NCBI RefSeq assembly: GCF_000429265.1 | Contig: NZ_AUBN01000012.1 | Coordinates: 62,001 to 126,000, forward strand | Direction: 5' to 3' | DNA length: 64,000 nucleotides | Origin: Actinomyces gerencseriae DSM 6844 | GTDB taxonomy: Bacteria; Actinomycetota; Actinomycetes; Actinomycetales; Actinomycetaceae | Part shown: one piece after another, positions 1-64,000 of the stretch | How positions within the stretch are numbered: position 1 is the stretch's first letter | Layout of the letters: each line of letters begins with the position of its first letter | Notes under the pieces: model-generated | Databases searched by the model: none | The model's input: the letters and a program-made list of their open reading frames with translations, nothing else | Told to the model about the DNA's origin: nothing | Position numbers and translations under genes: made by a program

Positions 1-1001
1 GCCAGCGAGGCGCGCGGGTCGGACTCCATGGCGGCGTCGAAGGCCTCGAGGGCATCCTTGGCCGCGCGCGAGAGCTTCCTGGGCACGGCGACCTGGATGG
101 TGACGAGGAGGTCCCCGGCCTTCTTGGAGGTGACGACCCCCTTGCCGCGCACTCGCATGACGGTGCCCGAGGAGGTGCCCGGCTTGATCTTGATGCGGGT
201 GGTCGTCCCGTCCAGGAGCGGCACCTCGACGGTCGCTCCGAGAGCCGCCTCCCTGAGAGTGACCGGCAGGTCCATGCGCAGGTTGACGCCGTCGATGGAG
301 TAGACGGGATGCTTGGCGACCGTGATGGTGATGACCATGTCGCCGTTCTCGCCGCCGTCGCGGCCGGGACGCCCCTTGCCGCGCAGGCGGATCTTCTGCC
401 CGTTGTGGACGCCCGCGGGGATGCGCACGGTCATGGTCCGCCCGTCGGCAGTGAGCTCGACGGTGGTGCCGGCCACGGCGTCGCGCAGGGACAGGGTCGC
501 GCTGGTGATCACGTCGGGGCCCTTGACGGGCTCGGGCTGGGAGGCGAAGCCTCCGAAGCCGAAGGGGCTGCGCGAGCGCCTGCCCCCGAAGCCGCCCGTG
601 CCGCCGGCGGCCCCGAACTGGCGCAGGAGCTCATCGATGTCGGGCTCGGCGCTTCCCGACGTGGAGAAGCGGACGTTGCCGCCCCCGCCGCCGAACATCG
701 AGGAGAAGATGTCCTCGAAGCCGGCGCCGGCGCCGCCCGACCCGGAGGTGAAGCGGGCTCCGCCGCCGGCCATGGAGCGGATGGCGTCGTACTGCTGGCG
801 CTCCTTGGCGTCGGACAGGACCGCGTAGGCCTCCCCGATCTCCTTGAACTTCTCGGCCGCTGCGGCGTCGTCGGGGTTGCGGTCGGGGTGGTACTTCTTG
901 GCGAGGGCTCGATACGCCTTCTTGATGGCTGCGGAGTCGGCGTCCTTGGCGACGCCGAGGACCGCGTAGAAGTCCTTGGTCATCCAGTCCTGGCTGGCCA
1001 T
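1..1001 (-). CDS. dnaJ: DnaJ co-chaperone, zinc-finger-less type (3' end outside window)
   Basis: Hsp40 co-chaperone that stimulates DnaK ATP hydrolysis and delivers unfolded substrates in the cytoplasm. The N-terminal J domain (about residues 8-75) carries the diagnostic HPD tripeptide in [12 protein letters not shown] Gly/Phe-rich linker rich in GGGG and FGG follows, then the two C-terminal substrate-binding beta domains. No CxxCxGxG repeats lie between linker and C-domain, so it is a type II-like DnaJ despite its place in the dnaK operon. The ATG at 1001 has AAGGAGG upstream. It follows grpE on the same strand after about 210 bases containing tandem repeats and a long hairpin. The frame stays open to the left edge, so the C-terminus is not seen. 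Family identification is certain; only the paralogue class is inferred. Confidence 0.95.
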
Positions 1002-1075
1002 GGGTCACCGCCTCCTTGTCCGGGTGGTGGTCGTGGTTCTCTGTCTTTCGTGCGATGCGGGTGCGTGGTGGGCTC

Positions 1076-1116
1076 CGACGGCGGGGGCCGGGCGCGGGTG
1101 CCGGCCCCCGCCGTCG
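1076..1116 (-). other. Intercistronic hairpin between grpE and dnaJ
   Basis: A perfect 16-bp GC-rich stem (arms 1076-1091 and 1101-1116, starting CGACGGCGGGGG) with a 9-nt loop sits between the grpE stop and the dnaJ ribosome-binding site. In operons such hairpins attenuate or terminate transcription, or protect upstream mRNA ends. No clear U-tract follows on the minus strand, so processing or attenuation fits better than a strong terminator. That functional reading is inference. Confidence 0.6.
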
Positions 1117-1133
1117 GATCCGGTGCCGGTCCG

Positions 1134-1211
1134 AACCGATCTCGGTGCGGAACTGAACCGATCTCGGTGGGGAACTCGACCGATCTCGGTGCGGAACTGA
1201 ACCGATCTCGG
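1134..1211. repeat. 22-bp tandem repeat, about 3.5 copies
   Basis: Units begin at 1134, 1156, 1178 and 1200, exactly 22 bp apart. Each contains ACCGATCTCGGT, which is near-palindromic (ACCGA / TCGGT), followed by GSGGAACT. The array ends three bases before the grpE stop codon and lies wholly in the grpE-dnaJ spacer. No function can be assigned from sequence. Confidence 0.85.
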
Positions 1212-1213
1212 CA

Positions 1214-1960
1214 TCAGGCGGGGTTGGCGACCTGGACGCGCGCGGCGCGCACGACCCGCTCGCCGAGGCGGTAGCCGGGCTGGAGGACGAGCGCGATGGT
1301 CGGCTCGCTCACCTCCTCCGACTCGGTGGCCATGAGCGCCTCGTGGATCGTCGGGTCGAAGGCCTCGCCCGCCTCGCCGAAGCGCACCACACCGAACTTG
1401 TCGGCCAGGATCGCCTCCAGCTTGCCGGCGGTCGTCTCGAAGGTGCCGGTGAGGTCGCCGTGCTGGCGGGCCAGCTCGATCTCGTCGAGGACCGGGATGA
1501 GTGCCTCGACGACGGCCGCCTGACCGGTCTCCCGATGCCCCGCGGCCCCCTCCCGGGAGCGGCGCACGAAGCCCTGGTACTCCTGCTGGAGGTTGTACAG
1601 GTCGGCGCGCGCGCGGGCCAGGTTGTCGGCCGCCCGGGCGGCCTCGGCGCGGACCTGCTCGAGCGTCGAGGCCTCCGAGGGCTCGGAGGACCCGGCGGCC
1701 TCGGAGGAGTCCGCGGCTCCGGCCCCGCCGGGCCCGGCCGCGCCGTCGTCGGCCTCGGAGGACCCGGCCGACCGAGTCCCGTCCTCGTCGTCGGCCGACG
1801 GCCTCTCGGCCCCGCCGGCCTCCCCGGCCGCCCCCGAGGGAGCGACCGGGTCGCCCGACTCGTCCAGCACGACGTCGTCGAAGGCGGACTCGACGGCATC
1901 CGCCAGGGCGGGGTCGATCCGGCCCTCGCCGTCCTCGCGATCGGCGTCCCCGGCACTCAC
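1214..1960 (-). CDS. grpE: Nucleotide exchange factor GrpE
   Basis: GrpE releases ADP from DnaK and so completes the Hsp70 cycle. The 248-residue protein has a long acidic, low-complexity N-terminal extension (about residues 1-95, rich in E, D, S, G), typical of actinobacterial GrpE. A long coiled-coil helix follows (around [20 protein letters not shown]), then the compact beta domain with the conserved stretches FDPTIHEAL and [17 protein letters not shown] near the end. It starts with GTG at 1960. That GTG overlaps the dnaK stop as GTGA, so the two genes are translationally coupled. Expression should follow the HspR-controlled dnaK promoter. Identification is secure. Confidence 0.96.
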
Positions 1961-3816
1961 TTGGAGTCCTCGTCGTCAACGATCTCGGCGTCGACGATGT
2001 CGTCGTCCTCGGCGGGGGCCTCGGAGGAGGCGCCGGCGGAGGCCTGGTTCTGCTGCTCGGCCTGCTCGTGCTGGTAGAGGGCCTCGCCGATCTTCTGCGC
2101 GACCTCGTTCAGCTTCTCCTGAGCGGTCTTGACCGGCTCGATGTCGTCGCCCTCGAGGGCCTTCTTGAGCTCGTCGACGGCGCCGGAGACCTCGGAGTGG
2201 ACGGCCTCGGACAGCTTGTCCTTGTTGTCCCTCAGGAGCTTCTCGATGGAGTAGGCCTGCTGCTCGGCGGAGTTGCGGGTCTCGGCGTCCTCGCGGCGCC
2301 TCTTGTCCTCCTCCGCATGGGCCTCGGCCTCCTTGACCATGCGGTCGATGTCCTCCTTGGGCAGGGCCGAGCCGCCCGAGATGGTCATGGACTGCTCCTT
2401 GCCGGTGCCGCGGTCCTTGGCGGAGACGTGGACGATGCCGTTGGCGTCGATGTCGAAGGAGACCTCGATCTGCGGGATTCCGCGGGGGGCCGGGGCGATT
2501 CCGGTCAGCTCGAAGGTGCCCAGCGGCTTGTTGTCGCGGGCGAACTCGCGCTCGCCCTGGTAGACCTGGATGAGCACGGACGGCTGGTTGTCCTCGGCGG
2601 TGGAGAAGACCTCGCTGCGCTGGGTCGGGATGGCCGTGTTGCGCTCGATGAGCTTGGTCATGACGCCGCCCTTGGTCTCGATGCCCAGGGACAGGGGCGT
2701 GACGTCGATGAGCAGGACGTCCTTGCGGTCGCCCTGGATGACGCCGGCCTGCAGGGAGGCGCCGATGGCGACGACCTCGTCCGGGTTGACGCCCTTGTTG
2801 GGCTCCTTGCCGCCGGTCAGCTCGCGCACGACCGAGGTGACGGCCGGCATGCGCGTGCTCCCGCCCACGAGGATGACGTGGTCGATTCCGGAGACCTTGA
2901 CCCCGGCGTCCTTGATGACGTTGTGGAAGGGGACCTTGGTGCGCTCCAGGAGGTCGGCGGTCATCTCCTCGAAGCGGGAGCGGGTGAGCTTCTCGTCGAG
3001 GTGGATGGGGCCGGCCTCGCTCATGGACAGGTACTGCAGGTTGATGTTGGTGCTCGTCGCGGACGAGAGCTCCTTCTTGGCCTGCTCGGCGGCGTCCTTG
3101 AGGCGCTGCATGGCGATCTTGTCCTTGGACAGGTCAACGCCGTTCTTGTCCTTGACCTGCTTGACGAGCCAGTCGACGATGCGGGCGTCCCAGTCGTCGC
3201 CGCCCAGGCGGTTGTCGCCGTTGGTGGCGCGCACCTGAATGGTGGAGAAGCCGTCCTCGTCCTTGCCGACCTCCAGGAGGGAGACGTCGAAGGTGCCGCC
3301 GCCGAGGTCGAAGACGAGGATGAGCTCGTCCTCCTTGCCCTTGTCCAGGCCGTAGGCCAGCGCCGCCGCGGTGGGCTCGTTGACGATGCGGTCCACGCTC
3401 AGCCCCGCGATGGTGCCGGCCTCCTTGGTGGCCTGGCGCTCGGCGTCGTTGAAGTAGGCGGGGACGGTGATGACCGCGTTGGTGACGGTCTCGCCGAGGT
3501 AGGCCTCGGCGTCGGCCTTGAGCTTGGCCAGGATGCGGGCGCTGATCTCCTGGGCGGTGTACTTCTTGCCGTCGATGGCGACGGACCAGTCGGTGCCCAT
3601 GTGGCGCTTGACCGAGGAGACGGTGCGGTCGACGTTGGTGACCGCCTGGCGCTTGGCCACCTCGCCGACGAGGACCTCGCCGGACTTGGAGAAGGCGACG
3701 ACGGAAGGCGTCGTGCGGCCGCCCTCGGCGTTGGGGATGATGGTGGGCTCGCCGCCCTCGAGGACGGCGATGGCGGAGTTGGTGGTACCGAGGTCGATAC
3801 CGACGGCGCGTGCCAT
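1957..3816 (-). CDS. dnaK: Molecular chaperone DnaK (Hsp70)
   Basis: ATP-dependent chaperone of the cytoplasm. The 619-residue protein opens with [20 protein letters not shown], whose IDLGTTNS is the first phosphate-binding loop. [14 protein letters not shown] follows around residue 170, then [12 protein letters not shown] around residue 310. The substrate-binding domain includes [14 protein letters not shown], and the acidic tail ends [18 protein letters not shown]. Length matches the family. The start at 3816 is chosen because homology begins there and AAGGAGC lies at the right distance upstream; longer open reading exists upstream but is not homologous. It is the first gene of a dnaK-grpE-dnaJ operon. 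Two HAIR-like operators sit around its promoter, indicating HspR repression released by heat. Confidence 0.98.
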
Positions 3817-3855
3817 GTGTGGCTCCTTGCTGCTCCCGAGGGAGCGATGATCGAG

Positions 3856-3939
3856 ATTGAGTGGTATGCACTCAGGATTGTGGTTGAGCGGGGGCTTGTC
3901 AATTTCGCGCACCACGATCTTGAGTCTGTTGGGCTCAAC
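3856..3939 (-). promoter_or_regulatory. dnaK promoter with two HAIR (HspR) operators
   Basis: Two inverted repeats fit the HAIR consensus CTTGAGT-N7-ACTCAAG known for HspR: ATTGAGT-N7-ACTCAGG at 3856-3876 and CTTGAGT-N7-GCTCAAC at 3919-3939. On the minus strand a TTGACA -35 box (3897-3902) and an AATCCT -10-like hexamer (3874-3879) are separated by 17 bp. One operator overlaps the -10 and start region, the other lies just upstream of the -35. This is the expected arrangement for repression by HspR with DnaK as co-repressor. The hspR gene itself is not in the window. Confidence 0.85.
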
Positions 3940-4063
3940 CTTTGTTGCGAGCGATCCATTCCAGGAGCCGCAGGTGACCTGAGACACGCAGCGCGGAGAG
4001 GGCGCGGATCGGGGTGCCGCCAGTCCACCGGACAGACCGTCACGGTCCGATAGCCTCGTCGCC

Positions 4064-4480
4064 ATGTGCACCCCACCCCGGCCTCAGGCCGACAGGCCCG
4101 CGCCCGAGGAGGTCTTCGACCACCTGCGCCGCGAGGACGGCGAGCACGTGGGCTACATCGAGATGACCACCGACGGCCGTTTCACCCCCTACGACCTGCT
4201 GTGGGTCCGCCGGGGCGAGGCGATGGACCTCGACGAGGCGGAGGCGACCCTGGACGAGGTCGGCCTGCGGCTCCTGGCGGAGGACTGGCTCCTTCAGGAG
4301 GAGGACGGGCAGACGGGCGAGGCGACCTGGGCGCGAGTCAGGATCCGCGAGGTCCACCGGGACCGCGTCGTCGTCGCCAGGGCGATGGAGGACCTGTCTG
4401 CCGACGTCGCCAAGGCCGTGGACCTCGTCGGCGGCGTCGAACTGCCGCTGCCGACGACGCGACTGCGCCCGGGGCGTTGA
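4064..4480 (+). CDS. Conserved hypothetical protein, 138 aa
   Basis: A small soluble, acidic protein transcribed divergently from dnaK. It has no signal peptide and no membrane segment. The central stretch [20 protein letters not shown] followed by [21 protein letters not shown] suggests a compact alpha/beta fold, but I do not recognise a named family. Third positions are strongly GC-rich, as in neighbouring real genes, which supports coding. No obvious ribosome-binding site precedes the ATG, so it may be leaderless. It shares the divergent intergenic region with the HspR operators, so heat control is possible but not shown. A much longer overlapping frame in this region is not considered real. 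Confidence 0.6.
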
Positions 4481-4815
4481 GCGGCGCCCCCGCCGGCACC
4501 GGCCCCCGACAATGGCGTCCCCGTCACCACCTGCGCAGGCCCCGGCGTCAACGCGCCCCGCGCGGAGGCGAAGGCACGCGGCTCGGCGCCCGCCGGATCG
4601 CACGGCCGCCCGTATCGATTCGATCTCGCTCGGTCAGGGTGTCGGGCGAGCTCTTCGACGCATTTCTGGCCGCGCTCGAGTCCGACGTGCCCCGGACCCG
4701 TCCTCTGCATCCTGGATCACCAGAATCATGCGAGGCCTCGCGCGGAGAGGGCCGCCGCCGTACCCTGAAGGCGGTGCCCCGCGCGCCGCCCCATCCGTCT
4801 CAGCGAGGAGGCCTC

Positions 4816-6132
4816 ATGTCCGAACGCTCCCCATCCGCAGTAGATACTCTCCCCTGGGCGACCCAGGAGGATGTCGATGACTTCTTCGCCCCACCGACCA
4901 AATCCGTCAAGCCGCTCTTCGTCACCGCCTACCTCCTGGCCCAGCTCTTCTTCTTCATCGCCCTCCTGGGCCCCGCGATCGTGGCCATCCAGGTCAAGGT
5001 CATGGAAATGTTCCCGGGCGACAACTCCGCTCAGGTCGACGCGGTCGCCACCATCGCGGGCCTGGGGGCGCTGGGGGCGCTCTTCGCCAACGTCATCTTC
5101 GGGCAGATCTCCGACCGCACCACCTGGGCGTGGGGACGACGCCGCCCCTGGCTCGTCATCGGCATCGTCACCATGACGGTGGGCCTGGCCATGATGGGCC
5201 TGCTCAACACCGTGCCCCTGGTGGCCACCGGCTGGCTCATCGGCCAGATCGGCGCCAACGCCACCCTGGCGCCCTTCGTCGCCGTGATCTCCGACCAGAT
5301 CTCCGAGACCCAGCGCGCCCGCGTCTCCTCATGGATCTCCATCGCCCAGAACCTCGCGGTCCTCATCGCCACCTACCTGGCCCAGGGGCTGGCCACCCGT
5401 CTTCCCCTGCTCTTCATCGGCCCGGCCATCCTCGCCATCATCTTCATGACCTGGTTCGCCTTCGTCCTGCCGGACAAGCGCATGCCCGTCAAGCCGACGC
5501 GGTTCGGCCTCGTCGAGATGCTCAAGACCTTCTGGGTCAACCCGATCGCTCACCCGGACTACGCCCTGGCCTGGTGGGGTCGCTTCCTCATCACCTTCGC
5601 CAGCTTCTCCTTCACCACCTACCGCCTCATATACCTGGTCCACCGGGTCAACCTCACCGAGGAGCAGGCCCGCTCAGTCGTGTCCACGTCCGTGCTCATC
5701 TACACCATCGCCCTCATAAGCGCGAGCTTCATCGGCGGATGGCTGTCCGACCTGTACCACCGCCGCAAGGTGTTCGTCATGCTCGCCTCCGTGCTCTTCG
5801 GCATCGGCACCGCCCTGCTGGCGCACACCACCACGGTGGGTATGTTCTACTGCGTCGAGGCGATCATGGGTCTGGCCTACGGCATCTACGTGGCCGTCGA
5901 CCTCGCCCTCGTCGTCGACGTCCTGCCCAACCCGGACAACGCGGGCAAGGACCTGGGCGTGTTCAACATCGCCAACGCCCTGCCCCAGTCCCTGGCCCCC
6001 TACGTCGCCCCTATCTTCCTGGCGATCGGATCGCCGGAGGACAAGACGAACTACCCGGCGCTGTGCTACATGGCGGGCGTCTGCGCCATTATCGGCGGTC
6101 TCCTCGTCATCCCCATCAAGAAGGTGAAGTAG
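4816..6132 (+). CDS. MFS transporter, GPH/SLC45-like sugar transporter family
   Basis: Integral membrane transporter of about 438 residues with some 12 hydrophobic segments. The loop after TM2-TM3 reads SDRTTWAWGRRRPWLVIG, the signature of the glycoside-pentoside-hexuronide / SLC45 branch of the major facilitator superfamily, so a sugar or glycoside is the likely substrate. The substrate is not determinable here. The start at 4816 is chosen because GAGGAGG lies just upstream and the hydrophilic N-terminus begins there. An in-frame extension to 4066 is arginine/proline-rich and spurious. It is a single gene ended by a strong hairpin at 6215-6246. No linked glycosidase or regulator is adjacent. 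Confidence 0.88.
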   Translation: MSERSPSAVDTLPWATQEDVDDFFAPPTKSVKPLFVTAYLLAQLFFFIALLGPAIVAIQVKVMEMFPGDNSAQVDAVATIAGLGALGALFANVIFGQISDRTTWAWGRRRPWLVIGIVTMTVGLAMMGLLNTVPLVATGWLIGQIGANATLAPFVAVISDQISETQRARVSSWISIAQNLAVLIATYLAQGLATRLPLLFIGPAILAIIFMTWFAFVLPDKRMPVKPTRFGLVEMLKTFWVNPIAHPDYALAWWGRFLITFASFSFTTYRLIYLVHRVNLTEEQARSVVSTSVLIYTIALISASFIGGWLSDLYHRRKVFVMLASVLFGIGTALLAHTTTVGMFYCVEAIMGLAYGIYVAVDLALVVDVLPNPDNAGKDLGVFNIANALPQSLAPYVAPIFLAIGSPEDKTNYPALCYMAGVCAIIGGLLVIPIKKVK

Positions 6133-6214
6133 CTCCGCGGGGAGGACGACCGGGGAGGCGACGCGGCTCAGCGGCAGCGCCCGGTCCTCCGGCGAGGGGC
6201 TCGAGGGCCCTGCG

Positions 6215-6246
6215 GGTGGCGGCGGCCCGGCCGGGCCGCCGCCACC
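6215..6246 (+). terminator. Hairpin terminator after the MFS gene
   Basis: A perfect 14-bp stem (arms starting GGTGGCGGCGG, loop GGCC) lies 83 bases downstream of the MFS stop codon. There is no long T-tract, as is common in high-GC actinobacteria. Confidence 0.6.
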
Positions 6247-6469
6247 GCCTCTCGCGGGCGCTCACCATGCGCGCCCGCGCTCAGCCCGGCGGAGCCTCCC
6301 CGAGGAGGTTGCCGCTGAAATCACGAGCCTCGCCTCCCAGTCCATCGACACCGTCCCGTTCCACCGCTTCACAAGCAGCCTCACTGGCGGCAGGGCTGAG
6401 CGCGGTCCTGCGGGGCGAGGTGACGGGGATGCTGGGATCCGATGGACGTGGGCCGATCAGAGGCTCGAT

Positions 6470-6589
6470 TGTCCAAATCTGCCACAAAGGCCCGGATCCT
6501 GTGGGAGTGCGCGAGGAGAATCGTTGAGATTCCGGGCTTTTCTTCGGCGCCGATATCGGCTTTCAGCTCCTTTGTGGCAGATTTGGACA
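6470..6589. repeat. 120-bp palindrome-ended element, copy 1
   Basis: Bounded by perfect 20-bp terminal inverted repeats: TGTCCAAATCTGCCACAAAG at 6470-6489 and its exact complement at 6570-6589. The total is exactly 120 bp. An almost identical architecture, also exactly 120 bp, occurs at 34755-34874, and a decayed relative at 29741-29840. The interior is non-coding. No target-site duplication is evident. It could be a MITE-like non-autonomous element or a structured-RNA gene; the sequence does not decide. Confidence 0.85.
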
Positions 6590-6954
6590 CGCCTTGCCCG
6601 GACGAGTCCCAGGAGCCCCACGCGCCTCACCAGACGGGTGCGCCCCCTACTCCTCGCATCCCGGTCCCCGCCGCCGGGCGGGTCTTTGGGCGCACTCGCC
6701 GCACCATCCCCGGCAGGAGGAGCCAGTGAGTTCGTGCGCATCCCGCCCCGTCGGTTCCGGGCACCATCCCCGGGCGGGAGGAACCGGTACCGTCTCCACG
6801 TCGATCAGGACCTCCACAGGCGCCCGACAGCCGGGGCCGCCGAACAGAGCCCGAGCCCCAGCCAGTACGAGGTCCGGGCCCTCATCGCGCCCTCGCATTG
6901 AGGGGCGGGCACGGAGGACGCCACCCCGGACGGCGCACGCCGACGGCATCGCCA
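6590..6954. other. Intergenic region with a short direct repeat
   Basis: No convincing gene. The string GCACCATCCCCGG occurs at 6701 and 6761, exactly 60 bp apart. Each copy is followed by a GGAGGARCC block. The second copy can fold into a hairpin with the preceding GGTTCC. No promoter or RNA gene was recognised. Confidence 0.5.
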
Positions 6955-8346
6955 TCACAGCTCCGAGCGGCGCTCCCCGCGTGCGGCCGCCTCGTCGGCC
7001 GGGCGGTCCCCGTCGTCGGCCGCGTCGTCATCGCCCACGCCGAAGGCCGCCAGCGCGTTCGCGACCACGCCGAGGGCCACGACGACCACGCCGAAGGCCG
7101 CACCGCTCGCCTCACCGGTCAATCCAACCAGCGGACTGACCAGGCCGCCGACGACGAACTGGATGAAGCCGAGCAGGGCGCTGCCCGTGCCCGCCCAGCG
7201 GCCGGTGCGGTCCAGGGCGATCGCGGGCACGTTGCCCATCGACAGGCCGAGGCAGACCACGTGCACGAGGAGGAGCGCGATCACGACGACGAGCAGCGGC
7301 ATCCGCTCCGGCCCGTCGACGGGCCCGCGCAGCCGGACCAGGCACACGGCGGCGAGGACGACGTCGACGACGAGCCCCGTGAGCAGCCCGACGCGCACCT
7401 GCCGGGTCTGCGGGAAGCGGCGCACGAGCGAGGCGGCCACGGCGATCGTCACCGTCACCGTCGCCCCGCACAGGCCGAAGACGGCCGTGTAGGGCGCCGT
7501 CCCCATGCCGAGGACGTTGCGCAGCACGAAGGGCGCGGCGGACAGGTAGGCCATGAGGAGCCCGAAGGCGAGGGCGTTGATGAGGAGGAGCCGCACGAGG
7601 ACGTGGTCGCGCGCCAGCTCGCGCGTGCCGTCGAGGAGGATCCTCATACCCCCGTCATGACGTCGTTCGGCGGGTAGGGACTCGGGAACCCAGAGGGCGA
7701 CCATGAGGACGAGCATCCCGGTGAAGCCCGCGACGACGGCGAGGATGCCGCGCCAGCCGATGACGTCGACGAGGGCGCCGCCCAGGATCGGGGCGACCAC
7801 GGGGGCGATGCCCTGAATGGCCATGACGAGGCTGAGGGCCCGGGTGGCGGTGATGCCGCGCGAGCGGTCGGAGATCACGGCGCGCCCCAGGACCATGCCG
7901 GCGGCACCGCCGAGTCCCTGGAAGAAGCGGGCGACGAGGAGGAACGGCAGGGCCGGCGCCACGACGGTGCACACGCTCGCGACGAGGGCGAGCACGCTGC
8001 CCCACAGGAGGAGGGGGCGCCGGCCGAAGCGGTCGGACAGGACGCCGATGCTCAGCTGGCCGAGCGCCACGCCCACGAGGAAGGTCGTCATCGTCAGCTG
8101 GACGCTGGAGGCGGAGACGTCCAGGTCGTCGGCCATCTGGGCGAAGGCGGGCAGGTAGGTGTCGGTGGCCAGGGGCGCGACGGCCGCGAGCGCCGCGAGG
8201 GCGACGAGGAGCGTGGCCGTGAAGGAGGTGCGCAGCCCGGCATCGGACCGCGCATCCGCAGCGCCTCCCTCCCCGGTCCCGCCGCCGGGTCCCGGGCTCC
8301 CTTCCTGGGGGGAGGGCGAGGATCCTGAGGGCGGGGATGGCGTCAT
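6955..8346 (-). CDS. Bcr/CflA-type multidrug efflux MFS transporter
   Basis: Drug:H+ antiporter of the DHA1 (12-TM) group, predicted in the cytoplasmic membrane. After a hydrophilic Gly/Pro/Ser-rich N-terminus of about 40 residues comes a Bcr/CflA-type start (ALAAVAPLATDTYLPAF). The MFS signature loop LSDRFGRRPLLLWGS lies between TM2 and TM3, and FFQGLGGAAGMVLGRAVISD follows in TM4-TM5. The 463-residue length suits the family, allowing for the extended N-terminus. A shorter start inside the low-complexity leader is possible. The gene stands alone, convergent with the region to its left. Export of a toxic compound is inferred from family; the substrate is unknown. Confidence 0.9.
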   Translation of the reverse strand: MTPSPPSGSSPSPQEGSPGPGGGTGEGGAADARSDAGLRTSFTATLLVALAALAAVAPLATDTYLPAFAQMADDLDVSASSVQLTMTTFLVGVALGQLSIGVLSDRFGRRPLLLWGSVLALVASVCTVVAPALPFLLVARFFQGLGGAAGMVLGRAVISDRSRGITATRALSLVMAIQGIAPVVAPILGGALVDVIGWRGILAVVAGFTGMLVLMVALWVPESLPAERRHDGGMRILLDGTRELARDHVLVRLLLINALAFGLLMAYLSAAPFVLRNVLGMGTAPYTAVFGLCGATVTVTIAVAASLVRRFPQTRQVRVGLLTGLVVDVVLAAVCLVRLRGPVDGPERMPLLVVVIALLLVHVVCLGLSMGNVPAIALDRTGRWAGTGSALLGFIQFVVGGLVSPLVGLTGEASGAAFGVVVVALGVVANALAAFGVGDDDAADDGDRPADEAAARGERRSEL

Positions 8347-8490
8347 GCACTGAGATTACGAAGCGTCCGGACCGCAGCGTCAGCGGGCGGCGACGTGATG
8401 TGCTCCACGTCGGACTCGTGCGTCCCGGCGCTCCCCCGCCGACTCCCGCCGACGGCGCTCACCGCCCTCGTCCGCCGATCGCGCCGACCC

Positions 8491-8943
8491 TCAGGGCCCC
8501 CACTGACGGGCGACGCTCCCGGTGATCCGCAACCCGGTCGCGCAGAACCAGCGGCCCAGCCCGCTGACGGCACTGCGAACGCCGCGAGCGCCGGGAGCGC
8601 CGCAGGCGTCGTCGGGGTCGGGGACCGGGAGGCCGGGCTCGACCCGGTCGATGAGACCGCCGATATCGCCGTCGGGCGGGACGGGGGCCACGATCGCACC
8701 GGCCCGCAGCCCCGCCATCGCGCCCTGATCGGTGCAGGCGATCAGCAAGACTCCGCGCAACGGGGCGGCGGTGTCCCGCGCCGCCCGACGGACGGTCAGC
8801 GCCGTGGGCCGGTGCGGCAGGGTCCTCCAGGGGATCCGATGCCGGTCCAGCAGCATCACGACGTCCAGAGCGCCGTCGGGCGGGGTCGGGGTCACCGGGT
8901 CGGGCGACTCGAACAGGACGGCGCGCGAGTCGGTGATTCTCAT
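8491..8943 (-). CDS. Hypothetical protein coupled to HAD phosphatase, 150 aa
   Basis: I do not recognise this family. The start ATG at 8943 overlaps the stop of the upstream HAD gene as ATGA, so the two are translationally coupled and probably work together. The protein is soluble. A hydrophobic core VLLIACTDQGAMAGLRAGAIV, followed by APVPPDGDIGGLIDRV, could be a small Rossmann-like strand-helix unit. There are no catalytic motifs, and the C-terminus is Gly/Arg-rich. Codon use matches neighbours. It could be an accessory subunit or a degenerate second HAD-like domain; that is speculation. Confidence 0.6.
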   Translation of the reverse strand: MRITDSRAVLFESPDPVTPTPPDGALDVVMLLDRHRIPWRTLPHRPTALTVRRAARDTAAPLRGVLLIACTDQGAMAGLRAGAIVAPVPPDGDIGGLIDRVEPGLPVPDPDDACGAPGARGVRSAVSGLGRWFCATGLRITGSVARQWGP

Positions 8944-9614
8944 GGCAGTCGAGAGCTCGGTCGGGGTCCCGCCGAGGCCAGGAGCCGGCGCAGCTCGTGC
9001 AGATCATCGCACGCCACATCGCACTCGGCTCCGGCCTCCCGGGTCCCGCCCACCGCCACGACGAGCGTCCCCGCGGCCCGTGCCGCCTCCAGGCCGGGGG
9101 CGGAGTCCTCCACACCGGCCACTCGGCGGGGCTCGACCCCCAGGCGCCGCACCCCCAGCAGGTAACCGTCCGGATGGGGCTTGCCGCGCTCAACGTCGTC
9201 GAAGGAGACGATGACCGGCGCCTCGATCCCGGCGGCCCCCAGGCGCGCGCGGGCCAGACGCAGGTGCGCGTTGGTGACCACGCCCCAGGGCAGGCGCCGC
9301 TCATCCAGCCAGGCCACCAGCTCCGGAGCGCCAGGGGCGGGGATGACGCCGTCGATGTCCGCGCACTCGCGCTCCAGGTGAGCGGCGACGTGGCGAGCCA
9401 GCTCCGCCGCCCCGATGCCCGGCAGGAAACGGCGCACGGTGGTGGCGGCGTCCGGGCCGTGGCACACCGCCAGGACGGTCGCCGGATCGAGGCCGTTATC
9501 GCGGGCCCAGGCCCTCCATGTGGCCTCGACGGCGGCTCCCGAGTCCACCAGGGTGCCGTCCATGTCGAGAAGGACGGCACGGCAGGAGGCAAGATGGCGC
9601 ATGGGCGAGGTCAT
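8940..9614 (-). CDS. HAD-superfamily hydrolase, subfamily IA (sugar-phosphatase-like)
   Basis: Cytoplasmic phosphatase of 224 residues with all four HAD motifs. Motif I is LLDMDGTLVDS (nucleophile and acid/base Asp), motif II VVTNA, motif III lysine in GKPHPDGYLLG, and motif IV VEDSAPGLEAA. The helical cap between motifs I and II fits subfamily IA enzymes acting on small sugar phosphates or phosphoglycolate. The substrate cannot be assigned. ATG at 9614 is used; an internal ATG at 9602 is an alternative. It is divergent from a ROK regulator across a short AT-rich promoter region. This suggests the ROK protein controls a small carbohydrate-phosphate pathway that includes this enzyme, which is inference. 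Confidence 0.9.
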   Translation of the reverse strand: MTSPMRHLASCRAVLLDMDGTLVDSGAAVEATWRAWARDNGLDPATVLAVCHGPDAATTVRRFLPGIGAAELARHVAAHLERECADIDGVIPAPGAPELVAWLDERRLPWGVVTNAHLRLARARLGAAGIEAPVIVSFDDVERGKPHPDGYLLGVRRLGVEPRRVAGVEDSAPGLEAARAAGTLVVAVGGTREAGAECDVACDDLHELRRLLASAGPRPSSRLP

Positions 9615-9676
9615 GCGCCCATTAAACTCGTTATTCGATTAAAATACTAGACGCAGATACAGGAACCGGAGAACCC
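9615..9676. promoter_or_regulatory. Divergent AT-rich promoter region (HAD / ROK)
   Basis: A short AT-rich island in otherwise GC-rich DNA separates the divergent HAD and ROK genes. It contains TTAAACTCG-N5-CGATTAA, a loose inverted repeat that could be the ROK operator. The AGGAACCGG block just before 9677 can serve as ribosome-binding site. Confidence 0.5.
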
Positions 9677-10888
9677 GTGGCACGACGACGCAGCACCGCC
9701 GATCAGCTCCGCTGGGCCCTGGCGGCCGACGTCTGCGCCCTCGTGCGGGCGACTCCCGGCATCACCCGGGCGGGAGTCGCCCGGGAGCTCGGGATCTCCA
9801 CCGGCACGGCCACCGACCTCGTCACCAGGATGCGCCGGACCGCCATCCTGACCGAGGGGGACCCGGTCCCCCACGGCCGCGGGCGTCCCACCTCAGTTCT
9901 CGCCGCGCATCCCCGGGGGCCGCTCGTCATCGCCGTCGAGATCACCGCCACCGACTGGCGGATGGCCAGCGCGGGCCTCGACGGCCGCCTCACCACCGCG
10001 GTCTCCGCCCTCCACCGAGGACGCAGTCCCGCCGACGTGCTCGCCCCCATCCGCCGGGCCGTCGCCGCCGAAGCGCGTGCCCGCGCGGGCAGGGTGCGGG
10101 TCGTGTCGGTCGCCGTGGCCGCCACCGTCCGCGACGGGAGCGTCGTCCAGTCCTCCGTCCTGGACTGGGACCGGGTGAGCCTCGCCCCCCTGGGTGCACC
10201 GAAGGCCGCCCTCCTGGTCGCCAATGACGCCACATGCGAGGCCCTGGCCGAATCCCGCCGCGGCGCCTCGCACGGGGCGCGCTCCGCCCTGCACCTGACC
10301 GTGCTCACCGGCGTCGGCGGCGGCCTCGTCCTCGACGGCGCGCCCGTGCTCGGGGCGACCGGCCTGGCCATGGAGGTCGGCCACCTCCCCTTCGGCGACC
10401 CGCGGGCGCTCTGCAGTTGCGGGGCCCGGGGCTGCTGGGACACCGTCCTCGGCGCCAGGCCGCTGGCCGCACGGCTGGGGGCCGACGACGACTCCCCGGC
10501 GGACATCGAGACGATCATCGCCCGAGGGGATCCCGCTCACCGCCCCGCCCTCACCGCCGCGGCCACGAGCCTGGGACGGGGACTGGCCGGACTGATCAGC
10601 GCCGTCGATCCCGACGTCGTCACCCTCGGCGGGCTCGGGCCGCTCCTGCGCGCTCACTGTCCCGAGGCCTTCGAGAAGGCCCTGACGAGCGGCCTCATGA
10701 CGTGCCTGAGCGAGAACCGGCCGCGAATCACCACCAGCGCGCTCGGAGCCGATGCCGCGCTGGTGGGCGCCGTCGAGACGGCCCTGGACGAGGTGACGAG
10801 TCCCGCGGGTCTCGCCGCCTGGGCGGCGCGCGGCGACCCCGCCACGGAATCGCCGGCCAGCCGCGAGCACCCGCCGCCCGGGCGCTGA
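9677..10888 (+). CDS. ROK-family transcriptional regulator (NagC/XylR type)
   Basis: A 403-residue DNA-binding repressor of the ROK group. The N-terminal winged helix (about residues 10-70) contains the recognition helix GVARELGISTGTATDLV. The sugar-binding ROK domain follows, with the zinc motif GHLPFGDPRALCSCGARGCW around residue 235. The phosphate loop and general-base features of active ROK kinases are not convincing (AVEITATDW where kinases have DxGxT), so a regulator rather than a kinase is likely. The C-terminal 40 residues are low-complexity. It is divergent from the HAD phosphatase gene and probably controls it and itself in response to a sugar or sugar phosphate. The family is secure; the ligand is unknown. 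Confidence 0.92.
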   Translation: MARRRSTADQLRWALAADVCALVRATPGITRAGVARELGISTGTATDLVTRMRRTAILTEGDPVPHGRGRPTSVLAAHPRGPLVIAVEITATDWRMASAGLDGRLTTAVSALHRGRSPADVLAPIRRAVAAEARARAGRVRVVSVAVAATVRDGSVVQSSVLDWDRVSLAPLGAPKAALLVANDATCEALAESRRGASHGARSALHLTVLTGVGGGLVLDGAPVLGATGLAMEVGHLPFGDPRALCSCGARGCWDTVLGARPLAARLGADDDSPADIETIIARGDPAHRPALTAAATSLGRGLAGLISAVDPDVVTLGGLGPLLRAHCPEAFEKALTSGLMTCLSENRPRITTSALGADAALVGAVETALDEVTSPAGLAAWAARGDPATESPASREHPPPGR

Positions 10889-10959
10889 GAGCTCCGAACC
10901 TTCTCCGGACGCACCGGTCCAGCCGATGCCGCCCCGCCCGGACACTGAGAGCCCGGGCT

Positions 10960-11125
10960 GCGCCGTCCGGCACCGTGGGCGGGAGCCGCGCGGGAGGCGC
11001 TGGCCGCCGATGGACCGCGTGTGGTCCGAGAGGACGTGGGCGGGAGCCGCGCGGGAGGCGCACCAGCGGCACCCGAACAAGAGCGTCCGGCATCGTGGGC
11101 GGGAGTGCCGGCCCCGCCCGGGCGC
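10960..11125. repeat. Intergenic GC-rich direct repeats
   Basis: GTGGGCGGGAGCCGCGCGGG recurs at 10975 and 11036 (both part of a 26-bp unit), with a truncated third copy at 11095 preceded by a near-copy of the GTCCGGCA leader. The rest of 10889-11289 shows no gene. Related GGCACTCCCGGCGGGC blocks occur at 16692 and 16754, suggesting a dispersed family. Confidence 0.7.
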
Positions 11126-11289
11126 TAAGCCCCCCCCTCAACCGACGTGAGCCTCAGCATCACATGCTCCGCCGGCCCCGCCCGGGCGCCGGGGCTCCCG
11201 CCCGGACGAGAGTCGAGATCGACCCGGCTCCGCGCGGAGGCCGGCCCGGAGCCGGAGCAACGGCCCCGACACGCCGTTAGACTGATCGA

Positions 11290-12729
11290 GTGAGCGACCC
11301 ACTCATCGACTCTCTGGCGCGCGCCGTGGACGCGGCCCCCGACGACATCCGACTGCGCACCCACCTGGCCGAGCTCCTCATCGAGGCCGGCCGCCAGGCG
11401 GAGGCGGTGACGCAGTGCGCCACCGCCCTCCAGTGCGACCCCACCGACGAGGCCGCTCGCGAGCTCATGGCTCGCGCCCTGTCCGCCCGATCCGCGACGA
11501 CGCCGCAGGATGCGCACCCCGAACCCCACCACCGGTCCGAGCCCGGGCCCGCGTCGCCAGTGCCGCCGCCGGCATCGCCGTCCAGTCCGGTGACCCTTCC
11601 GGCGTCGCCGGCCGACGCCGCCGCAGCCGGTACGCCTGCGGCGAGCCCATCGCCCAACGGGCCCGCGGCGGGCACCCAGCCCGGCACGCCCGAGGCGGGC
11701 CCCTCGCCCGAGGCAACCGGGGACACCGAGGGCTTCGACTGGCACCGGGCCGAGAAGGACCTGACGACCGACCCGGCCGCGTTGTCCACGCCCGGCGGCC
11801 CCGACCTGGTCTCGGTACCGGTCAAGGCGGGCGACTCCGACGACCCGGATATCTGGGAGGTGGAGAAGGCCGATATCACGCTCGCCGACGTCGGCGGCAT
11901 GACCGAGGTCAAGAACCGTCTCGAGGCCTCCTTCCTCGCTCCCATGCGCAACCCCGAGCTGCGCCGACTCTACGGCAAGAGCCTGCGCGGCGGCCTGCTC
12001 CTGTACGGTCCGCCGGGCACGGGGAAGACCTTCATCGCCCGCGCCGTCGCCGGGCAGATGGGAGCGGGCTTCCTCAACGTCACCATCACCGACGTCCTCG
12101 ATCCCTATATCGGCAACTCCGAGGCCAACCTCCACAAGGCCTTCGAGCAGGCCCGCGAGCACAGCCCGTGCGTCCTCTTCCTCGACGAGCTCGACGCCAT
12201 CGGCATCAAGCGCTCGCTCTCACGCAGCTCGGGTATACGCGGCACCGTCAACCAGCTCCTCGAGGAGCTCGACGGCATCGGCAGCGACAACGAGGGCGTC
12301 TACCTCCTGGCCGCCACCAACGCGCCCTGGGACATCGACCCGGCGCTGCGCCGCCCCGGACGGCTCGACCGGAGCATCCTCGTCCTGCCGCCGGACGGGC
12401 CGGCGCGCGCCGCCATCCTGCGCACGCACCTGCGCGAGCGCCCCGCCGAGGGCATCGATCTCCAGGAGCTGGCCCGCACCACCGACGGCCTGACCGGGGC
12501 CGACCTGTCGCACCTGTGCGACAGCGCCGCGGAGAAGGCGCTCCTGGACTCCGTGCGCACCGGCTCCCCCCGCATGATCACCATGGAGGACATGCTCGCC
12601 GCGCTGCGCGAGATCCGCCCCTCCAGCGGCCCGTGGTTCGAGGTCGCCCGCAACGTCATCGAGTACGCGGATTCCTCGGGGGAGTACGCCGAACTGCGCG
12701 AATGGATGAAACGGCACCGCCTGCTGTGA
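11290..12729 (+). CDS. AAA+ ATPase with N-terminal TPR-like region
   Basis: A 479-residue protein. TPR-like helices (residues 5-60, LRTHLAELLIEAGRQAEAV) are followed by a Pro/Ala/Ser-rich linker of about 90 residues. Then comes a complete AAA domain: Walker A YGPPGTGKTF, Walker B VLFLDELDAIG, sensor I LLAATNAPWDIDPA, arginine fingers in RRPGRLDRSIL and a sensor II helix. The AAA core resembles the Cdc48/FtsH/spastin branch, so it is probably a protein-remodelling enzyme. It starts with GTG at 11290. The stop overlaps the start of the next TPR membrane-protein gene, implying that the two form a complex at the membrane. The substrate is unknown. Confidence 0.85.
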   Translation: MSDPLIDSLARAVDAAPDDIRLRTHLAELLIEAGRQAEAVTQCATALQCDPTDEAARELMARALSARSATTPQDAHPEPHHRSEPGPASPVPPPASPSSPVTLPASPADAAAAGTPAASPSPNGPAAGTQPGTPEAGPSPEATGDTEGFDWHRAEKDLTTDPAALSTPGGPDLVSVPVKAGDSDDPDIWEVEKADITLADVGGMTEVKNRLEASFLAPMRNPELRRLYGKSLRGGLLLYGPPGTGKTFIARAVAGQMGAGFLNVTITDVLDPYIGNSEANLHKAFEQAREHSPCVLFLDELDAIGIKRSLSRSSGIRGTVNQLLEELDGIGSDNEGVYLLAATNAPWDIDPALRRPGRLDRSILVLPPDGPARAAILRTHLRERPAEGIDLQELARTTDGLTGADLSHLCDSAAEKALLDSVRTGSPRMITMEDMLAALREIRPSSGPWFEVARNVIEYADSSGEYAELREWMKRHRLL

Positions 12730-13793
12730 GCGATGAGGACTACAACCGGCAGTGGGCGAGGGCCTACCAGCTCGTGGAGATGGGGCAGGACGACCGGGCC
12801 ATGAAGGCCCTGACCGATCTCCTCGCCCACTACCCGGAGCACGCGGATCGCACGCAGCTCGCCCTCGCGATCGCCCACGACCGTGCGGACCGCATCGATC
12901 AGGCCGTCGCCTCGGCTCGTGCCGCGGTTGCGCTCGCCCCGCAGGAGCCCGAGGCGCACCACTGCCTCGGTCATGTCCTGACGCGCCAGGGGGACCGGGA
13001 CGGCGCCGAGCACGCCCTGCACGAATGCCTCGCCCTGGATCCCCACAATGCCGGAGCGCACTCCGCCATGGCCCGCGTGCTGGTGGAGTCGCCGCGCAAC
13101 GCGGAGGCTCTCGCCCACGCCCGCGAGGCCGTACGGCTGGACCCCGATAATCCGGAGCACCACGCCATGCTGGGCGCCGCCCAGGCGACCGTCGACCCCG
13201 CCGCGGCCGACCTCTCCCTGCGGGAGGCCCTCCGACTCGACCCCTCCTACGACCAGGCCCTCGCCCACCTCGCCATCCTGCGCATGCGCCGCGGCGACCA
13301 GACCGGCGCCGCGCGCGCCCTCGCCTCCTTCGCCGCGCAGAACCCCCGCAGCAGCATCGTGCGCACGGTGGTCGACCTCTTCCTCGCACAGGTCGTGTCC
13401 GTCATCCACACCGGAACGATCCTGTGCCTGCTACTGATGCTGGTGGCGCTCCTCCTCATGCGATTCGCGGACCTGCCCGCCGTCATCGCAGTCCTGGTGC
13501 TGCTGGTGATGGCGATGCTGACCGGCATATGGGCGCATCAGCGCATACAGGCCCTGCGCTCCGCTCTCCCGGACCGCGGTCGTCGTATCGCGTGGTCCTT
13601 CGTACGGCGCCGTCGCCTCATCGTCGTGTGGGCGCTCCTGCTCGCAGCGATCTGGGCAGGTCTGGCGATCGGGGTCTCCCTCCTGCTCGCGGGCAACGGC
13701 GCCGCACCGTGGTGGACGACGGTGAGCGGTTTCGTCGCGACCCTGATCGGCTGGCGCTTATCCCACATCGAGTTCGACGACGAGCTCGAGTGA
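12726..13793 (+). CDS. TPR-repeat membrane protein partner of the AAA+ ATPase
   Basis: A 355-residue protein. About six tetratricopeptide repeats fill residues 5-220 (for example HHCLGHVLTRQGDRDGAEHA and AREAVRLDPDNPEHHAMLG). Four hydrophobic segments arranged as two hairpins follow (around LLLMLVALLLMRFADL, AVLVLLVMAMLTG, VVWALLLAAIWAGLAIGVSL and a short last one). The GTG at 12726 overlaps the upstream stop (GTGA), so translation is coupled to the AAA+ gene. The likely picture is a membrane-anchored TPR scaffold presenting substrates to a cytosolic AAA+ unfoldase. No named system was recognised. Confidence 0.82.
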   Translation: MSDEDYNRQWARAYQLVEMGQDDRAMKALTDLLAHYPEHADRTQLALAIAHDRADRIDQAVASARAAVALAPQEPEAHHCLGHVLTRQGDRDGAEHALHECLALDPHNAGAHSAMARVLVESPRNAEALAHAREAVRLDPDNPEHHAMLGAAQATVDPAAADLSLREALRLDPSYDQALAHLAILRMRRGDQTGAARALASFAAQNPRSSIVRTVVDLFLAQVVSVIHTGTILCLLLMLVALLLMRFADLPAVIAVLVLLVMAMLTGIWAHQRIQALRSALPDRGRRIAWSFVRRRRLIVVWALLLAAIWAGLAIGVSLLLAGNGAAPWWTTVSGFVATLIGWRLSHIEFDDELE

Positions 13794-13907
13794 CACCGGT
13801 GCCGGCGGGCCGGGCCCCGGAACCGTGTCGCCGCGGGAGCGCGCGCATCTCACGAGCCATGACGTCCGAGACCCTCAGAAGTCGCGAGACGACGCAGGAC
13901 CCGAGAC

Positions 13908-14090
13908 CGCCCGGTCGTACGTTATGGCGCGCGGTCGTACCCGGACTCGCGAAGTCGTACCCGAGACCGCGCGGTCGTACGCAGACGCGCGCGGTCGTAC
14001 CTTAGAGCCTCTCTAAGGTACGACCCGGCGCAAGAGGGTACGACCGCGCGCTACAACGTACGACCCGGCACAGGAAGGTACGACCGCGCG
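13908..14090. repeat. Mirrored array of 20-bp-spaced GTACGACC octamers, array 1
   Basis: Five units ending in GTCGTAC stop at 13920, 13940, 13960, 13980 and 14000. Four reverse-complement units GTACGACC start at 14018, 14038, 14058 and 14078. Spacing is exactly 20 bp on both sides. The centre is a hairpin CTTAGAG-CCT-CTCTAAG (14001-14017), which extends the perfect palindrome into the first unit of each side. Intervening sequence is variable (often CGCGCG next to the octamer). The region 13794-14297 contains no gene. The 20-bp spacing places all octamers on one face of the helix, as for a multimeric DNA-binding protein. Function is unknown. Confidence 0.92.
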
Positions 14091-14297
14091 GGACCCGGAG
14101 CGCCGACACCGGGGCTCGCCCGCGCCGGCCGCACACTGGATGTCACAGACCGCCTCTCCGTGTCATCCCACCCGCCGGCGCGCTCCGCACGTCCACGTCG
14201 CTTGCGCCTCAGACCCCGGAACGCGAAGAGCCTCTTTCACAGGAGACCCACAAGAACGACCTGCGTCCGCCACACGCCGATTCGACACCGTGGAGCC

Positions 14298-15482
14298 ATG
14301 TCGAACCAGCACCGGCCACCGGCCTCAGACCCCGCCGGCACAGCGGGCGCAGCAGGCACCACCGACGGCACAGCATGCACCATGAGCACGGTAGGCACCA
14401 CAGACGCCACCGATACAACAGGCACCTCGGGCGCCACAGGCACAGCAAGCACAGCGAGCTCCCCCGGCTCCGCCGACTCGACCGCCGGCTCCATGACCGT
14501 CTCAACGGCGACCGCGCCCGAATCGCGGACCCCGCGGCCCCGCCATCGCACGCGTCGCACCTTCCTGCTCGGGGGCGCCGCCGTCCTGGGCCTGACCGTC
14601 ACCGGCACCAGCGCCTGGGCGCTCAACCGCTTCGTCATCGACCACACCGAGATCACCGACGTGGCCGCCTACGAGGCCGAGAACGCCGCCGCGGCCTCGG
14701 CGGCGACCGCCGACGCGGCCAGCGTCGCCATCACCGACTCCTCCTACACCTCCTCACTCACCTCGATCGCGATCAACACGGTCGCCACCGGCTCCGGAGC
14801 CGACTCCGTCACCTACTACACGGCCGATGTCACCGTCTCCGACGCCGCCGCCGTCCGCAGCGCCTTCGCCAACAACGAGTACGGCACCAACATCACCGCC
14901 AAGCCGAGCCTGATCGCCTCCGAGCACGACGCCGTCCTGGCCACCAACGGCGACTACTACGGCTTCCGCTCCGACGGCATCCTCATCCGCAACGGCGTCG
15001 TCTACCGCGATGATGGCGTGCGCGACGGCATCGCCTTCTACACCGACGGCCGCTGCGAGATCTACGACGAGACCTCCACCAGCGCCCAGGCCCTCCTGGA
15101 CGACGGGGTGTGGAACACGCTGTCCTTCGGTCCCGCCCTGGTCAACGACGGGCGGGTCCTCACCGGGATCGACGAGGTGGAGGTCGACACGAACGTCGGC
15201 AACCACTCCATTCAGGGGGCCCAGCCCCGCACGGCCATCGGCTGGGTGGACACCAACCACTACATGCTCGTCGTCGTCGATGGCCGCGACGAGGGCTACT
15301 CCCGCGGCGTCACCATGACCGAGCTGGCCGGGATCATGTCCGACCTCGGCTGCCGAGTCGCCTACAACCTCGACGGCGGCGGCTCCTCGGCCATGTACTG
15401 GGACGGACGGATCATCAACCGGCCCTCCAACGGTGGCGAGCGAGCCACCTCCGACATCCTCTACATCACCCGGGGGGCCTGA
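14298..15482 (+). CDS. Secreted phosphodiester glycosidase (NAGPA domain)
   Basis: A 394-residue exported protein. The N-terminal 80 residues are Thr/Ser/Ala/Gly-rich and precede a twin-arginine-like signal or anchor, RTRRTFLLGGAAVLGLTVTG. The C-terminal half (about residues 190-394) is a NAGPA-type domain. Supporting motifs are AVLATNGDYYGF, RTAIGWVDTNHYMLVVVDG, TMTELAGIMSDLGC and the hallmark AYNLDGGGSSAMYWDG. Bacterial members cleave phosphodiester-linked sugars in exopolysaccharide or wall polymers. The start at 14298 is chosen to precede the basic leader; there is no clear ribosome-binding site. It abuts the next gene with no gap, so the two probably share a transcript and a cell-envelope glycan pathway. 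Confidence 0.85.
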   Translation: MSNQHRPPASDPAGTAGAAGTTDGTACTMSTVGTTDATDTTGTSGATGTASTASSPGSADSTAGSMTVSTATAPESRTPRPRHRTRRTFLLGGAAVLGLTVTGTSAWALNRFVIDHTEITDVAAYEAENAAAASAATADAASVAITDSSYTSSLTSIAINTVATGSGADSVTYYTADVTVSDAAAVRSAFANNEYGTNITAKPSLIASEHDAVLATNGDYYGFRSDGILIRNGVVYRDDGVRDGIAFYTDGRCEIYDETSTSAQALLDDGVWNTLSFGPALVNDGRVLTGIDEVEVDTNVGNHSIQGAQPRTAIGWVDTNHYMLVVVDGRDEGYSRGVTMTELAGIMSDLGCRVAYNLDGGGSSAMYWDGRIINRPSNGGERATSDILYITRGA

Positions 15483-16652
15483 ATGCGCACGACGACCCGG
15501 CCCGACTCCGGCTCCCGCCCGACCCGGGAGCGCCCCCGCCTCGACGACGTCGCGCCCCGGCACCGCCCGCCCCTCCCGGCCGCGGAGCCTCATCGCGACG
15601 CCCGACGCGCGACCGCGGCGAGACACGGCGTCGTCGCGCTCGTCGTCCTCATCCCCGCCTACCAGCCGGACATGCGCCTGACCCGCCTGATGCGGGACGT
15701 GCGGCGCGCGCTTCCGGAGACGCGGGTACTCGTCGTCGACGACGGCTCCGGCCCCGCCTACGAGGGCGTCCTCGCCACGGCCCGCGCCGCCGGAGCGGTG
15801 GTCACCGGCTACCCGGTCAACGCGGGCAAGGGCGAGGCCCTGCGCACCGGTCTGGCGCGGGTGATCCGCCTGTGGCCGGGCGCCGACGTCGTGTGCGCCG
15901 ACGCCGACGGCCAGCACACGCCCGCCGACATCGCCGCGGTGGCCCGCCGGGTCCACGAGACCGGTCGCATGACGCTGGGCGTGCGAGCCTTCACCGGATC
16001 GGTGCCTCTGCGAAGCCGACTGGGCAACAGCGTCACCGCGCTGCTGTTCCGCGGGGCGACGGGGTGGCGGCTGCGCGACACCCAGACCGGTCTGCGCGGC
16101 TACCCGGCGGGCGAGCTGGAGTGGCTGCTGGAGGTCCCCGGCGATCGGTACGAGTACGAGCTCTCGACCCTGCTGAGATCCCACGAGCTGGGGATGGCGG
16201 TCGAGGAGATCGAGATCGCGACCGTCTACGAGCCCGGCAACGCCTCCTCCCACTTCCGCCCGCTGCAGGACTCCGCGCGGATCTACGCTCCGCTGCTGCG
16301 CTTCACGGGGGCGTCCCTGGCGAGCTTCGTCATCGACTGGATCGGGGTCGTGGTGCTGCACCTGCTCACCGGGAGCCTGCTGACGAGCGTGGTGGGCGCG
16401 CGGCTGATCAGCGGCGCCGCCAACTTCTTCATGAACCGGCGCGTCTTCCGGGCGGCGCCGGGAACGGTGGGGCGCACGGCCGTGCGCTACGTGGTGCTGG
16501 CGCTCGTCCTGGTCGCCGCGAGCTACCTCGCGCTGGCGGCGCTGACCGGGGTCGGCGTCCCGCTGGGCATCGCCAAGATCCTGGGCGACAGCGCGATCTA
16601 CGTCGCCAGCTACATGGTCCAGCGCCGGGTCGTGTTCCGTGAGAAGGCGTGA
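15483..16652 (+). CDS. GT2 glycosyltransferase fused to GtrA-like membrane domain
   Basis: A 389-residue membrane enzyme. Residues about 55-265 form a family 2 glycosyltransferase of the DPM1/polyprenol-phosphate type, with VLIPAYQPD, the nucleotide-binding VVDDGSG, GKGEALRTGL and the DXD-like ADADGQH. Residues 270-389 carry four hydrophobic helices of a GtrA domain (SFVIDWIGVVVLHLLTG, RLISGAANFFMNRRVF, VASYMVQRRVVFRE). This fusion typically makes or flips polyprenyl-phosphate sugars for cell-surface glycosylation. It starts directly after the upstream phosphodiester glycosidase stop. The N-terminal 45 residues are Arg/Pro-rich and may be trimmed by use of a later start. Confidence 0.9.
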   Translation: MRTTTRPDSGSRPTRERPRLDDVAPRHRPPLPAAEPHRDARRATAARHGVVALVVLIPAYQPDMRLTRLMRDVRRALPETRVLVVDDGSGPAYEGVLATARAAGAVVTGYPVNAGKGEALRTGLARVIRLWPGADVVCADADGQHTPADIAAVARRVHETGRMTLGVRAFTGSVPLRSRLGNSVTALLFRGATGWRLRDTQTGLRGYPAGELEWLLEVPGDRYEYELSTLLRSHELGMAVEEIEIATVYEPGNASSHFRPLQDSARIYAPLLRFTGASLASFVIDWIGVVVLHLLTGSLLTSVVGARLISGAANFFMNRRVFRAAPGTVGRTAVRYVVLALVLVAASYLALAALTGVGVPLGIAKILGDSAIYVASYMVQRRVVFREKA

Positions 16653-16691
16653 GCGATGGGACCGAGCCGGCGCGATCCCGCCGGGGATGGC

Positions 16692-16774
16692 GGCACTCCC
16701 GGCGGGCGGGGCGCCCCGAGCACGGGTCCGTGCAGTCGGAGCCCTCGGTGGCCGGCACTCCCGGCGGGCGGGGC
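16692..16774. repeat. 21-bp direct repeat, two exact copies
   Basis: GGCACTCCCGGCGGGCGGGG plus one more C occurs identically at 16692-16712 and 16754-16774, 62 bp apart, in the spacer after the glycosyltransferase. Each copy also forms part of a GC-rich hairpin and could contribute to termination between the convergent genes. Confidence 0.7.
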
Positions 16775-16829
16775 ATCCCGGCCGGCCGGGCCTCACCCTC
16801 GGCTCCGCGAGTCCTCGCCGGCCTCGGTC

Positions 16830-17258
16830 TCAGGAGCCCGATCGAGGCTGCATCCAGGCGGGGACGGTCTCGGGGCGACGCGGGTGGAGACGCAGATCCT
16901 CGGCGCAGTCCTCAGGGGTGTAGGGAGGATCGAGAGTGGGCGGGGCGTCGTAGTCGAAGTCGGTGGTCAGTCGGTAGTCGTCGGATTTCATGGTCAGGTG
17001 CGCCTTGGTCCAGGCCCCGCCGCCGGGCTGGGCCATGGCGGCGCGCAGGTCGATGGCCTCGCGCACGATGATCGCCGGGACCTCGTTGTCCACCCACTGC
17101 CCCCGGTACAGGGCGCGGGTGTGGACCAGGACCCGCTGCCCCAGGGCGTCGATGCTCATGATGGTCTCCTGCACACCGGCCTGCCGCATCCACTCGCCCA
17201 TGTGGTCGGCGACGGTCTGCATCGCGGTCATCTGGTTCTCGAAGGACCAGGGGCTCAT
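16830..17258 (-). CDS. Hypothetical protein, YezG/immunity-like, 142 aa
   Basis: A small soluble protein. The start at 17258 is set by AAGGAG 12 bases upstream; longer in-frame reading is Arg/Pro junk. The C-terminal pattern TDFDYDAPP followed by YTPEDCAEDLRLHPR and VPAWM resembles the end of YezG/DUF600-like immunity proteins of polymorphic toxin systems (D-Y-D...PxxYxxDLxxxPR...P.W). That is a motif-level impression, not proof. No toxin gene is adjacent; the neighbours are a response regulator and a glycosyltransferase. It may be an orphan immunity protein or an unrelated stress protein. Confidence 0.7.
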   Translation of the reverse strand: MSPWSFENQMTAMQTVADHMGEWMRQAGVQETIMSIDALGQRVLVHTRALYRGQWVDNEVPAIIVREAIDLRAAMAQPGGGAWTKAHLTMKSDDYRLTTDFDYDAPPTLDPPYTPEDCAEDLRLHPRRPETVPAWMQPRSGS

Positions 17259-17434
17259 GAGTTCTGAGTTCTCCTTGTCGACGGGGTGCCGCGGGGACCC
17301 GCGACGCTGCGGCACCAGTCTGCCCGGCCCGTCCGACGTCGGCCAACCAGGTGGCGCCGTCGGGCTCGGTGATGAGATTGCGATCCATCCGACGCCGGCC
17401 GCTCCGGACCGTCCGGGGCGCGGCGCGCCCCGCC

Positions 17435-18190
17435 TCACGCCCCCGGCTGCACGAGACCCGCTTCGTAGGCGGCGATCACGAGTTGGGCGCGGTCCCGTGC
17501 ATCCAGGCGGGCCAGCAGCGCGGTGATGTGACTGCGGCAGGTGGCGCGGGTGATGCCGAGCACGGTCTCGATCTCGCCGTTGGACAGTCCCCGGGCGATG
17601 AGCACGAGAACCTCCCGCTGCCGGGGAGTGAGTCGCCCGACGTCGTCGGCCCGCCGCCCGCAGGCCGCACCGGACGGCGAGCGCGACACGAGACCCCGGA
17701 GGATCTGGGGGCTGAGGAGCGACTGACCCTCGTGGACGGTGCGCACGGCGTCGACGACCGTCTGCGGGTCGGCGTCCTTGAGAAGGAAGCCGGAGGCGCC
17801 GGCACGCAGCGCCCCCAGCACGTACTCCTCGATCTCGAACATGGTCAGGACGAGGACCCGGGTGCCCGCGAGCGCCGGGTCGGCGCAGATCCGAGCGGTG
17901 GCCTCGATACCGGTCAGCCCCGGCATCCGAATGTCCATGACGACGACGTCGGGACGGAGGCCGGCCGCCAAGGCGACGGCGCGGGCGCCGTCCGCGGCCT
18001 GCCCGACGATCTCCAGGTCGTCCTCGGCGTCCAGGAGCGCCGCCAGCGAGGCGCGCAGGAGCGCCTGGTCCTCGGCGACGAGGACGCGGACGGGACCGCC
18101 GGCCGGGCCGCCGCCGGTCGGCATACCGCCGGCCGGGCCGCCGCTGGTCGGGGCACCGGACGACTCTCTCGTCCCACTCGCGTCACTCAT
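17435..18190 (-). CDS. NarL/LuxR-family response regulator
   Basis: A 251-residue DNA-binding response regulator. A Gly/Pro-rich N-terminal tail of 33 residues precedes the receiver domain, with the acidic pair in VLVAEDQALLR, the phosphoacceptor Asp in PDVVVMDIRMPG, Thr in VLVLTMF and Lys in GFLLKDADP. The LuxR-type helix-turn-helix near the C-terminus reads LTPRQREVLVLIARGLSNGE. The ATG at 18190 lies inside the upstream histidine kinase gene (8-nt overlap), so the pair is co-translated. It is divergent from a three-gene ABC exporter, whose promoter it probably activates in response to envelope stress or a peptide. That arrangement is common for such pairs; the signal is not known. Confidence 0.95.
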   Translation of the reverse strand: MSDASGTRESSGAPTSGGPAGGMPTGGGPAGGPVRVLVAEDQALLRASLAALLDAEDDLEIVGQAADGARAVALAAGLRPDVVVMDIRMPGLTGIEATARICADPALAGTRVLVLTMFEIEEYVLGALRAGASGFLLKDADPQTVVDAVRTVHEGQSLLSPQILRGLVSRSPSGAACGRRADDVGRLTPRQREVLVLIARGLSNGEIETVLGITRATCRSHITALLARLDARDRAQLVIAAYEAGLVQPGA

Positions 18191-19436
18191 GGGATTCCTC
18201 CGCGGACTCGCGCGGGCCGGCTCTCGAAGCGGTCGCCCCGCCGACTCCGCCGGTCCGCGTCGCGGGCAGCGGCAGGACCGCCTCGACGACGAAGCCCGCC
18301 CTCACGGCCCCGACGGCCCCGGCCGTCCCATCCGCACCGCCGGCGCCCCGGCCGCCAGCAGCGCCGTCGCCACCATGACCAGCACCGCCGGCACCGCGGA
18401 GGGGTCCCGCTCTCAGCGTCCCGCCCATGGCCTCGACCAGCTCGCGCAGTCCCCGAAGTCCCTGGCCGGTGCCGGGGCGAGGCGTCCAGCCGGGAGCCGG
18501 ACCGTCGTCGACGACGATGACGCGCAGCCGGGAGAACTCCCGCCGGACCGTGACACGGGCGCGCGAGGGCCCGGCATGACGGGCAGTGTTGACCAGCGCC
18601 TCGCCCACGACCCGGGCGACCGCCTCCCCCATCGGGGAGGGCCCGGCGCCCCGGTCGGCGTCGATCTCGACCTCCACGCCGGCGCGACGGGCGCGGGTCA
18701 CGGCCCCGGCCAGAGCGGAGTCCGGATCGCCGGCGCCAATGCCGCTCCCCCGCCACGAGGCTGCGACGGCGGCTCCAGCGGTGCCAGCGCCGTGCGGGGC
18801 ACCGGCACCGGCGGGAGCCCCGCGGGCGGGCCGGATCATCCGGTCCCCGGGTCCACCCGGGGCCCCCGCCGCCCTCGCCGGCCCGGCCGGGCCCGCAGCC
18901 GCAAGGCCCGCCGGACTCGCCGAACCAGCCGCCCTCACCGGCCCGGCCATCCCCGACGCCCCCGTCGGGTCCGGGATACCGTGCGCGGCCGCGCCCTCGT
19001 CGCGCAGCACCGCGAGCATGCGCCGCAAGCCGTCGGTGGCCTCCCGGGAGGCCGACTCGACGTCGCGAAGGGCGTGACGCAGACCGTCCGGGGAGGTCTC
19101 GAGCCGCTGGGCCACGGCGCAGCGCACGGTGATGGCGCCGAGGTTCCCGGACACGGCGTCGTGCAGCTCGCGGGCGATGACGAGGCGGTCCTCGACGACG
19201 GCGCGCGCGGCGGCCTCCCGCGCCAGGCGCCGCTCGTAGGCGCATCGGTCGCGCCGTCGCAGCCACAGGGCAGCGACCGTCAGCAGGGCCATGGCGAGCA
19301 GCATCACCATCTGGACTCGGGGGGAGGGCTGCGGGTGCACGCCGACGAAGAGACCCCAGAGCACGGTGAACGCCATGAGGCCGGTGATCACGCGCCCCAG
19401 CGTGGAGTGGCGCGGGGGAACGTCGAGTGCGGGCAC
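18183..19436 (-). CDS. Sensor histidine kinase (HisKA_3 type)
   Basis: A membrane sensor of 417 residues with two N-terminal transmembrane helices (VITGLMAFTVLWGLFVGV and MVMLLAMALLTVAALWL) and almost no extracellular loop, an intramembrane-sensing layout. The dimerisation/phosphoacceptor helix carries the histidine in VIARELHDAVSGNLGAITV. A long Gly/Ala/Pro-rich insertion of about 90 residues separates it from the HATPase domain (EALVNTARHAGPSRA, VIVVDDGPAPG, GTGQGLRGLRELVEAMGG). A further low-complexity segment interrupts the C-terminal end. Its partner regulator overlaps by 8 nt. The short-loop architecture next to an ABC exporter suits detection of membrane-active compounds, which is inference. 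Confidence 0.93.
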   Translation of the reverse strand: MPALDVPPRHSTLGRVITGLMAFTVLWGLFVGVHPQPSPRVQMVMLLAMALLTVAALWLRRRDRCAYERRLAREAAARAVVEDRLVIARELHDAVSGNLGAITVRCAVAQRLETSPDGLRHALRDVESASREATDGLRRMLAVLRDEGAAAHGIPDPTGASGMAGPVRAAGSASPAGLAAAGPAGPARAAGAPGGPGDRMIRPARGAPAGAGAPHGAGTAGAAVAASWRGSGIGAGDPDSALAGAVTRARRAGVEVEIDADRGAGPSPMGEAVARVVGEALVNTARHAGPSRARVTVRREFSRLRVIVVDDGPAPGWTPRPGTGQGLRGLRELVEAMGGTLRAGPLRGAGGAGHGGDGAAGGRGAGGADGTAGAVGAVRAGFVVEAVLPLPATRTGGVGGATASRAGPRESAEESHE

Positions 19437-19566
19437 GCGGCCAGTCTAGGAAGGCGGCCGGGCGAGGTCATCGAACCACGGTCCGAGGCGCGGGGTCCGA
19501 CGCCTCGCGAGCCCCTCCTCTCGACGGCCGATGCGCATCGCGTCGTCCCACCGGTGAGGTTGCCCC

Positions 19567-20361
19567 ATGATCAGTGTTGAGAACCTCGTCAAGCGGCACG
19601 GCCGGAGAGAGGTGCTCCACGGCGTCAGCCTGGAGGCCCGTCCCGGCCGCGTCACCGGCTTCGCCGGCCCCAATGGGGCCGGAAAATCCTCCACCCTGCG
19701 GTGCCTGCTGGGGCTGGACCGGACCGACGGCGGGCGCGCGCTCATCGGCGGCCCCCCCTACCGCGAGCTGCGCGAGCCGCTGCGCGCGGTGGGCGCGATG
19801 CTCGACGGCTCGGGGGCGCACCCCTCCCGTACGGCCCGCGGTCACCTGGCATGGGTGGCCTCGGGCGCGGGGATCGGGCGGCGCCGGGTGGCTCAGGTGC
19901 TGGACATCGTCGGGCTGAGCGAGGCAGCCGGACGTCGGGTGCGCACCTTCTCCCTGGGGATGGGGCAGCGGCTGGGACTGGCCGCGGCCCTGCTGGGGGA
20001 CCCGGAGGTGCTCATCCTCGACGAGCCGGTCAACGGCCTGGATCCCGAGGGGATCCGCTGGATCCGCAGGCTGCTGCGCCGTCGGGCCGACGCCGGGGGC
20101 ACGGTCCTGCTGTCCAGTCACGTCCTGGCCGAGCTCGCCGAGGTGGCGGACGACGTCGTCGTCATCGCCGACGGGCGGGTGCGGGCGGCCGGGACGCTCG
20201 AGGAGATCGCAGCCGGCTACGCGAGCCTGGAGGAGGCGTTCTTCTCCCTGACCGGGGGCGGGTCCGGCCGCGCGCCCGGGGGTCGGGCCCCGTTCGGAGG
20301 CCGGTCGGGACGCCCGGGTCACGCGGATCGTGGGGGCCGCGGGGAAGGGGGCCGGGCATGA
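19567..20361 (+). CDS. ABC transporter ATP-binding protein (DrrA/BcrA-like)
   Basis: A 264-residue ATPase. Motifs in order are Walker A GPNGAGKSS, Q-loop region, signature FSLGMGQRLGLAAALLG, Walker B LILDEPVNGLD and H-loop SSHVLAEL. The C-terminal 35 residues are Gly/Arg-rich. It belongs to the single-ATPase class that works with separate multi-spanning permeases to export drugs, lantibiotics or lipids. The stop overlaps the start of the first permease (ATGA). It is divergently placed to the sensor kinase and response regulator, so stress-induced expression is likely. The substrate is unknown. Confidence 0.95.
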   Translation: MISVENLVKRHGRREVLHGVSLEARPGRVTGFAGPNGAGKSSTLRCLLGLDRTDGGRALIGGPPYRELREPLRAVGAMLDGSGAHPSRTARGHLAWVASGAGIGRRRVAQVLDIVGLSEAAGRRVRTFSLGMGQRLGLAAALLGDPEVLILDEPVNGLDPEGIRWIRRLLRRRADAGGTVLLSSHVLAELAEVADDVVVIADGRVRAAGTLEEIAAGYASLEEAFFSLTGGGSGRAPGGRAPFGGRSGRPGHADRGGRGEGGRA

Positions 20362-21158
20362 GCGCGGCGACGGCGCTGGTCCGCTCGCTCAAGGCGGAGG
20401 CGCTCAAGACGGCCGGTCTGCCGGGCGTGTGGGTGGGGGCGGCGCTGGCGCTCGTCCTGCCGGCGCTGGTGGAGTACTACGTCGATCATGACCTACCGGC
20501 CAGGCTGGCGGCCGGCGACCCGCGGGCGCTGGCAGGGCTGGACGGCGTCGGCGTCATCGGCCTCTACATGGGGACGACGGGGATCGTGGTACTGGCGGCG
20601 AGTGTCGTGGTCAGTGAGTACGCGAGCGACCCGCGCACGAACGGCGCGTCGCGGCAGGTGGCGACGACGATGCTGGTCCAGCCGCGGCGCGGAGCGGCGG
20701 TGGTCGCGAAGCTGATCGTCGTCCTGGTGTCCGCGCTGGTGCTCCTGGCGCTGGCGTCGGCGGTGACCTTAGGGCTGTGCCGGCACCTGCTGGGGTCCTG
20801 GGCGCCCCTCGATCCGGTGCCGTGGCCGCTGCTGACCGGGATACTGGCCTGGTGGGGGTTCTCGGCGATGGCGTCGATGGCGCTGGCGGCGGCCACCCGC
20901 AGCGCGCTGGTGTCGATGACGGTGCTCATCGCGATGTCGACGATGATCTCGCCGGGGGTGCTGCTCATCAAGTCCACCGATGCGGCCCGGTTCCTGCCGG
21001 ATGCCGCCGCGGTCCGTCTCATCGCGAACCCGACGACGCTGAACTACGACCGTCTCGTGGACCTGCTGTCCGTCCCGATGGCGGCCGCGGTCTGCGCGGC
21101 GTGGGCGGGCGGCTGCGCCGTGACCTGCTGCTGGGTGTGGATGAGGAGGGACGCATGA
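20358..21158 (+). CDS. ABC transporter permease subunit 1
   Basis: A 266-residue integral membrane protein with six predicted helices (for example VWVGAALALVLPALVEYYV, TGIVVLAASVVVSEYAS, LIVVLVSALVLLALASAVTL). It is of the ABC-2-like permease type accompanying DrrA/BcrA ATPases. The motif VVSEYASDPRTNGASRQVA matches the SExxxxTxR block of this family. It is coupled to both neighbours through ATGA overlaps. It probably pairs with the second permease as a heterodimer. Confidence 0.9.
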   Translation: MSAATALVRSLKAEALKTAGLPGVWVGAALALVLPALVEYYVDHDLPARLAAGDPRALAGLDGVGVIGLYMGTTGIVVLAASVVVSEYASDPRTNGASRQVATTMLVQPRRGAAVVAKLIVVLVSALVLLALASAVTLGLCRHLLGSWAPLDPVPWPLLTGILAWWGFSAMASMALAAATRSALVSMTVLIAMSTMISPGVLLIKSTDAARFLPDAAAVRLIANPTTLNYDRLVDLLSVPMAAAVCAAWAGGCAVTCCWVWMRRDA

Positions 21159-22012
21159 GTGCAGCGAGTCGGGCGCGACGGACCCGGTCTGATCGCTCGG
21201 AGAGCCAGGAGCACCAGAGCCGTCCCGGCATCGGAACCGGAGCGGTGGGCCGCCTCGGGGAACGCGAGGACTCCGGCCCGAGCCGCCTCGGCACCGGGGT
21301 CCGGGGGCGCGCGAGGACCGGGGCCCGAAGGCGGGCGTTGCGCAGCGAGCTGCTGAAGGTCGCGACGCTGCCGGCGATGTGGTGGACGCTCCTGGTGACC
21401 GCCGGACTCGGGGCCGCGATCATCCTGTCGGCGCTTCAGAACGACACGGGCGGACGCGCGTTCGGCTTCGACCAGATCGCCCCGACGTGGACGCTGGCGG
21501 TGCAGATCGGGTTCGTGGCCGCCGGGGTGATCATGTCCGGGGCCGAGCACTCCAGCGCTCAGGGGACGACAACGCTCCTGGTGACGCCGGCGCGAGCGCG
21601 GCTGGCGGCGGCACGTCTCGGTGCGCTGACCGGCGCGGGTCTGGTGACGGCGAGCGTCCTGGTATCGGTGGGCGTGGTGATGTGCCCGGAGATATCGGCC
21701 GCGGCTCTGCGGGCCGGCGGCAGGAGCGTGGTGTGGCTGACGGCGGCGCTTCTGCTGGCCGCGGGTCTCGGCGAGATCCTGCGCAGCACGACGGGTGCGG
21801 CGACGGCCGCCGTGGTGCTGGTGGTCCTGGCGCCGCAGGTGGCCGTGATCGCGGGCGACGCCGCCCGCTGGCTCCCGGGCCAGGCGGGCCAGATCTGGGT
21901 GGCGGCGGCTGGGCCGCGCGCCGACGTCGTCATGGCCGGATTGGTGGTGCTCGCCTGGACCGCGGTGGCTCAGGCGGGCGGAATCCTGCGCCTCATCCGC
22001 TCGGATGCATGA
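21155..22012 (+). CDS. ABC transporter permease subunit 2
   Basis: A 285-residue protein. About 60 Arg/Ser/Gly-rich residues precede six membrane helices (MWWTLLVTAGLGAAIILSA, VQIGFVAAGVIMSGAE, VVWLTAALLLAAGLGEIL and others). The block IMSGAEHSSAQGTTTLLVTP corresponds to the SExxxxTxR element seen in subunit 1, showing that the permeases are paralogous. The start overlaps the upstream stop (ATGA). The basic N-terminal extension is unusual and may be partly mis-started; an internal start near the first helix is possible. Confidence 0.88.
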   Translation: MSAASRARRTRSDRSESQEHQSRPGIGTGAVGRLGEREDSGPSRLGTGVRGRARTGARRRALRSELLKVATLPAMWWTLLVTAGLGAAIILSALQNDTGGRAFGFDQIAPTWTLAVQIGFVAAGVIMSGAEHSSAQGTTTLLVTPARARLAAARLGALTGAGLVTASVLVSVGVVMCPEISAAALRAGGRSVVWLTAALLLAAGLGEILRSTTGAATAAVVLVVLAPQVAVIAGDAARWLPGQAGQIWVAAAGPRADVVMAGLVVLAWTAVAQAGGILRLIRSDA

Positions 22013-22148
22013 GCGCGGATCCTGACAGAGCGACGGACCGCCGCGCGCAGTCGCCCCGGTTCCGCAGCAGTCCACGGCAACGCGTCGTGACGAACCTGTT
22101 ACTCTGCTCATGAGCCTTTTGCACAACCCCTGATCCTGAGGAAGCACA

Positions 22149-22350
22149 ATGGCCGCCAACGAGAAGAGAGCAGCTCTCGACAGGCAGCACAGCACGACCT
22201 CCACGGCGGTCGACGTCGACAGTCTGAAGAAGGCCTTCACCGACTTCCTCGAGACGCTCGGCATCGCGCTGGCGACCGAACCCAGGGAGGTCGACGATGA
22301 CGACCCGCGGGCGCTGTGGCCGGCAACCGAGCCCACGGACTCGTTCGGGG
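22149..22350 (+). CDS. N-terminal segment of the following gene in another frame (apparent frameshift)
   Basis: ATG at 22149 is preceded by TGAGGAAGC, a good ribosome-binding site. It opens a frame with the GC-rich third positions of a real gene (MAANEKRAALDRQHSTTSTA, then DSLKKAFTDFLETLGIAL). Near 22346-22352, within the run CGGGGCCCC, codon quality collapses in this frame and appears in the next one, where TAVQTVRDRADTIEKYKDN continues naturally. The formal open frame runs to 22553 but its end is Arg-rich and spurious. The best reading is one gene of about 730 codons broken by a single-base indel, by sequencing error, true mutation or programmed shift. Confidence 0.6.
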
Positions 22351-24348
22351 CCCCACACGGCCGTCCAGACCGTCAGAGACCGCGCCGACACGATCGAGAA
22401 GTACAAGGACAATATCGTCGCGTTGAACGAGTCGGGCACGGCCTCGATGGACGCCGACGGCGTCATCACCCTGACCCTGCCCGACGACGCCGCCCTGCCC
22501 GACGATCCCACGGACTTCGCCTCGTGGGCGCAGGCCACGATCGACGCGAATGATCTGAAGTCCCTGACCGAGTCCAGCGATATGACCGCCACGTCGCCCA
22601 GCGGGCGCACCTACGACCAGGTCATCGACTCCATCCGGGCCAACTCCACCGATAGCGGCGGCTACGACGCCGACCACCGGGCGGCCTACTCCGATGCGCT
22701 CATCACGGCGATCGGCCCGGAGAACCTCACGAGCCTGCCGATCAGCGCTCAGCAGCACTTCCTCTACAATCCTCCCACCGGCAAGGAGGTGAACACCCGC
22801 CCCGAGGCGGGCGGGGACCTGGCGAGCCTGCTGGGCACGGTGCTGGCCACCGCGTCCTGGTCCTGGTCGTGGGACGAGGTCCGCTCCCGGAAGGTGGCCG
22901 ACGCGATCGTCTCCTCGGTCGACGAGGAGGGCGAGTACGGACGGATCAGCGCCCTGAACGCCATCCTCGGAGGCCACGACGCCGATGACAACCACGTCAA
23001 TGATCTGACGTTCGACCGCCGGCTGCTGGTCGACCTGGCCGAGGGCCTTGATGACATCGATTACCAGAAGGTCGCTCGGGCAGCCTCCTACCCGGAGCAG
23101 GGAGGGGGCGACCTCACATCGCAGGGAGAGGCCCGGGCACGCGCGACGATCCTGGGCTCCAGCCTGAGCGGCTACTCCTTCGATCCCCTGACCGGGGTGC
23201 TGGACGCCATGGGCAACAATTCCTCCGCGGCCCTGGCGTACCTCGCGCCCACGACCGAGGACGGCGCCGTGGACACCAGCCGCGTCGCCGACCTGTCCGC
23301 ACGGACATGGGATGAGGCCGGCCTGGCCGGCTACACCGGCGCCGTGGCGGCCGCCTCCTCGCTGCGCACCAGCGAGGTGGGCAACCAGAGCGAGCAGGCC
23401 ACGCAGCTGGCCGGCTCCGCCATCCACAGCCTGGCCCGGAGCACCAGCGCCGACGCCTACAACGAGGACGCCAAGGCCCGCACGGGCATGCTGCTGGCCA
23501 ACTGCCCCGCGGAACTGGTCGTGGCTGCGCAGAAGGATAATGGTCAGGGTGCCCCTATCACGGATCCGGAGACGGACTCGCCGTTCCCGGAGGCGACCTC
23601 GGACGACATGAGGACCCTGATCTACGACGTCGCCGACAGCACGTCCGCGGTGACGACCATGAGCTCGACAGTGGCCGACTACACCCACAACCACGCCGTC
23701 GCCCTGGCCAAAGACGCGGAGGGGGACGAGCAGACCAAGATCTCCGCTCTCAACAACGAGTACAACCACGGGGCCCAGGCCGCCGGCCTGATCGCGGGCC
23801 TGGCCGACAACCGCGCCGCGGACATCACCAGCGCGGGTACGGCGAAGAGCGACGGTGCGGAGAGCACCGCGTCCACCGCCCTGGGGGCCTTCTCCACGGC
23901 GGTCAGCACGGGCCTGTCCACCGCATTCCCCGAGGCCACACTGGCCTCGGCGGCCTGGAGCGCGTTCTCGACCGTGAGCACGCCGGCCGCGGTGGACGCG
24001 CTCACCCCCGATGCGAGCTATCAGGCCAGTCAGGGCTCGGAGGGCCTGAAATCGGGACTGTGGGTGTCCCTGATCCGGGACACCGCCAACCTCGGGCTCC
24101 TGAGAGACACGGACTTCAACCCGGCCAAGGGCACCTACGGCTGGCTGGACAACGACGCGCGCACGATCGACCTGACCGGCACCGACCCCGCCACGGTTCA
24201 CAGCGAGATGGTGGACTGGACCAACAAGATCAACTCCTCCACGCAGTGGGCCAGTGAGCGCGACCCCAATATCCCCGCGGTGGCCGACAACATGCACGAG
24301 TTCTTCGGCAGCGGCCGGAGTAAGGGACATGAGTTCAGCACCGAATAA
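22297..24348 (+). CDS. Large helical protein, DUF6571-like (main frame)
   Basis: A soluble, alanine-rich, acidic protein of up to 683 residues with no signal peptide. It looks almost entirely helical, with repeated phrases such as LSLARSTSADAYNEDAKAR-like helices and a central TASWSWSWDEVRSRKVADAI. The N-terminal region (QTVRDRADTIEKYKDNIVAL) and overall size recall DUF6571-type actinobacterial proteins associated with WXG100/ESX-like genes. That assignment is tentative. If 22297 is the true start, GGGAGG lies six bases upstream, but the first 19 residues look out-of-frame (see the frameshift entry). The stop overlaps the start of a membrane-anchored protein, so the pair is co-expressed. Confidence 0.8.
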   Translation: MTTRGRCGRQPSPRTRSGPHTAVQTVRDRADTIEKYKDNIVALNESGTASMDADGVITLTLPDDAALPDDPTDFASWAQATIDANDLKSLTESSDMTATSPSGRTYDQVIDSIRANSTDSGGYDADHRAAYSDALITAIGPENLTSLPISAQQHFLYNPPTGKEVNTRPEAGGDLASLLGTVLATASWSWSWDEVRSRKVADAIVSSVDEEGEYGRISALNAILGGHDADDNHVNDLTFDRRLLVDLAEGLDDIDYQKVARAASYPEQGGGDLTSQGEARARATILGSSLSGYSFDPLTGVLDAMGNNSSAALAYLAPTTEDGAVDTSRVADLSARTWDEAGLAGYTGAVAAASSLRTSEVGNQSEQATQLAGSAIHSLARSTSADAYNEDAKARTGMLLANCPAELVVAAQKDNGQGAPITDPETDSPFPEATSDDMRTLIYDVADSTSAVTTMSSTVADYTHNHAVALAKDAEGDEQTKISALNNEYNHGAQAAGLIAGLADNRAADITSAGTAKSDGAESTASTALGAFSTAVSTGLSTAFPEATLASAAWSAFSTVSTPAAVDALTPDASYQASQGSEGLKSGLWVSLIRDTANLGLLRDTDFNPAKGTYGWLDNDARTIDLTGTDPATVHSEMVDWTNKINSSTQWASERDPNIPAVADNMHEFFGSGRSKGHEFSTE

Positions 24349-25048
24349 CCGTCGGGCCGCCCATGCACGGCGGGCAGTGGCCGCGGTGGTGGCGTGCGCG
24401 GTCCTGGCCCTGGCCGTGCTTCTGGGGAGCCGGGCCTGCTCACCCGGACGGGGCGGCGGAGCCGCCCGGGCCTCCTCGACGGAGACCCCCATGGCCGGAG
24501 ACGCCATCGTGTGCGAGCTGATCGAGGCCTCCCGCCTGGAGGAGATCTTCGGCGAACCGGTCGTGCGCTACGGCCAGGCCTACAACCCCACCAACACCAG
24601 ACCCGGCTCCCCACCACAGGGCACCTGCTTCATCTACTTCACCTCCCACAAGATCGACAGCATCGAGATCACCTACACCAGCATCGACTACTTCCCCCGA
24701 CTCAAGGAATTCGGCGGCACGGCCTTCGAGGACGCCTACAACGGCCCGGACGCCGCACCCATCACCGCGGACGGCATCGAAGGACGCGGAGCCACCTGGG
24801 GATACAACCTGCTGACGTGGAGCTACCCCGACGGGACGTTCCTGGAGATGCAGATCGATCGTCACGGCCCCTCCACCGACGGGCCCGCCGACTACACCAG
24901 CGAGGCGGCCGAGCTGTTCCAACAGATCGGCACCACCATGCCCCAACGCCTCACCAGCCCCGGCCCCGCACCCACCTTCAACACCCGCCCCACCATCAGC
25001 CCCACCCCGCCACCGACCCGCTACCCCTCAGAATCCACCCTCGGCTGA
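24329..25048 (+). CDS. Membrane-anchored extracellular protein, DUF3558-like
   Basis: A 239-residue protein. A hydrophobic helix (residues 15-36, AVAAVVACAVLALAVLLG) anchors it, followed by a Gly/Ser linker and an extracellular domain containing CELIEASRLEEIFGEPVVRY and a second Cys in GTCFIYF. That pairing resembles the disulfide-containing DUF3558/sensor-like lipoprotein fold. The tail is Pro/Thr-rich. A lipobox is not convincing (SRAC), so a transmembrane anchor is preferred. The start at 24329, with GGAGTAAGGGAC ahead, overlaps the previous gene by 20 nt, indicating joint function with the large helical protein. Confidence 0.8.
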   Translation: MSSAPNNRRAAHARRAVAAVVACAVLALAVLLGSRACSPGRGGGAARASSTETPMAGDAIVCELIEASRLEEIFGEPVVRYGQAYNPTNTRPGSPPQGTCFIYFTSHKIDSIEITYTSIDYFPRLKEFGGTAFEDAYNGPDAAPITADGIEGRGATWGYNLLTWSYPDGTFLEMQIDRHGPSTDGPADYTSEAAELFQQIGTTMPQRLTSPGPAPTFNTRPTISPTPPPTRYPSESTLG

Positions 25049-25308
25049 CCCGATCACGGCCACCGTCACCTGACCACGCACTGCCGGCCCCGACGCCTCT
25101 TCACGGTCAACCGCTCGCCAGTGCTTCCGTCCCGACGACGCGCTGCGGCCCTCGAGGGCCTCACCCACACACGACCGCGCGTGCGGCGGGGTGGGGCATA
25201 CCGCCGTCACGATTTGCTCCCGAATGCGCGCAGCTGCACGGAGACGGAATGGGATGCGGCGCCGTCGTCGGGCTCGCACCGGCGTCGCGCGACCCCGACC
25301 ACTCGGGC

Positions 25309-25332
25309 ACGCGCCCGAGTGGGCCTCCCTCA
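25309..25332 (-). terminator. Hairpin at the end of the toxin relic
   Basis: CCACTCGGGC-ACGC-GCCCGAGTGG forms a perfect 10-bp stem with a 4-nt loop exactly at the 3' end of the PIN relic on the minus strand. Confidence 0.6.
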
Positions 25333-25688
25333 AGCCGCGAGCGGATCGACGACGGCGAGGCCACGGGCCCGGGCCGCGTCGGCCAGGCGGGCGTCGTGGG
25401 TGAGAACGGTGATTGGGTCCCGCGGGTCGTCCAACAGCGTCGCGGTGGCCAGGTGGATCGCGTCGAGGGATTTCAACTCCCCGGTCAAGGCGCAGGCCCG
25501 CTCAATGACGTCGTCGCCGATGTCGAGGAGTTCGACTCCGTCCACGGAGGCGCTGACAAGGCGAGCATCGAAACCTTCACGATGCGCCGCTCGCGCTTGG
25601 CCGGGCGAACCCTGCCCTCGCGGACCATGCGCTCATACCAGGACCCCTCGCGATGGATCGGGACGATCCGGGCGATGGGCGAACTCAT
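25330..25688 (-). pseudogene. Decayed Phd/VapB antitoxin - PIN (VapC) toxin locus
   Basis: Reading on the minus strand from 25688, ARIVPIHREGSWYERMV followed by EGRVRPAKR is the C-terminal part of a Phd/VapB-type antitoxin; the usual N-terminal DNA-binding half is missing. Near 25575 the frame changes and the sequence becomes the C-terminal half of a PIN ribonuclease: SLDAIHLATATLL (conserved acidic site), then VLTHDARLADAARARGLAVV, ending at 25330. The toxin's first catalytic Asp region and about half the domain are absent. This looks like an internal deletion that fused antitoxin tail to toxin tail. Neither product should be functional. A hairpin terminator follows. Confidence 0.7.
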
Positions 25689-25826
25689 CGCGTTCACAAC
25701 ACGAGGATACCGGTAGGCCTCTGCACACCCTCCAAGGAGACGCGACAACCCGCGGCGGCAAGGACGACGCCATCGACGCCGAGGCCGCCAGGGCGCGCCG
25801 GCTCGGACGCGGCGCCGCGGATGCCC

Positions 25827-26576
25827 TCACGCCGCCCGGTAGGTGAACCGCTCCCAGCCGAGTGCCTCGATCGACGCGGCCATGCGCTCGCAGGCGGCGT
25901 CCCAGCCCTCGGCGGTCACCGCGAAGTCGCCCGTCGTCCCCCTGCCGCGCGCCTGCTGCAGGGCGTAGACGCGCGCTCCCGCCTCGTGCACTCTCCGGGC
26001 CACCTCGACGGCGTCGTCGGCCGTCACGTCCCCGGGCACGACCGTGGTGCGCACCTCGAACGGCACCTCGGCCTCCAGCAGCACCCGCAGGCTCTCCCAG
26101 GCCTTCGCGCCACCTGAGGGGCGGCCGACCACGGCCTCGTAGTGCTCGGGCAGCGCCTTGACATCCAGCCCCACCCAGGAGATGAGCCCGGAGTCGAGCA
26201 GGTCGCGCAGGCGCCGCGGATATGCGCCGGCGGTGTGCAGTCCCACGCGGAATCCCGCCTCGACGACCTCGCGAGCGGCGTCGGCGAGCGCGTCCTGGCG
26301 CAGCGCCTCGCCGCCGGTGAAGACGACGCCGTCGAGCAGCCCGCGGCGGCGCCCCAGCAGAGCGCGCACCTCGTCCCAGGCGACCGCCCCGGGCGTGCGC
26401 GTGGGGATGAGCGCCTGATTGTGGCAGTAGAAGCAGTTCCACGGGCAGCCCTGCAGGAAGACCGTCGCGGTGAGGTGGTCGGGCCAGTCGACGGTGCTCA
26501 TGGGCACGAGCCCCGCGATCACCAGAGCATCAGCAGGGCCGGTCGACCGGGCTCTCGCCTCCTTCACCTCAGGCAT
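25827..26576 (-). CDS. nrdG: Anaerobic ribonucleotide reductase activating enzyme (radical SAM)
   Basis: A radical-SAM enzyme that installs the glycyl radical on NrdD, using S-adenosylmethionine and a 4Fe-4S cluster. The cluster motif CxxxCxxC is seen in GCPWNCFYCHNQALIP around residue 48, followed by VVFTGGEAL (SAM-binding GGE) and GLHTAGAYP. About 250 residues, longer than E. coli NrdG and like the actinobacterial form. ATG at 26576 is chosen; an upstream extension is Arg/Ser-rich. It overlaps by 8 nt the 60-codon gene that itself overlaps nrdD, so the three form one tightly coupled unit for deoxyribonucleotide synthesis without oxygen. Confidence 0.93.
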   Translation of the reverse strand: MPEVKEARARSTGPADALVIAGLVPMSTVDWPDHLTATVFLQGCPWNCFYCHNQALIPTRTPGAVAWDEVRALLGRRRGLLDGVVFTGGEALRQDALADAAREVVEAGFRVGLHTAGAYPRRLRDLLDSGLISWVGLDVKALPEHYEAVVGRPSGGAKAWESLRVLLEAEVPFEVRTTVVPGDVTADDAVEVARRVHEAGARVYALQQARGRGTTGDFAVTAEGWDAACERMAASIEALGWERFTYRAA

Positions 26577-26751
26577 CGAGACCGAGGGCCGCCGCGATCT
26601 CGTCGAGTCGGCGCGTCTTGATCTCACCGCGCCTCACCGCCTCCGCCTCCGTCTTCAGCGCGTACGCGTACTCCAAGTCATCAAGTCGGCGCTTGAGGTC
26701 CTCCGGCAGCCGAACGCTCAGAGCCCCTCCTTCTCCGTCGCGAGTCCTCAC
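26569..26751 (-). CDS. Small ribbon-helix-helix-like protein between nrdD and nrdG
   Basis: A 60-codon gene. GTG at 26751 overlaps the nrdD stop as GTGA, and the end overlaps the nrdG start by 8 nt. The product begins with a charged segment, then ALSVRLPEDLKRRLDDLEYA, which resembles the beta-strand and first helix of RHH (CopG/RelB-type) proteins, then a charged helix ending LDEIAAALGLDA. Tight coupling on both sides argues for a real gene acting in anaerobic ribonucleotide reduction, perhaps as regulator or assembly factor. An alternative is a captured antitoxin. No family is assigned with confidence. Confidence 0.7.
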   Translation of the reverse strand: MRTRDGEGGALSVRLPEDLKRRLDDLEYAYALKTEAEAVRRGEIKTRRLDEIAAALGLDA

Positions 26752-28703
26752 GCGCTCACCGCGCTCAGCCGGGAGGTGGCGGCCCCGTGGGCGCCGGCGG
26801 CGCCCTCGGTGAACATCTGCCGCTCCATGTACTCGCCCTTCTTGCCGATGTTGAACGACTGCACGGGGCGGAAGTAGCCCATGACGCGCGTCCACACCTC
26901 GCACTCGACCGGCTCGGCGTCGGGGTGGAGCGCGGCGCACTTCTCGCAGGTGAGGTGCTCCCCGACCAGGTAGCCGTGGGTGGGGCAGATCGAGAAGGTC
27001 GGCGTCACGGTGATGTAGGGGGTGCGGAAGGCCGTCAGGCTGCGCCGCACGAGCTCCTTGCAGGCCCGCGCCGAGGAGATCTGCTCGTTCATGTACAGGT
27101 GGAGAACCGTGCCGCCGGTGTACTTGGTCTGGAGCTCCTCCTGCATCTCCTGGGCCTCGAAGGGATCGTCGGTGTAGGCCACGGGCACCTGCGAGGAGTT
27201 CGTGTAGTAGGGGTTCGTGTCCGTGCCGGCCTGGAGGATGCCCGGGTAGCGCTTGCGGTCCTCCTTGGCGAAGCGGTACGTGGTGCCCTCGGCGGGGGTC
27301 GCCTCGAGGTTGTAGAGGTGGCCGGTGGCCTCCTGGAACTCCACCATCTTGTCCCGCACGTGGTCGAGGATCCGCACGCACATGGCGTGACCGCGCGGGT
27401 CGGTCAGGTCGTAGGCGTCGTGGGTGAAGTTGCGGACCATCTCGTTCATGCCGTTGACGCCCAGGGTGGAGAAGTGGTTGTCGAGCGTGCCGAGCCACCG
27501 CTTGGTGAAGGGGAAGAGACCGGCGTCGATGTGGTGCTGGATGACGGTGCGCTTGAGCTCGAGGGTGTCGCGGCCGATCTCCAGCAGACGGTCGAGGGCC
27601 GCCACGAGGCCGGCCTCATCGTCCGCGTGCAGGTAGCCCAGGCGCGCCATGTTGACGGTGACGACACCGACGCTCCCGGTCTGCTCGGCGGATCCGAACA
27701 GGCCGTTGCCGCGCTTGAGCAGCTCGCGCAGGTCCAGCTGGAGGCGGCAGCACATGGAGCGGATCATGCCGGGGTCGAGCTCGGAGTTGATGAAGTTCTG
27801 GAAGTAGGGCAGCCCGTACTTCGCGGTCATGGTGAACAGGCGCTCGCAGTTCTCCGTCTCCCAGTCGAAGTCCTTGGTGATGTTGTAGGTGGGGATGGGG
27901 AAGGTGAAGACGCGGCCCTCGGCGTCGCCGGTGGTCATGATCTCCATGAAGGCGCGGTTGATCATGCCCATCTCCTCGGCCAGGTCGCCGTAGGTGAAGT
28001 CGCACAGCTCGTCGCCGATGAGGGGGTGCTCGTCGGCCAGGTCCGCGGGGCAGGTCCAGTCGAAGGTGAGGTTGGTGAAGGGCGTCTGGGTGCCCCAGCG
28101 GGAGGGGACGTTGAGGTTGAAGATGAGCTCCTGCATGCCCTGGAGGACCTGGTCGTAGGTCATCGAGTCCAGGCGGACGAAGGGGGCCATGTAGGTGTCG
28201 AAGGAGGAGAAGGCCTGGGCCCCGGCCCACTCGTTCTGCAGGGTGCCCAGGAAGTTGACGATCTGCCCGACGGCGGAGGAGAAGTGCTTGGCCGGCGCGG
28301 AGGCGATCTTGCCGGGAACCCCGTTGAAGCCCTGCTGGAGGAGGTTCTTGAGCGACCAGCCGGCGCAGTAGCCGGCGAACATGTCGAGGTCGTGGATGTG
28401 GACGTCGCCGGCGCGGTGGGCGTCGCCCGCCTCCTGGGAGTAGATCTGGCTCAGCCAGTAGTTGGCGATGACCTTGCCGGAGGTGTTGAGGATCATCCCG
28501 CCGAGCGAGTAGCCCTGGTTGGCGTTGGCGTTGACGCGCCAGTCGGAGCGGTCGAGGTACTCGGTGATGGTGGAGACGGCATCGACCTGGGGCCGTGAGC
28601 CGTGGGCGACGGCCGAGTCGGCGGAGCCGCGCGCCACGAGCTCGGGGTGAGCGGCGGCGAGATGCGCGGCGGTGGGGATCTGGCTGCTGTCTGACACGGT
28701 CAT
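26748..28703 (-). CDS. nrdD: Anaerobic (class III) ribonucleoside-triphosphate reductase
   Basis: The catalytic glycyl-radical subunit, reducing ribonucleoside triphosphates under anoxia. About 651 residues. The N-terminal ATP-cone common in longer NrdD is absent. Core motifs include NANANQGYSLGGMILN, GDVHIHDLDMF, TPFTNLTFDW and SVGVVTVNMARLGYLH. The C-terminal zinc site shows ICPTHGY and CEKCAALHP. The glycyl-radical motif is RVMGYFRPVQSFNIGKKGEY, about 40 residues from the end. The start at 28703 (MTVSDSS) is chosen because GGAAG lies about 10 bases upstream; in-frame starts at 28742 and 28790 are weaker. An NrdR-like box lies upstream. It heads an operon with a small RHH-like gene and nrdG. 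Confidence 0.93.
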   Translation of the reverse strand: MTVSDSSQIPTAAHLAAAHPELVARGSADSAVAHGSRPQVDAVSTITEYLDRSDWRVNANANQGYSLGGMILNTSGKVIANYWLSQIYSQEAGDAHRAGDVHIHDLDMFAGYCAGWSLKNLLQQGFNGVPGKIASAPAKHFSSAVGQIVNFLGTLQNEWAGAQAFSSFDTYMAPFVRLDSMTYDQVLQGMQELIFNLNVPSRWGTQTPFTNLTFDWTCPADLADEHPLIGDELCDFTYGDLAEEMGMINRAFMEIMTTGDAEGRVFTFPIPTYNITKDFDWETENCERLFTMTAKYGLPYFQNFINSELDPGMIRSMCCRLQLDLRELLKRGNGLFGSAEQTGSVGVVTVNMARLGYLHADDEAGLVAALDRLLEIGRDTLELKRTVIQHHIDAGLFPFTKRWLGTLDNHFSTLGVNGMNEMVRNFTHDAYDLTDPRGHAMCVRILDHVRDKMVEFQEATGHLYNLEATPAEGTTYRFAKEDRKRYPGILQAGTDTNPYYTNSSQVPVAYTDDPFEAQEMQEELQTKYTGGTVLHLYMNEQISSARACKELVRRSLTAFRTPYITVTPTFSICPTHGYLVGEHLTCEKCAALHPDAEPVECEVWTRVMGYFRPVQSFNIGKKGEYMERQMFTEGAAGAHGAATSRLSAVSA

Positions 28704-28832
28704 CTCCAGAGTGCTTCCGTTAACGAGTACCGACGCCGTCATGGCGACGGTAGGCGCCGCTCCGACCCCCAGGGCGGGTGCCTGGAGCAACTACGCTGGT
28801 TCTGAAGCCTACAACCGAACCACACTCGTGCA

Positions 28833-28880
28833 ACACATCATGTAGGTGCCAACCCCTTTGGCAACCACAACATATTGTGG
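28833..28880 (-). promoter_or_regulatory. NrdR-like box upstream of nrdD
   Basis: CCACAACATATTGTGG (28865-28880) is a 16-bp palindrome matching the CACAATATATTGTG-type NrdR box. A weaker half-conserved site (ACACATCATGTAGGTG, about 28833-28848) lies roughly three helical turns away, as expected for tandem NrdR boxes. NrdR represses reductase genes when dATP is high. The tandem assignment is inference. Confidence 0.7.
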
Positions 28881-29076
28881 TCAAGGCGACTTCGATAAGA
28901 TTCATGGACGACCTCTTTCGGCATGATTGCAAGGCTCCCCGCCCCTCGATCCGGCATGTGCGGCAGATCACATCACGAAATGTCGGACGGCGCCGAGCGC
29001 GTGTCGCGGGCGGTGGGGTGGTGGGTGGTGCCCGTGGTACGGCGCTGCGCGGCGCCCCGCGCGCGGCCACGCACGT

Positions 29077-29162
29077 CGAGTCGGGCTTTTCGGCGTGAGT
29101 CCGACGGCGGCGTCGTCGGACTCACGCCGAAAAGCCCGACTCGCGCAGGAATGCCCGACTCC
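29077..29162. repeat. 30-bp perfect inverted repeat with extra unit
   Basis: Arms 29077-29106 and 29114-29143 are perfect complements over 30 bp (beginning CGAGTCGGGCTTTTCGG), separated by 7 nt. The core GCCCGACTC of the right arm recurs 19 bp further on, at 29153. The transcript would form a very long hairpin. It lies in a gene-poor region between nrdD and a decayed AraC gene. Confidence 0.85.
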
Positions 29163-29600
29163 CGTCGCACCGGCCCGGGCGCAGACGCCGCCCGGGAGGC
29201 GCTCCTGCTCGACGTCGTCGCCACGCTCTTCGACCACTTCCCGCCCGAGCCCCCGGCGCCCGGCGCCCCGGGCCGCCGACGGCGATCGAGAGCCATCGGG
29301 CGCTGCGCCGGGCCGTGGCCCGCATCGACACCTCCTTCCACGAACGCGTCACCCTGGATCGCCCGGTACGGCACGTGGGCTCCCCCGGTTACCCGTCCCA
29401 GGTCTTCCCTCAGCAGGTCGACACGACCTTCTCGGAGGATCTCACCCGCGTCCGCCCGCGACGGGCGACCCGGGACCCGGGCGGGACCGGCCACCGCATC
29501 GCGCAGTTCGCCGTAGACAGCGGCTTCCCGGCGTCAAAACCCTCAACACGGCCTTCCGGCCGCGCCTTCGGGCGCACGCCCCGGCCTGCCGTCGCCTGCT
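29158..29600 (+). pseudogene. AraC-family regulator relic
   Basis: The order of AraC helix-turn-helix landmarks is preserved but broken by at least three frameshifts and several substitutions. A linker-like EALLLDVVATLFDHFPPEPP comes first. In another frame follow ARIDTSFHERVTLD, then SQVFPQQVDTTFSEDLTRV, RRATRD, RIAQFAVDSGFP; after another shift VKTLNTAFR, and in yet another frame RAFGRTP. Intact proteins read this as one 100-residue double HTH domain. The ligand-binding half is missing upstream. The gene is dead. Confidence 0.7.
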
Positions 29601-29740
29601 GACGGCCGCCACCGCCGCCGCGAACTCGGTCTTCCACCAGCGCTACGTCTCTCACCGCGACGAGACAATCATGCGGGTCCTGCACATCTGGGCCTCACGT
29701 GCCACCACCGGCGAGACGGCCTCCTGCGCGATGACCAGGG

Positions 29741-29840
29741 GATCGGATCCAGTCGGAACGCACAGGAGAAATCGTTGGTATTACGGGCTTTCCTCTGCTT
29801 TCGATACCGGCGGACTGCTCCTTTGCAACAGGTTCGGGCA
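29741..29840. repeat. 120-bp palindrome-ended element, decayed copy
   Basis: Aligns without net gaps to copy 1 from GGATCC (29745 here, 6494 in copy 1) through GAAATCGTTGGTATTACGGG to the right end CTTTGCAACAGGTTCGGGCA (29821-29840), 96 bases in both. The left terminal repeat has diverged beyond recognition, so the palindrome is lost. Confidence 0.7.
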
Positions 29841-30027
29841 CGCCCCGCCCGAATGAGCCAAGGCCCGGGCGCTCGCCGCGTGCTGCTAACGGGTACGCGC
29901 ACCGGCATGAGTCCTGCTGCATTCCACAGGCCCCGCAGCCGCGCCCCGCCGACCTGCGCGACGCTGGCCTGCGGAGCCCGGAGCGCCCGGGAGCGCATAC
30001 CGGTTCATCACCGTGCGCCATCGGCCC

Positions 30028-30230
30028 CGCGCGGTCGTACGCAGTCCCACCCGGTCGTACGTAAAACCGCGCGGTCGTACCCCCGGCACACGCGGTCGTA
30101 CGCAACTCCACGCGGTCGTACCTTAGAGAGGCTCTAAGGTACGACCGCGCGCTCCCGGGTACGACCGCGCGCCCCCGGGTACGACCGCGCGCCCCCGGGT
30201 ACGACCGCGCGCCCCCGGGTACGACCACGC
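30028..30230. repeat. Mirrored array of 20-bp-spaced GTACGACC octamers, array 2
   Basis: Five GTCGTAC units end at 30040, 30060, 30080, 30101 and 30121. Five GTACGACC units start at 30139, 30159, 30179, 30199 and 30219. The central hairpin is CTTAGAG-AGG-CTCTAAG (30122-30138), the same stem as array 1 with the complementary loop. Right-hand units share GCGCGCCCCCGGGTAC and are nearly identical to each other, suggesting recent tandem amplification. No gene lies within. Confidence 0.92.
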
Positions 30231-30427
30231 AGGACCCCGAGACACCGAACCACCGGCACCCGCCCACCCCAACCACACCCTCACACGAAGGGCCCTATCG
30301 CGGTCGGACAAGCGGCCCAACTCCCGCGCAAGGTCAGCCTCGATACTGACACGCGCCCACCTCCCGGCGGCTCGCCTCGCCCGCACCGGCGTGCGCCTCA
30401 TCGTCGGCAAGGTCGGTCAAGGTCGGT

Positions 30428-30712
30428 ATGGACCCGGGCACCGAGACCGGCTGCCGGACGCACGGCGCCCTGCACCGCGTCTTCCCAACCGGCAACGCGG
30501 TCATCGCCGCCACCGCCGTCGAGGAGGTCGAGGACACCCAATAGCGCGACCTGGGGATGCCCGAGACGCTGTGGGCCTTCCGAATCACGCATTTCGGCCC
30601 GCTCATCGTCTCCATCGACACCCACGGCGACAACCTGTTCGAGTGGTAGAAGAACGAGCGCAAGAAGGCCGCACTGGCCAAGCTCGAGCGCAAGGTTCGG
30701 TACATCGGATGA
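30428..30712 (+). pseudogene. Class I fumarase / tartrate dehydratase C-terminal relic
   Basis: Translating from 30428 in one frame gives GTETGCRTHGALHRVFPTGN, AVIAATAVEEVEDTQ, a stop, [34 protein letters not shown], a stop, and KNERKKAALAKLERKVRYIG with a terminal TGA at 30710. The [22 protein letters not shown] pattern is that of the C-terminal (beta) part of Fe-S class I fumarases and tartrate dehydratases. The two in-frame stops (both TAG, replacing likely Trp/Gln codons) and absence of the N-terminal two thirds make it a pseudogene. No intact copy is in the window. Confidence 0.65.
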
Positions 30713-31143
30713 GCGTCGACGGCACCCGCCCGATCGTTCGGAAGGCCGCCGATGCGGGCGCGGCGGGCGCGGACACGGCCGAACGGCTCCCCACCGGCAC
30801 CATCGCCATCGACGCCAGCGCTCCCCGGCCGAGAGGCGGGCCGGAACCGGGCCTGAGACGCGAGACCAGACCGTGGGCGCGGGTCGCCCATCTCGCCGTC
30901 GGCAATGCCGGGGACAGGGCCCCGGCGGCCCTGTCCGGCTTCTCCAGCTCCACGATCCGGCTCATCGTCTCCGCCTTCTTCACCGTCCGGGCGGTGATCT
31001 CCTCGGGACCGGACGAGCGGCTCGTCCACCCGTTCGTCAGGGTCCTCGGGCGCTCGCCCCTCGCTCTTGTGCCGGGCCGGCCCGACATGAGTCAACCGGG
31101 TGGCTGGATCATCCCGGCGAGGGCGCCGTGGCAGCCTGGCTCC
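30713..31143. other. Gene-poor spacer before the beta-lactamase-like gene
   Basis: Open frames exist on both strands but none has good codon use plus a ribosome-binding site. A minus-strand segment (KKAETMSRIVELEKPDRAAG, near 30910-30990) looks protein-like but has no recognisable family and no clean boundaries. No confident feature. Confidence 0.4.
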
Positions 31144-32424
31144 ATGAGCACCGCGGCCTCTCCCGCCCCTGGCTCCCATCCGACCTCGCCGGTCCGGTCG
31201 CCGCGCGGCCTCCTCCCCCGCTGGGCCCGCGCGGTCCTGGCGGCCTGCCTGGCCCTGGCCGTCTTCGCCGCCGGACCGCACACGCCGAAGGCGGACACCT
31301 CCTCCATCACCGGCGACCAGGACCTGGCCAAGCAGGTCATCGACCTCCTGCCCGACGACTACCAGGCCCGCGGCGTCCACGTCTCCGTCATCACCGCCGA
31401 CGGCGCCCGCCACGCCGGCATCGGCACCGCCGCCTCCGGCCAGCAGTACACGTCCACCACCCCCATGGAGATCGGCTCGATCACCAAGACCTTCACCGGC
31501 CAGCTCCAGGCCGACGCCATCGCGCGCGGCGAGGTCAGGGCCGGCGACCCGCTGTCCGCCCACCTGCCCGAGCTCGCCGGAACCCCGGCGGGCGAGGCCA
31601 CCCTGGAGGAGATCGCCTCGCACCGATCCGGCCTCCCGAGCTTCCCCTCGCAGGACATGGGCAGGTTGCTGCGCGCCCAGATCCTCGGGCTGAACCCCTT
31701 CACCGACAGCATCGACCAGCTCATCGACAGTGCCCGTACCACCGAGCTGGGCGAGCGCGGTGAGTTCGCCTACTCCAACCTGGGGATCTCTCTCCTGGGC
31801 GAGGCTCTCGCGCGCGCCGCCGGCGCCGACTCCTGGAGCTCCTACATCACGGAGCGGCTCTTCACGCCATCGGGCATGGAGCGCACGATCATCAGCCACG
31901 GCGGCATCACGATGGAGTACATGACCCATCTGGCCATCGACAGGGAATCGGGAACGGCCGTCATGGTCTTCACCGACCAGAACAATGATGGGACCGCCTC
32001 CGCCCTGGCCGCCGCTCTCCTGACCGATGGACAGAAGACCTCGGCGGCGCACGCGCCGCTATCGGCCGAGACGCTGGCAGAGATTGCACTCCTCGGCGCC
32101 TTCACCATCCTGGCGCTCGTCATGGGCCTGTACACGACCGCCCGCGCGGCGAGCGTCCCCAGCCGCATGGCGGTGGTCTGCCGCGCGGCCTCACTCATCG
32201 CCTGCCTCATGGCGGCCGCCGCCAGCGGACCCTGGGCGTACCTGCCCGGCTGGATCCTGGCGGTCGCTGCATCGCCCGGCCTGTACGGCGTCGTCCGGGG
32301 CATCACGCCGTGGACGCGACTGCCCGCCCTGCCACGTCGCCGGGCCTGGCTCGGCTGGATGCAGGTGGGGCTGAGCGCCGCCTTCGTCGGCGCCTGCCTG
32401 GTCGTCGCCTGGCCCAAGGCCTGA
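31144..32424 (+). CDS. Serine beta-lactamase-like membrane protein with internal deletion
   Basis: A 426-residue member of the class C beta-lactamase/esterase/DD-peptidase fold. It has a signal or anchor helix (WARAVLAACLALAVFAAGP), the catalytic SxxK in EIGSITKTFTG, and the YxN tyrosine in FAYSNLGISLLGEAL. After LFTPSGMERT one normally finds about 90-100 residues before the third active-site motif. Here the sequence jumps straight to ISHGGITMEYMTHLAIDRES, so a large in-frame block is missing. Four C-terminal transmembrane helices follow (LLGAFTILALVMGLYTTA and others). With the deletion, hydrolase activity is doubtful. A zero-loop palindrome follows the stop. Confidence 0.85.
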   Translation: MSTAASPAPGSHPTSPVRSPRGLLPRWARAVLAACLALAVFAAGPHTPKADTSSITGDQDLAKQVIDLLPDDYQARGVHVSVITADGARHAGIGTAASGQQYTSTTPMEIGSITKTFTGQLQADAIARGEVRAGDPLSAHLPELAGTPAGEATLEEIASHRSGLPSFPSQDMGRLLRAQILGLNPFTDSIDQLIDSARTTELGERGEFAYSNLGISLLGEALARAAGADSWSSYITERLFTPSGMERTIISHGGITMEYMTHLAIDRESGTAVMVFTDQNNDGTASALAAALLTDGQKTSAAHAPLSAETLAEIALLGAFTILALVMGLYTTARAASVPSRMAVVCRAASLIACLMAAAASGPWAYLPGWILAVAASPGLYGVVRGITPWTRLPALPRRRAWLGWMQVGLSAAFVGACLVVAWPKA

Positions 32425-32427
32425 GCC

Positions 32428-32443
32428 GCTCCGGGCCCGGAGC
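32428..32443. terminator. Palindrome after the beta-lactamase-like gene
   Basis: GCTCCGGGCCCGGAGC is a perfect 16-bp palindrome starting three bases after the stop codon. It may act as a terminator. The remaining spacer to 32802 shows only the downstream gene's ribosome-binding site. Confidence 0.4.
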
Positions 32444-32802
32444 CTTCACGACCGTTCTCGTCCCCCAGGCGGAGGAGCCGGGCACGGGCCGGAGGGTACG
32501 GACGCGGCAACCTCCCGGAGGAGGACAGCGGACGTCATCCCCCTCCGCCGGGAGGTCGACCTCGTCCACCCGGAGGCCGCGAACCGACACCTCCGGGATC
32601 CTCCCGACGGTCGAGGAAGTCGACGTCGCCGCGCCTTTAACGTCGCGAACGTCCGGGCACTGCGGGAGCGCGGCCCGGGCGGAGCCCATCAGCAGGCATG
32701 AGCCGGTCATGCGGCATCGAGCTACCCGCGACCGACCCGGCCCGCGGCAGGCAGCAGAGGAAGACCGACGACGATCCAGACACCGCAAGGAGGGCACACC
32801 CC

Positions 32803-34497
32803 ATGAGACCGAGACCCCTCATCGCGCGGAAGGCGGGCGCGGCCCTGGCAGTACTGATGCTGTCGACCGCCCTGACGGCCTGCCAGCCACAGGCCGCCGG
32901 CGCCACGGCACCCGCTTCCGCGCCCGCACCCACCGCCCAGGCCAGCGCCCCGGCGGGTGACGCCACCGGCAGCTCCAGTTCCTCCCAGAGTGACGTTCCC
33001 CAGGAACTGGAGAGCTTCTACGGCCAGTCCATCGACTGGCAGGACTGCTCGGACGGCACCTCTCCCTTCCAGTGCGGGACGGTCACCGTCCCCCTGGACT
33101 ACGAGCATCCGGACGGCCGCACCATCACGCTCGCCCTGAAGAAGCTTCCCGCCTCCGACGGCGACGCCGAGCACGGCTCCCTGTTCCTCAACCCCGGAGG
33201 CCCGGGTGGCAGCGGCGTCGAGGCAGTGGCGGACGCGCCCCGAGCGCCCGAGGAGCTTCGAGCCGCCTACGACATCATCGGATTCGACCCTCGGGGAGTC
33301 GGGCGGTCCACCCCGATCACCTGCTGGACCGACGACGAGATCAACCAGTCCCTGACGGATCCCGGCAACGGCGACATCAGCCCGACGAACCCGCTCAGGG
33401 GCATCACATCCAAGAACGTTCCGGCCCAGGAGAAGATCGACCGAGGTACGGCCAACGCCGCCAGGTGCGCTCAGCACTCGGAGGTCCCCGAGCTGCTCGA
33501 CCACGTCGGCACCCGAAACGTCGCCCGCGACATGGACGTCCTGCGCGCCACGAACGGCAACGCGACGCTGAACTACCTGGGCATCTCCTACGGGACCCAT
33601 ATCGGAGCCGTCTACGCCGACCTCTTCCCCGGCCGCGTCGGACGCGTCGTCCTGGACAGCGCCGTCGATCCATCGAAACGAGAGATCGACCGAAACACCG
33701 AGACAGTAGCATTCAAGGAAGACGTCCTGCGCCAGTACGTCGAGCACTGCCAGCTCCAGAGCGACTGCCCCCTGACCGGCTCCACGGACGAGGCGATCGC
33801 CCAGCTGACGGCCTTCGTCGACGGCCTGGACCAGGCCCCTCTCGCCGCCCCGGACTCCAGCGCCACCGTCAACACGCAGGACGCCATCGGCATCATCCAG
33901 CAGCACGCCGTCGCACAGCCGGACTGGGACGCGCTGACCGCCATGCTCACCCCGGCGATGAACGAGCGTGACGGCACCCTCATGGTGAAAGCGAAGCAGA
34001 ACTCGGGTGAGGCGCCGCCAACGACCGTCGAGACGGCGGCCAGCCAGGCGAACAGACAGATCATGCTCGCCGCGGTCATCTGCAACGACAACCCGGACAC
34101 GGCCGACACCGCCTCCGACTGGGACGCGCAGTCGGCCGCCGAGAAGAAGGCCTCCCCCTTCTTCGGTGGTACCTCGAGCGCCATGGACGCCTACTGCCGC
34201 GGCTGGGGGCACCGGACGCAGACGCCACCCGCTCAGACCCGCGCCGAGGGCTCCGACCCGATCCTCGTCGTCGGGATCACGGGCGATGTCCAAACACTCT
34301 ACTCATGGGCCCAGAGCCTCGCCGGCCAGTTGGACAACGGCCGCCTGTTCACCGTCGAGGGCTACGGGCACGGCGGCGCTATCGGCAACTGCGCCAGCGC
34401 GGCCACGATCGGCTTCCTCGTCAACGGGACCGTCCCGGCGGAGGGCGCCACCTGCACCGCCGAGCCCCGACAGGCCGCCGGCGGAGCCGAGGGCTGA
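32803..34497 (+). CDS. Secreted alpha/beta-hydrolase, tripeptidyl aminopeptidase-like lipoprotein
   Basis: A 564-residue exported peptidase-like enzyme related to Streptomyces/Actinomyces tripeptidyl aminopeptidases. It has a lipoprotein signal with lipobox LTAC at residues 24-27, then a low-complexity linker. The hydrolase fold shows the oxyanion region SLFLNPGGPGGSG, FDPRGVGRS, and the nucleophile elbow YLGISYGTHIGAVYADLF. The C-terminal TAP domain carries the Asp in VVGITGDVQT and the catalytic His in GYGHGG, with paired cysteines around it. AAGGAGGG lies upstream of ATG 32803. It probably releases peptides at the cell surface for nutrition. It stands alone, with 120-bp and other palindromic repeats downstream. 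Confidence 0.9.
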   Translation: MRPRPLIARKAGAALAVLMLSTALTACQPQAAGATAPASAPAPTAQASAPAGDATGSSSSSQSDVPQELESFYGQSIDWQDCSDGTSPFQCGTVTVPLDYEHPDGRTITLALKKLPASDGDAEHGSLFLNPGGPGGSGVEAVADAPRAPEELRAAYDIIGFDPRGVGRSTPITCWTDDEINQSLTDPGNGDISPTNPLRGITSKNVPAQEKIDRGTANAARCAQHSEVPELLDHVGTRNVARDMDVLRATNGNATLNYLGISYGTHIGAVYADLFPGRVGRVVLDSAVDPSKREIDRNTETVAFKEDVLRQYVEHCQLQSDCPLTGSTDEAIAQLTAFVDGLDQAPLAAPDSSATVNTQDAIGIIQQHAVAQPDWDALTAMLTPAMNERDGTLMVKAKQNSGEAPPTTVETAASQANRQIMLAAVICNDNPDTADTASDWDAQSAAEKKASPFFGGTSSAMDAYCRGWGHRTQTPPAQTRAEGSDPILVVGITGDVQTLYSWAQSLAGQLDNGRLFTVEGYGHGGAIGNCASAATIGFLVNGTVPAEGATCTAEPRQAAGGAEG

Positions 34498-34754
34498 CGG
34501 GCGGCGCCTCCGCTGTCGCGATGACGCAGGGCGACGCAGCCGCGAGCGCGGGACGCATGACAAAGCCCGCGAGCTCGCCACCGAGTGGGCCGCGCCGCAG
34601 CCGCGAGCGCGGGGGGGCTTCGGAGCCTCGGGGCCGCTCCCGGCGAGCTGCCGGGTGACATCGACCGGAGCCTCGACGTCCGCGCCCCCGTCCGCCCGCA
34701 TCCGTGCTCCCGGGCCCCTGGCGGGCTCCAACGGGCCCCGCCAGGAGGCCTCCG

Positions 34755-34874
34755 TGTCCGAATCTGCCACAAAGAGGCTCACACCTCTCGAACGCGCTCG
34801 ACAGAACCGCGGAATCATGCAGTTTCATGCCAGCCGCTCGGGCCCTGCGGCGGCCTTTGTGGCAGATTCGGACA
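34755..34874. repeat. 120-bp palindrome-ended element, copy 2
   Basis: Perfect 20-bp terminal inverted repeats: TGTCCGAATCTGCCACAAAG at 34755-34774 and its complement at 34855-34874. The length is exactly 120 bp, as in copy 1. The interior aligns best to copy 1 in inverted orientation, sharing GATTCCG and a GCGC-rich block. The single difference in the terminal repeat (A to G) is matched on both ends, so the palindrome has been kept by compensation. Confidence 0.85.
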
Positions 34875-34990
34875 ATCGTCCTTCGCATCGACGACTGACG
34901 ACCCGGCCGTACGCGACCCGCAGGGGAGGCCGGGCCCTACGCGGAGTTCCTCGCGCACCAGGCCCGGCAGGACAGGTGACCGGCCAGTGC

Positions 34991-35071
34991 AGCCGCGTAC
35001 TTCGACCCTTAGACCAGTGCTTCTACCCTTCCAGGTGTACAGCACAGGGCGAAGGGGCGAAGTACGCGGCT
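34991..35071. repeat. Mirrored repeat with 20-bp periodic unit
   Basis: AGCCGCGTACTTCGACCCTT (34991-35010) is repeated inverted at 35052-35071 with one mismatch. Within the left side CTTCGACCCTT recurs as CTTCTACCCTT exactly 20 bp later. The architecture mimics the two large GTACGACC arrays with different sequence. The region 34498-35230 has no gene. Confidence 0.7.
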
Positions 35072-35230
35072 CAGCAGGGCAGGACCGCGGTCGACGAGCG
35101 CCGTCATCCGGCGGATCGCGACACCCGCGACACCCGCGACACTATGGTCACGCCCTGACGCTCCGCGAGCGCACGGACGCCGTCGCAGGCGCTGGTCTCG
35201 ACCTTGATGGTCGTCATCCTGAACATGAGA

Positions 35231-36835
35231 TCAGTGCGTCGTGACTGGACACTCCCCGCCGCGCCCGACCGTCGACGGCTCCATCGCCACCATCTGGCCA
35301 CGGCTCGTGATCTCTTGGAGCTCCGGCGCGGTTCGCCGCTCCTTCTCGGGAAGGTTCACCGAGGCCATGAGCAGATCCGCCACACGGCGGACCTCTTCGG
35401 CGTGAGCGTCGTCTACGGCCCAATCGTCGAAGCTCACGGTGATGTTCTCGTCCCTCGTGATGATGTCCAGAGTCGCTCCCTCCTTCTCCATCCGAAGACG
35501 GACGTAACGCAGGTCCGACAGGGAAACGCTCCGCTCGATGCTCCCGTCCCCGGTGAGAGCCGACTGCGATGTGAGGAAGAACCGTGTTGGCGTAACACCG
35601 AGGTAACTGGCGGCGCCCGTCAAACGCCACTGGGAGACCTCGGCCAGGGCGAGGAGGGGCTCCTCGCGGGGCAGCGCCCACCTGAGGATGCCGAGGGCGC
35701 GATTCGACGCATCGTCCTTGACGACCTTGATACCCGGACTCAGGACGAGAGGCTCCTCATAGACCGCACCGCGCAGACGGTCGACGTACTCAATCATGGC
35801 GCTCACCGCCCGGTCGACGCCGGACGAACGCCGGGATCTGAGGTCGCGAAGGCTCCAGGTCCGCCCACTCGACTCGGCGGCGAGATGGCAGTGGGCGTCG
35901 AGCTGCTCGAGAACCCCGGCGATCAGTTCCATCGACCGACGACGCTCAGCCGGGATCTGCCTGGCGAGGTGCCGCATGAGCTCGTCGTCCCCGGCGGAGC
36001 GATGGTCGTCGGCCGCGATCTCGGCGGCTCTGAGCGTCTGGTAGCGATAGTAGGCGGTCTCCGCCATGACGAAGCCCTGGACGTCCGCGACGATCTCCTC
36101 GGCCTTGTCCCTCAGGTAGTCGCGCCGATCGGCGTATCCGGCGTCGAGCGACTGCAGATGCTTGTCGAGATAACCGGCGAAGGCCCGGCGCTCCTTGTGC
36201 AGCGAGTCCTCAAGGCTCTTGACGCGGTCGAGGGTTCGCGACGTGACGGTTCCGACCTCGCGCGCCTCGCCAACGGCGCCGGCGATGGTGTCGCACAGCC
36301 CGCCGAGCCTGTTCCAGTGATCCTCACGAAGGGCCCTGAGCACGTCACGGGTCAACTCGATGTTCTCATCGACCTTGCTCGAGGTCGCGGTGAGCTGCGC
36401 GCCGATCGTCAGGAGGGCGAGAGCGGGGCCCAGGCTCGCCACGATGGCGCCCATCTGGGCACCCGTCGCCGGCGCCCAGCGAACGGATGCGGCGAATCTG
36501 CCGCCCCGGGTCAGGGTGCCCAGGTAGTAGCCGTCTTTCGCAACGGTCTGCATGGTCCCGAGGTTCCGGATCGTCTCCGGCGCGAGCCTGACCAGCCCCT
36601 GGACGGAGGCGAGACCTCCTATGCCCTGTGCGGCAAGGTTCGCGGCGCCGACGGCGTTGCTCAGCGCGTGGACGACCTCACGGTCGCCACGCCTCCCCAG
36701 CCCGAAGGGCTCGACCTCCAATCCCGCTGGCACGCGATCGCCGAGGAGGACGGCGACGCCGGGCTCCACTTCGAGAAGGGTCGCCTCCGCGCCTCGCGCC
36801 TCCAGCGAGGACCCACTCCCATTATTCATACTCAT
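35231..36835 (-). CDS. Coiled-coil protein with C-terminal PH/GRAM-like domain, divergent from defence core
   Basis: A 534-residue protein. AAGGAGT precedes the ATG at 36835. A mildly hydrophobic N-terminal third with a stretch MGAIVASLGPALALLTIGAQ may contact membrane. Long helices with heptad character (residues 165-260, SKVDENIELTRDVLRALRED and RVKSLEDSLHKERRAFAGYL) suggest a coiled coil. The C-terminal 120 residues (SYLGVTPTRFFLTSQSAL, LSDLRYVRLRMEKEGATLDI) look like a PH/GRAM-type beta domain. I do not recognise a named family. It is divergent from the SNF2 helicase gene across 235 bases, so it may be part of, or regulated with, the defence island. Confidence 0.78.
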   Translation of the reverse strand: MSMNNGSGSSLEARGAEATLLEVEPGVAVLLGDRVPAGLEVEPFGLGRRGDREVVHALSNAVGAANLAAQGIGGLASVQGLVRLAPETIRNLGTMQTVAKDGYYLGTLTRGGRFAASVRWAPATGAQMGAIVASLGPALALLTIGAQLTATSSKVDENIELTRDVLRALREDHWNRLGGLCDTIAGAVGEAREVGTVTSRTLDRVKSLEDSLHKERRAFAGYLDKHLQSLDAGYADRRDYLRDKAEEIVADVQGFVMAETAYYRYQTLRAAEIAADDHRSAGDDELMRHLARQIPAERRRSMELIAGVLEQLDAHCHLAAESSGRTWSLRDLRSRRSSGVDRAVSAMIEYVDRLRGAVYEEPLVLSPGIKVVKDDASNRALGILRWALPREEPLLALAEVSQWRLTGAASYLGVTPTRFFLTSQSALTGDGSIERSVSLSDLRYVRLRMEKEGATLDIITRDENITVSFDDWAVDDAHAEEVRRVADLLMASVNLPEKERRTAPELQEITSRGQMVAMEPSTVGRGGECPVTTH

Positions 36836-37070
36836 TGCTACTCCTTGCTCCCGCGGACGTCGTCGTCGGCTGTTTACGGAAGGATGCTTACGGAGGGAAC
36901 AGTAGCCTCAGGGTGCGACACATTCGTGACCGCGCAGGAATGGAAGCGGCTCCAGGCGCGGCCAGCCGCTCCCGCAACCCGCGCCCTCACGACCCCGGAA
37001 CCGGGTCACAGATTGATCATGTGCTCGTCATGGCCCCGAGGATCCCGGTTCCCTCCCTAAGATCGTTCTC

Positions 37071-40000
37071 GTGACCACGGTCGTTCCTCCCGCCTCCCCC
37101 GCACCGGCGGTGGCCTCTCCTGCGCCGTCCCTCGACGTCGCACCGGGCTCCGTGGTCCGGGTGCGCGACGAGGACTGGCTCGTCACCCAGGTCTCCATGA
37201 CCTCTGACGGCACGCTGGTGACGGTGCAGGGCCTGTCCGAGCTGGTCCGGGACACCACGGCGCAGTTTTTCGCGGGCATCGACCGCATCGTCCCGGTGGA
37301 CCCGCGCCGCACCCGCGTCATCGCCGACGCCTCCACCCGACATCGGCTCTCGCGCCTGTGGCTGGAGGCGACGCTGCGCAAGACGGCGCTGCCGGCGAGC
37401 TCCACGGACCTGGCCGTCGTCGGCGATGTCCTGGCGGACCCCCTGGCCTACCAGCTGACGGCGGTGCGCCAGGCCCTGGACCCGGCGAACCTGCGCCCGC
37501 GCATCCTGCTGGCGGACACCGTGGGCCTGGGCAAGACCCTGGAGATCGGCATGATCCTGGCCGAGCTCGTGCGCCGCGGCCGGGGCGACCGCATCCTCAT
37601 CGTCACGCCCCGCCACGTGCTCGAGCAGATGCAGCACGAGATGTGGTCGCGCTTCGCACTGCCCTTCGTGCGCCTGGACTCGGTGGGGATCCAGCGGGTG
37701 CGCCGCTCGGTGCCGGCCTCGCGCAACCCGTTCTCGGTGTTCCACCGCGCGATCATCTCCATCGACACCCTGAAGTCGGACCGCTACCTCAACCATCTGC
37801 GCAAGCAGCGCTGGGACGCGGTGGTCATCGACGAGTCCCACAACGTCACCAACAAGGGCACGCTCAACAACCGGCTCGCGGACATCCTGGCCCGCCAGAC
37901 CGACGCCCTCATCCTGGCCTCGGCCACGCCCCACAACGGCGACCCGAAGTCCTTCGCCGAGCTCATCCGCCTGCTGGAGCCGACGGCGGTGCGCGCGGAC
38001 GGCTCCCTCGACGAGGAGGCGGTGCGTCGCCTCGTCATCCGCCGCCACCGCCACTCCGACGAGGTGCGCGACGTCGTGGGCGGCCGGTGGAAGGAGCGCC
38101 TGACGCCGGTCAACAAGCTGGTGGCGCCCTCCCCGGCTGAGGACGCGGTGGCGGGCGAGCTCTCGCGCACCTGGCTTCACGGCGGCGACGGCGCCGCCCC
38201 GCCCGGCGGCCGGAAGGCAGGCTCGCGCGGCGACTCGCTATTCGCCTGGACCCTGGCCAAGTCCTTCCTGTCCTCACCGGCGGCCCTGATCCAGACGATC
38301 GACGAGCGCCTGTCCCGGCGCCGCAACCGGGCGGCGGGCCCGGACGGCCCGGAGCCCTCGGAGCAGTCGCAGGCCCTGGCCCGCCTGCGCGAGTTGGCCA
38401 CCCGGGCCAACACGACGGCCTCGGGCAAGTACCAGGCGCTGCTGGCCGAGCTGCGCCGCATCGGCATCTCCCGCTCCTCGGCCGAGCGCGTCGTCGTCTT
38501 CGCCGAGCGCATCGCGACGCTGACCTGGCTGGCCGAGCACCTGCGCGAGGACCTGCGCCTGCCGGCGGAGGCGGTGCGGGTCATGCACGGGAGCCTGTCG
38601 GACGTCGAGCAGCAGGAGATCGTGGAGCAGTTCCGCCAGGCTCACACGCCGGTGCGCGTCCTGGTGACCGGCGACGTCGCCTCGGAGGGCGTCAACCTGC
38701 ACGCCCAGTGCCATGAGCTCGTCCACTACGACATCCCCTGGTCGCTCATCCGCATCGAGCAGCGCAATGGCCGCATCGACCGCTACGGCCAGAGCGTCTC
38801 CCCGCAGATCACGACGCTGCTGCTGAGCCCGTCGGACCCGCGCTTCTCCGGCGACGTGCGAGTGCTCACGCGCCTGATGGAGAAGGAGGACCAGGCGCAC
38901 CGGGCCCTGGGCGACGCCGCCTCCCTCATGGGCCTGTACTCGGGTGAGAAGGAGGAGGCGGCGATCCGCGAGGCGCTGGCAGCCGGGGAGGATATTGACG
39001 AGGTCGTGCCCGACGCCGACGACGCACTCGCTCTGGACCCCATGGCCGCCCTATTCGCAAGGCTCACGGGTACGGCCGAGGCCCGGGGCGGCGACGACGC
39101 ACTCGCCGGTGCCGACGACTCCCCCGCACCCGGCGATCCGAGCGATTCCGGTGATCCGGACGGTCCGGCCGACTCCGCCAACGCTGCCGCTCCGGCCACC
39201 CCCACCCGGCCCGCCGCCCCGCTGCCGACGTCGACGCTGTACGAGACCCAGCTGGACTACCTGCGCCAGGCGCTCACCGAGCTCTATGAGCGCCCCGAGG
39301 AGGCCGAGCAGCGCCAGACCGGCGGCGGGGGCGTCTCGTGGCGCGAGCACGGCCCGCAGCACGTGGTGGAGATGGTGCCCCCGGCGGGGCTGCGCCATCG
39401 CCTGTCGGTACTGCCGCAGTCCTACCTGCGCGAGCGCCGCGTCCAGGAGCACCTGCTGCTGGCCACCACGCAGGCGAAGGGCGCGCGTCTTCTCACGGAG
39501 GCCCTGCGCGACTCCTCGGACTCCTCCTGGCCGGAGGCCCACTACCTGGGGCCCTTGCACCCGGTGCTGGACTGGGTCGGCGACCGGGTCCTGGCCAAGC
39601 TCGGCCGCTCCTCGGTGTTCGCGGTGCGCGGCGATGTGGACTCGCCGACCGTCCTGCTACTGGGGACGCTGACGAACCGCGCGGGCAGGACGGTGTCGAT
39701 GGTGTGCGTCAGTGCCGCCTTCCCGTACCTGGACCCGGCGGCAGCCGGCGCAGACCTGGCTGCGGGCCGGAAGTTCGAGCCGGTGGCGATCGGGCAGGTG
39801 CACGACTCCCCCACCGCCATGTTCGCCTCGGCGGGCATCTCCCGTCAGCTGCGGAACTCCGGGCCGGTGACGGACACCGGCCTGCTGGAGGAACTCATCT
39901 CCCCGGCGGTGGACGCGGCCGAGAGTCAGATGGCGCTGACCGTCCAGGCGGCGAGCCGCCAGGCGCGCGAGCGCGTGGATGCCTGGGCGGAGCACGCAAA

Positions 40001-40172
40001 CGCCTGGGATGACGAGGCCGGTCTCCTCATCCAGAACCGCCACCTGCGCGCGCAGCGCTCCACGGTGGCTCAGGAGCGCGAGCTCATGGACCAGCACCTG
40101 CCCGCGCACACGCTGGTGCGCCCGCTGCTGGTCGTCGTACCACAGGACTTCGGGACGGAAGGGGAGTGCTGA
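37071..40172 (+). CDS. SNF2-type helicase, DrmD-like (class 1 DISARM)
   Basis: A 1033-residue SF2 helicase/translocase. An N-terminal beta-rich segment (PGSVVRVRDEDWLVTQV) precedes the ATPase. Motifs are Walker A LLADTVGLGKTLEIGMI (about residue 146), DESH in VVIDESHNVTNKGTL, SATPHNGDP, GVNLHAQCHELVHYD and the RecA2 motif EQRNGRIDRYGQ (about residue 570). A Pro/Asp/Ala-rich linker (670-720) separates a C-terminal domain seen in helicases encoded beside DISARM methyltransferases. The start is GTG at 37071. The stop overlaps the next start as TGATG, so it is co-translated with the methyltransferase. In class 1 DISARM the homologous DrmD-DrmMI pair restricts unmethylated phage DNA. The family call is firm; the DrmD label is inferred from context. 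Confidence 0.9.
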   Translation: MTTVVPPASPAPAVASPAPSLDVAPGSVVRVRDEDWLVTQVSMTSDGTLVTVQGLSELVRDTTAQFFAGIDRIVPVDPRRTRVIADASTRHRLSRLWLEATLRKTALPASSTDLAVVGDVLADPLAYQLTAVRQALDPANLRPRILLADTVGLGKTLEIGMILAELVRRGRGDRILIVTPRHVLEQMQHEMWSRFALPFVRLDSVGIQRVRRSVPASRNPFSVFHRAIISIDTLKSDRYLNHLRKQRWDAVVIDESHNVTNKGTLNNRLADILARQTDALILASATPHNGDPKSFAELIRLLEPTAVRADGSLDEEAVRRLVIRRHRHSDEVRDVVGGRWKERLTPVNKLVAPSPAEDAVAGELSRTWLHGGDGAAPPGGRKAGSRGDSLFAWTLAKSFLSSPAALIQTIDERLSRRRNRAAGPDGPEPSEQSQALARLRELATRANTTASGKYQALLAELRRIGISRSSAERVVVFAERIATLTWLAEHLREDLRLPAEAVRVMHGSLSDVEQQEIVEQFRQAHTPVRVLVTGDVASEGVNLHAQCHELVHYDIPWSLIRIEQRNGRIDRYGQSVSPQITTLLLSPSDPRFSGDVRVLTRLMEKEDQAHRALGDAASLMGLYSGEKEEAAIREALAAGEDIDEVVPDADDALALDPMAALFARLTGTAEARGGDDALAGADDSPAPGDPSDSGDPDGPADSANAAAPATPTRPAAPLPTSTLYETQLDYLRQALTELYERPEEAEQRQTGGGGVSWREHGPQHVVEMVPPAGLRHRLSVLPQSYLRERRVQEHLLLATTQAKGARLLTEALRDSSDSSWPEAHYLGPLHPVLDWVGDRVLAKLGRSSVFAVRGDVDSPTVLLLGTLTNRAGRTVSMVCVSAAFPYLDPAAAGADLAAGRKFEPVAIGQVHDSPTAMFASAGISRQLRNSGPVTDTGLLEELISPAVDAAESQMALTVQAASRQARERVDAWAEHANAWDDEAGLLIQNRHLRAQRSTVAQERELMDQHLPAHTLVRPLLVVVPQDFGTEGEC

Positions 40173-43100
40173 TGGCGGCATCGGACGCGCTGGTCGTCGG
40201 CGAGGACTGGATCAGCGAGCACTACTTCACCACCGACGCCGTCAAGGAGTCCTTCCTGGCGCGGGTGCTGGAGCGCCGCAAGGAGTGGGAGACCCTGGAG
40301 AAGCCGGCCGATCCCAGTACCGCTCCGACGCCGACGCCCCGCTCCCGGTTCCGCTCCGAGCGCTCCCACCTGGAAGAGCTGCTGGCGGCCCTTCCCGCCG
40401 ACGACGCCGGTTCCCTGACCAGTGCCGCCCTGGAGGCGGCCGAACGGCTCGATGCGCTCCTGCGCGAGATCCTGGGCTTCGCCTCACCGGAGTACCGCCT
40501 GACCGAGCGGGGCCCGGTGACCCTGGTGAGGCCGGTGGGCGATGAGGGCCCGGCCCCGTTGGCGCTGCTGCGGGCCCGCCCGGTGACGACGGTGGAGGAC
40601 CTGCTGGTCAAGGACGCCCCCACGCTCGCCGAGTCCTGGGAGCCGGTGGATCTGGCCGACCCTGACGCCCCGGTGCTGGAGGGCTCCGAGCCGGTGGAGT
40701 CGGTGTCCCGGGCGCTGTCGACGCTCATGACCGATGAGCACGGTCCGGCCTTCGCCCTGGTCCTGGCGGGCCAGTGGGCGCTGGTGGCGGAGCGGGAGCG
40801 GTGGCCGGAGGGCCGCTGGCTGGCAGTCAACGTGCAGCTCGTCGTCGAACGCCATGAAACCACGCGCGGAGGCGAGGTGGAGCGGGCCCTGACCTGCCTG
40901 GATGCCCGCTCCCTGGTGCCGACGGCGGAGGGCGAGACCTGGTGGGCGGCCACCCTGGAGGACTCGGCGGCCCACACGGTGGGGGTCTCGAAGGACCTGC
41001 GTGAGGGCGTGCGCGCCTCGATCGAGATCATCGCGAATGAGGTGGTGCGCCGTCGCTCCGCCCGGGGGCTGGAGCCGCTGGCCCAAAAGCGGGCGCAGGA
41101 CCTGGCCCTGCAGTCGCTGCGGTACATCTACCGGATCATCTTCCTGCTGTACGCGGAGGCGAGTCCCGAGCTGGGGGTCCTGCCGGTGGGCGCCACCGAG
41201 TACGACGCCGGCTACGGCCTGGATCGTCTGCGCGAGCTGGCCTTGAGGGAGCTGCATGAGGAGTCGGCCCAGGCGGGCACGCACATCTATGACTCCCTGG
41301 ACCGCCTGTTCCACCTGGTCGATGAGGGGCACAACGAGCAGGTGCCGGCCGCGCAGGAGGGCAGCTTCGACGGCCTGGTCTTCCGGCCGATGCGCGCCGA
41401 CCTTTTCCGCCCGGTGGCGACCGCCCTCATCGACGAGGTGGGTCTGGGTAACGGGGCGCTGCTGCGGGTGCTGCGCCACCTGCTGCTGACCAGGGAGAAC
41501 GGCAAGAGTGGCCGCGGCTTCATCTCCTATGTGGAGCTGGGCATCAACCAGCTGGGCGCCGTCTACGAGGGGCTCATGAGCTACTCGGGGTCCTTCGCCA
41601 CCGAGCGCCTGTGGGAGGTGGCGCCGGGCGGCGATGCGTCGAAGGGCTCGTGGGTGGTGCCCGAGGACGTCATGAAGGGCCTGGAGGAGAAGGACTTCGT
41701 GACGGTGGAGGATGAGGTGACGGGTGAGCGCCGCAATGTCACCTATGAGAAGGGCCAGTTCGTTTACCGGCTTTCCGGCCGGGACCGGCAGCGCTCGGCT
41801 TCCTTCTACACCCCGGAGGTGCTGACGCGTTTCACGGTGCAGCAGGCGCTGGAGGAGCTGCTGGATCAGGATGGGCGGACGACGAGCGCGGAGGAGATTC
41901 TGCACCTGACGGTGTGTGAGCCGGCGCTGGGGTCGGGGGCCTTCGCGATTGAGGCGGTGCGACAGCTGGCGGAGCAGTACCTCTCGCGGCGTGAGCGTGA
42001 GCTGGGCCGGCGCGTAGATCCTGAGGAGCGGCCCCGGGAGCTGGCGAAGGTGAAGGCGTATCTCGCCTTGCACCAGGTCTACGGAGTGGACCTCAATGCG
42101 ACGGCGGTGGAGCTGGCGGAGGTGTCCCTGTGGTTGGACACGATGGTGGAGGGGCTGGCGGCCCCGTGGTTCGGGCTGCGTCTGCGGCGCGGTAACTCGC
42201 TGGTGGGGGCGCGCCGAGCTCTGTACTTCACCCCCCAGCTGAAGAAGCGGGCCTGGCTGTCGGCCGCTCCGGTGGCCGAGCCACTGAGCCAGGTGGCGGC
42301 CGCAGTCGACGACGCCGATGCCGCCTCCCGGCACCGGATCGGTGGGGCACTGGACGTCTCCGGGAGCATCCATCACTTCCTGTTGCCGGCCAAGGGCTGG
42401 GGCAGCGCGGTGGAGGTTCCCAAGCAGGTGCGGGACCTGGTTGATGCCGGCCGGCTTAAGGCCCTCAAGGCCTGGCGCAGGGAGACCACGAAGGCACCGA
42501 ATAAGACCCAGACCGAGCGGCTGACGGCCCTGGCCCGGCGCGTGGAGGTCCTGTGGGAGATGACCCTGCGGCGCCTGCGGGTGGCGGAGACGGAGGCCTC
42601 GCGGCGCATCGATCTGTGGGGCCGCGAGACGCAGGACGACGCCGGTTCAACGGTGTCCCGCGAAGACATCGAGGCGTATCTAGCGGCGCCGGGCTCGGCG
42701 TATCGGCGGCTGCGGCTGGTCATGGATGCGTGGTGCACCCTGTGGTACTGGCCGCTGACCACGGAGGTAACCCCGCCGAGCCTCGATGAGTGGCTGGGTG
42801 CCCTGGAGGGTCTGCTGGGTAAGCAGGTCAAGGACGCCAAGGGCACCGACGGAACCCTGGTGGATGCCTCCTCATGGGCGGAGCTGGAGACCATGGAGGA
42901 GGTTGAGCTCGGTCTCGCCGGCGCTCGCCGGGTGGAGGCGGTCATTGACGAGCACCAGTGGCTCGCCGTGGTCCAGGAGGTGGCGGAGGCGCAGGGCTTC
43001 TTCCACTGGGAGCTGGACTTCGCCACCGTCTTCGCCCGCGGAGGCTTCGACCTCCAAGTGGGGAACCCGCCGTGGGTGAGGCCCCGCACCGATGTTACTG

Positions 43101-44890
43101 GTCTTCTCTCTGAGGGAGATCCCTGGTGGTCACTCAGCAACAAGCCGTCTGTCACCGCAAAGAACGAACGCATGCCACACACCTTGGCTCGTCCTGGAGT
43201 CCTACGCACAGTCCTTGACGGAACCGCTGAGGTCATCGTGCTCTCTGAGCTCCTGAGCGAACCGGCTGTCTATCCGCTCCTCAGCGGCCAGCCGGATCTC
43301 TACCGCGCATTCATGTGCCAGGTGTGGCAGCACCAAAGCCAGGGCGGAACGTCGGGGCTCATCCATCTAGAAAGTCATTTCACTGACTCGAAGACTCAAA
43401 GTCTTCGAGCAGCATCTTACCGTCATTTGCGTCGACATTGGCAGTTCATCAATGAACTTCACCTCTTTGACATCCAGAACCAGAAACAATACGGCGTTAA
43501 TGTCTACTCCACCGAACAGGACCCCTACTTCCTACACGCAGTATCTCTCTATCATCCAGAGACTGTAATGCGTTCACTCAAACACGATGGTTCAGGAGAA
43601 GAACCGGGCTTCAGAGATCCTCGCACCGGCTTCTGGGACCTCCGCCCACACTCGGCTCGCATACAACTTGTTGACATTCCGACCCTTCAGTCTTGGCAAG
43701 CCGTCACTGAATCCAGCGATTGGCATTCCACTTCTATGGTGTCAACCGTCAACTCCACCACATCACGGACGCTTGCAACCCTTGCCCACAGACCACGCAT
43801 CAATTCACTGGAACTTCGTCACTCCAGAGGATGGGACGAGTCAATCGATCGCCAGAAGGGGAGATTTATCCGGTCATGGGGCCCCTCTTCCTGGGACGAC
43901 GCAATCATTCAAGGATCGCATCTCTACGCGTCCACGCCGTTATACAAGCAGCCGAACCGGACAATGGCTAACCAACGCGACTGGACGTCAACCGACCTGG
44001 AAGCACTTGCCCCGAGCGCACAGCCCGTTACCCAGTACAAGCCTGCGGGCGACCGCGCCACCTACGACCGTCTCTACACCCACTGGGACGGCTCCCCCGC
44101 TCGCGACCACTACCGCATCGCCTGGCGCCGTATGGCCCCTCTGACCGGAGAAAGAACTCTTGCGTCAGCAATCATTCCTCCCGGTCCAGCACACATTGAC
44201 GGCGTTTTCTCAGCAGCCTCTAAAACACCTTCCGATACCCCACTCGTAGCAGCCACATTATCCACACCGCTCAGCGACCTATTGATTCGAGCAGGCGCAA
44301 ACACCAACATTCGCGAACGTGCAATCAGTCGCCTTGCTCTACCATCTTCAACTTCACCCCTAGCGAAGCAAATTACGCTGAGGGCACTTCGCCTGAACTG
44401 CCTCACAGATGCCTACGCCGATCTGTGGACAGAGTGCTGGGATGAGTCGTTCCTGACTGATATTCCAATTCTGGAGCGCTATGACGAGCGTCCGATTGGT
44501 CCGGAGTGGACAGCGGATACGCCGTTGCGTCGGGCGGAGGATCGTCGCAATGCCCAGACGGAGATTGATGTCATGGCGGCAATGATGCTGGGGGTGCCGA
44601 TCGAGGACTTGTGCACGATCTACCGCACCCAGTTTGCCGTCCTCTATGACTACGACCATGGCCGTGGCCAGGGCGCCTACGTCTACGATACGAACGGCCG
44701 CCAGCTGCCGACTCCGGTCCGCCAGGCCTGGGAGAAGCGCCATCGCCCTACCTCCAACGAGGACATGCCATTATCGGAGCGCACTCACACCCACCCTGGC
44801 TCCGACGTCTCCTACGTCTACGACCTCCCCTTCCGCATCCGCGACCGCGAATCCGACTTCCGCCGCATCCACACTCATCTATCCGACTAG
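40172..44890 (+). CDS. Eco57I-type adenine-specific DNA methyltransferase, DrmMI/PglX-like
   Basis: A 1572-residue protein. Motif I with SAM binding reads CEPALGSGAFAIEAVRQLA (about residue 588), followed by YGVDLNATAVELAEVSLWLD. The catalytic motif IV NPPW sits in VGNPPWVRPRTD (about residue 964). Length and order fit DrmMI/PglX enzymes, which methylate adenine at a nonpalindromic site to mark self DNA. The start ATG at 40172 has AAGGGGAG upstream and overlaps the helicase stop; GTG at 40166 is an alternative. From about 43090 to 44450 the DNA becomes clearly AT-richer with different codon use, corresponding to the target-recognition region. The conserved tail (DVMAAMMLGVPIEDLCTIYR) returns to host-like composition. 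Confidence 0.92.
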   Translation: MAASDALVVGEDWISEHYFTTDAVKESFLARVLERRKEWETLEKPADPSTAPTPTPRSRFRSERSHLEELLAALPADDAGSLTSAALEAAERLDALLREILGFASPEYRLTERGPVTLVRPVGDEGPAPLALLRARPVTTVEDLLVKDAPTLAESWEPVDLADPDAPVLEGSEPVESVSRALSTLMTDEHGPAFALVLAGQWALVAERERWPEGRWLAVNVQLVVERHETTRGGEVERALTCLDARSLVPTAEGETWWAATLEDSAAHTVGVSKDLREGVRASIEIIANEVVRRRSARGLEPLAQKRAQDLALQSLRYIYRIIFLLYAEASPELGVLPVGATEYDAGYGLDRLRELALRELHEESAQAGTHIYDSLDRLFHLVDEGHNEQVPAAQEGSFDGLVFRPMRADLFRPVATALIDEVGLGNGALLRVLRHLLLTRENGKSGRGFISYVELGINQLGAVYEGLMSYSGSFATERLWEVAPGGDASKGSWVVPEDVMKGLEEKDFVTVEDEVTGERRNVTYEKGQFVYRLSGRDRQRSASFYTPEVLTRFTVQQALEELLDQDGRTTSAEEILHLTVCEPALGSGAFAIEAVRQLAEQYLSRRERELGRRVDPEERPRELAKVKAYLALHQVYGVDLNATAVELAEVSLWLDTMVEGLAAPWFGLRLRRGNSLVGARRALYFTPQLKKRAWLSAAPVAEPLSQVAAAVDDADAASRHRIGGALDVSGSIHHFLLPAKGWGSAVEVPKQVRDLVDAGRLKALKAWRRETTKAPNKTQTERLTALARRVEVLWEMTLRRLRVAETEASRRIDLWGRETQDDAGSTVSREDIEAYLAAPGSAYRRLRLVMDAWCTLWYWPLTTEVTPPSLDEWLGALEGLLGKQVKDAKGTDGTLVDASSWAELETMEEVELGLAGARRVEAVIDEHQWLAVVQEVAEAQGFFHWELDFATVFARGGFDLQVGNPPWVRPRTDVTGLLSEGDPWWSLSNKPSVTAKNERMPHTLARPGVLRTVLDGTAEVIVLSELLSEPAVYPLLSGQPDLYRAFMCQVWQHQSQGGTSGLIHLESHFTDSKTQSLRAASYRHLRRHWQFINELHLFDIQNQKQYGVNVYSTEQDPYFLHAVSLYHPETVMRSLKHDGSGEEPGFRDPRTGFWDLRPHSARIQLVDIPTLQSWQAVTESSDWHSTSMVSTVNSTTSRTLATLAHRPRINSLELRHSRGWDESIDRQKGRFIRSWGPSSWDDAIIQGSHLYASTPLYKQPNRTMANQRDWTSTDLEALAPSAQPVTQYKPAGDRATYDRLYTHWDGSPARDHYRIAWRRMAPLTGERTLASAIIPPGPAHIDGVFSAASKTPSDTPLVAATLSTPLSDLLIRAGANTNIRERAISRLALPSSTSPLAKQITLRALRLNCLTDAYADLWTECWDESFLTDIPILERYDERPIGPEWTADTPLRRAEDRRNAQTEIDVMAAMMLGVPIEDLCTIYRTQFAVLYDYDHGRGQGAYVYDTNGRQLPTPVRQAWEKRHRPTSNEDMPLSERTHTHPGSDVSYVYDLPFRIRDRESDFRRIHTHLSD

Positions 44891-44942
44891 AGCCCAGGCT
44901 GTAATACTCACCGACACGCCACACCTTCGAAAAGGAGAGCTT

Positions 44943-46250
44943 ATGACCGCCCCTTCCAGCATCAAGCAAGCAGATGAGGTTTTCGGAATTTCACCGAATA
45001 TCCACAAGGATTCTTACGTCGATAGAGGCAGACTTGACGCCAAGATGAAACGACTACTTAAACGCGACCAGCACATAGCATTAAAAGCCCCCTCCAAGGC
45101 AGGGAAAACCTGGCTGAGAAAGAAAGCGCTCAATAATCCCATTGAAATTCAGTGTCGAGTAGGCCAGAGTGTCGACGAAATTTACACGAACGCTCTAGCC
45201 GCTCTTGGTATTAAACTAGAAATCACACGCACTCGAACCAACTCATTCTCCGGACACGCAGAAGCCGAAGGAGAAGGCGCACTCAGCATATTTGTAAGGG
45301 CTTGCGCGAAAATAGGCGGAGCAATCGGACGCGAAAACACCGCAACATACCAACAACTCAGGCAGAGTGTAACCAACCTCAATTTTATCGCCGAGTGCAT
45401 CAAGGAGTCTGGACGACGTTTAGTGGTCGAGGACTTTCATTACCTCCCCAAGGACCAACGGAAACTATTTGCTTATGAAATGAAGGCACTCTGGGAGCTC
45501 GGAGTTTTCGTTGTCGTCGTAGGCATTTGGGAAGAAACAAACTATCTATTGTCTCTAAATCACGATCTCGCAGGACGCATCGAAGAAGTTTCCGTTAGAT
45601 GGAGCCACGAAGAACTTAAAGAAATCTTAATTTCTGGCGGCACAGCACTCAACATCCGTTTTTCAGAGGAAGTAATTAAAGAAATTACTCGATTCAGTTA
45701 CAGTAGCGCCGGAATTCTTCAAGCTCTCGCATCCAGAACACTGGAAGCGGCAGGCATCGAAGAAACGCAGGAACACGAAACTGTAATTTCAGATATCGAA
45801 TTGGCCAGAACAGCCGCAAAAAAGCAGGCGAAACAATCTCGTTCAATCTATGAAGATTTTGCAAAGAAAGTCGCGGTAGGGATTCGACGACGCAACAATT
45901 CGACTCACATTTACGCATATGCAATGGAGGCGATCATGAGGCACGACGATACGGAACTTGCTACAGGGGTTCCTGTTCACAGAATCTACGAACTGGCTCA
46001 CGCAAGACAAGATAGAATCAATCTAGGCAACCTGCGCAACATTCTAAGAAAACTCGAATCTATCCAAACAGACGAGGATAGCCGAGGATTAATCCTCCTA
46101 TACAGCGAGGATGACGATGTCGTTTCTGTTGTCGACCACCAGCTTTTACTTTATCGGCACTTCCGGGAAACCCCTTGGCCTTGGGATGTTATCATTTCAG
46201 AAATCGACAGAAACCCTTCGAATGGAGTCGACTACGAGAGAGACGAATAG
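44943..46250 (+). CDS. AAA+ / P-loop ATPase inserted in the defence cluster
   Basis: A 435-residue ATPase with a P-loop ALKAPSKAGKTWLRKKAL (about residue 48) and a Walker B-like RLVVEDFHYLP. A sensor region VFVVVVGIWEETNYLLSL and a C-terminal winged-helix-like half (residues 300-435) follow. The arrangement resembles ATPases of the AAA_22/STAND-like kind found in conflict systems. AAAAGGAGAGC precedes ATG 44943. Base composition is strikingly AT-richer than the flanking helicase genes, with AAA, ATA and TTA codons common, indicating separate acquisition. It lies 52 bases after the methyltransferase stop on the same strand. A role as an extra sensor or effector is inference. Confidence 0.8.
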   Translation: MTAPSSIKQADEVFGISPNIHKDSYVDRGRLDAKMKRLLKRDQHIALKAPSKAGKTWLRKKALNNPIEIQCRVGQSVDEIYTNALAALGIKLEITRTRTNSFSGHAEAEGEGALSIFVRACAKIGGAIGRENTATYQQLRQSVTNLNFIAECIKESGRRLVVEDFHYLPKDQRKLFAYEMKALWELGVFVVVVGIWEETNYLLSLNHDLAGRIEEVSVRWSHEELKEILISGGTALNIRFSEEVIKEITRFSYSSAGILQALASRTLEAAGIEETQEHETVISDIELARTAAKKQAKQSRSIYEDFAKKVAVGIRRRNNSTHIYAYAMEAIMRHDDTELATGVPVHRIYELAHARQDRINLGNLRNILRKLESIQTDEDSRGLILLYSEDDDVVSVVDHQLLLYRHFRETPWPWDVIISEIDRNPSNGVDYERDE

Positions 46251-46694
46251 GGATCGAGAAACAAGTAAGAACCGCTTTCTCGCCCCACAGAGCATCAGCA
46301 AGCCCCCGAGGTGAGGGCAACTGATTTAGTTTCAGAGCGAATGGTGTACCGCTGGTACGGGAGCACTGAACCCATAGGGGCGATGATTGGCGCTTAATCG
46401 GTCTCTCATCCTGAAAGTCCATGAGGATGCCATCAGCTCCCATGACCACCCTGTCATGCCGACCTCGATGAGACCCATTAGGAGAAGGAGCGCCCGAAAG
46501 ATCCGTAAATCATGGCGGCCGAAAGAAGTGTATCACCCAGCGCAACCAAGGACAGTCTCCCACTGTCCTGCTGGTACATGCTTTCAGGCTGCGTGATGGT
46601 CGCTGAAGTCCCGCGAGGTGAGGTGGCACGGATCCACCTGAGAATCGACACTTTGGTCGTCGATGGCTCTGCACGCGATCGCGTTGCGCTGAGC
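46251..46694. other. AT-richer spacer, no gene recognised
   Basis: Short open frames on both strands lack ribosome-binding sites and family resemblance. No tRNA, hairpin terminator with T-tract or mobile-element end could be identified. Confidence 0.4.
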
Positions 46695-47032
46695 TTAATC
46701 AGTGCTCATATCAGGCGACCAGATATGAGCAAGGACACAGTCGAATCGGCACCCCGTACCCCGCTGCCGGATCGGACTCGAGGAAACCGCATAGAGACGC
46801 TTGTTCGCACCTCGGCGAGTCATGTCCGCACGCCTCCGATGGCTTGCCATAACAGGCCAACATTACGTGCTTGCTTCACGGACTCATCGAGCGCGCGCCC
46901 AGTGGCGCGGAGTCGTATCTGCGCGACCACGACTCTCGTGAGGGCAGGATCATCGACCGTGGCTGCAGGATCCGGACCATCCCCATTATTGGCGTTCTCG
47001 ATCTCGTCAAGCATCTCTTCGACGGTCTTCAT
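46695..47032 (-). pseudogene. Small helix-turn-helix protein with frameshift
   Basis: GGAGGGAGTGAAGT sits right before ATG 47032, an excellent ribosome-binding site. The first frame encodes MKTVEEMLDEIENANN, an acidic stretch, then RATGRALDESVKQARNVGLL and WQAIGGV, the first two helices of a HTH of the type W-x-x-IG-x-x-LGMTRQAA. It stops at 46820, but a second frame beginning ATGACTCGC at 46823 (overlapping ATGA) continues MTRRGANKRLYAVSSSPIRQ, which is the missing recognition helix. A single-base shift therefore splits the domain. Either a pseudogene or a programmed frameshift at the overlap; the former is likelier. Confidence 0.6.
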
Positions 47033-47194
47033 ACTTCACTCCCTCCTCAAGAGCTTCTCGTGCGCAAACATAGTATGAAAGACGAAGTCATCGCCATTGA
47101 CGTCGACTTTGAGCAGGTGACTAGACCGAGAGAAGCCAACAGCGCAGCAGTGGCCATTCAACAACCACAGCGAGCTCGGAAGGCAGGATCACGG

Positions 47195-48097
47195 TCATGC
47201 GACGAGCTCACGCAGTAATTCTTCCGCTTGAGCACGCTCAGCCTGGAGGGCGCGTACCTGGTCCAAGACGTCGCTCGTGGAGTCAGCAACGCACGCCTGG
47301 CCGGTGCGAGCAAGATCCCGTCCCCAGGAGGTGGTCTCGGCTACGCGGCGAGCGAGAACGATTCCGCGTCCGTGTTTGACTGCCTTCTTTGTCTGGGAGC
47401 GAGTGCCTGAGTGCTCGGAGGCTGTAACAACGAAGGTGGTGATGCCGTAGCCGCTCATGACGGCGTTGCGCATCGGAAAGTTTGCAGGCTTCACTGGAGC
47501 ATTCGGTTCGAACTGAGTCATGACCAGCCCGCGGTTGGCAACGATGCGCTCACGCAGGTTCTTGTTTGTCGCCGGGTAGATGCGCTCAAGCCCCGTGCCC
47601 ATGACGGCGACAGTGCGTCCTCCGGCATCCAGGGCAGCGGTGTGGGCGGCAGTGTCAATGCCAGCGGCCAAGCCCGATACGACAGTCAGACCTGCCTCGA
47701 CTACCGCTCTGGCGACGTAGTCGGCAACACGGAGAGCATCGTCGTCGGCATCGCGTGAGCCGACAATGCACACTCCCTGGTCTGCCGGGGTCAGGTCACC
47801 CTGGTAGTAGAGAAGAGCCGGCGCCTCGCGAACATCACGCAGACGTGCGGGGTACTGGTCAGCCAGTACAGAGACGAGTCCCATGCCCTGAGAGAGCCAG
47901 TTGTCGACGTCCTCGCGGGCTTGGCTCAAAGCCGGGTCATCGAGCAGGGAAGGACCAGCAATGTCGGCAAGGACTTCGCGGGGGTCGGCACTGTCCAGGA
48001 GAACCTGAACGCGATCAGGCTGAGACAGGCCGCGCTTCTTGATACGGGTGATAGCCAGGACCTGGGCGAGGGCTTCCGCGGTCTCCATAGCACTCAT
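47195..48097 (-). CDS. DprA/Smf-like DNA-processing protein
   Basis: A 300-residue Rossmann-fold protein related to DprA. Motifs in order are VCIVGSRDADDDALRVADYV, VVSGLAAGIDTAAHTAAL, VAVMGTGLERIYPATNKNL, PVKPANFPMRNAVMSGYG and ASEHSGTRSQTKKAVKHGRG. An N-terminal helical region may replace the SAM domain; the C-terminal winged helix of housekeeping DprA is not evident. The start at 48097 (MSAMETAEA) is preferred; the longer in-frame reading to 48487 crosses the duplicated peptide cassette antisense and is rejected. The gene is opposite in strand to the helicase-methyltransferase genes and sits inside that cluster. DprA-like proteins recur in defence islands; its role there is unknown. Confidence 0.85.
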   Translation of the reverse strand: MSAMETAEALAQVLAITRIKKRGLSQPDRVQVLLDSADPREVLADIAGPSLLDDPALSQAREDVDNWLSQGMGLVSVLADQYPARLRDVREAPALLYYQGDLTPADQGVCIVGSRDADDDALRVADYVARAVVEAGLTVVSGLAAGIDTAAHTAALDAGGRTVAVMGTGLERIYPATNKNLRERIVANRGLVMTQFEPNAPVKPANFPMRNAVMSGYGITTFVVTASEHSGTRSQTKKAVKHGRGIVLARRVAETTSWGRDLARTGQACVADSTSDVLDQVRALQAERAQAEELLRELVA

Positions 48098-48117
48098 AGT
48101 AGCCAGGGGTGAGTTCA

Positions 48118-48475
48118 GAATGTCAGTGCAGGCTGACATCATGGGACGTGCCTCTCTTCGGCACCTTTTCCCGGAACGTCCATGTGTCCTTGCCGGGGAG
48201 GGAGGGCTTGGGAAGGAGGTGAGGGCCGTGTCCAAGCCGAAAGGCCGACGCGCACACGTCCGCAAGGACAAGGTAACGGCCCGGAAGGTGAGCGACATAC
48301 TCAACTCGATCGCTCGCCTTGTCCGGGCCGTCGGTGTCCTTGTGGATGCCCTCAGCAAGTGGATCGGATAGGCCTTCCTCTTGCCAGGGGAGTCGCCCGG
48401 ATGCGACCCGGGTGGCTCCCCACCATTATGGATTGCCCCGCTCAGCCCTGTCCACAGCGCGACGAGGCTCACTAA
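48118..48475 (+). repeat. Duplicated ~350-bp peptide cassette, copy 1
   Basis: Matches 61508-61865 over its whole length, including the palindrome ATGTCAG-N6-CTGACAT (48120-48139), a CCGGGGAGG-rich leader, a 47-codon gene, a 14-bp hairpin GGGGAGTCGCCCGG / CCGGGTGGCTCCCC (48387-48421) and the following CCACCATTATGG. Conservation of non-coding flanks as well as the peptide suggests the cassette moves or was duplicated as a unit. No transposase is inside it. Confidence 0.85.
48228..48371 (+). CDS. 47-residue basic/amphipathic peptide, copy 1
   Basis: GTG at 48228 is preceded by GGAAGGAGGTGAGGGCC, a near-perfect ribosome-binding site. The peptide has a strongly basic N-terminal half (KPKGRRAHVRKDKVTARK) and a C-terminal amphipathic helix VSDILNSIARLVRAVGVLVD ending ALSKWIG. 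The copy at 61619 differs mostly in the basic half and keeps the helix nearly unchanged, which indicates selection on the peptide. It resembles small membrane-active peptides (type I toxin-like or leaderless bacteriocin-like) in general character only; I recognise no family. A terminator-like hairpin follows 15 bases after the stop. Confidence 0.7.
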   Translation: MSKPKGRRAHVRKDKVTARKVSDILNSIARLVRAVGVLVDALSKWIG

Positions 48476-48502
48476 GGATCTCCGCAAACGAGGCTCGGAA
48501 CC

Positions 48503-48676
48503 TCACGTTGAACCGCCCGCTCCCTTTCTCCCGAGGTCGGCCTTGACCTCGTCCCAGGGGATGGGGCCGTGCTCTGCGATCTCAGCCCGGGCGGCGGCGG
48601 CCTCGTCATCAAGAAGCGACTCGGACCGTTTCCTCTTCCTTTCCCTCGCTGCGGTAGCCTCTGAGTTGCGGGATCA
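48503..48676 (-). pseudogene. Antitoxin C-terminal relic
   Basis: Minus-strand reading gives RSESLLDDEAAAARAEIAEH then GPIPWDEVKADLG and a short tail to the TGA at 48503. The ending IPWxxVKxDLG after an acidic helix is typical of type II antitoxins of the RelB/Phd/HTH kinds. Upstream the frame is closed by a stop with no start codon between, so only about the last 55 codons remain. No partner toxin is present. Confidence 0.5.
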
Positions 48677-48808
48677 ATCTCCCGGAACGACGACGATCCG
48701 CACGAGGCCGTGCCGGCCCCGGCGGGCACAGGTCCCGTGCCCGCCCCGGCCGACGCCGCCCCCATGCCGCATCCGAGCCCCACCACTCACAACCAGCGCG
48801 CCTTACTC

Positions 48809-51800
48809 ATGACTCTTCTGCTCCCCAGCCTCCAGGCCGAGCGCATCCGGCGCTCCATCGTCGACTACCTCTCGACGACCTTCGCGCTGACGGACGCCGA
48901 GCCGCGGCGCGTCCTCGCCGACTTCCTGGAGGACGAGGAGCAGGGAGTCTTCGTCGGCCCCTTCGTCCGCCTGCGCCTGCCCTACCTGGCCGCGAGCGCC
49001 GCCTCCCGCGCGGCGGGCCAGGCAGACAGCCCCCTCGACTGGGACCCCGGCCTTCCTCCCTACCAGCACCAGGAGGACGCCTACCGGCGCCTGACCACCA
49101 AGGGCGGTCACCGCCCCGAGCCGACCATCGTCACCACCGGCACCGGCTCGGGCAAGACCGAGGCCTTCCTCCACCCCGTCATCGACCACGTGCTGCGCGC
49201 CCGAGCCGAGGGGGTCACCGGCATCAAGGCCCTCATCCTCTACCCCATGAACGCCCTGGCCGCCGACCAGGCCGGCCGCCTCGCCCGCCTCATCGCCGGG
49301 GATCCCGCCCTGGCCGGCGTGCGCGCCGCCGTCTACACGGGAGACTCCTCCGCCCGGCCGCACAAGCACGTCACCGCCGACTCCCTCATCACCGACCGCT
49401 ACGTCATCCGCGACAACCCGCCGGACATCCTGCTCACCAACTACAAGATGCTCGACCAGCTCCTCCTGCGCCCCGAGGACCGCGAGCTGTGGCGGGCCTC
49501 GGCCGGGTCGCTGACCTACCTGGTCCTCGACGAGTTCCACACCTACGACGGCGCCCAGGGCACCGACGTCGCCATGCTGCTGCGGCGCCTGGGCCTGGCC
49601 CTGCGCGCCCACCTGCCCGCCGACGACCCCCGCCAGGAGGCCTTCGCCGCCTCGCCGCTCGGCCCCGTGTGCCCCGTGGCCACCTCCGCAACCCTCGGCG
49701 ACGGCGCAGACCCCTCCCGGATGCTCGCCTTCGCCCGCGACGTCTTCGGCGCCGACCTGCCCACGAGCGTCGTCGTCACCGAGACGCGCGCCGACCTCGA
49801 CCGGTGGGCCGCCGCGCACCTCGCCACTGCCGAGTCCAAGGGCCTGGCCGGTTGCGCCCTGCGCCTGCGCTCCCTGCCCGGTGAGAACCTGCAGGCCCTG
49901 GCCCGCTTCGCCGAGGCCGGCTCCCCCGATCCAGAGGAGCTGCTCCGCGGCGTCGTCAGCAACCTGTATGACCTGCCCGAGGAGGTGGAGGACGCCCTCG
50001 ACGCCGCCGGCCTCGCCTCCGCCCTCCAGGCCCACCCCGACGTCCTGGACCTCGTGCGCGCCGCCGGGAACTCCACACCGCTGGCCGCCCTCGCCCAGCG
50101 CCTCCTGGGCCCCGCCCCCGAGTCGGGTCCGGCCCGGCGGGTCCTCTCCGCGATCCTGGCGGCCCTGTCCGTCGTGCGCGCGGGACTCGACGGCACCCCC
50201 GACCGCCGCGCGGTCAACGTGGAGGTCACCCTGTGGATCCGGGAGGTCACCCGCGTCGACCGGGCCCTGACCTCCCTGCCCTCCTTCCGCTGGGCCGACG
50301 CCGCCTCCGAGCAGACGCGAGCCGAGGAGCCCGCGCGCCCCGCCCTGTACTGCCGCTCCTGCGGGCGCTCCGGCTGGGGCATCGTCCTGGCCCCCACCGG
50401 CCAGAGGGAGAAGGACGACCAGACCCACGTGCGCCGCGACCGCAGGACCGGCGATCCCCGCTTCCGGGCCCTCCTGCACGCCCCCGGCGAGGACGCCGAC
50501 GACCGCACCCAAGCCGAGGCCGGCGAGATCAACCTGGAGGCCCGCCACCCCGGGCTGCGCTGGTACTCCATCAACAGCCGCGAGCTCCTCACCCGTCGCC
50601 CGGCCCAGGAGAGCACCGAGGCCAAGGAGGGCCTCGTCCTGCCGGTCCTCACCCTCACCGGGGACGAGCGCAGCATCGCCGAGGACTCCACCCACGACGT
50701 CTGCCCCTCCTGCGGGGCCAAGGACTCCATCCGCTTCCTCGGCTCGGCCGTCGCCACCCTCCTGTCGGTGTCCCTGACCACCCTGTTCGGCGACGACGCC
50801 CTCGACGACACCGAGAAGCGCGCCCTCATCTTCACCGACTCCGTGCAGGACGCCGCCCACCGCGCCGGCTTCGTCAACCAGCGCTCCCACACGATGAGCC
50901 TGCGCTCGGCCCTGCGCGGTGCCCTGCGGGCGGAGATGCCCATCGAGGAGTGGGCCGAGGCCGCCCTCGACGACGCCCGGGCCAGCGCCTTCGACCGCTA
51001 CCGCCTGGTCCCCGCGGCCCTGGCCGAGCACCAGCGCTTCAAGCCCTACTGGGACCCGAAGGCCCCGGCCTCCAGGCGGCGGCGGGCCGAGTCGCACGTG
51101 CGCCGTCGGCTCCTGTTCGACATCGCCCTGGAGGTGGGCCTCCAGTCCACCTACGGGCGCACCCTGGAGGCCACCGGCTCGGTGACCGTCCACGTCAGCG
51201 CCGGACGCGCCAGCGCCCTGGCGGCCCTCGCCCGTCAGGCCCTCGGGGCCGACCAGCAGGGCGTCCTCGACGGCTTCGAGGGCATCAGCGACGCCGATCT
51301 GCTCGCCTGGGTGCGCGGCACCCTGGAGCACATGCGCCGCGAGGGCGCCATCGACCACGAATGGCTCGCGCGCTACAAGCGCGACGACGGCAAGCGCCTG
51401 TGGATCTGGTACAAGCGCAGGCGCGACCAGGGCCAGCCCGCCTTCCCCTCCGGGCGCGCCGCACCCGCCTTCCCCCAGGTGGGCGGCGGCCTCGACACCC
51501 GCACGTCGGCCTTCCCGCCGGTGGGCTCGTCGAAGTCCTGGTACGCCACCTGGACCCGCAAGTGCCTGGGGGTCGCGCCCACCCACGCCTCCCGCCTGGC
51601 CTGCGCGCTCCTGGCCCGCCTGGCCGAGGCCGAGATCCTCAGCGTCACCGCCACCGACTCCGGCGGCACCGTCTACGGGCTGCCGGCCGGGCGCGTCGTC
51701 GTCTCCCCCCTGCGCGAGACCACGCGCGAGACCCTGCTCCTGGTGTGCGACACCTGCCGAACGCAGTTGCCCGCCGCCACCGCCACCGTCGATCAGCTCG

Positions 51801-54800
51801 ACGGCGCCCCCTGCTCGGCCGCCGGCTGCCCGGGTCACCTGAGGGCCCGGCCGCATCCGGCGGAGAGCTTCTACCGCAGCATGTACGCCGGGGCCCACGT
51901 GCGCCGCGTCGACTCCCACGAGCACACCTCCCTGCTCGACGCCGACGAGCGCGCCGCCGTCGAGGCCGGGTTCAAGCGCCCCGAGCAGGCGCCGGGGGAC
52001 CCCAACGTCCTGGTGGCCACCCCCACCCTGGAGATGGGCATCGACATCGGGGACCTGTCCACCGTCATGCTCGGCTCCCTGCCGGCCACGGTCGCCTCCT
52101 ACGTGCAGCGGGTCGGCCGCGCGGGCCGCCGCAGCGGCTCGGCGCTCGCCCTGGCCTACGTGCCCGGCAGGCGCAGCCAGCTGCCGATCCTCGACGCCCC
52201 CGACCGGCTCCTCAACGGATCGGTCGCGCCGCCGTCGACCTACCTGGGGGCCGAGGAGATCCTGCGCCGCCAGTTCCTGGCCTCCGTCATCGACACCCTC
52301 ACCCGTGAGAACCACCCGGCCGTCCCCTCCGGGGGCCGCGGCGGCGGCACCGCCAGGACCGCGCTGGGCGCCACCGGCGAGGGCTCGCTCATCACCACCG
52401 TGTGCGAGCGGATCGAGCGCGACGGCGCCCTGCTGGCGCAGGTCTTCACCGCCGCCTTCCGGGAGCGCACGCCGGCGCTCGACCGCCTGACCACCTGGGT
52501 GACTCGGGACTGCGGCGCCGGGCCCCGAGAGATGCTCACGCGGGACGCCGCCGAGCACCGCGCCGAGGCCGAGCGGCTGCGCCATCAGGAGCGCCAGATC
52601 CGCGAGACCCTGCCCGGGCTCAAGGCCGCCGCCGAGCGCCCCAACCCCACCGAGGAGGACCGGCGGGCCCAGCGCGCCGCCGAGGGAGCCCAGAAGGCGG
52701 CCCGGTCACGGATCCTCGAGCTGGAGGAGGAGCACTGGGTCTCGGCCCTGGAACGCCACGGCATCCTGCCCAACTACACCCTCATCGACGACTCCGTGCG
52801 CCTGTCCGCCCGCGTCTCCTGGCGCGACCCGGACAACGACGAGTTCCACTCCGAGCCCTACGACGTCGAGCGGGCCTCCGTCCACGCCCTGCACGAGTTC
52901 GCCCCCGGCGCCACCTTCTACACCCGCGGCCTGGAGATGACCATCGAGGGCATTGACGCCTCCGACCTGCGCAACCAGGCCCAGTGGTGGTTCTGCTGCG
53001 AGGCCTGCGGCTACACCGACGTGCGCGAGCCGCAGGAGACCCGGCCCGCCGCGCCCCCGCAGTGCCCGAGGTGCCGCGACACCGCCATCGCCGATGTCGG
53101 GCGCGCCCGGCGGGTCCTGCGCCTGAGTCGGGTCTTCGCCGACGTCTCCCGGGACGACGCCCGTATCGGGGACTCCAGTGACGAGCGGCTGCGCGCCCGC
53201 TTCGAGGTCCTGCCGCTGGCCGACGTCGACCCGGCGCGCGCGGTGCGCCAGTGGAGCGTGGAGGCCTCCGGGTTCGGGCTGACCCGCTACCGGGCCATGA
53301 ACCTGCGCTGGCTCAACACCGGGCGGCCCCTGGCCGGCCAGAGCGTCGACCAGGTGGCCGGCAACGCCCTGTCCTCACGGGACTTCCGCCTGTGCGAGGC
53401 CTGCGGCAAGCTCGACACGGACACGCGGGCCGCCTCCGCCCGCGAGCACCGGCCCTGGTGCCGGTACCGCAGCGACCCGGCCGAGCACGTGATCGCCGTC
53501 GACCTCATGCGCGAGCTGAGCACCGAGGCGCTCGCCCTCGTCCTGCCGCTCGGCTTCGCCACCGACCGGGTGGGCGTGGACTCGCTGGCCTCCGCGATCC
53601 TCCTGGGACTGGAGATCACCACCGGCGGCTCCCCCGACCACCTCGGCATCGCCTGCGTCCCCCACCCCGTCGCCGACGGCGCCCCCGGCGAGACCCGCCC
53701 CGCCCTCCTGCTCCACGACACCGTGCCCGGGGGCACCGGCTACCTCACCGACCACGACGACTCCTCCCGACTCTGGAGCCTCCTCATCCGCACCGGCCAG
53801 CGCCTGGAGAGCTGCCCGTGCCGCGCCGAGGGCAAGGACATGTGCCCGGACTGCCTGCGGCCCCACGCCGTCTCCGCCGAGGTCACCCGCGCTGCCGCCC
53901 TGCACGCCATCGGCCAGGTCCTCGGCCTGGACACCACGGGCACCGACGTCCTGTTCGCGGACCTCGACCCGGAGGTCCCCCAGTGGGAGGTCACCGACGA
54001 GGCCGTGCGCGCCGGCACCGGGGAGAGCCCCCTGGAGGTGCGCTTCCGCGCCACGCTCGCCGAGCTCCTGGGCAAGGAGATGGCCGTGCGCACCACCAGC
54101 GACCCCTCGGGCGCGCCCGCGCTGGAGGTCGACGGGGGCCGCTGGCGGATCCGCCCCCAGCTCGACGTCCGCGGCACCCGCCCCGACTTCGCCTGCCTGC
54201 GCCCCGGGGGCCGCGGCCCCATCGCCATCTTCACCGACGGTCGCAGCTACCACGCCAGTCGCGCGCACAACCGCCTCGCCGACGACGCCGACAAACGCGC
54301 GCGGCTGCGCGCCGCCGGCTACCGGGTCGTCTCCGTCGGCGCCGAGGACTTGGACGAGCCGTGGGACCCGGCCTGGCTGGGTGAGACCATCATCGCCCAG
54401 CTCAAGAACGGCGCCCTGGGGCCCGCGCGCGCCGGCGGCGTCACCGACCAGGCCATCGCCGCCTGGCGCGGCGGGCCGATGGCGCTCCTGGAGGCGATGC
54501 TGAGAGACGACGTCGAGGACCCCGGCTCCAGCCCGACCGCCGCCGCCCTGGAGGCTCTGGCCGACTCCGCCTGGGGGCCGCTCATCGTCGGCGCCGCCGG
54601 CCACCTGCCCCTGGGTCAGAACGCGTCCCTGCGGTACTCCGCCACCCAGGGCGCCGGGGCGGATCCGCTGTGGGAGGCGCTGCGCGTGCTGCGGCCCGAG
54701 GATGATCTGCCCGAGCCAGCCGGCGCTGCTGATGCCGCCGCCTCCCCCGCGGGTTCCGCACGCTCCGGCTCGGTCTTCGCCATCCCCCACCTCGCTCTGG

Positions 54801-55339
54801 CGGTCCAGCTGACCGGTGTCTCCACCACGGGGATGGCCCTCGTGCTCGACGACTCCGACGAGGCCCTGGCCTCCCCCGAGCACCCCGAGGCCTGGCTGGC
54901 CTGGCTGCGGCTCGGCAACGTGCTCGCCCTGTCCCGGGCGTCCGTGGACATCACCACGACCAGCCGGGCCCTGGCCGAGCTGCGCGCCCGCGCCCAGGTC
55001 GAGGTCGCCGTCGCCGACGTCGCCGGCAGCCCCGCCGCCATGAGCGATCTCGGCTGGGACGACGTCGACCGGGACCTCACCCCCGAGCCCGTCCTCGCCC
55101 TCCTGCCCCACCTGGCCGCGGCCGGCGTCCCCCACGGGGGCGACGGCGTCGAGGTCGGCGGCATCATGACGGACCTGTCCTGGGCCGCGCCCAAGGTCGC
55201 TGTCCTCGCCGAGCCGCAGGACGGCGACGAGGAGGCCCTGACGGCGGCCGGCTGGCGCGTCATCGTCACCGGCGACGATCCGGCCCGCACCGCCACCGAT
55301 ATCTGCGCGCTCATCCCCGAGCTCCTGGAAGGACACTGA
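48809..55339 (+). CDS. Giant DEAD/DEAH-type helicase with DUF1998 and C-terminal nuclease-like domain (DruE / DrmA-DrmB-like)
   Basis: About 2176 residues. SF2 helicase motifs: Walker A TTGTGSGKTEAF (about residue 110), DEFH in YLVLDEFHTYDG (about 240), VATSATLGDG, then far downstream ATPTLEMGIDIGDLSTVMLG and QRVGRAGRRSG (about 1100). Several zinc-like Cys clusters (CRSCGRSGWG, CPSCGAKDS, CCEACGYTDV with CPRCRD, CPCRAEGKDMCPDC). The last lies in a DUF1998 region marked by LLLHDTVPGGTGYLTDH (about 1640). A further domain around 1790-1830 (TRPDFACLRPGGRGPIAIFT, then a Lys/Arg-rich helix and YRVVSVGAEDL) resembles a PD-(D/E)XK or Vsr-like nuclease. The start ATG at 48809 begins the homologous MTLLLPSLQAERIRRS; no clear ribosome-binding site. 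Druantia DruE has this size and DUF1998. Confidence 0.9.
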   Translation: MTLLLPSLQAERIRRSIVDYLSTTFALTDAEPRRVLADFLEDEEQGVFVGPFVRLRLPYLAASAASRAAGQADSPLDWDPGLPPYQHQEDAYRRLTTKGGHRPEPTIVTTGTGSGKTEAFLHPVIDHVLRARAEGVTGIKALILYPMNALAADQAGRLARLIAGDPALAGVRAAVYTGDSSARPHKHVTADSLITDRYVIRDNPPDILLTNYKMLDQLLLRPEDRELWRASAGSLTYLVLDEFHTYDGAQGTDVAMLLRRLGLALRAHLPADDPRQEAFAASPLGPVCPVATSATLGDGADPSRMLAFARDVFGADLPTSVVVTETRADLDRWAAAHLATAESKGLAGCALRLRSLPGENLQALARFAEAGSPDPEELLRGVVSNLYDLPEEVEDALDAAGLASALQAHPDVLDLVRAAGNSTPLAALAQRLLGPAPESGPARRVLSAILAALSVVRAGLDGTPDRRAVNVEVTLWIREVTRVDRALTSLPSFRWADAASEQTRAEEPARPALYCRSCGRSGWGIVLAPTGQREKDDQTHVRRDRRTGDPRFRALLHAPGEDADDRTQAEAGEINLEARHPGLRWYSINSRELLTRRPAQESTEAKEGLVLPVLTLTGDERSIAEDSTHDVCPSCGAKDSIRFLGSAVATLLSVSLTTLFGDDALDDTEKRALIFTDSVQDAAHRAGFVNQRSHTMSLRSALRGALRAEMPIEEWAEAALDDARASAFDRYRLVPAALAEHQRFKPYWDPKAPASRRRRAESHVRRRLLFDIALEVGLQSTYGRTLEATGSVTVHVSAGRASALAALARQALGADQQGVLDGFEGISDADLLAWVRGTLEHMRREGAIDHEWLARYKRDDGKRLWIWYKRRRDQGQPAFPSGRAAPAFPQVGGGLDTRTSAFPPVGSSKSWYATWTRKCLGVAPTHASRLACALLARLAEAEILSVTATDSGGTVYGLPAGRVVVSPLRETTRETLLLVCDTCRTQLPAATATVDQLDGAPCSAAGCPGHLRARPHPAESFYRSMYAGAHVRRVDSHEHTSLLDADERAAVEAGFKRPEQAPGDPNVLVATPTLEMGIDIGDLSTVMLGSLPATVASYVQRVGRAGRRSGSALALAYVPGRRSQLPILDAPDRLLNGSVAPPSTYLGAEEILRRQFLASVIDTLTRENHPAVPSGGRGGGTARTALGATGEGSLITTVCERIERDGALLAQVFTAAFRERTPALDRLTTWVTRDCGAGPREMLTRDAAEHRAEAERLRHQERQIRETLPGLKAAAERPNPTEEDRRAQRAAEGAQKAARSRILELEEEHWVSALERHGILPNYTLIDDSVRLSARVSWRDPDNDEFHSEPYDVERASVHALHEFAPGATFYTRGLEMTIEGIDASDLRNQAQWWFCCEACGYTDVREPQETRPAAPPQCPRCRDTAIADVGRARRVLRLSRVFADVSRDDARIGDSSDERLRARFEVLPLADVDPARAVRQWSVEASGFGLTRYRAMNLRWLNTGRPLAGQSVDQVAGNALSSRDFRLCEACGKLDTDTRAASAREHRPWCRYRSDPAEHVIAVDLMRELSTEALALVLPLGFATDRVGVDSLASAILLGLEITTGGSPDHLGIACVPHPVADGAPGETRPALLLHDTVPGGTGYLTDHDDSSRLWSLLIRTGQRLESCPCRAEGKDMCPDCLRPHAVSAEVTRAAALHAIGQVLGLDTTGTDVLFADLDPEVPQWEVTDEAVRAGTGESPLEVRFRATLAELLGKEMAVRTTSDPSGAPALEVDGGRWRIRPQLDVRGTRPDFACLRPGGRGPIAIFTDGRSYHASRAHNRLADDADKRARLRAAGYRVVSVGAEDLDEPWDPAWLGETIIAQLKNGALGPARAGGVTDQAIAAWRGGPMALLEAMLRDDVEDPGSSPTAAALEALADSAWGPLIVGAAGHLPLGQNASLRYSATQGAGADPLWEALRVLRPEDDLPEPAGAADAAASPAGSARSGSVFAIPHLALAVQLTGVSTTGMALVLDDSDEALASPEHPEAWLAWLRLGNVLALSRASVDITTTSRALAELRARAQVEVAVADVAGSPAAMSDLGWDDVDRDLTPEPVLALLPHLAAAGVPHGGDGVEVGGIMTDLSWAAPKVAVLAEPQDGDEEALTAAGWRVIVTGDDPARTATDICALIPELLEGH

Positions 55340-55340
55340 C

Positions 55341-57869
55341 ATGGCCACGATCCTGTTGCCCAGCAGCAAGACGAAGGACGCCACCGCCAAGGACCCCTCC
55401 CTCAGGGCGAAGATTGGGCCATTCATCAGCAAGCTGTCCACCATGACCGCGAGCTCGGGCCTGCACCTGGAGCCCATTCGTGGGGCGCGGGACCGGCGCG
55501 TGCGCACCGCGCGCGTCACCGACTTCTACCGGGCCGTCCTGTTCGAGCTCGCCGCCGACGGCGAGGTCGTCTACGTCGTTCACGGCATCTGGCCGCACGA
55601 CGAGGCCATCAAGATCGCCGAGTCCGTCACGGTCCACGTCAACCCCCGCAACGGCATCACCGAGGTCGTCGACGTCCGGGACCTCATCGGCCTGGATCCC
55701 GACGCCGTCGAGGAGGCGCGGCGCGCGGCCCGGGCCAAGCTCGCCGCTGCCCAGCGCGAGGCCGACGAGATCGCCCGCGAGACCGTCCGGATCCAGGCCG
55801 CCAACGCCGAGGCGCGCCGTCGCAACCAGGAGGCCGCGAGAGGCTCCGACGCCGGTTCCGAGCCCACCCAGGCACCCGGTGCTGAGCCGGTCGCGGTGAC
55901 TGCTGCACCACCGGTGGAGGGCCGCCGGAGCGAAGGCGGGACGGCTGCTGGGGTGGCCACCGGGGCCGTTACTGTGCCGGGCGCCGTCGTCGTCCCCAGC
56001 CGGGACCAGGCCCCCAGCTGGCCCGAGGGGCTCACCGTGGAGATCCTGCGCGACGAGCTCGGCATCGACGTCCAGCTCGGCGCGGCGGCACTGGCGGCGG
56101 AGCGTGAGTCCCAGCTGCTCGACCTGGCCTCCACCGCCCAGGTCTCCTGGCAGGGCGAGGCGCTGCTCAACCTGGCCACGGGGGCGACGATCGAGGACAT
56201 CCGTGAGGACTTCGGGCTGCGGCTCTCGCGCGACGTCGCCGCCGAGCCCACCGACGCCGACCTCATCGCCGGTCTGCGCACCCGCGCGGCGCGCTCGACC
56301 TTCACCTGGGTGGAGACCGACGAGGACCTGCGCCGCGCCATCGAGGGTCTCAGCTTCGCCGAGTGGCAGCTCTTCCTGCACCCCCAGCAGCGGGCCCTCG
56401 TGGAGCGGCGCGCGAACGGCCCCATGCGCGTCTCGGGCGGCGCCGGAACCGGGAAGACCGTCATCGCGGTGCACCGCGCCGTCGAACTCGCCGAGCGGGA
56501 TGCGGCCGAGGGACGCGAGCCGCGGATCCTGCTGACGACCTACACGCGCAACCTCGCCGACGACCTGCGCCGTCAGGTCGCCCAGCTCGAGCCACGGCTG
56601 TCCTTCACCGAGAGGCTTGGCGAGTCCGGGGTCATGGTCAGTGGCCTGGACCGGGTGGCGCGCATGATCCTCCAGCGGGCCGGGAGCGAGATCACCCCGA
56701 TCGCCCAGGGGGTCATCGGCCAGGCTCGCGCGCGGGTGCTGACCTACCCCAGGGGCAGTGTGTGGCAGGAGGTCCTCACCCTCATGGGCGATGAGCTGCC
56801 CGAGGGGCTGCGCTCCGCCGACTTCCTGGAGTCCGAGTACGACCTCATCGTTCTGCCACAGCGCATCACCACCCTTCGGCAGTACCTGCGCATCCGCCGG
56901 CCCGGGCGGGGCGTGGCCCTGGACCGGTTCAGGCGGGCCGCCGTGTGGAAGGCGGTGGAGCGCTACCGGGACCGCAGCGCCGACCTGGGCGTCACCTCCT
57001 TCTCCGAGCAGCTCGCGCTGGCCGCCGCCTGGCTCGACCACGAGGCGGCCCTCGGCTCGCCCAGGCCCTTCCGGCACGTGCTCGTCGACGAGGCCCAGGA
57101 CCTGTCTCCCGCCCACCTGCAGCTGCTGCGGGCGCTGGTGGAACCTGGCCCGGACGATCTGTTCCTGGCCGAGGACTCCCACCAGCGGATCTACGGCAAG
57201 AAGATCACGCTCAGCCACTACGGGATCCAGGTGCGAGGGCGATCGCGGCGGCTGACGCGCAACTACCGCACCACCCGTCAGAACCTCGACGTCGCCTTCG
57301 GGATCCTCGATCCCGGCACCTATGAAGATATGGAGGGGCAGGCCGAGGAGCACCGCTACGTCTCGCCGCGCTCCGGACCGGAGCCGCTGCTGCTGCACGC
57401 CACTGACCGCGCCGATGAGCTGAGCAAGGCCGCTGAGCTGTTGACGGTGTGGCTGGAGCAGGACCGGGACAGTGAGGACAGTGCCCCGGAGTCCATCGCC
57501 GTCCTCGTGCGTGACCACTACCAGCGCGACGCCGTCGTCAACGGCCTGGCGCAGCACGGGGTGGAGGTGCGCGCCGTGGACCGCGAGGCGGCCGGTCGGG
57601 GCCGGCCGGTGGTCATGACGATGCACCGTGCCAAGGGGCTGGAGTTCCGCAAAGTCCTGCTCTTCGACGTGTCGGAGAACGCGATCCCCCGGTCGCTGCG
57701 GGACCAGCAGTACTCCGAGGCCGACCACGCCGATGCGATGCTGCGGGAGCGCTCGCTCCTGTACGTGGCGGCCACCCGCGCCCGCGACCAGCTCGCCATC
57801 TCCTGGAGCGGGAAGGCGAGTCCGTTGCTGGACACCATCGCACGACGAGAGCAGCAACCGCTCGCATAA
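55341..57869 (+). CDS. SF1 (UvrD/REP-like) helicase with N-terminal RelE-like domain
   Basis: 842 residues, starting one base after the giant helicase stop. Residues 20-95 (AKIGPFISKLSTMTASSGLH, EPIRGARDRRVRTARVTDFY, VVYVVHGIWPHDEAIKIAE) resemble the RelE/ParE fold. A charged, Ala/Arg/Glu-rich linker follows to about 230. SF1 helicase motifs are Walker A VSGGAGTGKTVIAVHRAVEL (about 365), VLVDEAQDLSPAHL (about 580), NYRTTRQNL, VMTMHRAKGLEF (about 757) and LYVAATRARDQL (about 806). It likely translocates on single-stranded DNA. Tight linkage implies a shared complex with the giant helicase. Whether the RelE-like domain cuts RNA or only binds is unknown. Confidence 0.9.
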   Translation: MATILLPSSKTKDATAKDPSLRAKIGPFISKLSTMTASSGLHLEPIRGARDRRVRTARVTDFYRAVLFELAADGEVVYVVHGIWPHDEAIKIAESVTVHVNPRNGITEVVDVRDLIGLDPDAVEEARRAARAKLAAAQREADEIARETVRIQAANAEARRRNQEAARGSDAGSEPTQAPGAEPVAVTAAPPVEGRRSEGGTAAGVATGAVTVPGAVVVPSRDQAPSWPEGLTVEILRDELGIDVQLGAAALAAERESQLLDLASTAQVSWQGEALLNLATGATIEDIREDFGLRLSRDVAAEPTDADLIAGLRTRAARSTFTWVETDEDLRRAIEGLSFAEWQLFLHPQQRALVERRANGPMRVSGGAGTGKTVIAVHRAVELAERDAAEGREPRILLTTYTRNLADDLRRQVAQLEPRLSFTERLGESGVMVSGLDRVARMILQRAGSEITPIAQGVIGQARARVLTYPRGSVWQEVLTLMGDELPEGLRSADFLESEYDLIVLPQRITTLRQYLRIRRPGRGVALDRFRRAAVWKAVERYRDRSADLGVTSFSEQLALAAAWLDHEAALGSPRPFRHVLVDEAQDLSPAHLQLLRALVEPGPDDLFLAEDSHQRIYGKKITLSHYGIQVRGRSRRLTRNYRTTRQNLDVAFGILDPGTYEDMEGQAEEHRYVSPRSGPEPLLLHATDRADELSKAAELLTVWLEQDRDSEDSAPESIAVLVRDHYQRDAVVNGLAQHGVEVRAVDREAAGRGRPVVMTMHRAKGLEFRKVLLFDVSENAIPRSLRDQQYSEADHADAMLRERSLLYVAATRARDQLAISWSGKASPLLDTIARREQQPLA

Positions 57870-57884
57870 GCGAAAGGCCATCTC

Positions 57885-59789
57885 ATGAGAATTTCCTGCC
57901 TTCTTCCCAAATATTGGAATAGGCGTGGAGAATCCTCGACGGATCCGACGCCCGAAGCGGTAGCCCGCCCCCAGTCTTCCGCAGAAAAATCGCCCACTCA
58001 ATTGGATCCCACGGAGCCCCCAGCGAATCATGCGCCGACCGGACCGACTAGGCCGACCGGACATTCTCCCATTGGCGAGCGCGCCGCCGCCCTGGTTTTA
58101 AGCCACCAATCCTGGGTGAGAAGGAGGGTCGAGTCCGTTCAGTTTCTTCCAGGAGGTGAGACCAGGCATCGCATCAGCTTCGATCTCGCGATACCCGAGG
58201 AGCTCACCATCTCCGGCCAGGAGATCAGCGCCAGCGAGAACAGCAGTCTTATCGCCGTACCTTTGACGTATATGCGGAAAGGGGCGCTCGTCGATCTTGA
58301 CATCAGCGGAGCGGATGGAAGCGCTCTGCCCTCGGTCGGAGCCGAAGAAAATGGGCGCATCACAGTGGCGGCACTCCAGTGGCTCGTGGACCGCCTCCCC
58401 AGACTCGAAGAACTTCCGAGCGGAAGCGATCTCGAGAAGGATCTTCAGCGCGTCGTTTACAGTACCTCCGTTTTTGATGACATTAATTCCTCCGGCACGC
58501 GCCCCATGATTGTCAACGGCAAGCCCACGAGTCTCAATGACAAGCGCGATAGGTGTTTTAGAGCCCTACTGTCCTCCCTCATCGACGAGAAGGATCCGCC
58601 CGCAGTCGATGACACATGGCTCGAACTGGCGCATCTAGGCACTTATCTCTCCAGTCAGATATCAGCGCACCTCGCGGACCCCATCCCGTCTACCGAAGAC
58701 GACGATAATGAGCGAACCGAGAATCGTGCAGCCCTCGCCTCACTGCTCATGCTTCTGTCGACCGTTTCAACTAGTTACGCCTTCACCATTCTCGCCCCTC
58801 GTGCAGTCGTCATCTCCCGGACTATAATTAAGGTCTCCTTTGACACCGACATACCGAATAGTCTCCGAAAGAAGAAGGGCTCCACCGTCCCCAAAGTCGA
58901 GCAGTATTCGATTTACGTTCCAACGAGAGCAGCAAAATCAACCCATATCGACCTCCGCCCCGCCGACGGCACAGAATTGCTTGGATTGAGCGCTCATCGT
59001 ATGGGACACGCCCCGCATAAGGCACTCTCCGTCAAAGCGATGGGGCCCAACATCCACATCAACGCCGGTCGCCCTAGCGAGGCCCCTCTCACCGGACTCG
59101 CAGTGAGCATGTGGTGCACGCACCGATCGCTCATACCGGTGCTCATCGGATCCGTGCTCTCCTCTCTCCTCTGTCTTCTCTTGTTCGTCATCTCATTTCT
59201 GAGAGTCAACATATTTTCGAAATTTTTCACAGCCGACAGCGTTCTCGCGATTCTCGCCCTCGTGGTCGGCCTGTGGGCGGCAACAATTTTCGACATCGGA
59301 CGTCATCGCCTTACCAAAGACATCAACAAGCCGCTCCTCTGCCGAATCATAACTCTTGCCGTCGCTGTCACTTCGAGCCTCCTCTCCGTCGCCGCCGCCA
59401 CGGATCAGCAGGGCGCATTCCAGACCGAAGGAGTTCTCACAGGAGGTGTGCACTGGAATACATGGAGCGCAACCGCTCTCGTCGCCCTTTTCTGCGCCAT
59501 TCTTTGCATCAAGATCGCGATTCAGGCATGTCTCTGGGCATCGGATCGCAAAAAACAGTCCAAGATCATGGACGAGATTCGCGAAAAAGGTCGACTCATC
59601 CTCCCGACCAATACCGCAGCAGCACCGACGTCACACAACGATCGCATCGATGCAGCCGAAGTCGCGGCGTTCGAATGCGTCGCGGACCTTCCCGAAGACG
59701 GCCCCTCCCAGGCACTTGAATGCGTGAAGCATGTCTGCCATCATATCTGGGAGCAGCACGCATGCGCCCCAACAGAAGCAGATCAATGA
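57885..59789 (+). CDS. Multi-pass membrane protein of unknown family
   Basis: 634 residues. The first 300 residues are cytosolic and include a Pro/Thr-rich leader and a globular region (RHRISFDLAIPEELTISGQE). A hydrophobic patch ASLLMLLSTVSTSYAFTILA follows, and the C-terminal half contains at least four helices (VLIGSVLSSLLCLLLFVISF, ILALVVGLWAATIF, IITLAVAVTSSLLSVAAA, ATALVALFCAILCIKIAI). The tail is helical and acidic. Base composition is AT-richer than the helicase genes. The stop overlaps the start of a 5'-nucleotidase gene, so the two are co-translated. No family was recognised. A membrane effector or sensor for the nucleotidase is a reasonable hypothesis. Confidence 0.82.
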   Translation: MRISCLLPKYWNRRGESSTDPTPEAVARPQSSAEKSPTQLDPTEPPANHAPTGPTRPTGHSPIGERAAALVLSHQSWVRRRVESVQFLPGGETRHRISFDLAIPEELTISGQEISASENSSLIAVPLTYMRKGALVDLDISGADGSALPSVGAEENGRITVAALQWLVDRLPRLEELPSGSDLEKDLQRVVYSTSVFDDINSSGTRPMIVNGKPTSLNDKRDRCFRALLSSLIDEKDPPAVDDTWLELAHLGTYLSSQISAHLADPIPSTEDDDNERTENRAALASLLMLLSTVSTSYAFTILAPRAVVISRTIIKVSFDTDIPNSLRKKKGSTVPKVEQYSIYVPTRAAKSTHIDLRPADGTELLGLSAHRMGHAPHKALSVKAMGPNIHINAGRPSEAPLTGLAVSMWCTHRSLIPVLIGSVLSSLLCLLLFVISFLRVNIFSKFFTADSVLAILALVVGLWAATIFDIGRHRLTKDINKPLLCRIITLAVAVTSSLLSVAAATDQQGAFQTEGVLTGGVHWNTWSATALVALFCAILCIKIAIQACLWASDRKKQSKIMDEIREKGRLILPTNTAAAPTSHNDRIDAAEVAAFECVADLPEDGPSQALECVKHVCHHIWEQHACAPTEADQ

Positions 59790-60445
59790 ACCCGACCATA
59801 CCGACGACGACCTTCCCACAATCGCTCATCACCCCTCGCGGCTCCGGACATGCGATCATCGATATCGATCTCGACGGCGTATGCGCAGACTACATAACGG
59901 CGATGCGCACCATCTGCGCCAAAGAATTCAATATCCCCGAGGACTCGATTCCGGAGCCGGACACCTACAACCTGGCGGACGCCAAGGGTTGGCCCATCAG
60001 GGACAGTAAGACATTTTTGCAGATCCACACAAAGGCAGTTGCCGGCCACCTCTACCGGAAGATCCCAATCTTCCCAGGAACAAAAGAAGCCTTCAACTAC
60101 CTCAGCGACAGCGGTTTTCACATCCGAATTGCAACGCACAGGCTCATCTCCTCCGGCCTGCATCAGATCGTCGTATCGGATACCGCCACCTGGCTGGAGG
60201 AGCATCATCTTCCTTACATGTCCCTGTGCTTCGTAGGTCCGAAGGACACTCTTGACGCGAATCTCCACATCGAGGACTCCCCATCGGTGGCAAGCGATCT
60301 AGTCCGTGCACATCAGCAGACAGTTCTGATGGACCGCACGTACAACCGATCCATCACAGGAGTCCCACGCGTCCACTCATGGGATGAACTCACGAGGGCG
60401 ATCGAACTGCACCTGAATGAGGCCAGAACGGCATCTCTCACGTGA
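59786..60445 (+). CDS. HAD-type 5'(3')-deoxyribonucleotidase-like protein
   Basis: 219 residues from ATG 59786, which overlaps the previous stop (ATGA). HAD motif I reads AIIDIDLDGVCADYITAM, the NT5C-type D-x-D-G-V pattern. FPGTKEAFNYLSDSGFHIRI with ATHR gives the motif II region, and VGPKDTLDANLHIEDSPS supplies the Lys and the motif IV acidic residues. Members dephosphorylate (deoxy)nucleoside monophosphates. Coupling to a membrane protein beside a defence cluster suggests a role in nucleotide depletion during infection, or regulation by the membrane partner. That functional link is inference; the enzyme family is well supported. Confidence 0.85.
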   Translation: MNPTIPTTTFPQSLITPRGSGHAIIDIDLDGVCADYITAMRTICAKEFNIPEDSIPEPDTYNLADAKGWPIRDSKTFLQIHTKAVAGHLYRKIPIFPGTKEAFNYLSDSGFHIRIATHRLISSGLHQIVVSDTATWLEEHHLPYMSLCFVGPKDTLDANLHIEDSPSVASDLVRAHQQTVLMDRTYNRSITGVPRVHSWDELTRAIELHLNEARTASLT

Positions 60446-61063
60446 CCAACATGGATAGAAAAGCCGACGGACCTGGACGTCGTGCTTCAGGAGGACCACA
60501 GTGCCGCGCCCCGCCTTCTCCCACGTGCAGCGAACCCCTTGAGAGTCGCGTGGGCTGTACGTTATCTCACAGATCGCGACCCGCTTCGCCAGTGGCGCGC
60601 CCGACTATCATGGGATTGATCGTCCCCCAGCCAGGCCTCTTACCCCCTCGGGAGTAATGCCCACATGGCTGAGGCCTTTTGATATGTGGAACGGAGGCCT
60701 CACCTCTTTACCGCATTCCGCGCGGCGCAACCGTCGGAACGCGGAAACGCGGGGTCAAGCACCGGGTGCCGTCAAACATCTGCGAACGCTGTAGGCAGCA
60801 TCCCTCTCGAGCAACTGCCGGGCATCCATCTGCTCGGAGACAGGATCGACCTTCGACGATCCCTCGGCTAGAGCGCGTCGCACCCGAGGATCGAGGTCAG
60901 TAGCCAGACGCGCACCGAGGTGAGGCGGGAATGGATGGCGTGCCCGGATGGTGGCGGCAGGTGAGCGAGCAGCACAACTCTGGCCGGAGAGGAATCCCAG
61001 GTCGTCATTGAGCGCATCGGTATCCTGAAGCTGCCGGAGCGCACAGGGGGCGGCAAAGTCTGT
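60446..61063. other. Gene-poor spacer
   Basis: No credible gene. An inverted repeat TGAGGCCT / AGGCCTCA near 60670-60700 could be a weak terminator for the nucleotidase transcript. Short frames lack ribosome-binding sites or homology. It separates the defence island from a transposase graveyard. Confidence 0.4.
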
Positions 61064-61480
61064 TTAGGTGATTGGCTGGGCGATGAGCTTGATAGCTCGT
61101 TTTGGTCGTCTTGACAGGGCTCTGGTGGTTGAGGAGATAGAGACTCTGGCGCCGTGGAAGAGTCGGATGAGGCCGATGGCGAGGTTTCTCAGCGCAGCCA
61201 TGATCTCCGGGCCGTTAGCGGTGCGCAACTGGCGGTGGTCCTCGCCCGTGACGACGTCTCTGACCCGGTGGGGCCGGTTCTCGATTCCCCGGTGCCCTTG
61301 GATCCAGACCGCGACGACCTCGGGCCGGGCCTGGTCCATGGGCAGTGAGCAGACCCGGGTGGACCACCTCAACTCTCGTCTTCGTAGCGATTGTCTTAGC
61401 GCTGCTATTCTTGCCCGCTTTCTTGCGGTTCTTGGTGGTTTGGGTGCGTCGGACCCGGACCACCATGAAGCGCAGGAGCA
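61064..61480 (-). pseudogene. ISAs1-family transposase C-terminal relic
   Basis: Minus-strand reading contains the ISAs1 C-terminal signature in degenerate form: IQGHRGIENRPHRVRDVV, TGEDHRQLRTANGPEIMAAL, RNLAIGLIRLFHGA. Intact members read GHWGIENxLHWVRDVxFxED-xRxGNAPxxMAxLRNLAI. The catalytic core is missing and a frameshift near 61345 separates the preceding RRTQTTKNRKKAGKNSSAKT segment. No terminal inverted repeats were identified. Confidence 0.75.
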
Positions 61481-61507
61481 CGGGCAAGAACGGCAGGGCC
61501 AAGCTCA

Positions 61508-61865
61508 GGATGTCAGTGCCGGCTGGCATGATGGAACCTGCCTTTCTCCGGCACCTTCCCCCCCGGAACACCCACGTCCTGGCCGGGGAGGAGAGGAACT
61601 GGGAAGGAGGTGAGGGCCGTGTCCAAGCCGAGAGGGCGACATGCCAAAGTCCACCGGGGCAAGGGAACGGCCCGGAAGGTGAGCGACGTACTCAACTCGA
61701 TCGCTCGCCCGATCCGGGCCGTCGGTGTCCTGGTGGATGCCCTCAGCAAGTGGATCGGCTAGGCCATCCGCTTGCGAGGGGAGTCGCCCGGCTAGCACCC
61801 GGGTGGCTCCCCACCATTATGGCCGGCACCGCTCCGCTCTGTCCACAGTCCGACGAGACTCATCA
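61508..61865 (+). repeat. Duplicated ~350-bp peptide cassette, copy 2
   Basis: Second copy of the cassette at 48118-48475. It has the palindrome ATGTCAG-N6-CTGGCAT (61510-61529), the leader, the 47-codon gene, the hairpin GGGGAGTCGCCCGG / CCGGGTGGCTCCCC (61778-61812) and CCACCATTATGG. It lies between two transposase relics, on the same strand as copy 1 and about 13.4 kb away. Confidence 0.85.
61619..61762 (+). CDS. 47-residue basic/amphipathic peptide, copy 2
   Basis: GTG at 61619 follows GGGAAGGAGGTGAGGGCC, the same strong ribosome-binding site as copy 1. The basic half reads SKPRGRHAKVHRGKGTARK and the helix VSDVLNSIARPIRAVGVLVD, then ALSKWIG. A proline replaces leucine in mid-helix, which could weaken membrane insertion. 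Otherwise the helix is conserved while the basic half has drifted between copies. The family is unknown. Confidence 0.68.
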   Translation: MSKPRGRHAKVHRGKGTARKVSDVLNSIARPIRAVGVLVDALSKWIG

Positions 61866-61925
61866 GGGATGCCCGCGCAGGAGGCTCGGTGCCTCACGTA
61901 GGGATGCCCGCGAAGTCCGTGGACC

Positions 61926-62120
61926 GTGGTGGGCACGGGAAGTGGGTTGTCGATACAGACCAGGGCCGAGATCACGAGCAGGTACGCCAGGGCGTATGCG
62001 AAGGCGTCGAAGAAGGACAAGAGGCGGGGATCCTTGACGAGGTCTGGCTCTCGCGGCCTGGAGCCGGGACAACGCCCTCAGCGCGGCGGGCGGCCCGCAC
62101 TCCGCCGCGATGGACAAACC
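61926..62120 (+). pseudogene. Transposase/integrase N-terminal relic
   Basis: One frame reads LSIQTRAEITSRYARAYAKA then SKKDK. A second contributes ILDEV, and a third SRDNALSAAGG. Together they match the N-terminal HTH region of actinobacterial integrase-type transposases (TRxEITxxYAxxYxxASKxxKGxILDExVxxTGWSRDNARRxL). Two frameshifts and truncation make it dead. Its 3' end meets the IS3-type relic. Confidence 0.6.
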
Positions 62121-62398
62121 GACGCATTCCTGAGAATCGCATTCGCCTTGCGTAGCTCACGGTTCTCGGCCTCCAGCTCCCCGATCCGCTCGGCGTCCTC
62201 GCCGGTGGTTCCCGGCCGGGTGCCGCCGTCGATCTCGGCCTGTCCGACCCAGATGCGCAGAGCCTCGGGGCAAACGCTCGGATCGTCGGCGATCCTGCGG
62301 ATCGCGCCCCCGAACCTCTCAGGGTCCCGACGGACCTCCACAGCCATCCGGGCGACCCACCCCCTCAGCTCCTCGGGGTACTTCCTCGGCGCACTCAT
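62078..62398 (-). pseudogene. IS3-family transposase OrfA, 3'-truncated
   Basis: Starting at 62398 (MSAPRKYPEELRGWVARMAV), the HTH region and the heptad helix DAERIGELEAENRELRKAN then AILRNAS match IS3 OrfA. The usual continuation (SAFFAAELDR) and the -1 frameshift site into OrfB are replaced by unrelated CPSRRSAGRPPR. OrfB is absent. It is a remnant of an IS3-type insertion into the older transposase relic. Confidence 0.8.
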
Positions 62399-62520
62399 GA
62401 CACCATGACACCGAATTCTTCCGCGCATTCACCGCCTCCACGAAACCCGGGGCGATTCACGGCAATGGCATGCCGTCGAAACAAGGAGCAATCCACTCAT
62501 GGCGTAGCCAGCGAGCGAAG

Positions 62521-62532
62521 TTGAGATCTCAA
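62521..62532. promoter_or_regulatory. Palindromic operator upstream of the Rrf2 gene
   Basis: TTGAGATCTCAA is a perfect 12-bp palindrome ending 23 bases before the Rrf2 start codon. A self-operator for the Rrf2 regulator is likely. Its distance to the start suggests overlap with the core promoter. Confidence 0.55.
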
Positions 62533-62555
62533 ACGATGTATGAGAGCCTTGACGC

Positions 62556-63026
62556 ATGCGTCTCTCAAAGGGGGTCGAGTGGGCTCTTCATACAACCATC
62601 CTGCTCGCTCAGGCGCCCGAGGGCACCTGGATCCCCCGTAAGACGATTGCAGAATTCTACGGCCTGAAGGAAGCCTACCTCGCCAAGTATCTCCAGCGGC
62701 TTGTTGCGGAAGGTGTTCTTCTGGCGACAACGGGTCCTCGCGGAGGGTATCGTCTGGCCGCCCCCGCCGAGAAGATCACCACCCTGAGCGTGTTCGAGGC
62801 CATCGAGGGCTCGGCGCCGGCATTCACCTGTCAAGAGATTCGGCGACAAGGAATAGGGGCGGCGACGCCGGAGGAGTGCCAGCACAAGTGCATTGTCCAC
62901 TCCTTGGTCGACCAGGCCGACGCCGCATGGCGCGCCGAGATGGCGGGGCGTACCGTCGCCAACCTGGTCGAGGTTCTTCCGGATTCGCTTAAGACGAGAA
63001 CAGCAGCCTTCCTATCAAAGGTATGA
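62556..63026 (+). CDS. Rrf2-family transcriptional regulator
   Basis: 156 residues. A winged HTH at the N-terminus (MRLSKGVEWALHTTILLAQA, KTIAEFYGLKEAYLAKYLQR with LVAEGVLLATTGPRGGYRLA) is typical of Rrf2. Three cysteines follow (FTCQEIR, EECQHKCIV), in the place where IscR/NsrR-type members bind an Fe-S cluster, though spacing differs from both. Other Rrf2 proteins sense thiols or reactive chlorine with such cysteines. It faces a convergent MFS exporter gene across 70 bases. A 12-bp palindrome sits in its promoter. No clear ribosome-binding site. It probably regulates itself and possibly the exporter. Confidence 0.92.
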   Translation: MRLSKGVEWALHTTILLAQAPEGTWIPRKTIAEFYGLKEAYLAKYLQRLVAEGVLLATTGPRGGYRLAAPAEKITTLSVFEAIEGSAPAFTCQEIRRQGIGAATPEECQHKCIVHSLVDQADAAWRAEMAGRTVANLVEVLPDSLKTRTAAFLSKV

Positions 63027-63096
63027 GTCACCCCAGTAACCATCAACAGCAGTCTTCGGACTTATATTCGCCCCCACCCATAATAGGCCCCGCATT

Positions 63097-64000
63097 CTAA
63101 CGCGCCGTCGCCTCCTGCTTGATCGTTGCCCTCCAGCACGTGAATCCGACCAGCGCGACGAGCAGGATGTGGATGATGGTGGATGCGGTCATCCCGTTGA
63201 TCATGCTCTTCGTTGCGAAACTGTAGAAGATGGCTCCTACTATCACCACGCCGAGCGACGCGCCGAATTGCTGAAGGGTCGTGACGACTCCGCTCGCCAT
63301 TCCCGCCTGCTTGGGAGCGACCTCCGACAGTGAGAGTCCGGTGAGTGTCGGAAGAATCAAGCCGTTGCCGAATCCGGTCAGGCTGACGGCGACCACCAGC
63401 CACCACGGCAGAGTGCTCGCAGAAGAACCGGCCAGAATCGCGACCACTATCACGCCGAGCCCGATGCTGGTGATCCCGCACCCGAGCATGAGGCTTCCGC
63501 GAAGGTGCTTGCGCACCTGGCTGGACCCGGCCAGCGAGCTGATCATGAAGGTCGCGCCCGAGGGGACGAAGACCAGGCCGGCCTGGATCGGGGTGAGGTC
63601 GCAGTAGCGCTGCAGCACGACGGTCAGGACGAACATGAAGCTCGCGAAGTAGGCCATGAAGGCCCCGGAGGCGACGCTGCCCAGGCGCATCGATCGCACC
63701 AGGAACAGTCTCGGATTCAACGTGACGGGGAGCTCTTTCGCAACGCGGCTCGCCTGACTGCGGATGGTGACCGCGAGGACGATCAGCCCGAGGACTCCCG
63801 AGGCGATGGCGATCCTGGGGCGTTGGTACTGAGCGAGAAGTGCGGCCCCCATCAGTCCCGCCACGCCGACGAAGACGGCCAGGGCCCCGATTCCATCGAC
63901 GCTGTTCTCGCCCCTCGACGACACCGGAGGCAGGTAACGGAGGGACGCGATGATGGCGATCAGCATGATCGGCACGTTCACCAGGAAGATGAGCCGCCAC
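63097..64000 (-). CDS. MFS exporter of the DHA2 (EmrB/QacA) type, N-terminus outside window
   Basis: At least 301 residues are visible. The frame continues past the right edge, where RLIFLVNVPIMLIAIIASL matches the TM6 region of 14-TM DHA2 transporters. The visible C-terminal half contains the paired helices MAYFASFMFVLTVVLQRY, SLTGFGNGLILPTLTGLSLS and the GMASGVVTTLQQFGASLGVV motif (antiporter motif C-like in TM11). It predicts proton-driven efflux of lipophilic compounds. Convergent with the Rrf2 regulator. The missing N-terminus prevents finer assignment. Confidence 0.9.
   Translation of the reverse strand, partial: WRLIFLVNVPIMLIAIIASLRYLPPVSSRGENSVDGIGALAVFVGVAGLMGAALLAQYQRPRIAIASGVLGLIVLAVTIRSQASRVAKELPVTLNPRLFLVRSMRLGSVASGAFMAYFASFMFVLTVVLQRYCDLTPIQAGLVFVPSGATFMISSLAGSSQVRKHLRGSLMLGCGITSIGLGVIVVAILAGSSASTLPWWLVVAVSLTGFGNGLILPTLTGLSLSEVAPKQAGMASGVVTTLQQFGASLGVVIVGAIFYSFATKSMINGMTASTIIHILLVALVGFTCWRATIKQEATAR

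Follow-up and report, generated by a model that had tools for sequence, protein, structure and literature searches.

A probable ARMADA type II anti-phage operon in Actinomyces, with a cargo slot between armB and armC

To what kind of defense system do four large genes of an Actinomyces species belong? The genes occupy positions 37071 to 57869 of a 64,000-nucleotide stretch of DNA, which we will call the window. A first-pass annotation described them as a multi-helicase defense locus with an adenine methyltransferase, and the Pfam and PADLOC matches agree. It also held that the locus is neither a complete DISARM nor a complete Druantia system; here too PADLOC gives look-alikes only (DrmD, type IIG, DruE, and GajB). 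But the further claim, that the locus matches no described composition, does not hold. Judging from its best matches to the Arm proteins of E. coli (PMC12458937), the locus is ARMADA type II, a known system, gene for gene (ArmA, ArmB, ArmC, and ArmD). We put the probability of this reading, in which a cargo slot divides an anti-phage operon of ARMADA type II, at roughly 80%. The architectural novelty is the slot between armB and armC, and the function of the locus is predicted from its sequence.

All four genes are open frames on the forward strand, at the places that the annotation gave. armA (37071..40172) encodes a BrxHII/RapA (SNF2)-like helicase of 1033 residues, with DESH at residue 254. 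armB (40166..44890) encodes a PglX/YeeA-like N6-adenine methyltransferase of 1574 residues (1572 from the ATG at 40172), with NPPW at residue 967. By the translations, the stop codon of armA (TGA, 40170-40172) shares bases with the ATG at 40172, which gives the TGATG overlap that had been noticed. armC (48710..55339) encodes a YprA/DUF1998 helicase with a C-terminal Vsr/MTES_1575-type signature. The full frame has 2209 residues; the previously reported length of 2176 is correct when counted from the ATG at 48809, which is residue 34 of the longer frame and the point from which relatives are mostly conserved. armD (55341..57869) encodes an SF1 UvrD/GajB-like helicase of 842 residues with an N-terminal RelE-fold domain. 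The stop codon of armC ends at 55339 and the ATG of armD is at 55341, so the spacing is one base, as reported. The earlier description did not mention that the armAB and armCD pairs are parted by 3.8-3.9 kb that contain other genes.

Pfam assigns SNF2 and Helicase_C to ArmA, the Eco57I methylase to ArmB, DEAD, Helicase_C, and MZB to ArmC (with MTES_1575 below threshold), and UvrD to ArmD. The best labels from PADLOC-DB 2.0.0 are DrmD (ArmA), type IIG (ArmB), DruE3 (ArmC), and NERD+UvrD/GajB (ArmD). Because these labels belong to other systems, the locus looked like a hybrid. The expected co-occurrence of the four families was borne out by a gene-neighborhood survey of actinobacteria, where it is widespread in relatives; since the four families are also co-linear there, the gene set is not due to chance. 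Rfam gave no match to a structural RNA at gathering scores in window positions 35000-64000. Directly 3' of armD, a low-GC stretch (57885-60445) encodes a protein of 634 aa, apparently with membrane segments, and an NT5C-type 5'-nucleotidase; neither had a match in the stretches that we fetched from 25 further Actinomyces genomes, most of which extend no more than a few kb beyond armD.

The description of ARMADA comes from a preprint of September 2025 (Bell et al. 2025, PMC12458937). As described there, type II comprises a BrxHII/RapA-like ArmA, a PglX/YeeA-like ArmB, a YprA ArmC with a Vsr-type nuclease at its C-terminus, and a RelE-UvrD ArmD, always in the order A-B-C-D. Its traits include an ArmC from the ARMADA II clade of the YprA tree and BrxA-like and MarR-like insertions (PMC12458937). 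In E. coli, all four genes of ARMADA II are needed, and the protection is non-abortive (Bell et al. 2025, PMC12458937).

As reference proteins, we used six E. coli proteins from a Zorya-Druantia-ARMADA array on a plasmid, which a tblastn search retrieved with ArmB of the window as query. On this plasmid, the four arm genes come after those for ZorA2, a STY4851-family protein, and a DEAD helicase; following the account of the array in PMC12458937, we read the STY4851-family protein and the DEAD helicase as DruH and DruE. Key residues of the array lie at the positions given in that paper (ArmA D236, ArmB N971, and ArmD K266 and D454). Among the six proteins, the best match of each window protein is the corresponding Arm protein: 33.6% identity over residues 22-870 for ArmA, 33.3% over 185-1519 for ArmB, 29.5% over 37-1884 for ArmC, and 34.1% and 29.7% over two parts for ArmD. 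ArmC, for which we compared E. coli ArmC and DruE and built a tree of ArmC homologs alone, scored 598 bits against ArmC and 122 against DruE. In the same run, a locus on a Tsukamurella plasmid was closer than E. coli (46.4%, 42.5%, 31.6%, and 37.4% for ArmA to ArmD). Because the key residues and best matches point to Arm proteins, and DruH had no match, we classified the locus as ARMADA II.

The window thus has the features of ARMADA II: an ArmA helicase, an NPPW methyltransferase, a YprA helicase with fused DUF1998/MZB, and a RelE-UvrD ArmD. It shares with the systems of E. coli NCTC 12900 and ATCC 8739 (PMC12458937) the four proteins, their A-B-C-D order, the NPPW and Walker motifs, the RelE-UvrD protein, and a putative Vsr-type signature in ArmC. 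It differs in that exchangeable cargo parts armB from armC, in its sequence (29-34% identity), and in having its own motif before armC. In E. coli, the armB-armC span is 11.25-11.28 kb, which means that the junction is closed (29 full-length matches listed, including the query record; 519 genomes match).

DISARM class 1 has a similar pair of SNF2 helicase and adenine methyltransferase and also has a YprA/DUF1998 helicase. In contrast to DISARM, the window's YprA protein is in one piece (DEAD plus MZB), and a RelE-UvrD protein is present. The first-pass annotation had explained the single piece as a fusion of the DrmA and DrmB roles, but a one-piece helicase is the rule in the YprA/DUF1998 family, and the split into DrmA and DrmB is the exception found in DISARM (PMC12458937). 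It had also proposed that the PLD nuclease DrmC is gone and that the SF1 helicase takes its place. The absence stands: PADLOC gave no DrmC match among the neighbors that were scanned in full or, for the arm proteins, among the best 25 of 27-45 families. The substitution does not, because the C-terminal Vsr-type domain of ArmC probably acts as the nuclease, so the SF1 helicase is not a simple replacement. Druantia type III (DruH-DruE) resembles the window in its very large DUF1998 helicase, which is of a related lineage; unlike ArmC with its Vsr-type signature, the type III DruE has PLD-like nuclease domains (PMC12458937). The PADLOC families, the best matches to E. coli Arm proteins, and the lack of a DruH match led us to reject membership in either system, and a variant DISARM or Druantia is highly improbable: the best PADLOC families of ArmA and ArmC (DrmD and DruE3) speak for it, but no neighbor scanned in full matched DrmC or DruH, E. 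coli DruH (as we read the STY4851-family protein) had no tblastn match in the window at E 0.001, ArmC is far closer to E. coli ArmC than to DruE, and ArmB scored 1376 bits against a full-length type IIG model while DrmMI models match in part only.

We then considered the domains that set ARMADA II apart. The Vsr-type reading of the end of ArmC comes from a residue pattern, a sub-threshold Pfam match (MTES_1575, 20.7 bits against a cut-off of 38.2), and the description in PMC12458937. The residues D1826, D1843-G, H1848, N1854, D1859, and K1862-R1863 are invariant in all 14 aligned proteins, including E. coli's. A predicted model of the C-terminal 430 residues had a pLDDT of 86.5. With this model, Foldseek returned no significant match (3hrl, a putative endonuclease, came at E 0.41 and probability 0.85), and a profile search of solved structures with the end of ArmC gave three weak hits.

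For ArmD, we modeled the N-terminal 130 residues from an alignment with 42 relatives, at middling confidence (mean pLDDT 73.5). Of the 33 best Foldseek hits of this model, 29 were named toxins, or their complexes, of the RelE/YoeB/YafQ/ParE/HigB type; these hits to the RelE superfamily had probabilities of 0.85-1.00 and E values of 0.002-0.16, none reaching E 0.001. The other four were two unnamed Helicobacter proteins and two Txp40 chains. Sequence-profile searches of solved structures and Pfam with the same alignment found no RelE relatives of the ArmD start. By its predicted fold, ArmD appears to be a GajB-like helicase with an N-terminal RelE-like domain. In two Nocardia loci (L208:3646-5805 and L224:2950-5103), an ORF upstream of armCD has a start that resembles this region by eye; armAB was not found within 10 kb of either.

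What lies between armB and armC? In the window, the slot (44891..48808, or 3.8-3.9 kb) holds a PDC-S59 gene and debris. Its GC content is 0.56 (44891-48709), compared with 0.69-0.76 at 34-42 kb and 48-58 kb. The cargo gene (44943..46250, forward strand) starts 52 bases 3' of armB and encodes a PDC-S59-type AAA ATPase of 435 aa (PADLOC PDLC05049, a candidate defense family, 577 bits over residues 8-425). In the genus, PDC-S59 was found in one other of 49 genomes (G200), at the same place. A second ORF (47195..48487, reverse strand) is DprA-like (Pfam DNA_processg_A; domain at residues 201-400), with a homolog in the slot of G208. We do not regard it as a conserved extra component because most matches in other slots cover just its first ~140 codons, which are antisense to a dispersed repeat. 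This repeat, of about 300 bp, lies at window positions 48130-48480 and 61521-61870, both on the forward strand. It matched in 37 of the 49 genomes, with up to 7 copies in each, and had no match in Rfam; by eye, it may contain an ORF of 47 codons preceded by a strong ribosome-binding site.

Across these 49 Actinomyces genomes, ArmB was found in 22, the first part of ArmC in 23, and ArmD in 26. Where armB and armC of the main lineage share a contig (17 operons), this junction is open in every case, by 2.4-13.2 kb. In three more of the 22 ArmB genomes, a contig end interrupts the operon, and cargo follows armB in each (a 548-aa unknown protein in G233). G208 and G225 form a distant second lineage, with gaps of 1.9 and 0.5 kb. 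As side observations, four Actinomyces genomes (G214/L138, G219/L141, G240/L142, and G218/L143) showed only armCD, armD, or fragments, apparently decaying operons; G202 (L117:12199-12847) has two fragments of a second armA ~2 kb 3' of armD, as if an ARMADA copy had been lost; and the armB of G234 (L123) is interrupted by ~1.7 kb of inserted DNA.

By their leading genes, the 17 slots hold 11 kinds of cargo, nine of which resemble known or candidate defenses. The kinds are PDC-S59; an unknown protein of 1264 aa; a ThsB-type TIR protein with SLATT; an OLD-like ATPase; GajA with GajB; PDC-S28; an NsnA/GmrSD-type enzyme; the reverse transcriptase UG33 (with a DDE domain); PD-Lambda-5; a 1064-aa helicase with a caspase-like gene; and an unknown protein of 495 aa. 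(The matches for the OLD-like, GajB, and caspase cargos are moderate and partial.) Operons that are nearly identical elsewhere differ in their cargo: G198 and G232 carry PDC-S28 genes (66% identical), G217 a GmrSD-type gene, and G179 the 1264-aa gene. We scanned 21 cargo proteins from the genus and order, the DprA-like ORF, and 10 proteins from the named loci described below with PADLOC, Pfam, or both. Cargos of 1264, 495, 548, 896, and 512 aa had no match to a PADLOC model.

The slot is also found beyond the genus. Our sample of the order has 16 operons from other genera with the genes on one contig, and in 3 of them (G047, G186, and G126) the opening exceeds 800 bp. For a larger comparison, we used the named set, which is the best 80 of 564 confirmed actinobacterial loci (some genomes of the order sample recur in it); armB was measurable in 60. 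Among these best 80, the opening between armB and armC exceeds 800 bp in 17 of 60, four of them Actinomyces, while armA and armB are within ~220 bp in 50 of 52 and armC and armD within ~150 bp in 74 of 77. We re-read the five outliers. L201 is open between armA and armB by ~1.1 kb, and L206, a rearranged locus, between armC and armD by ~2.8 kb; L216 and L237 are closed; and in L217, armA runs into armB with parts of both missing. In the best 80, then, the two other junctions together are open in 2 of 129 cases (L201 and L206). Fisher's exact test for 17/60 versus 2/129 gives p = 5.7e-8 (3.9e-6 with all five outliers counted as open, and 1.4e-4 without the four Actinomyces loci), with the reservation that related rows of these best 80 are not independent.

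On a FastTree phylogeny of 93 ArmC rows, 74 of them labeled, slot occupancy requires 10 changes (nine forced by starred branches), against a mean of 24 when the labels were shuffled. None of 500 shuffles was as low. Occupancy is clustered by lineage, and therefore there were fewer gains than there are occupied rows. Cargo in the named loci includes GmrSD-type enzymes (in Mycolicibacterium L199 and Propionibacterium L207 and, by eye, in L219 and Mycolicibacter L237), an AriA/PtuA-like ATPase, PDC-S08, DarG, and a NYN/HEC-09 protein. PADLOC gave no strong matches for L211, L220, L238, or the second gene of L188. The PDC-S08 protein, in the slot of L201, is a 5'-nucleotidase different from the one 3' of the window's armD.

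Could these be two separate neighboring systems, an armAB-like pair and a DruE-like/SF1 helicase pair, with unrelated genes between them? The 3.8-3.9 kb of unrelated low-GC DNA would fit, as would a separate promoter for armCD. Also, armCD occurs without armAB in the stretch that we fetched from G214, and in five Nocardia loci (L200, L208, L221, L224, and L232) with no armAB within 10 kb. But ArmD was found in 22 of the 23 ArmB genomes of the order sample, and among the best 80 of 564 loci, the armB-armC gap is under 800 bp in 43 of 60, with overlapping genes in 30. In these 80, ArmD follows ArmC in 79, and the remaining locus is cut off. The requirement for all four genes in E. coli (PMC12458937) also argues for one system. 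We consider two separate systems to be improbable and continue with a single ARMADA II operon.

This operon may nevertheless be transcribed as two units. The motif CGNTANC[CT]TC (48652..48661 in the window, forward strand), a candidate promoter for armCD, occurs in 19 of 21 Actinomyces contigs at most ~210 nt ahead of the armC match. G237 and G214 lack the exact pattern, which was picked after viewing those upstream regions and has nine further matches on the same strand of the same contigs. A promoter dedicated to armCD is probable. The first ORF of at least 80 aa (the longest was picked) is co-oriented with armB and starts at most 309 nt from its stop in 16 of the 20 Actinomyces slots that we examined. 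We infer two units, armAB-cargo and armCD, with the cargo co-transcribed with armAB.

Near-identical operons also differ within ArmB. We compared six pairs of A. oris-group operons in blocks of 60 columns. The first ~960 columns of ArmB are 85-100% identical, columns ~960-1440 are 37-93% identical, and the last two blocks rise again to 90-98% (85-98% in the 13 pairs examined). ArmA, ArmC, and ArmD are mostly 85-100% identical in the six pairs, with single blocks down to 62%. In the window, the hypervariable part of armB (residues ~960-1440) corresponds to 43043..44485 on the forward strand. By analogy with the target-recognition parts of type IIG and PglX enzymes, it is likely the target-recognition region, which predicts different methylation motifs in near-identical systems. 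Because ArmB looked mosaic, we considered whether the cargo and the recognition part are exchanged as one cassette. The last ~130 residues of ArmB are conserved, however, and lie between the two variable parts, so exchange as one unit is not supported.

How cargo enters the slot is hinted at by relics of the start of armC, which we found in the slots of four lineages (G200; G202, which is L179; G047; and L211). They lie directly behind cargo genes or, on the second contig of G200, further along. Besides true gene ends and one match in G227, the slots held no relics of the end of armB; the G227 match is between the end of its cargo stretch and what looks like an insert in the armB of G234. Insertion with duplication of the head of armC was considered, and relics in four lineages are too few to settle the mechanism.

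We propose a working model, mostly from the E. coli system. ArmB, aided by the translocase ArmA, would methylate adenines of a strain-specific motif and in this way mark the DNA of the host. ArmA and ArmC would engage unmarked incoming DNA, which ArmC would unwind and its Vsr-type domain, if it is a nuclease, would cut. ArmD, with its helicase and RelE-like domain, would be required for protection. The first-pass annotation had proposed a methylation-guarded system; we likewise infer that this host methylates its DNA and is guarded in this way. The exchangeable second module between armB and armC, often a defense, would in most of the relatives that we examined be read after armAB as a third gene, and it may be of benefit.

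What does the slot mean? One answer is ordinary accretion in a defense island, with a junction that merely tolerates genes and no functional coupling, and we give this an even chance. Another low-GC stretch lies directly behind armD (57885-60445), slots are filled with debris, the dispersed repeat, inserted elements, and fragments, and each of the other two junctions is open once among the best 80 of 564 loci (L201 and L206). On the other side, those two junctions are mostly closed in the same operons, and the first cargo ORF is co-oriented with armB and starts close to it in 16 of 20 slots; neither observation shows coupling. A more tentative proposal, which we would sooner bet against, is that the junction is an evolved docking site, where a second immune module works with ARMADA as the third gene behind armAB, while the recognition part of ArmB is exchanged separately. 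If so, the cargo could, for instance, serve as a back-up against inhibition of ARMADA, and near-identical operons would differ both in self-mark and in partner defense.

There is a precedent for a nested module. In the BREX system of pEFER, brxU lies between brxC and pglX, and it encodes a type IV enzyme of the GmrSD type with demonstrated complementary protection (Picton et al. 2021, PMC8565348). As in the window, a second defense enzyme is nested in an operon that contains a methyltransferase. Unlike that case, where one insertion is described (PMC8565348), the ARMADA site is recurrent and holds many unrelated cargos. Our searches of the open-licence literature on ARMADA and on nested or embedded defense genes turned up no description of an armB-armC slot; by these searches, the recurrent slot was not previously described.

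PADLOC-DB 2.0.0 alone splits the four proteins into DISARM, type IIG, Druantia, and Gabija-like pieces. Near-identical operons that differ in the recognition part of ArmB and in the nested partner offer a test of whether ArmB sets the self-mark, and the same natural series could test whether nested defense systems gain from each other. Defense genes that have yet to be described could also be sought at the fixed insertion site, where the inserts of 1264, 548, 495, 896, and 512 aa are candidates.
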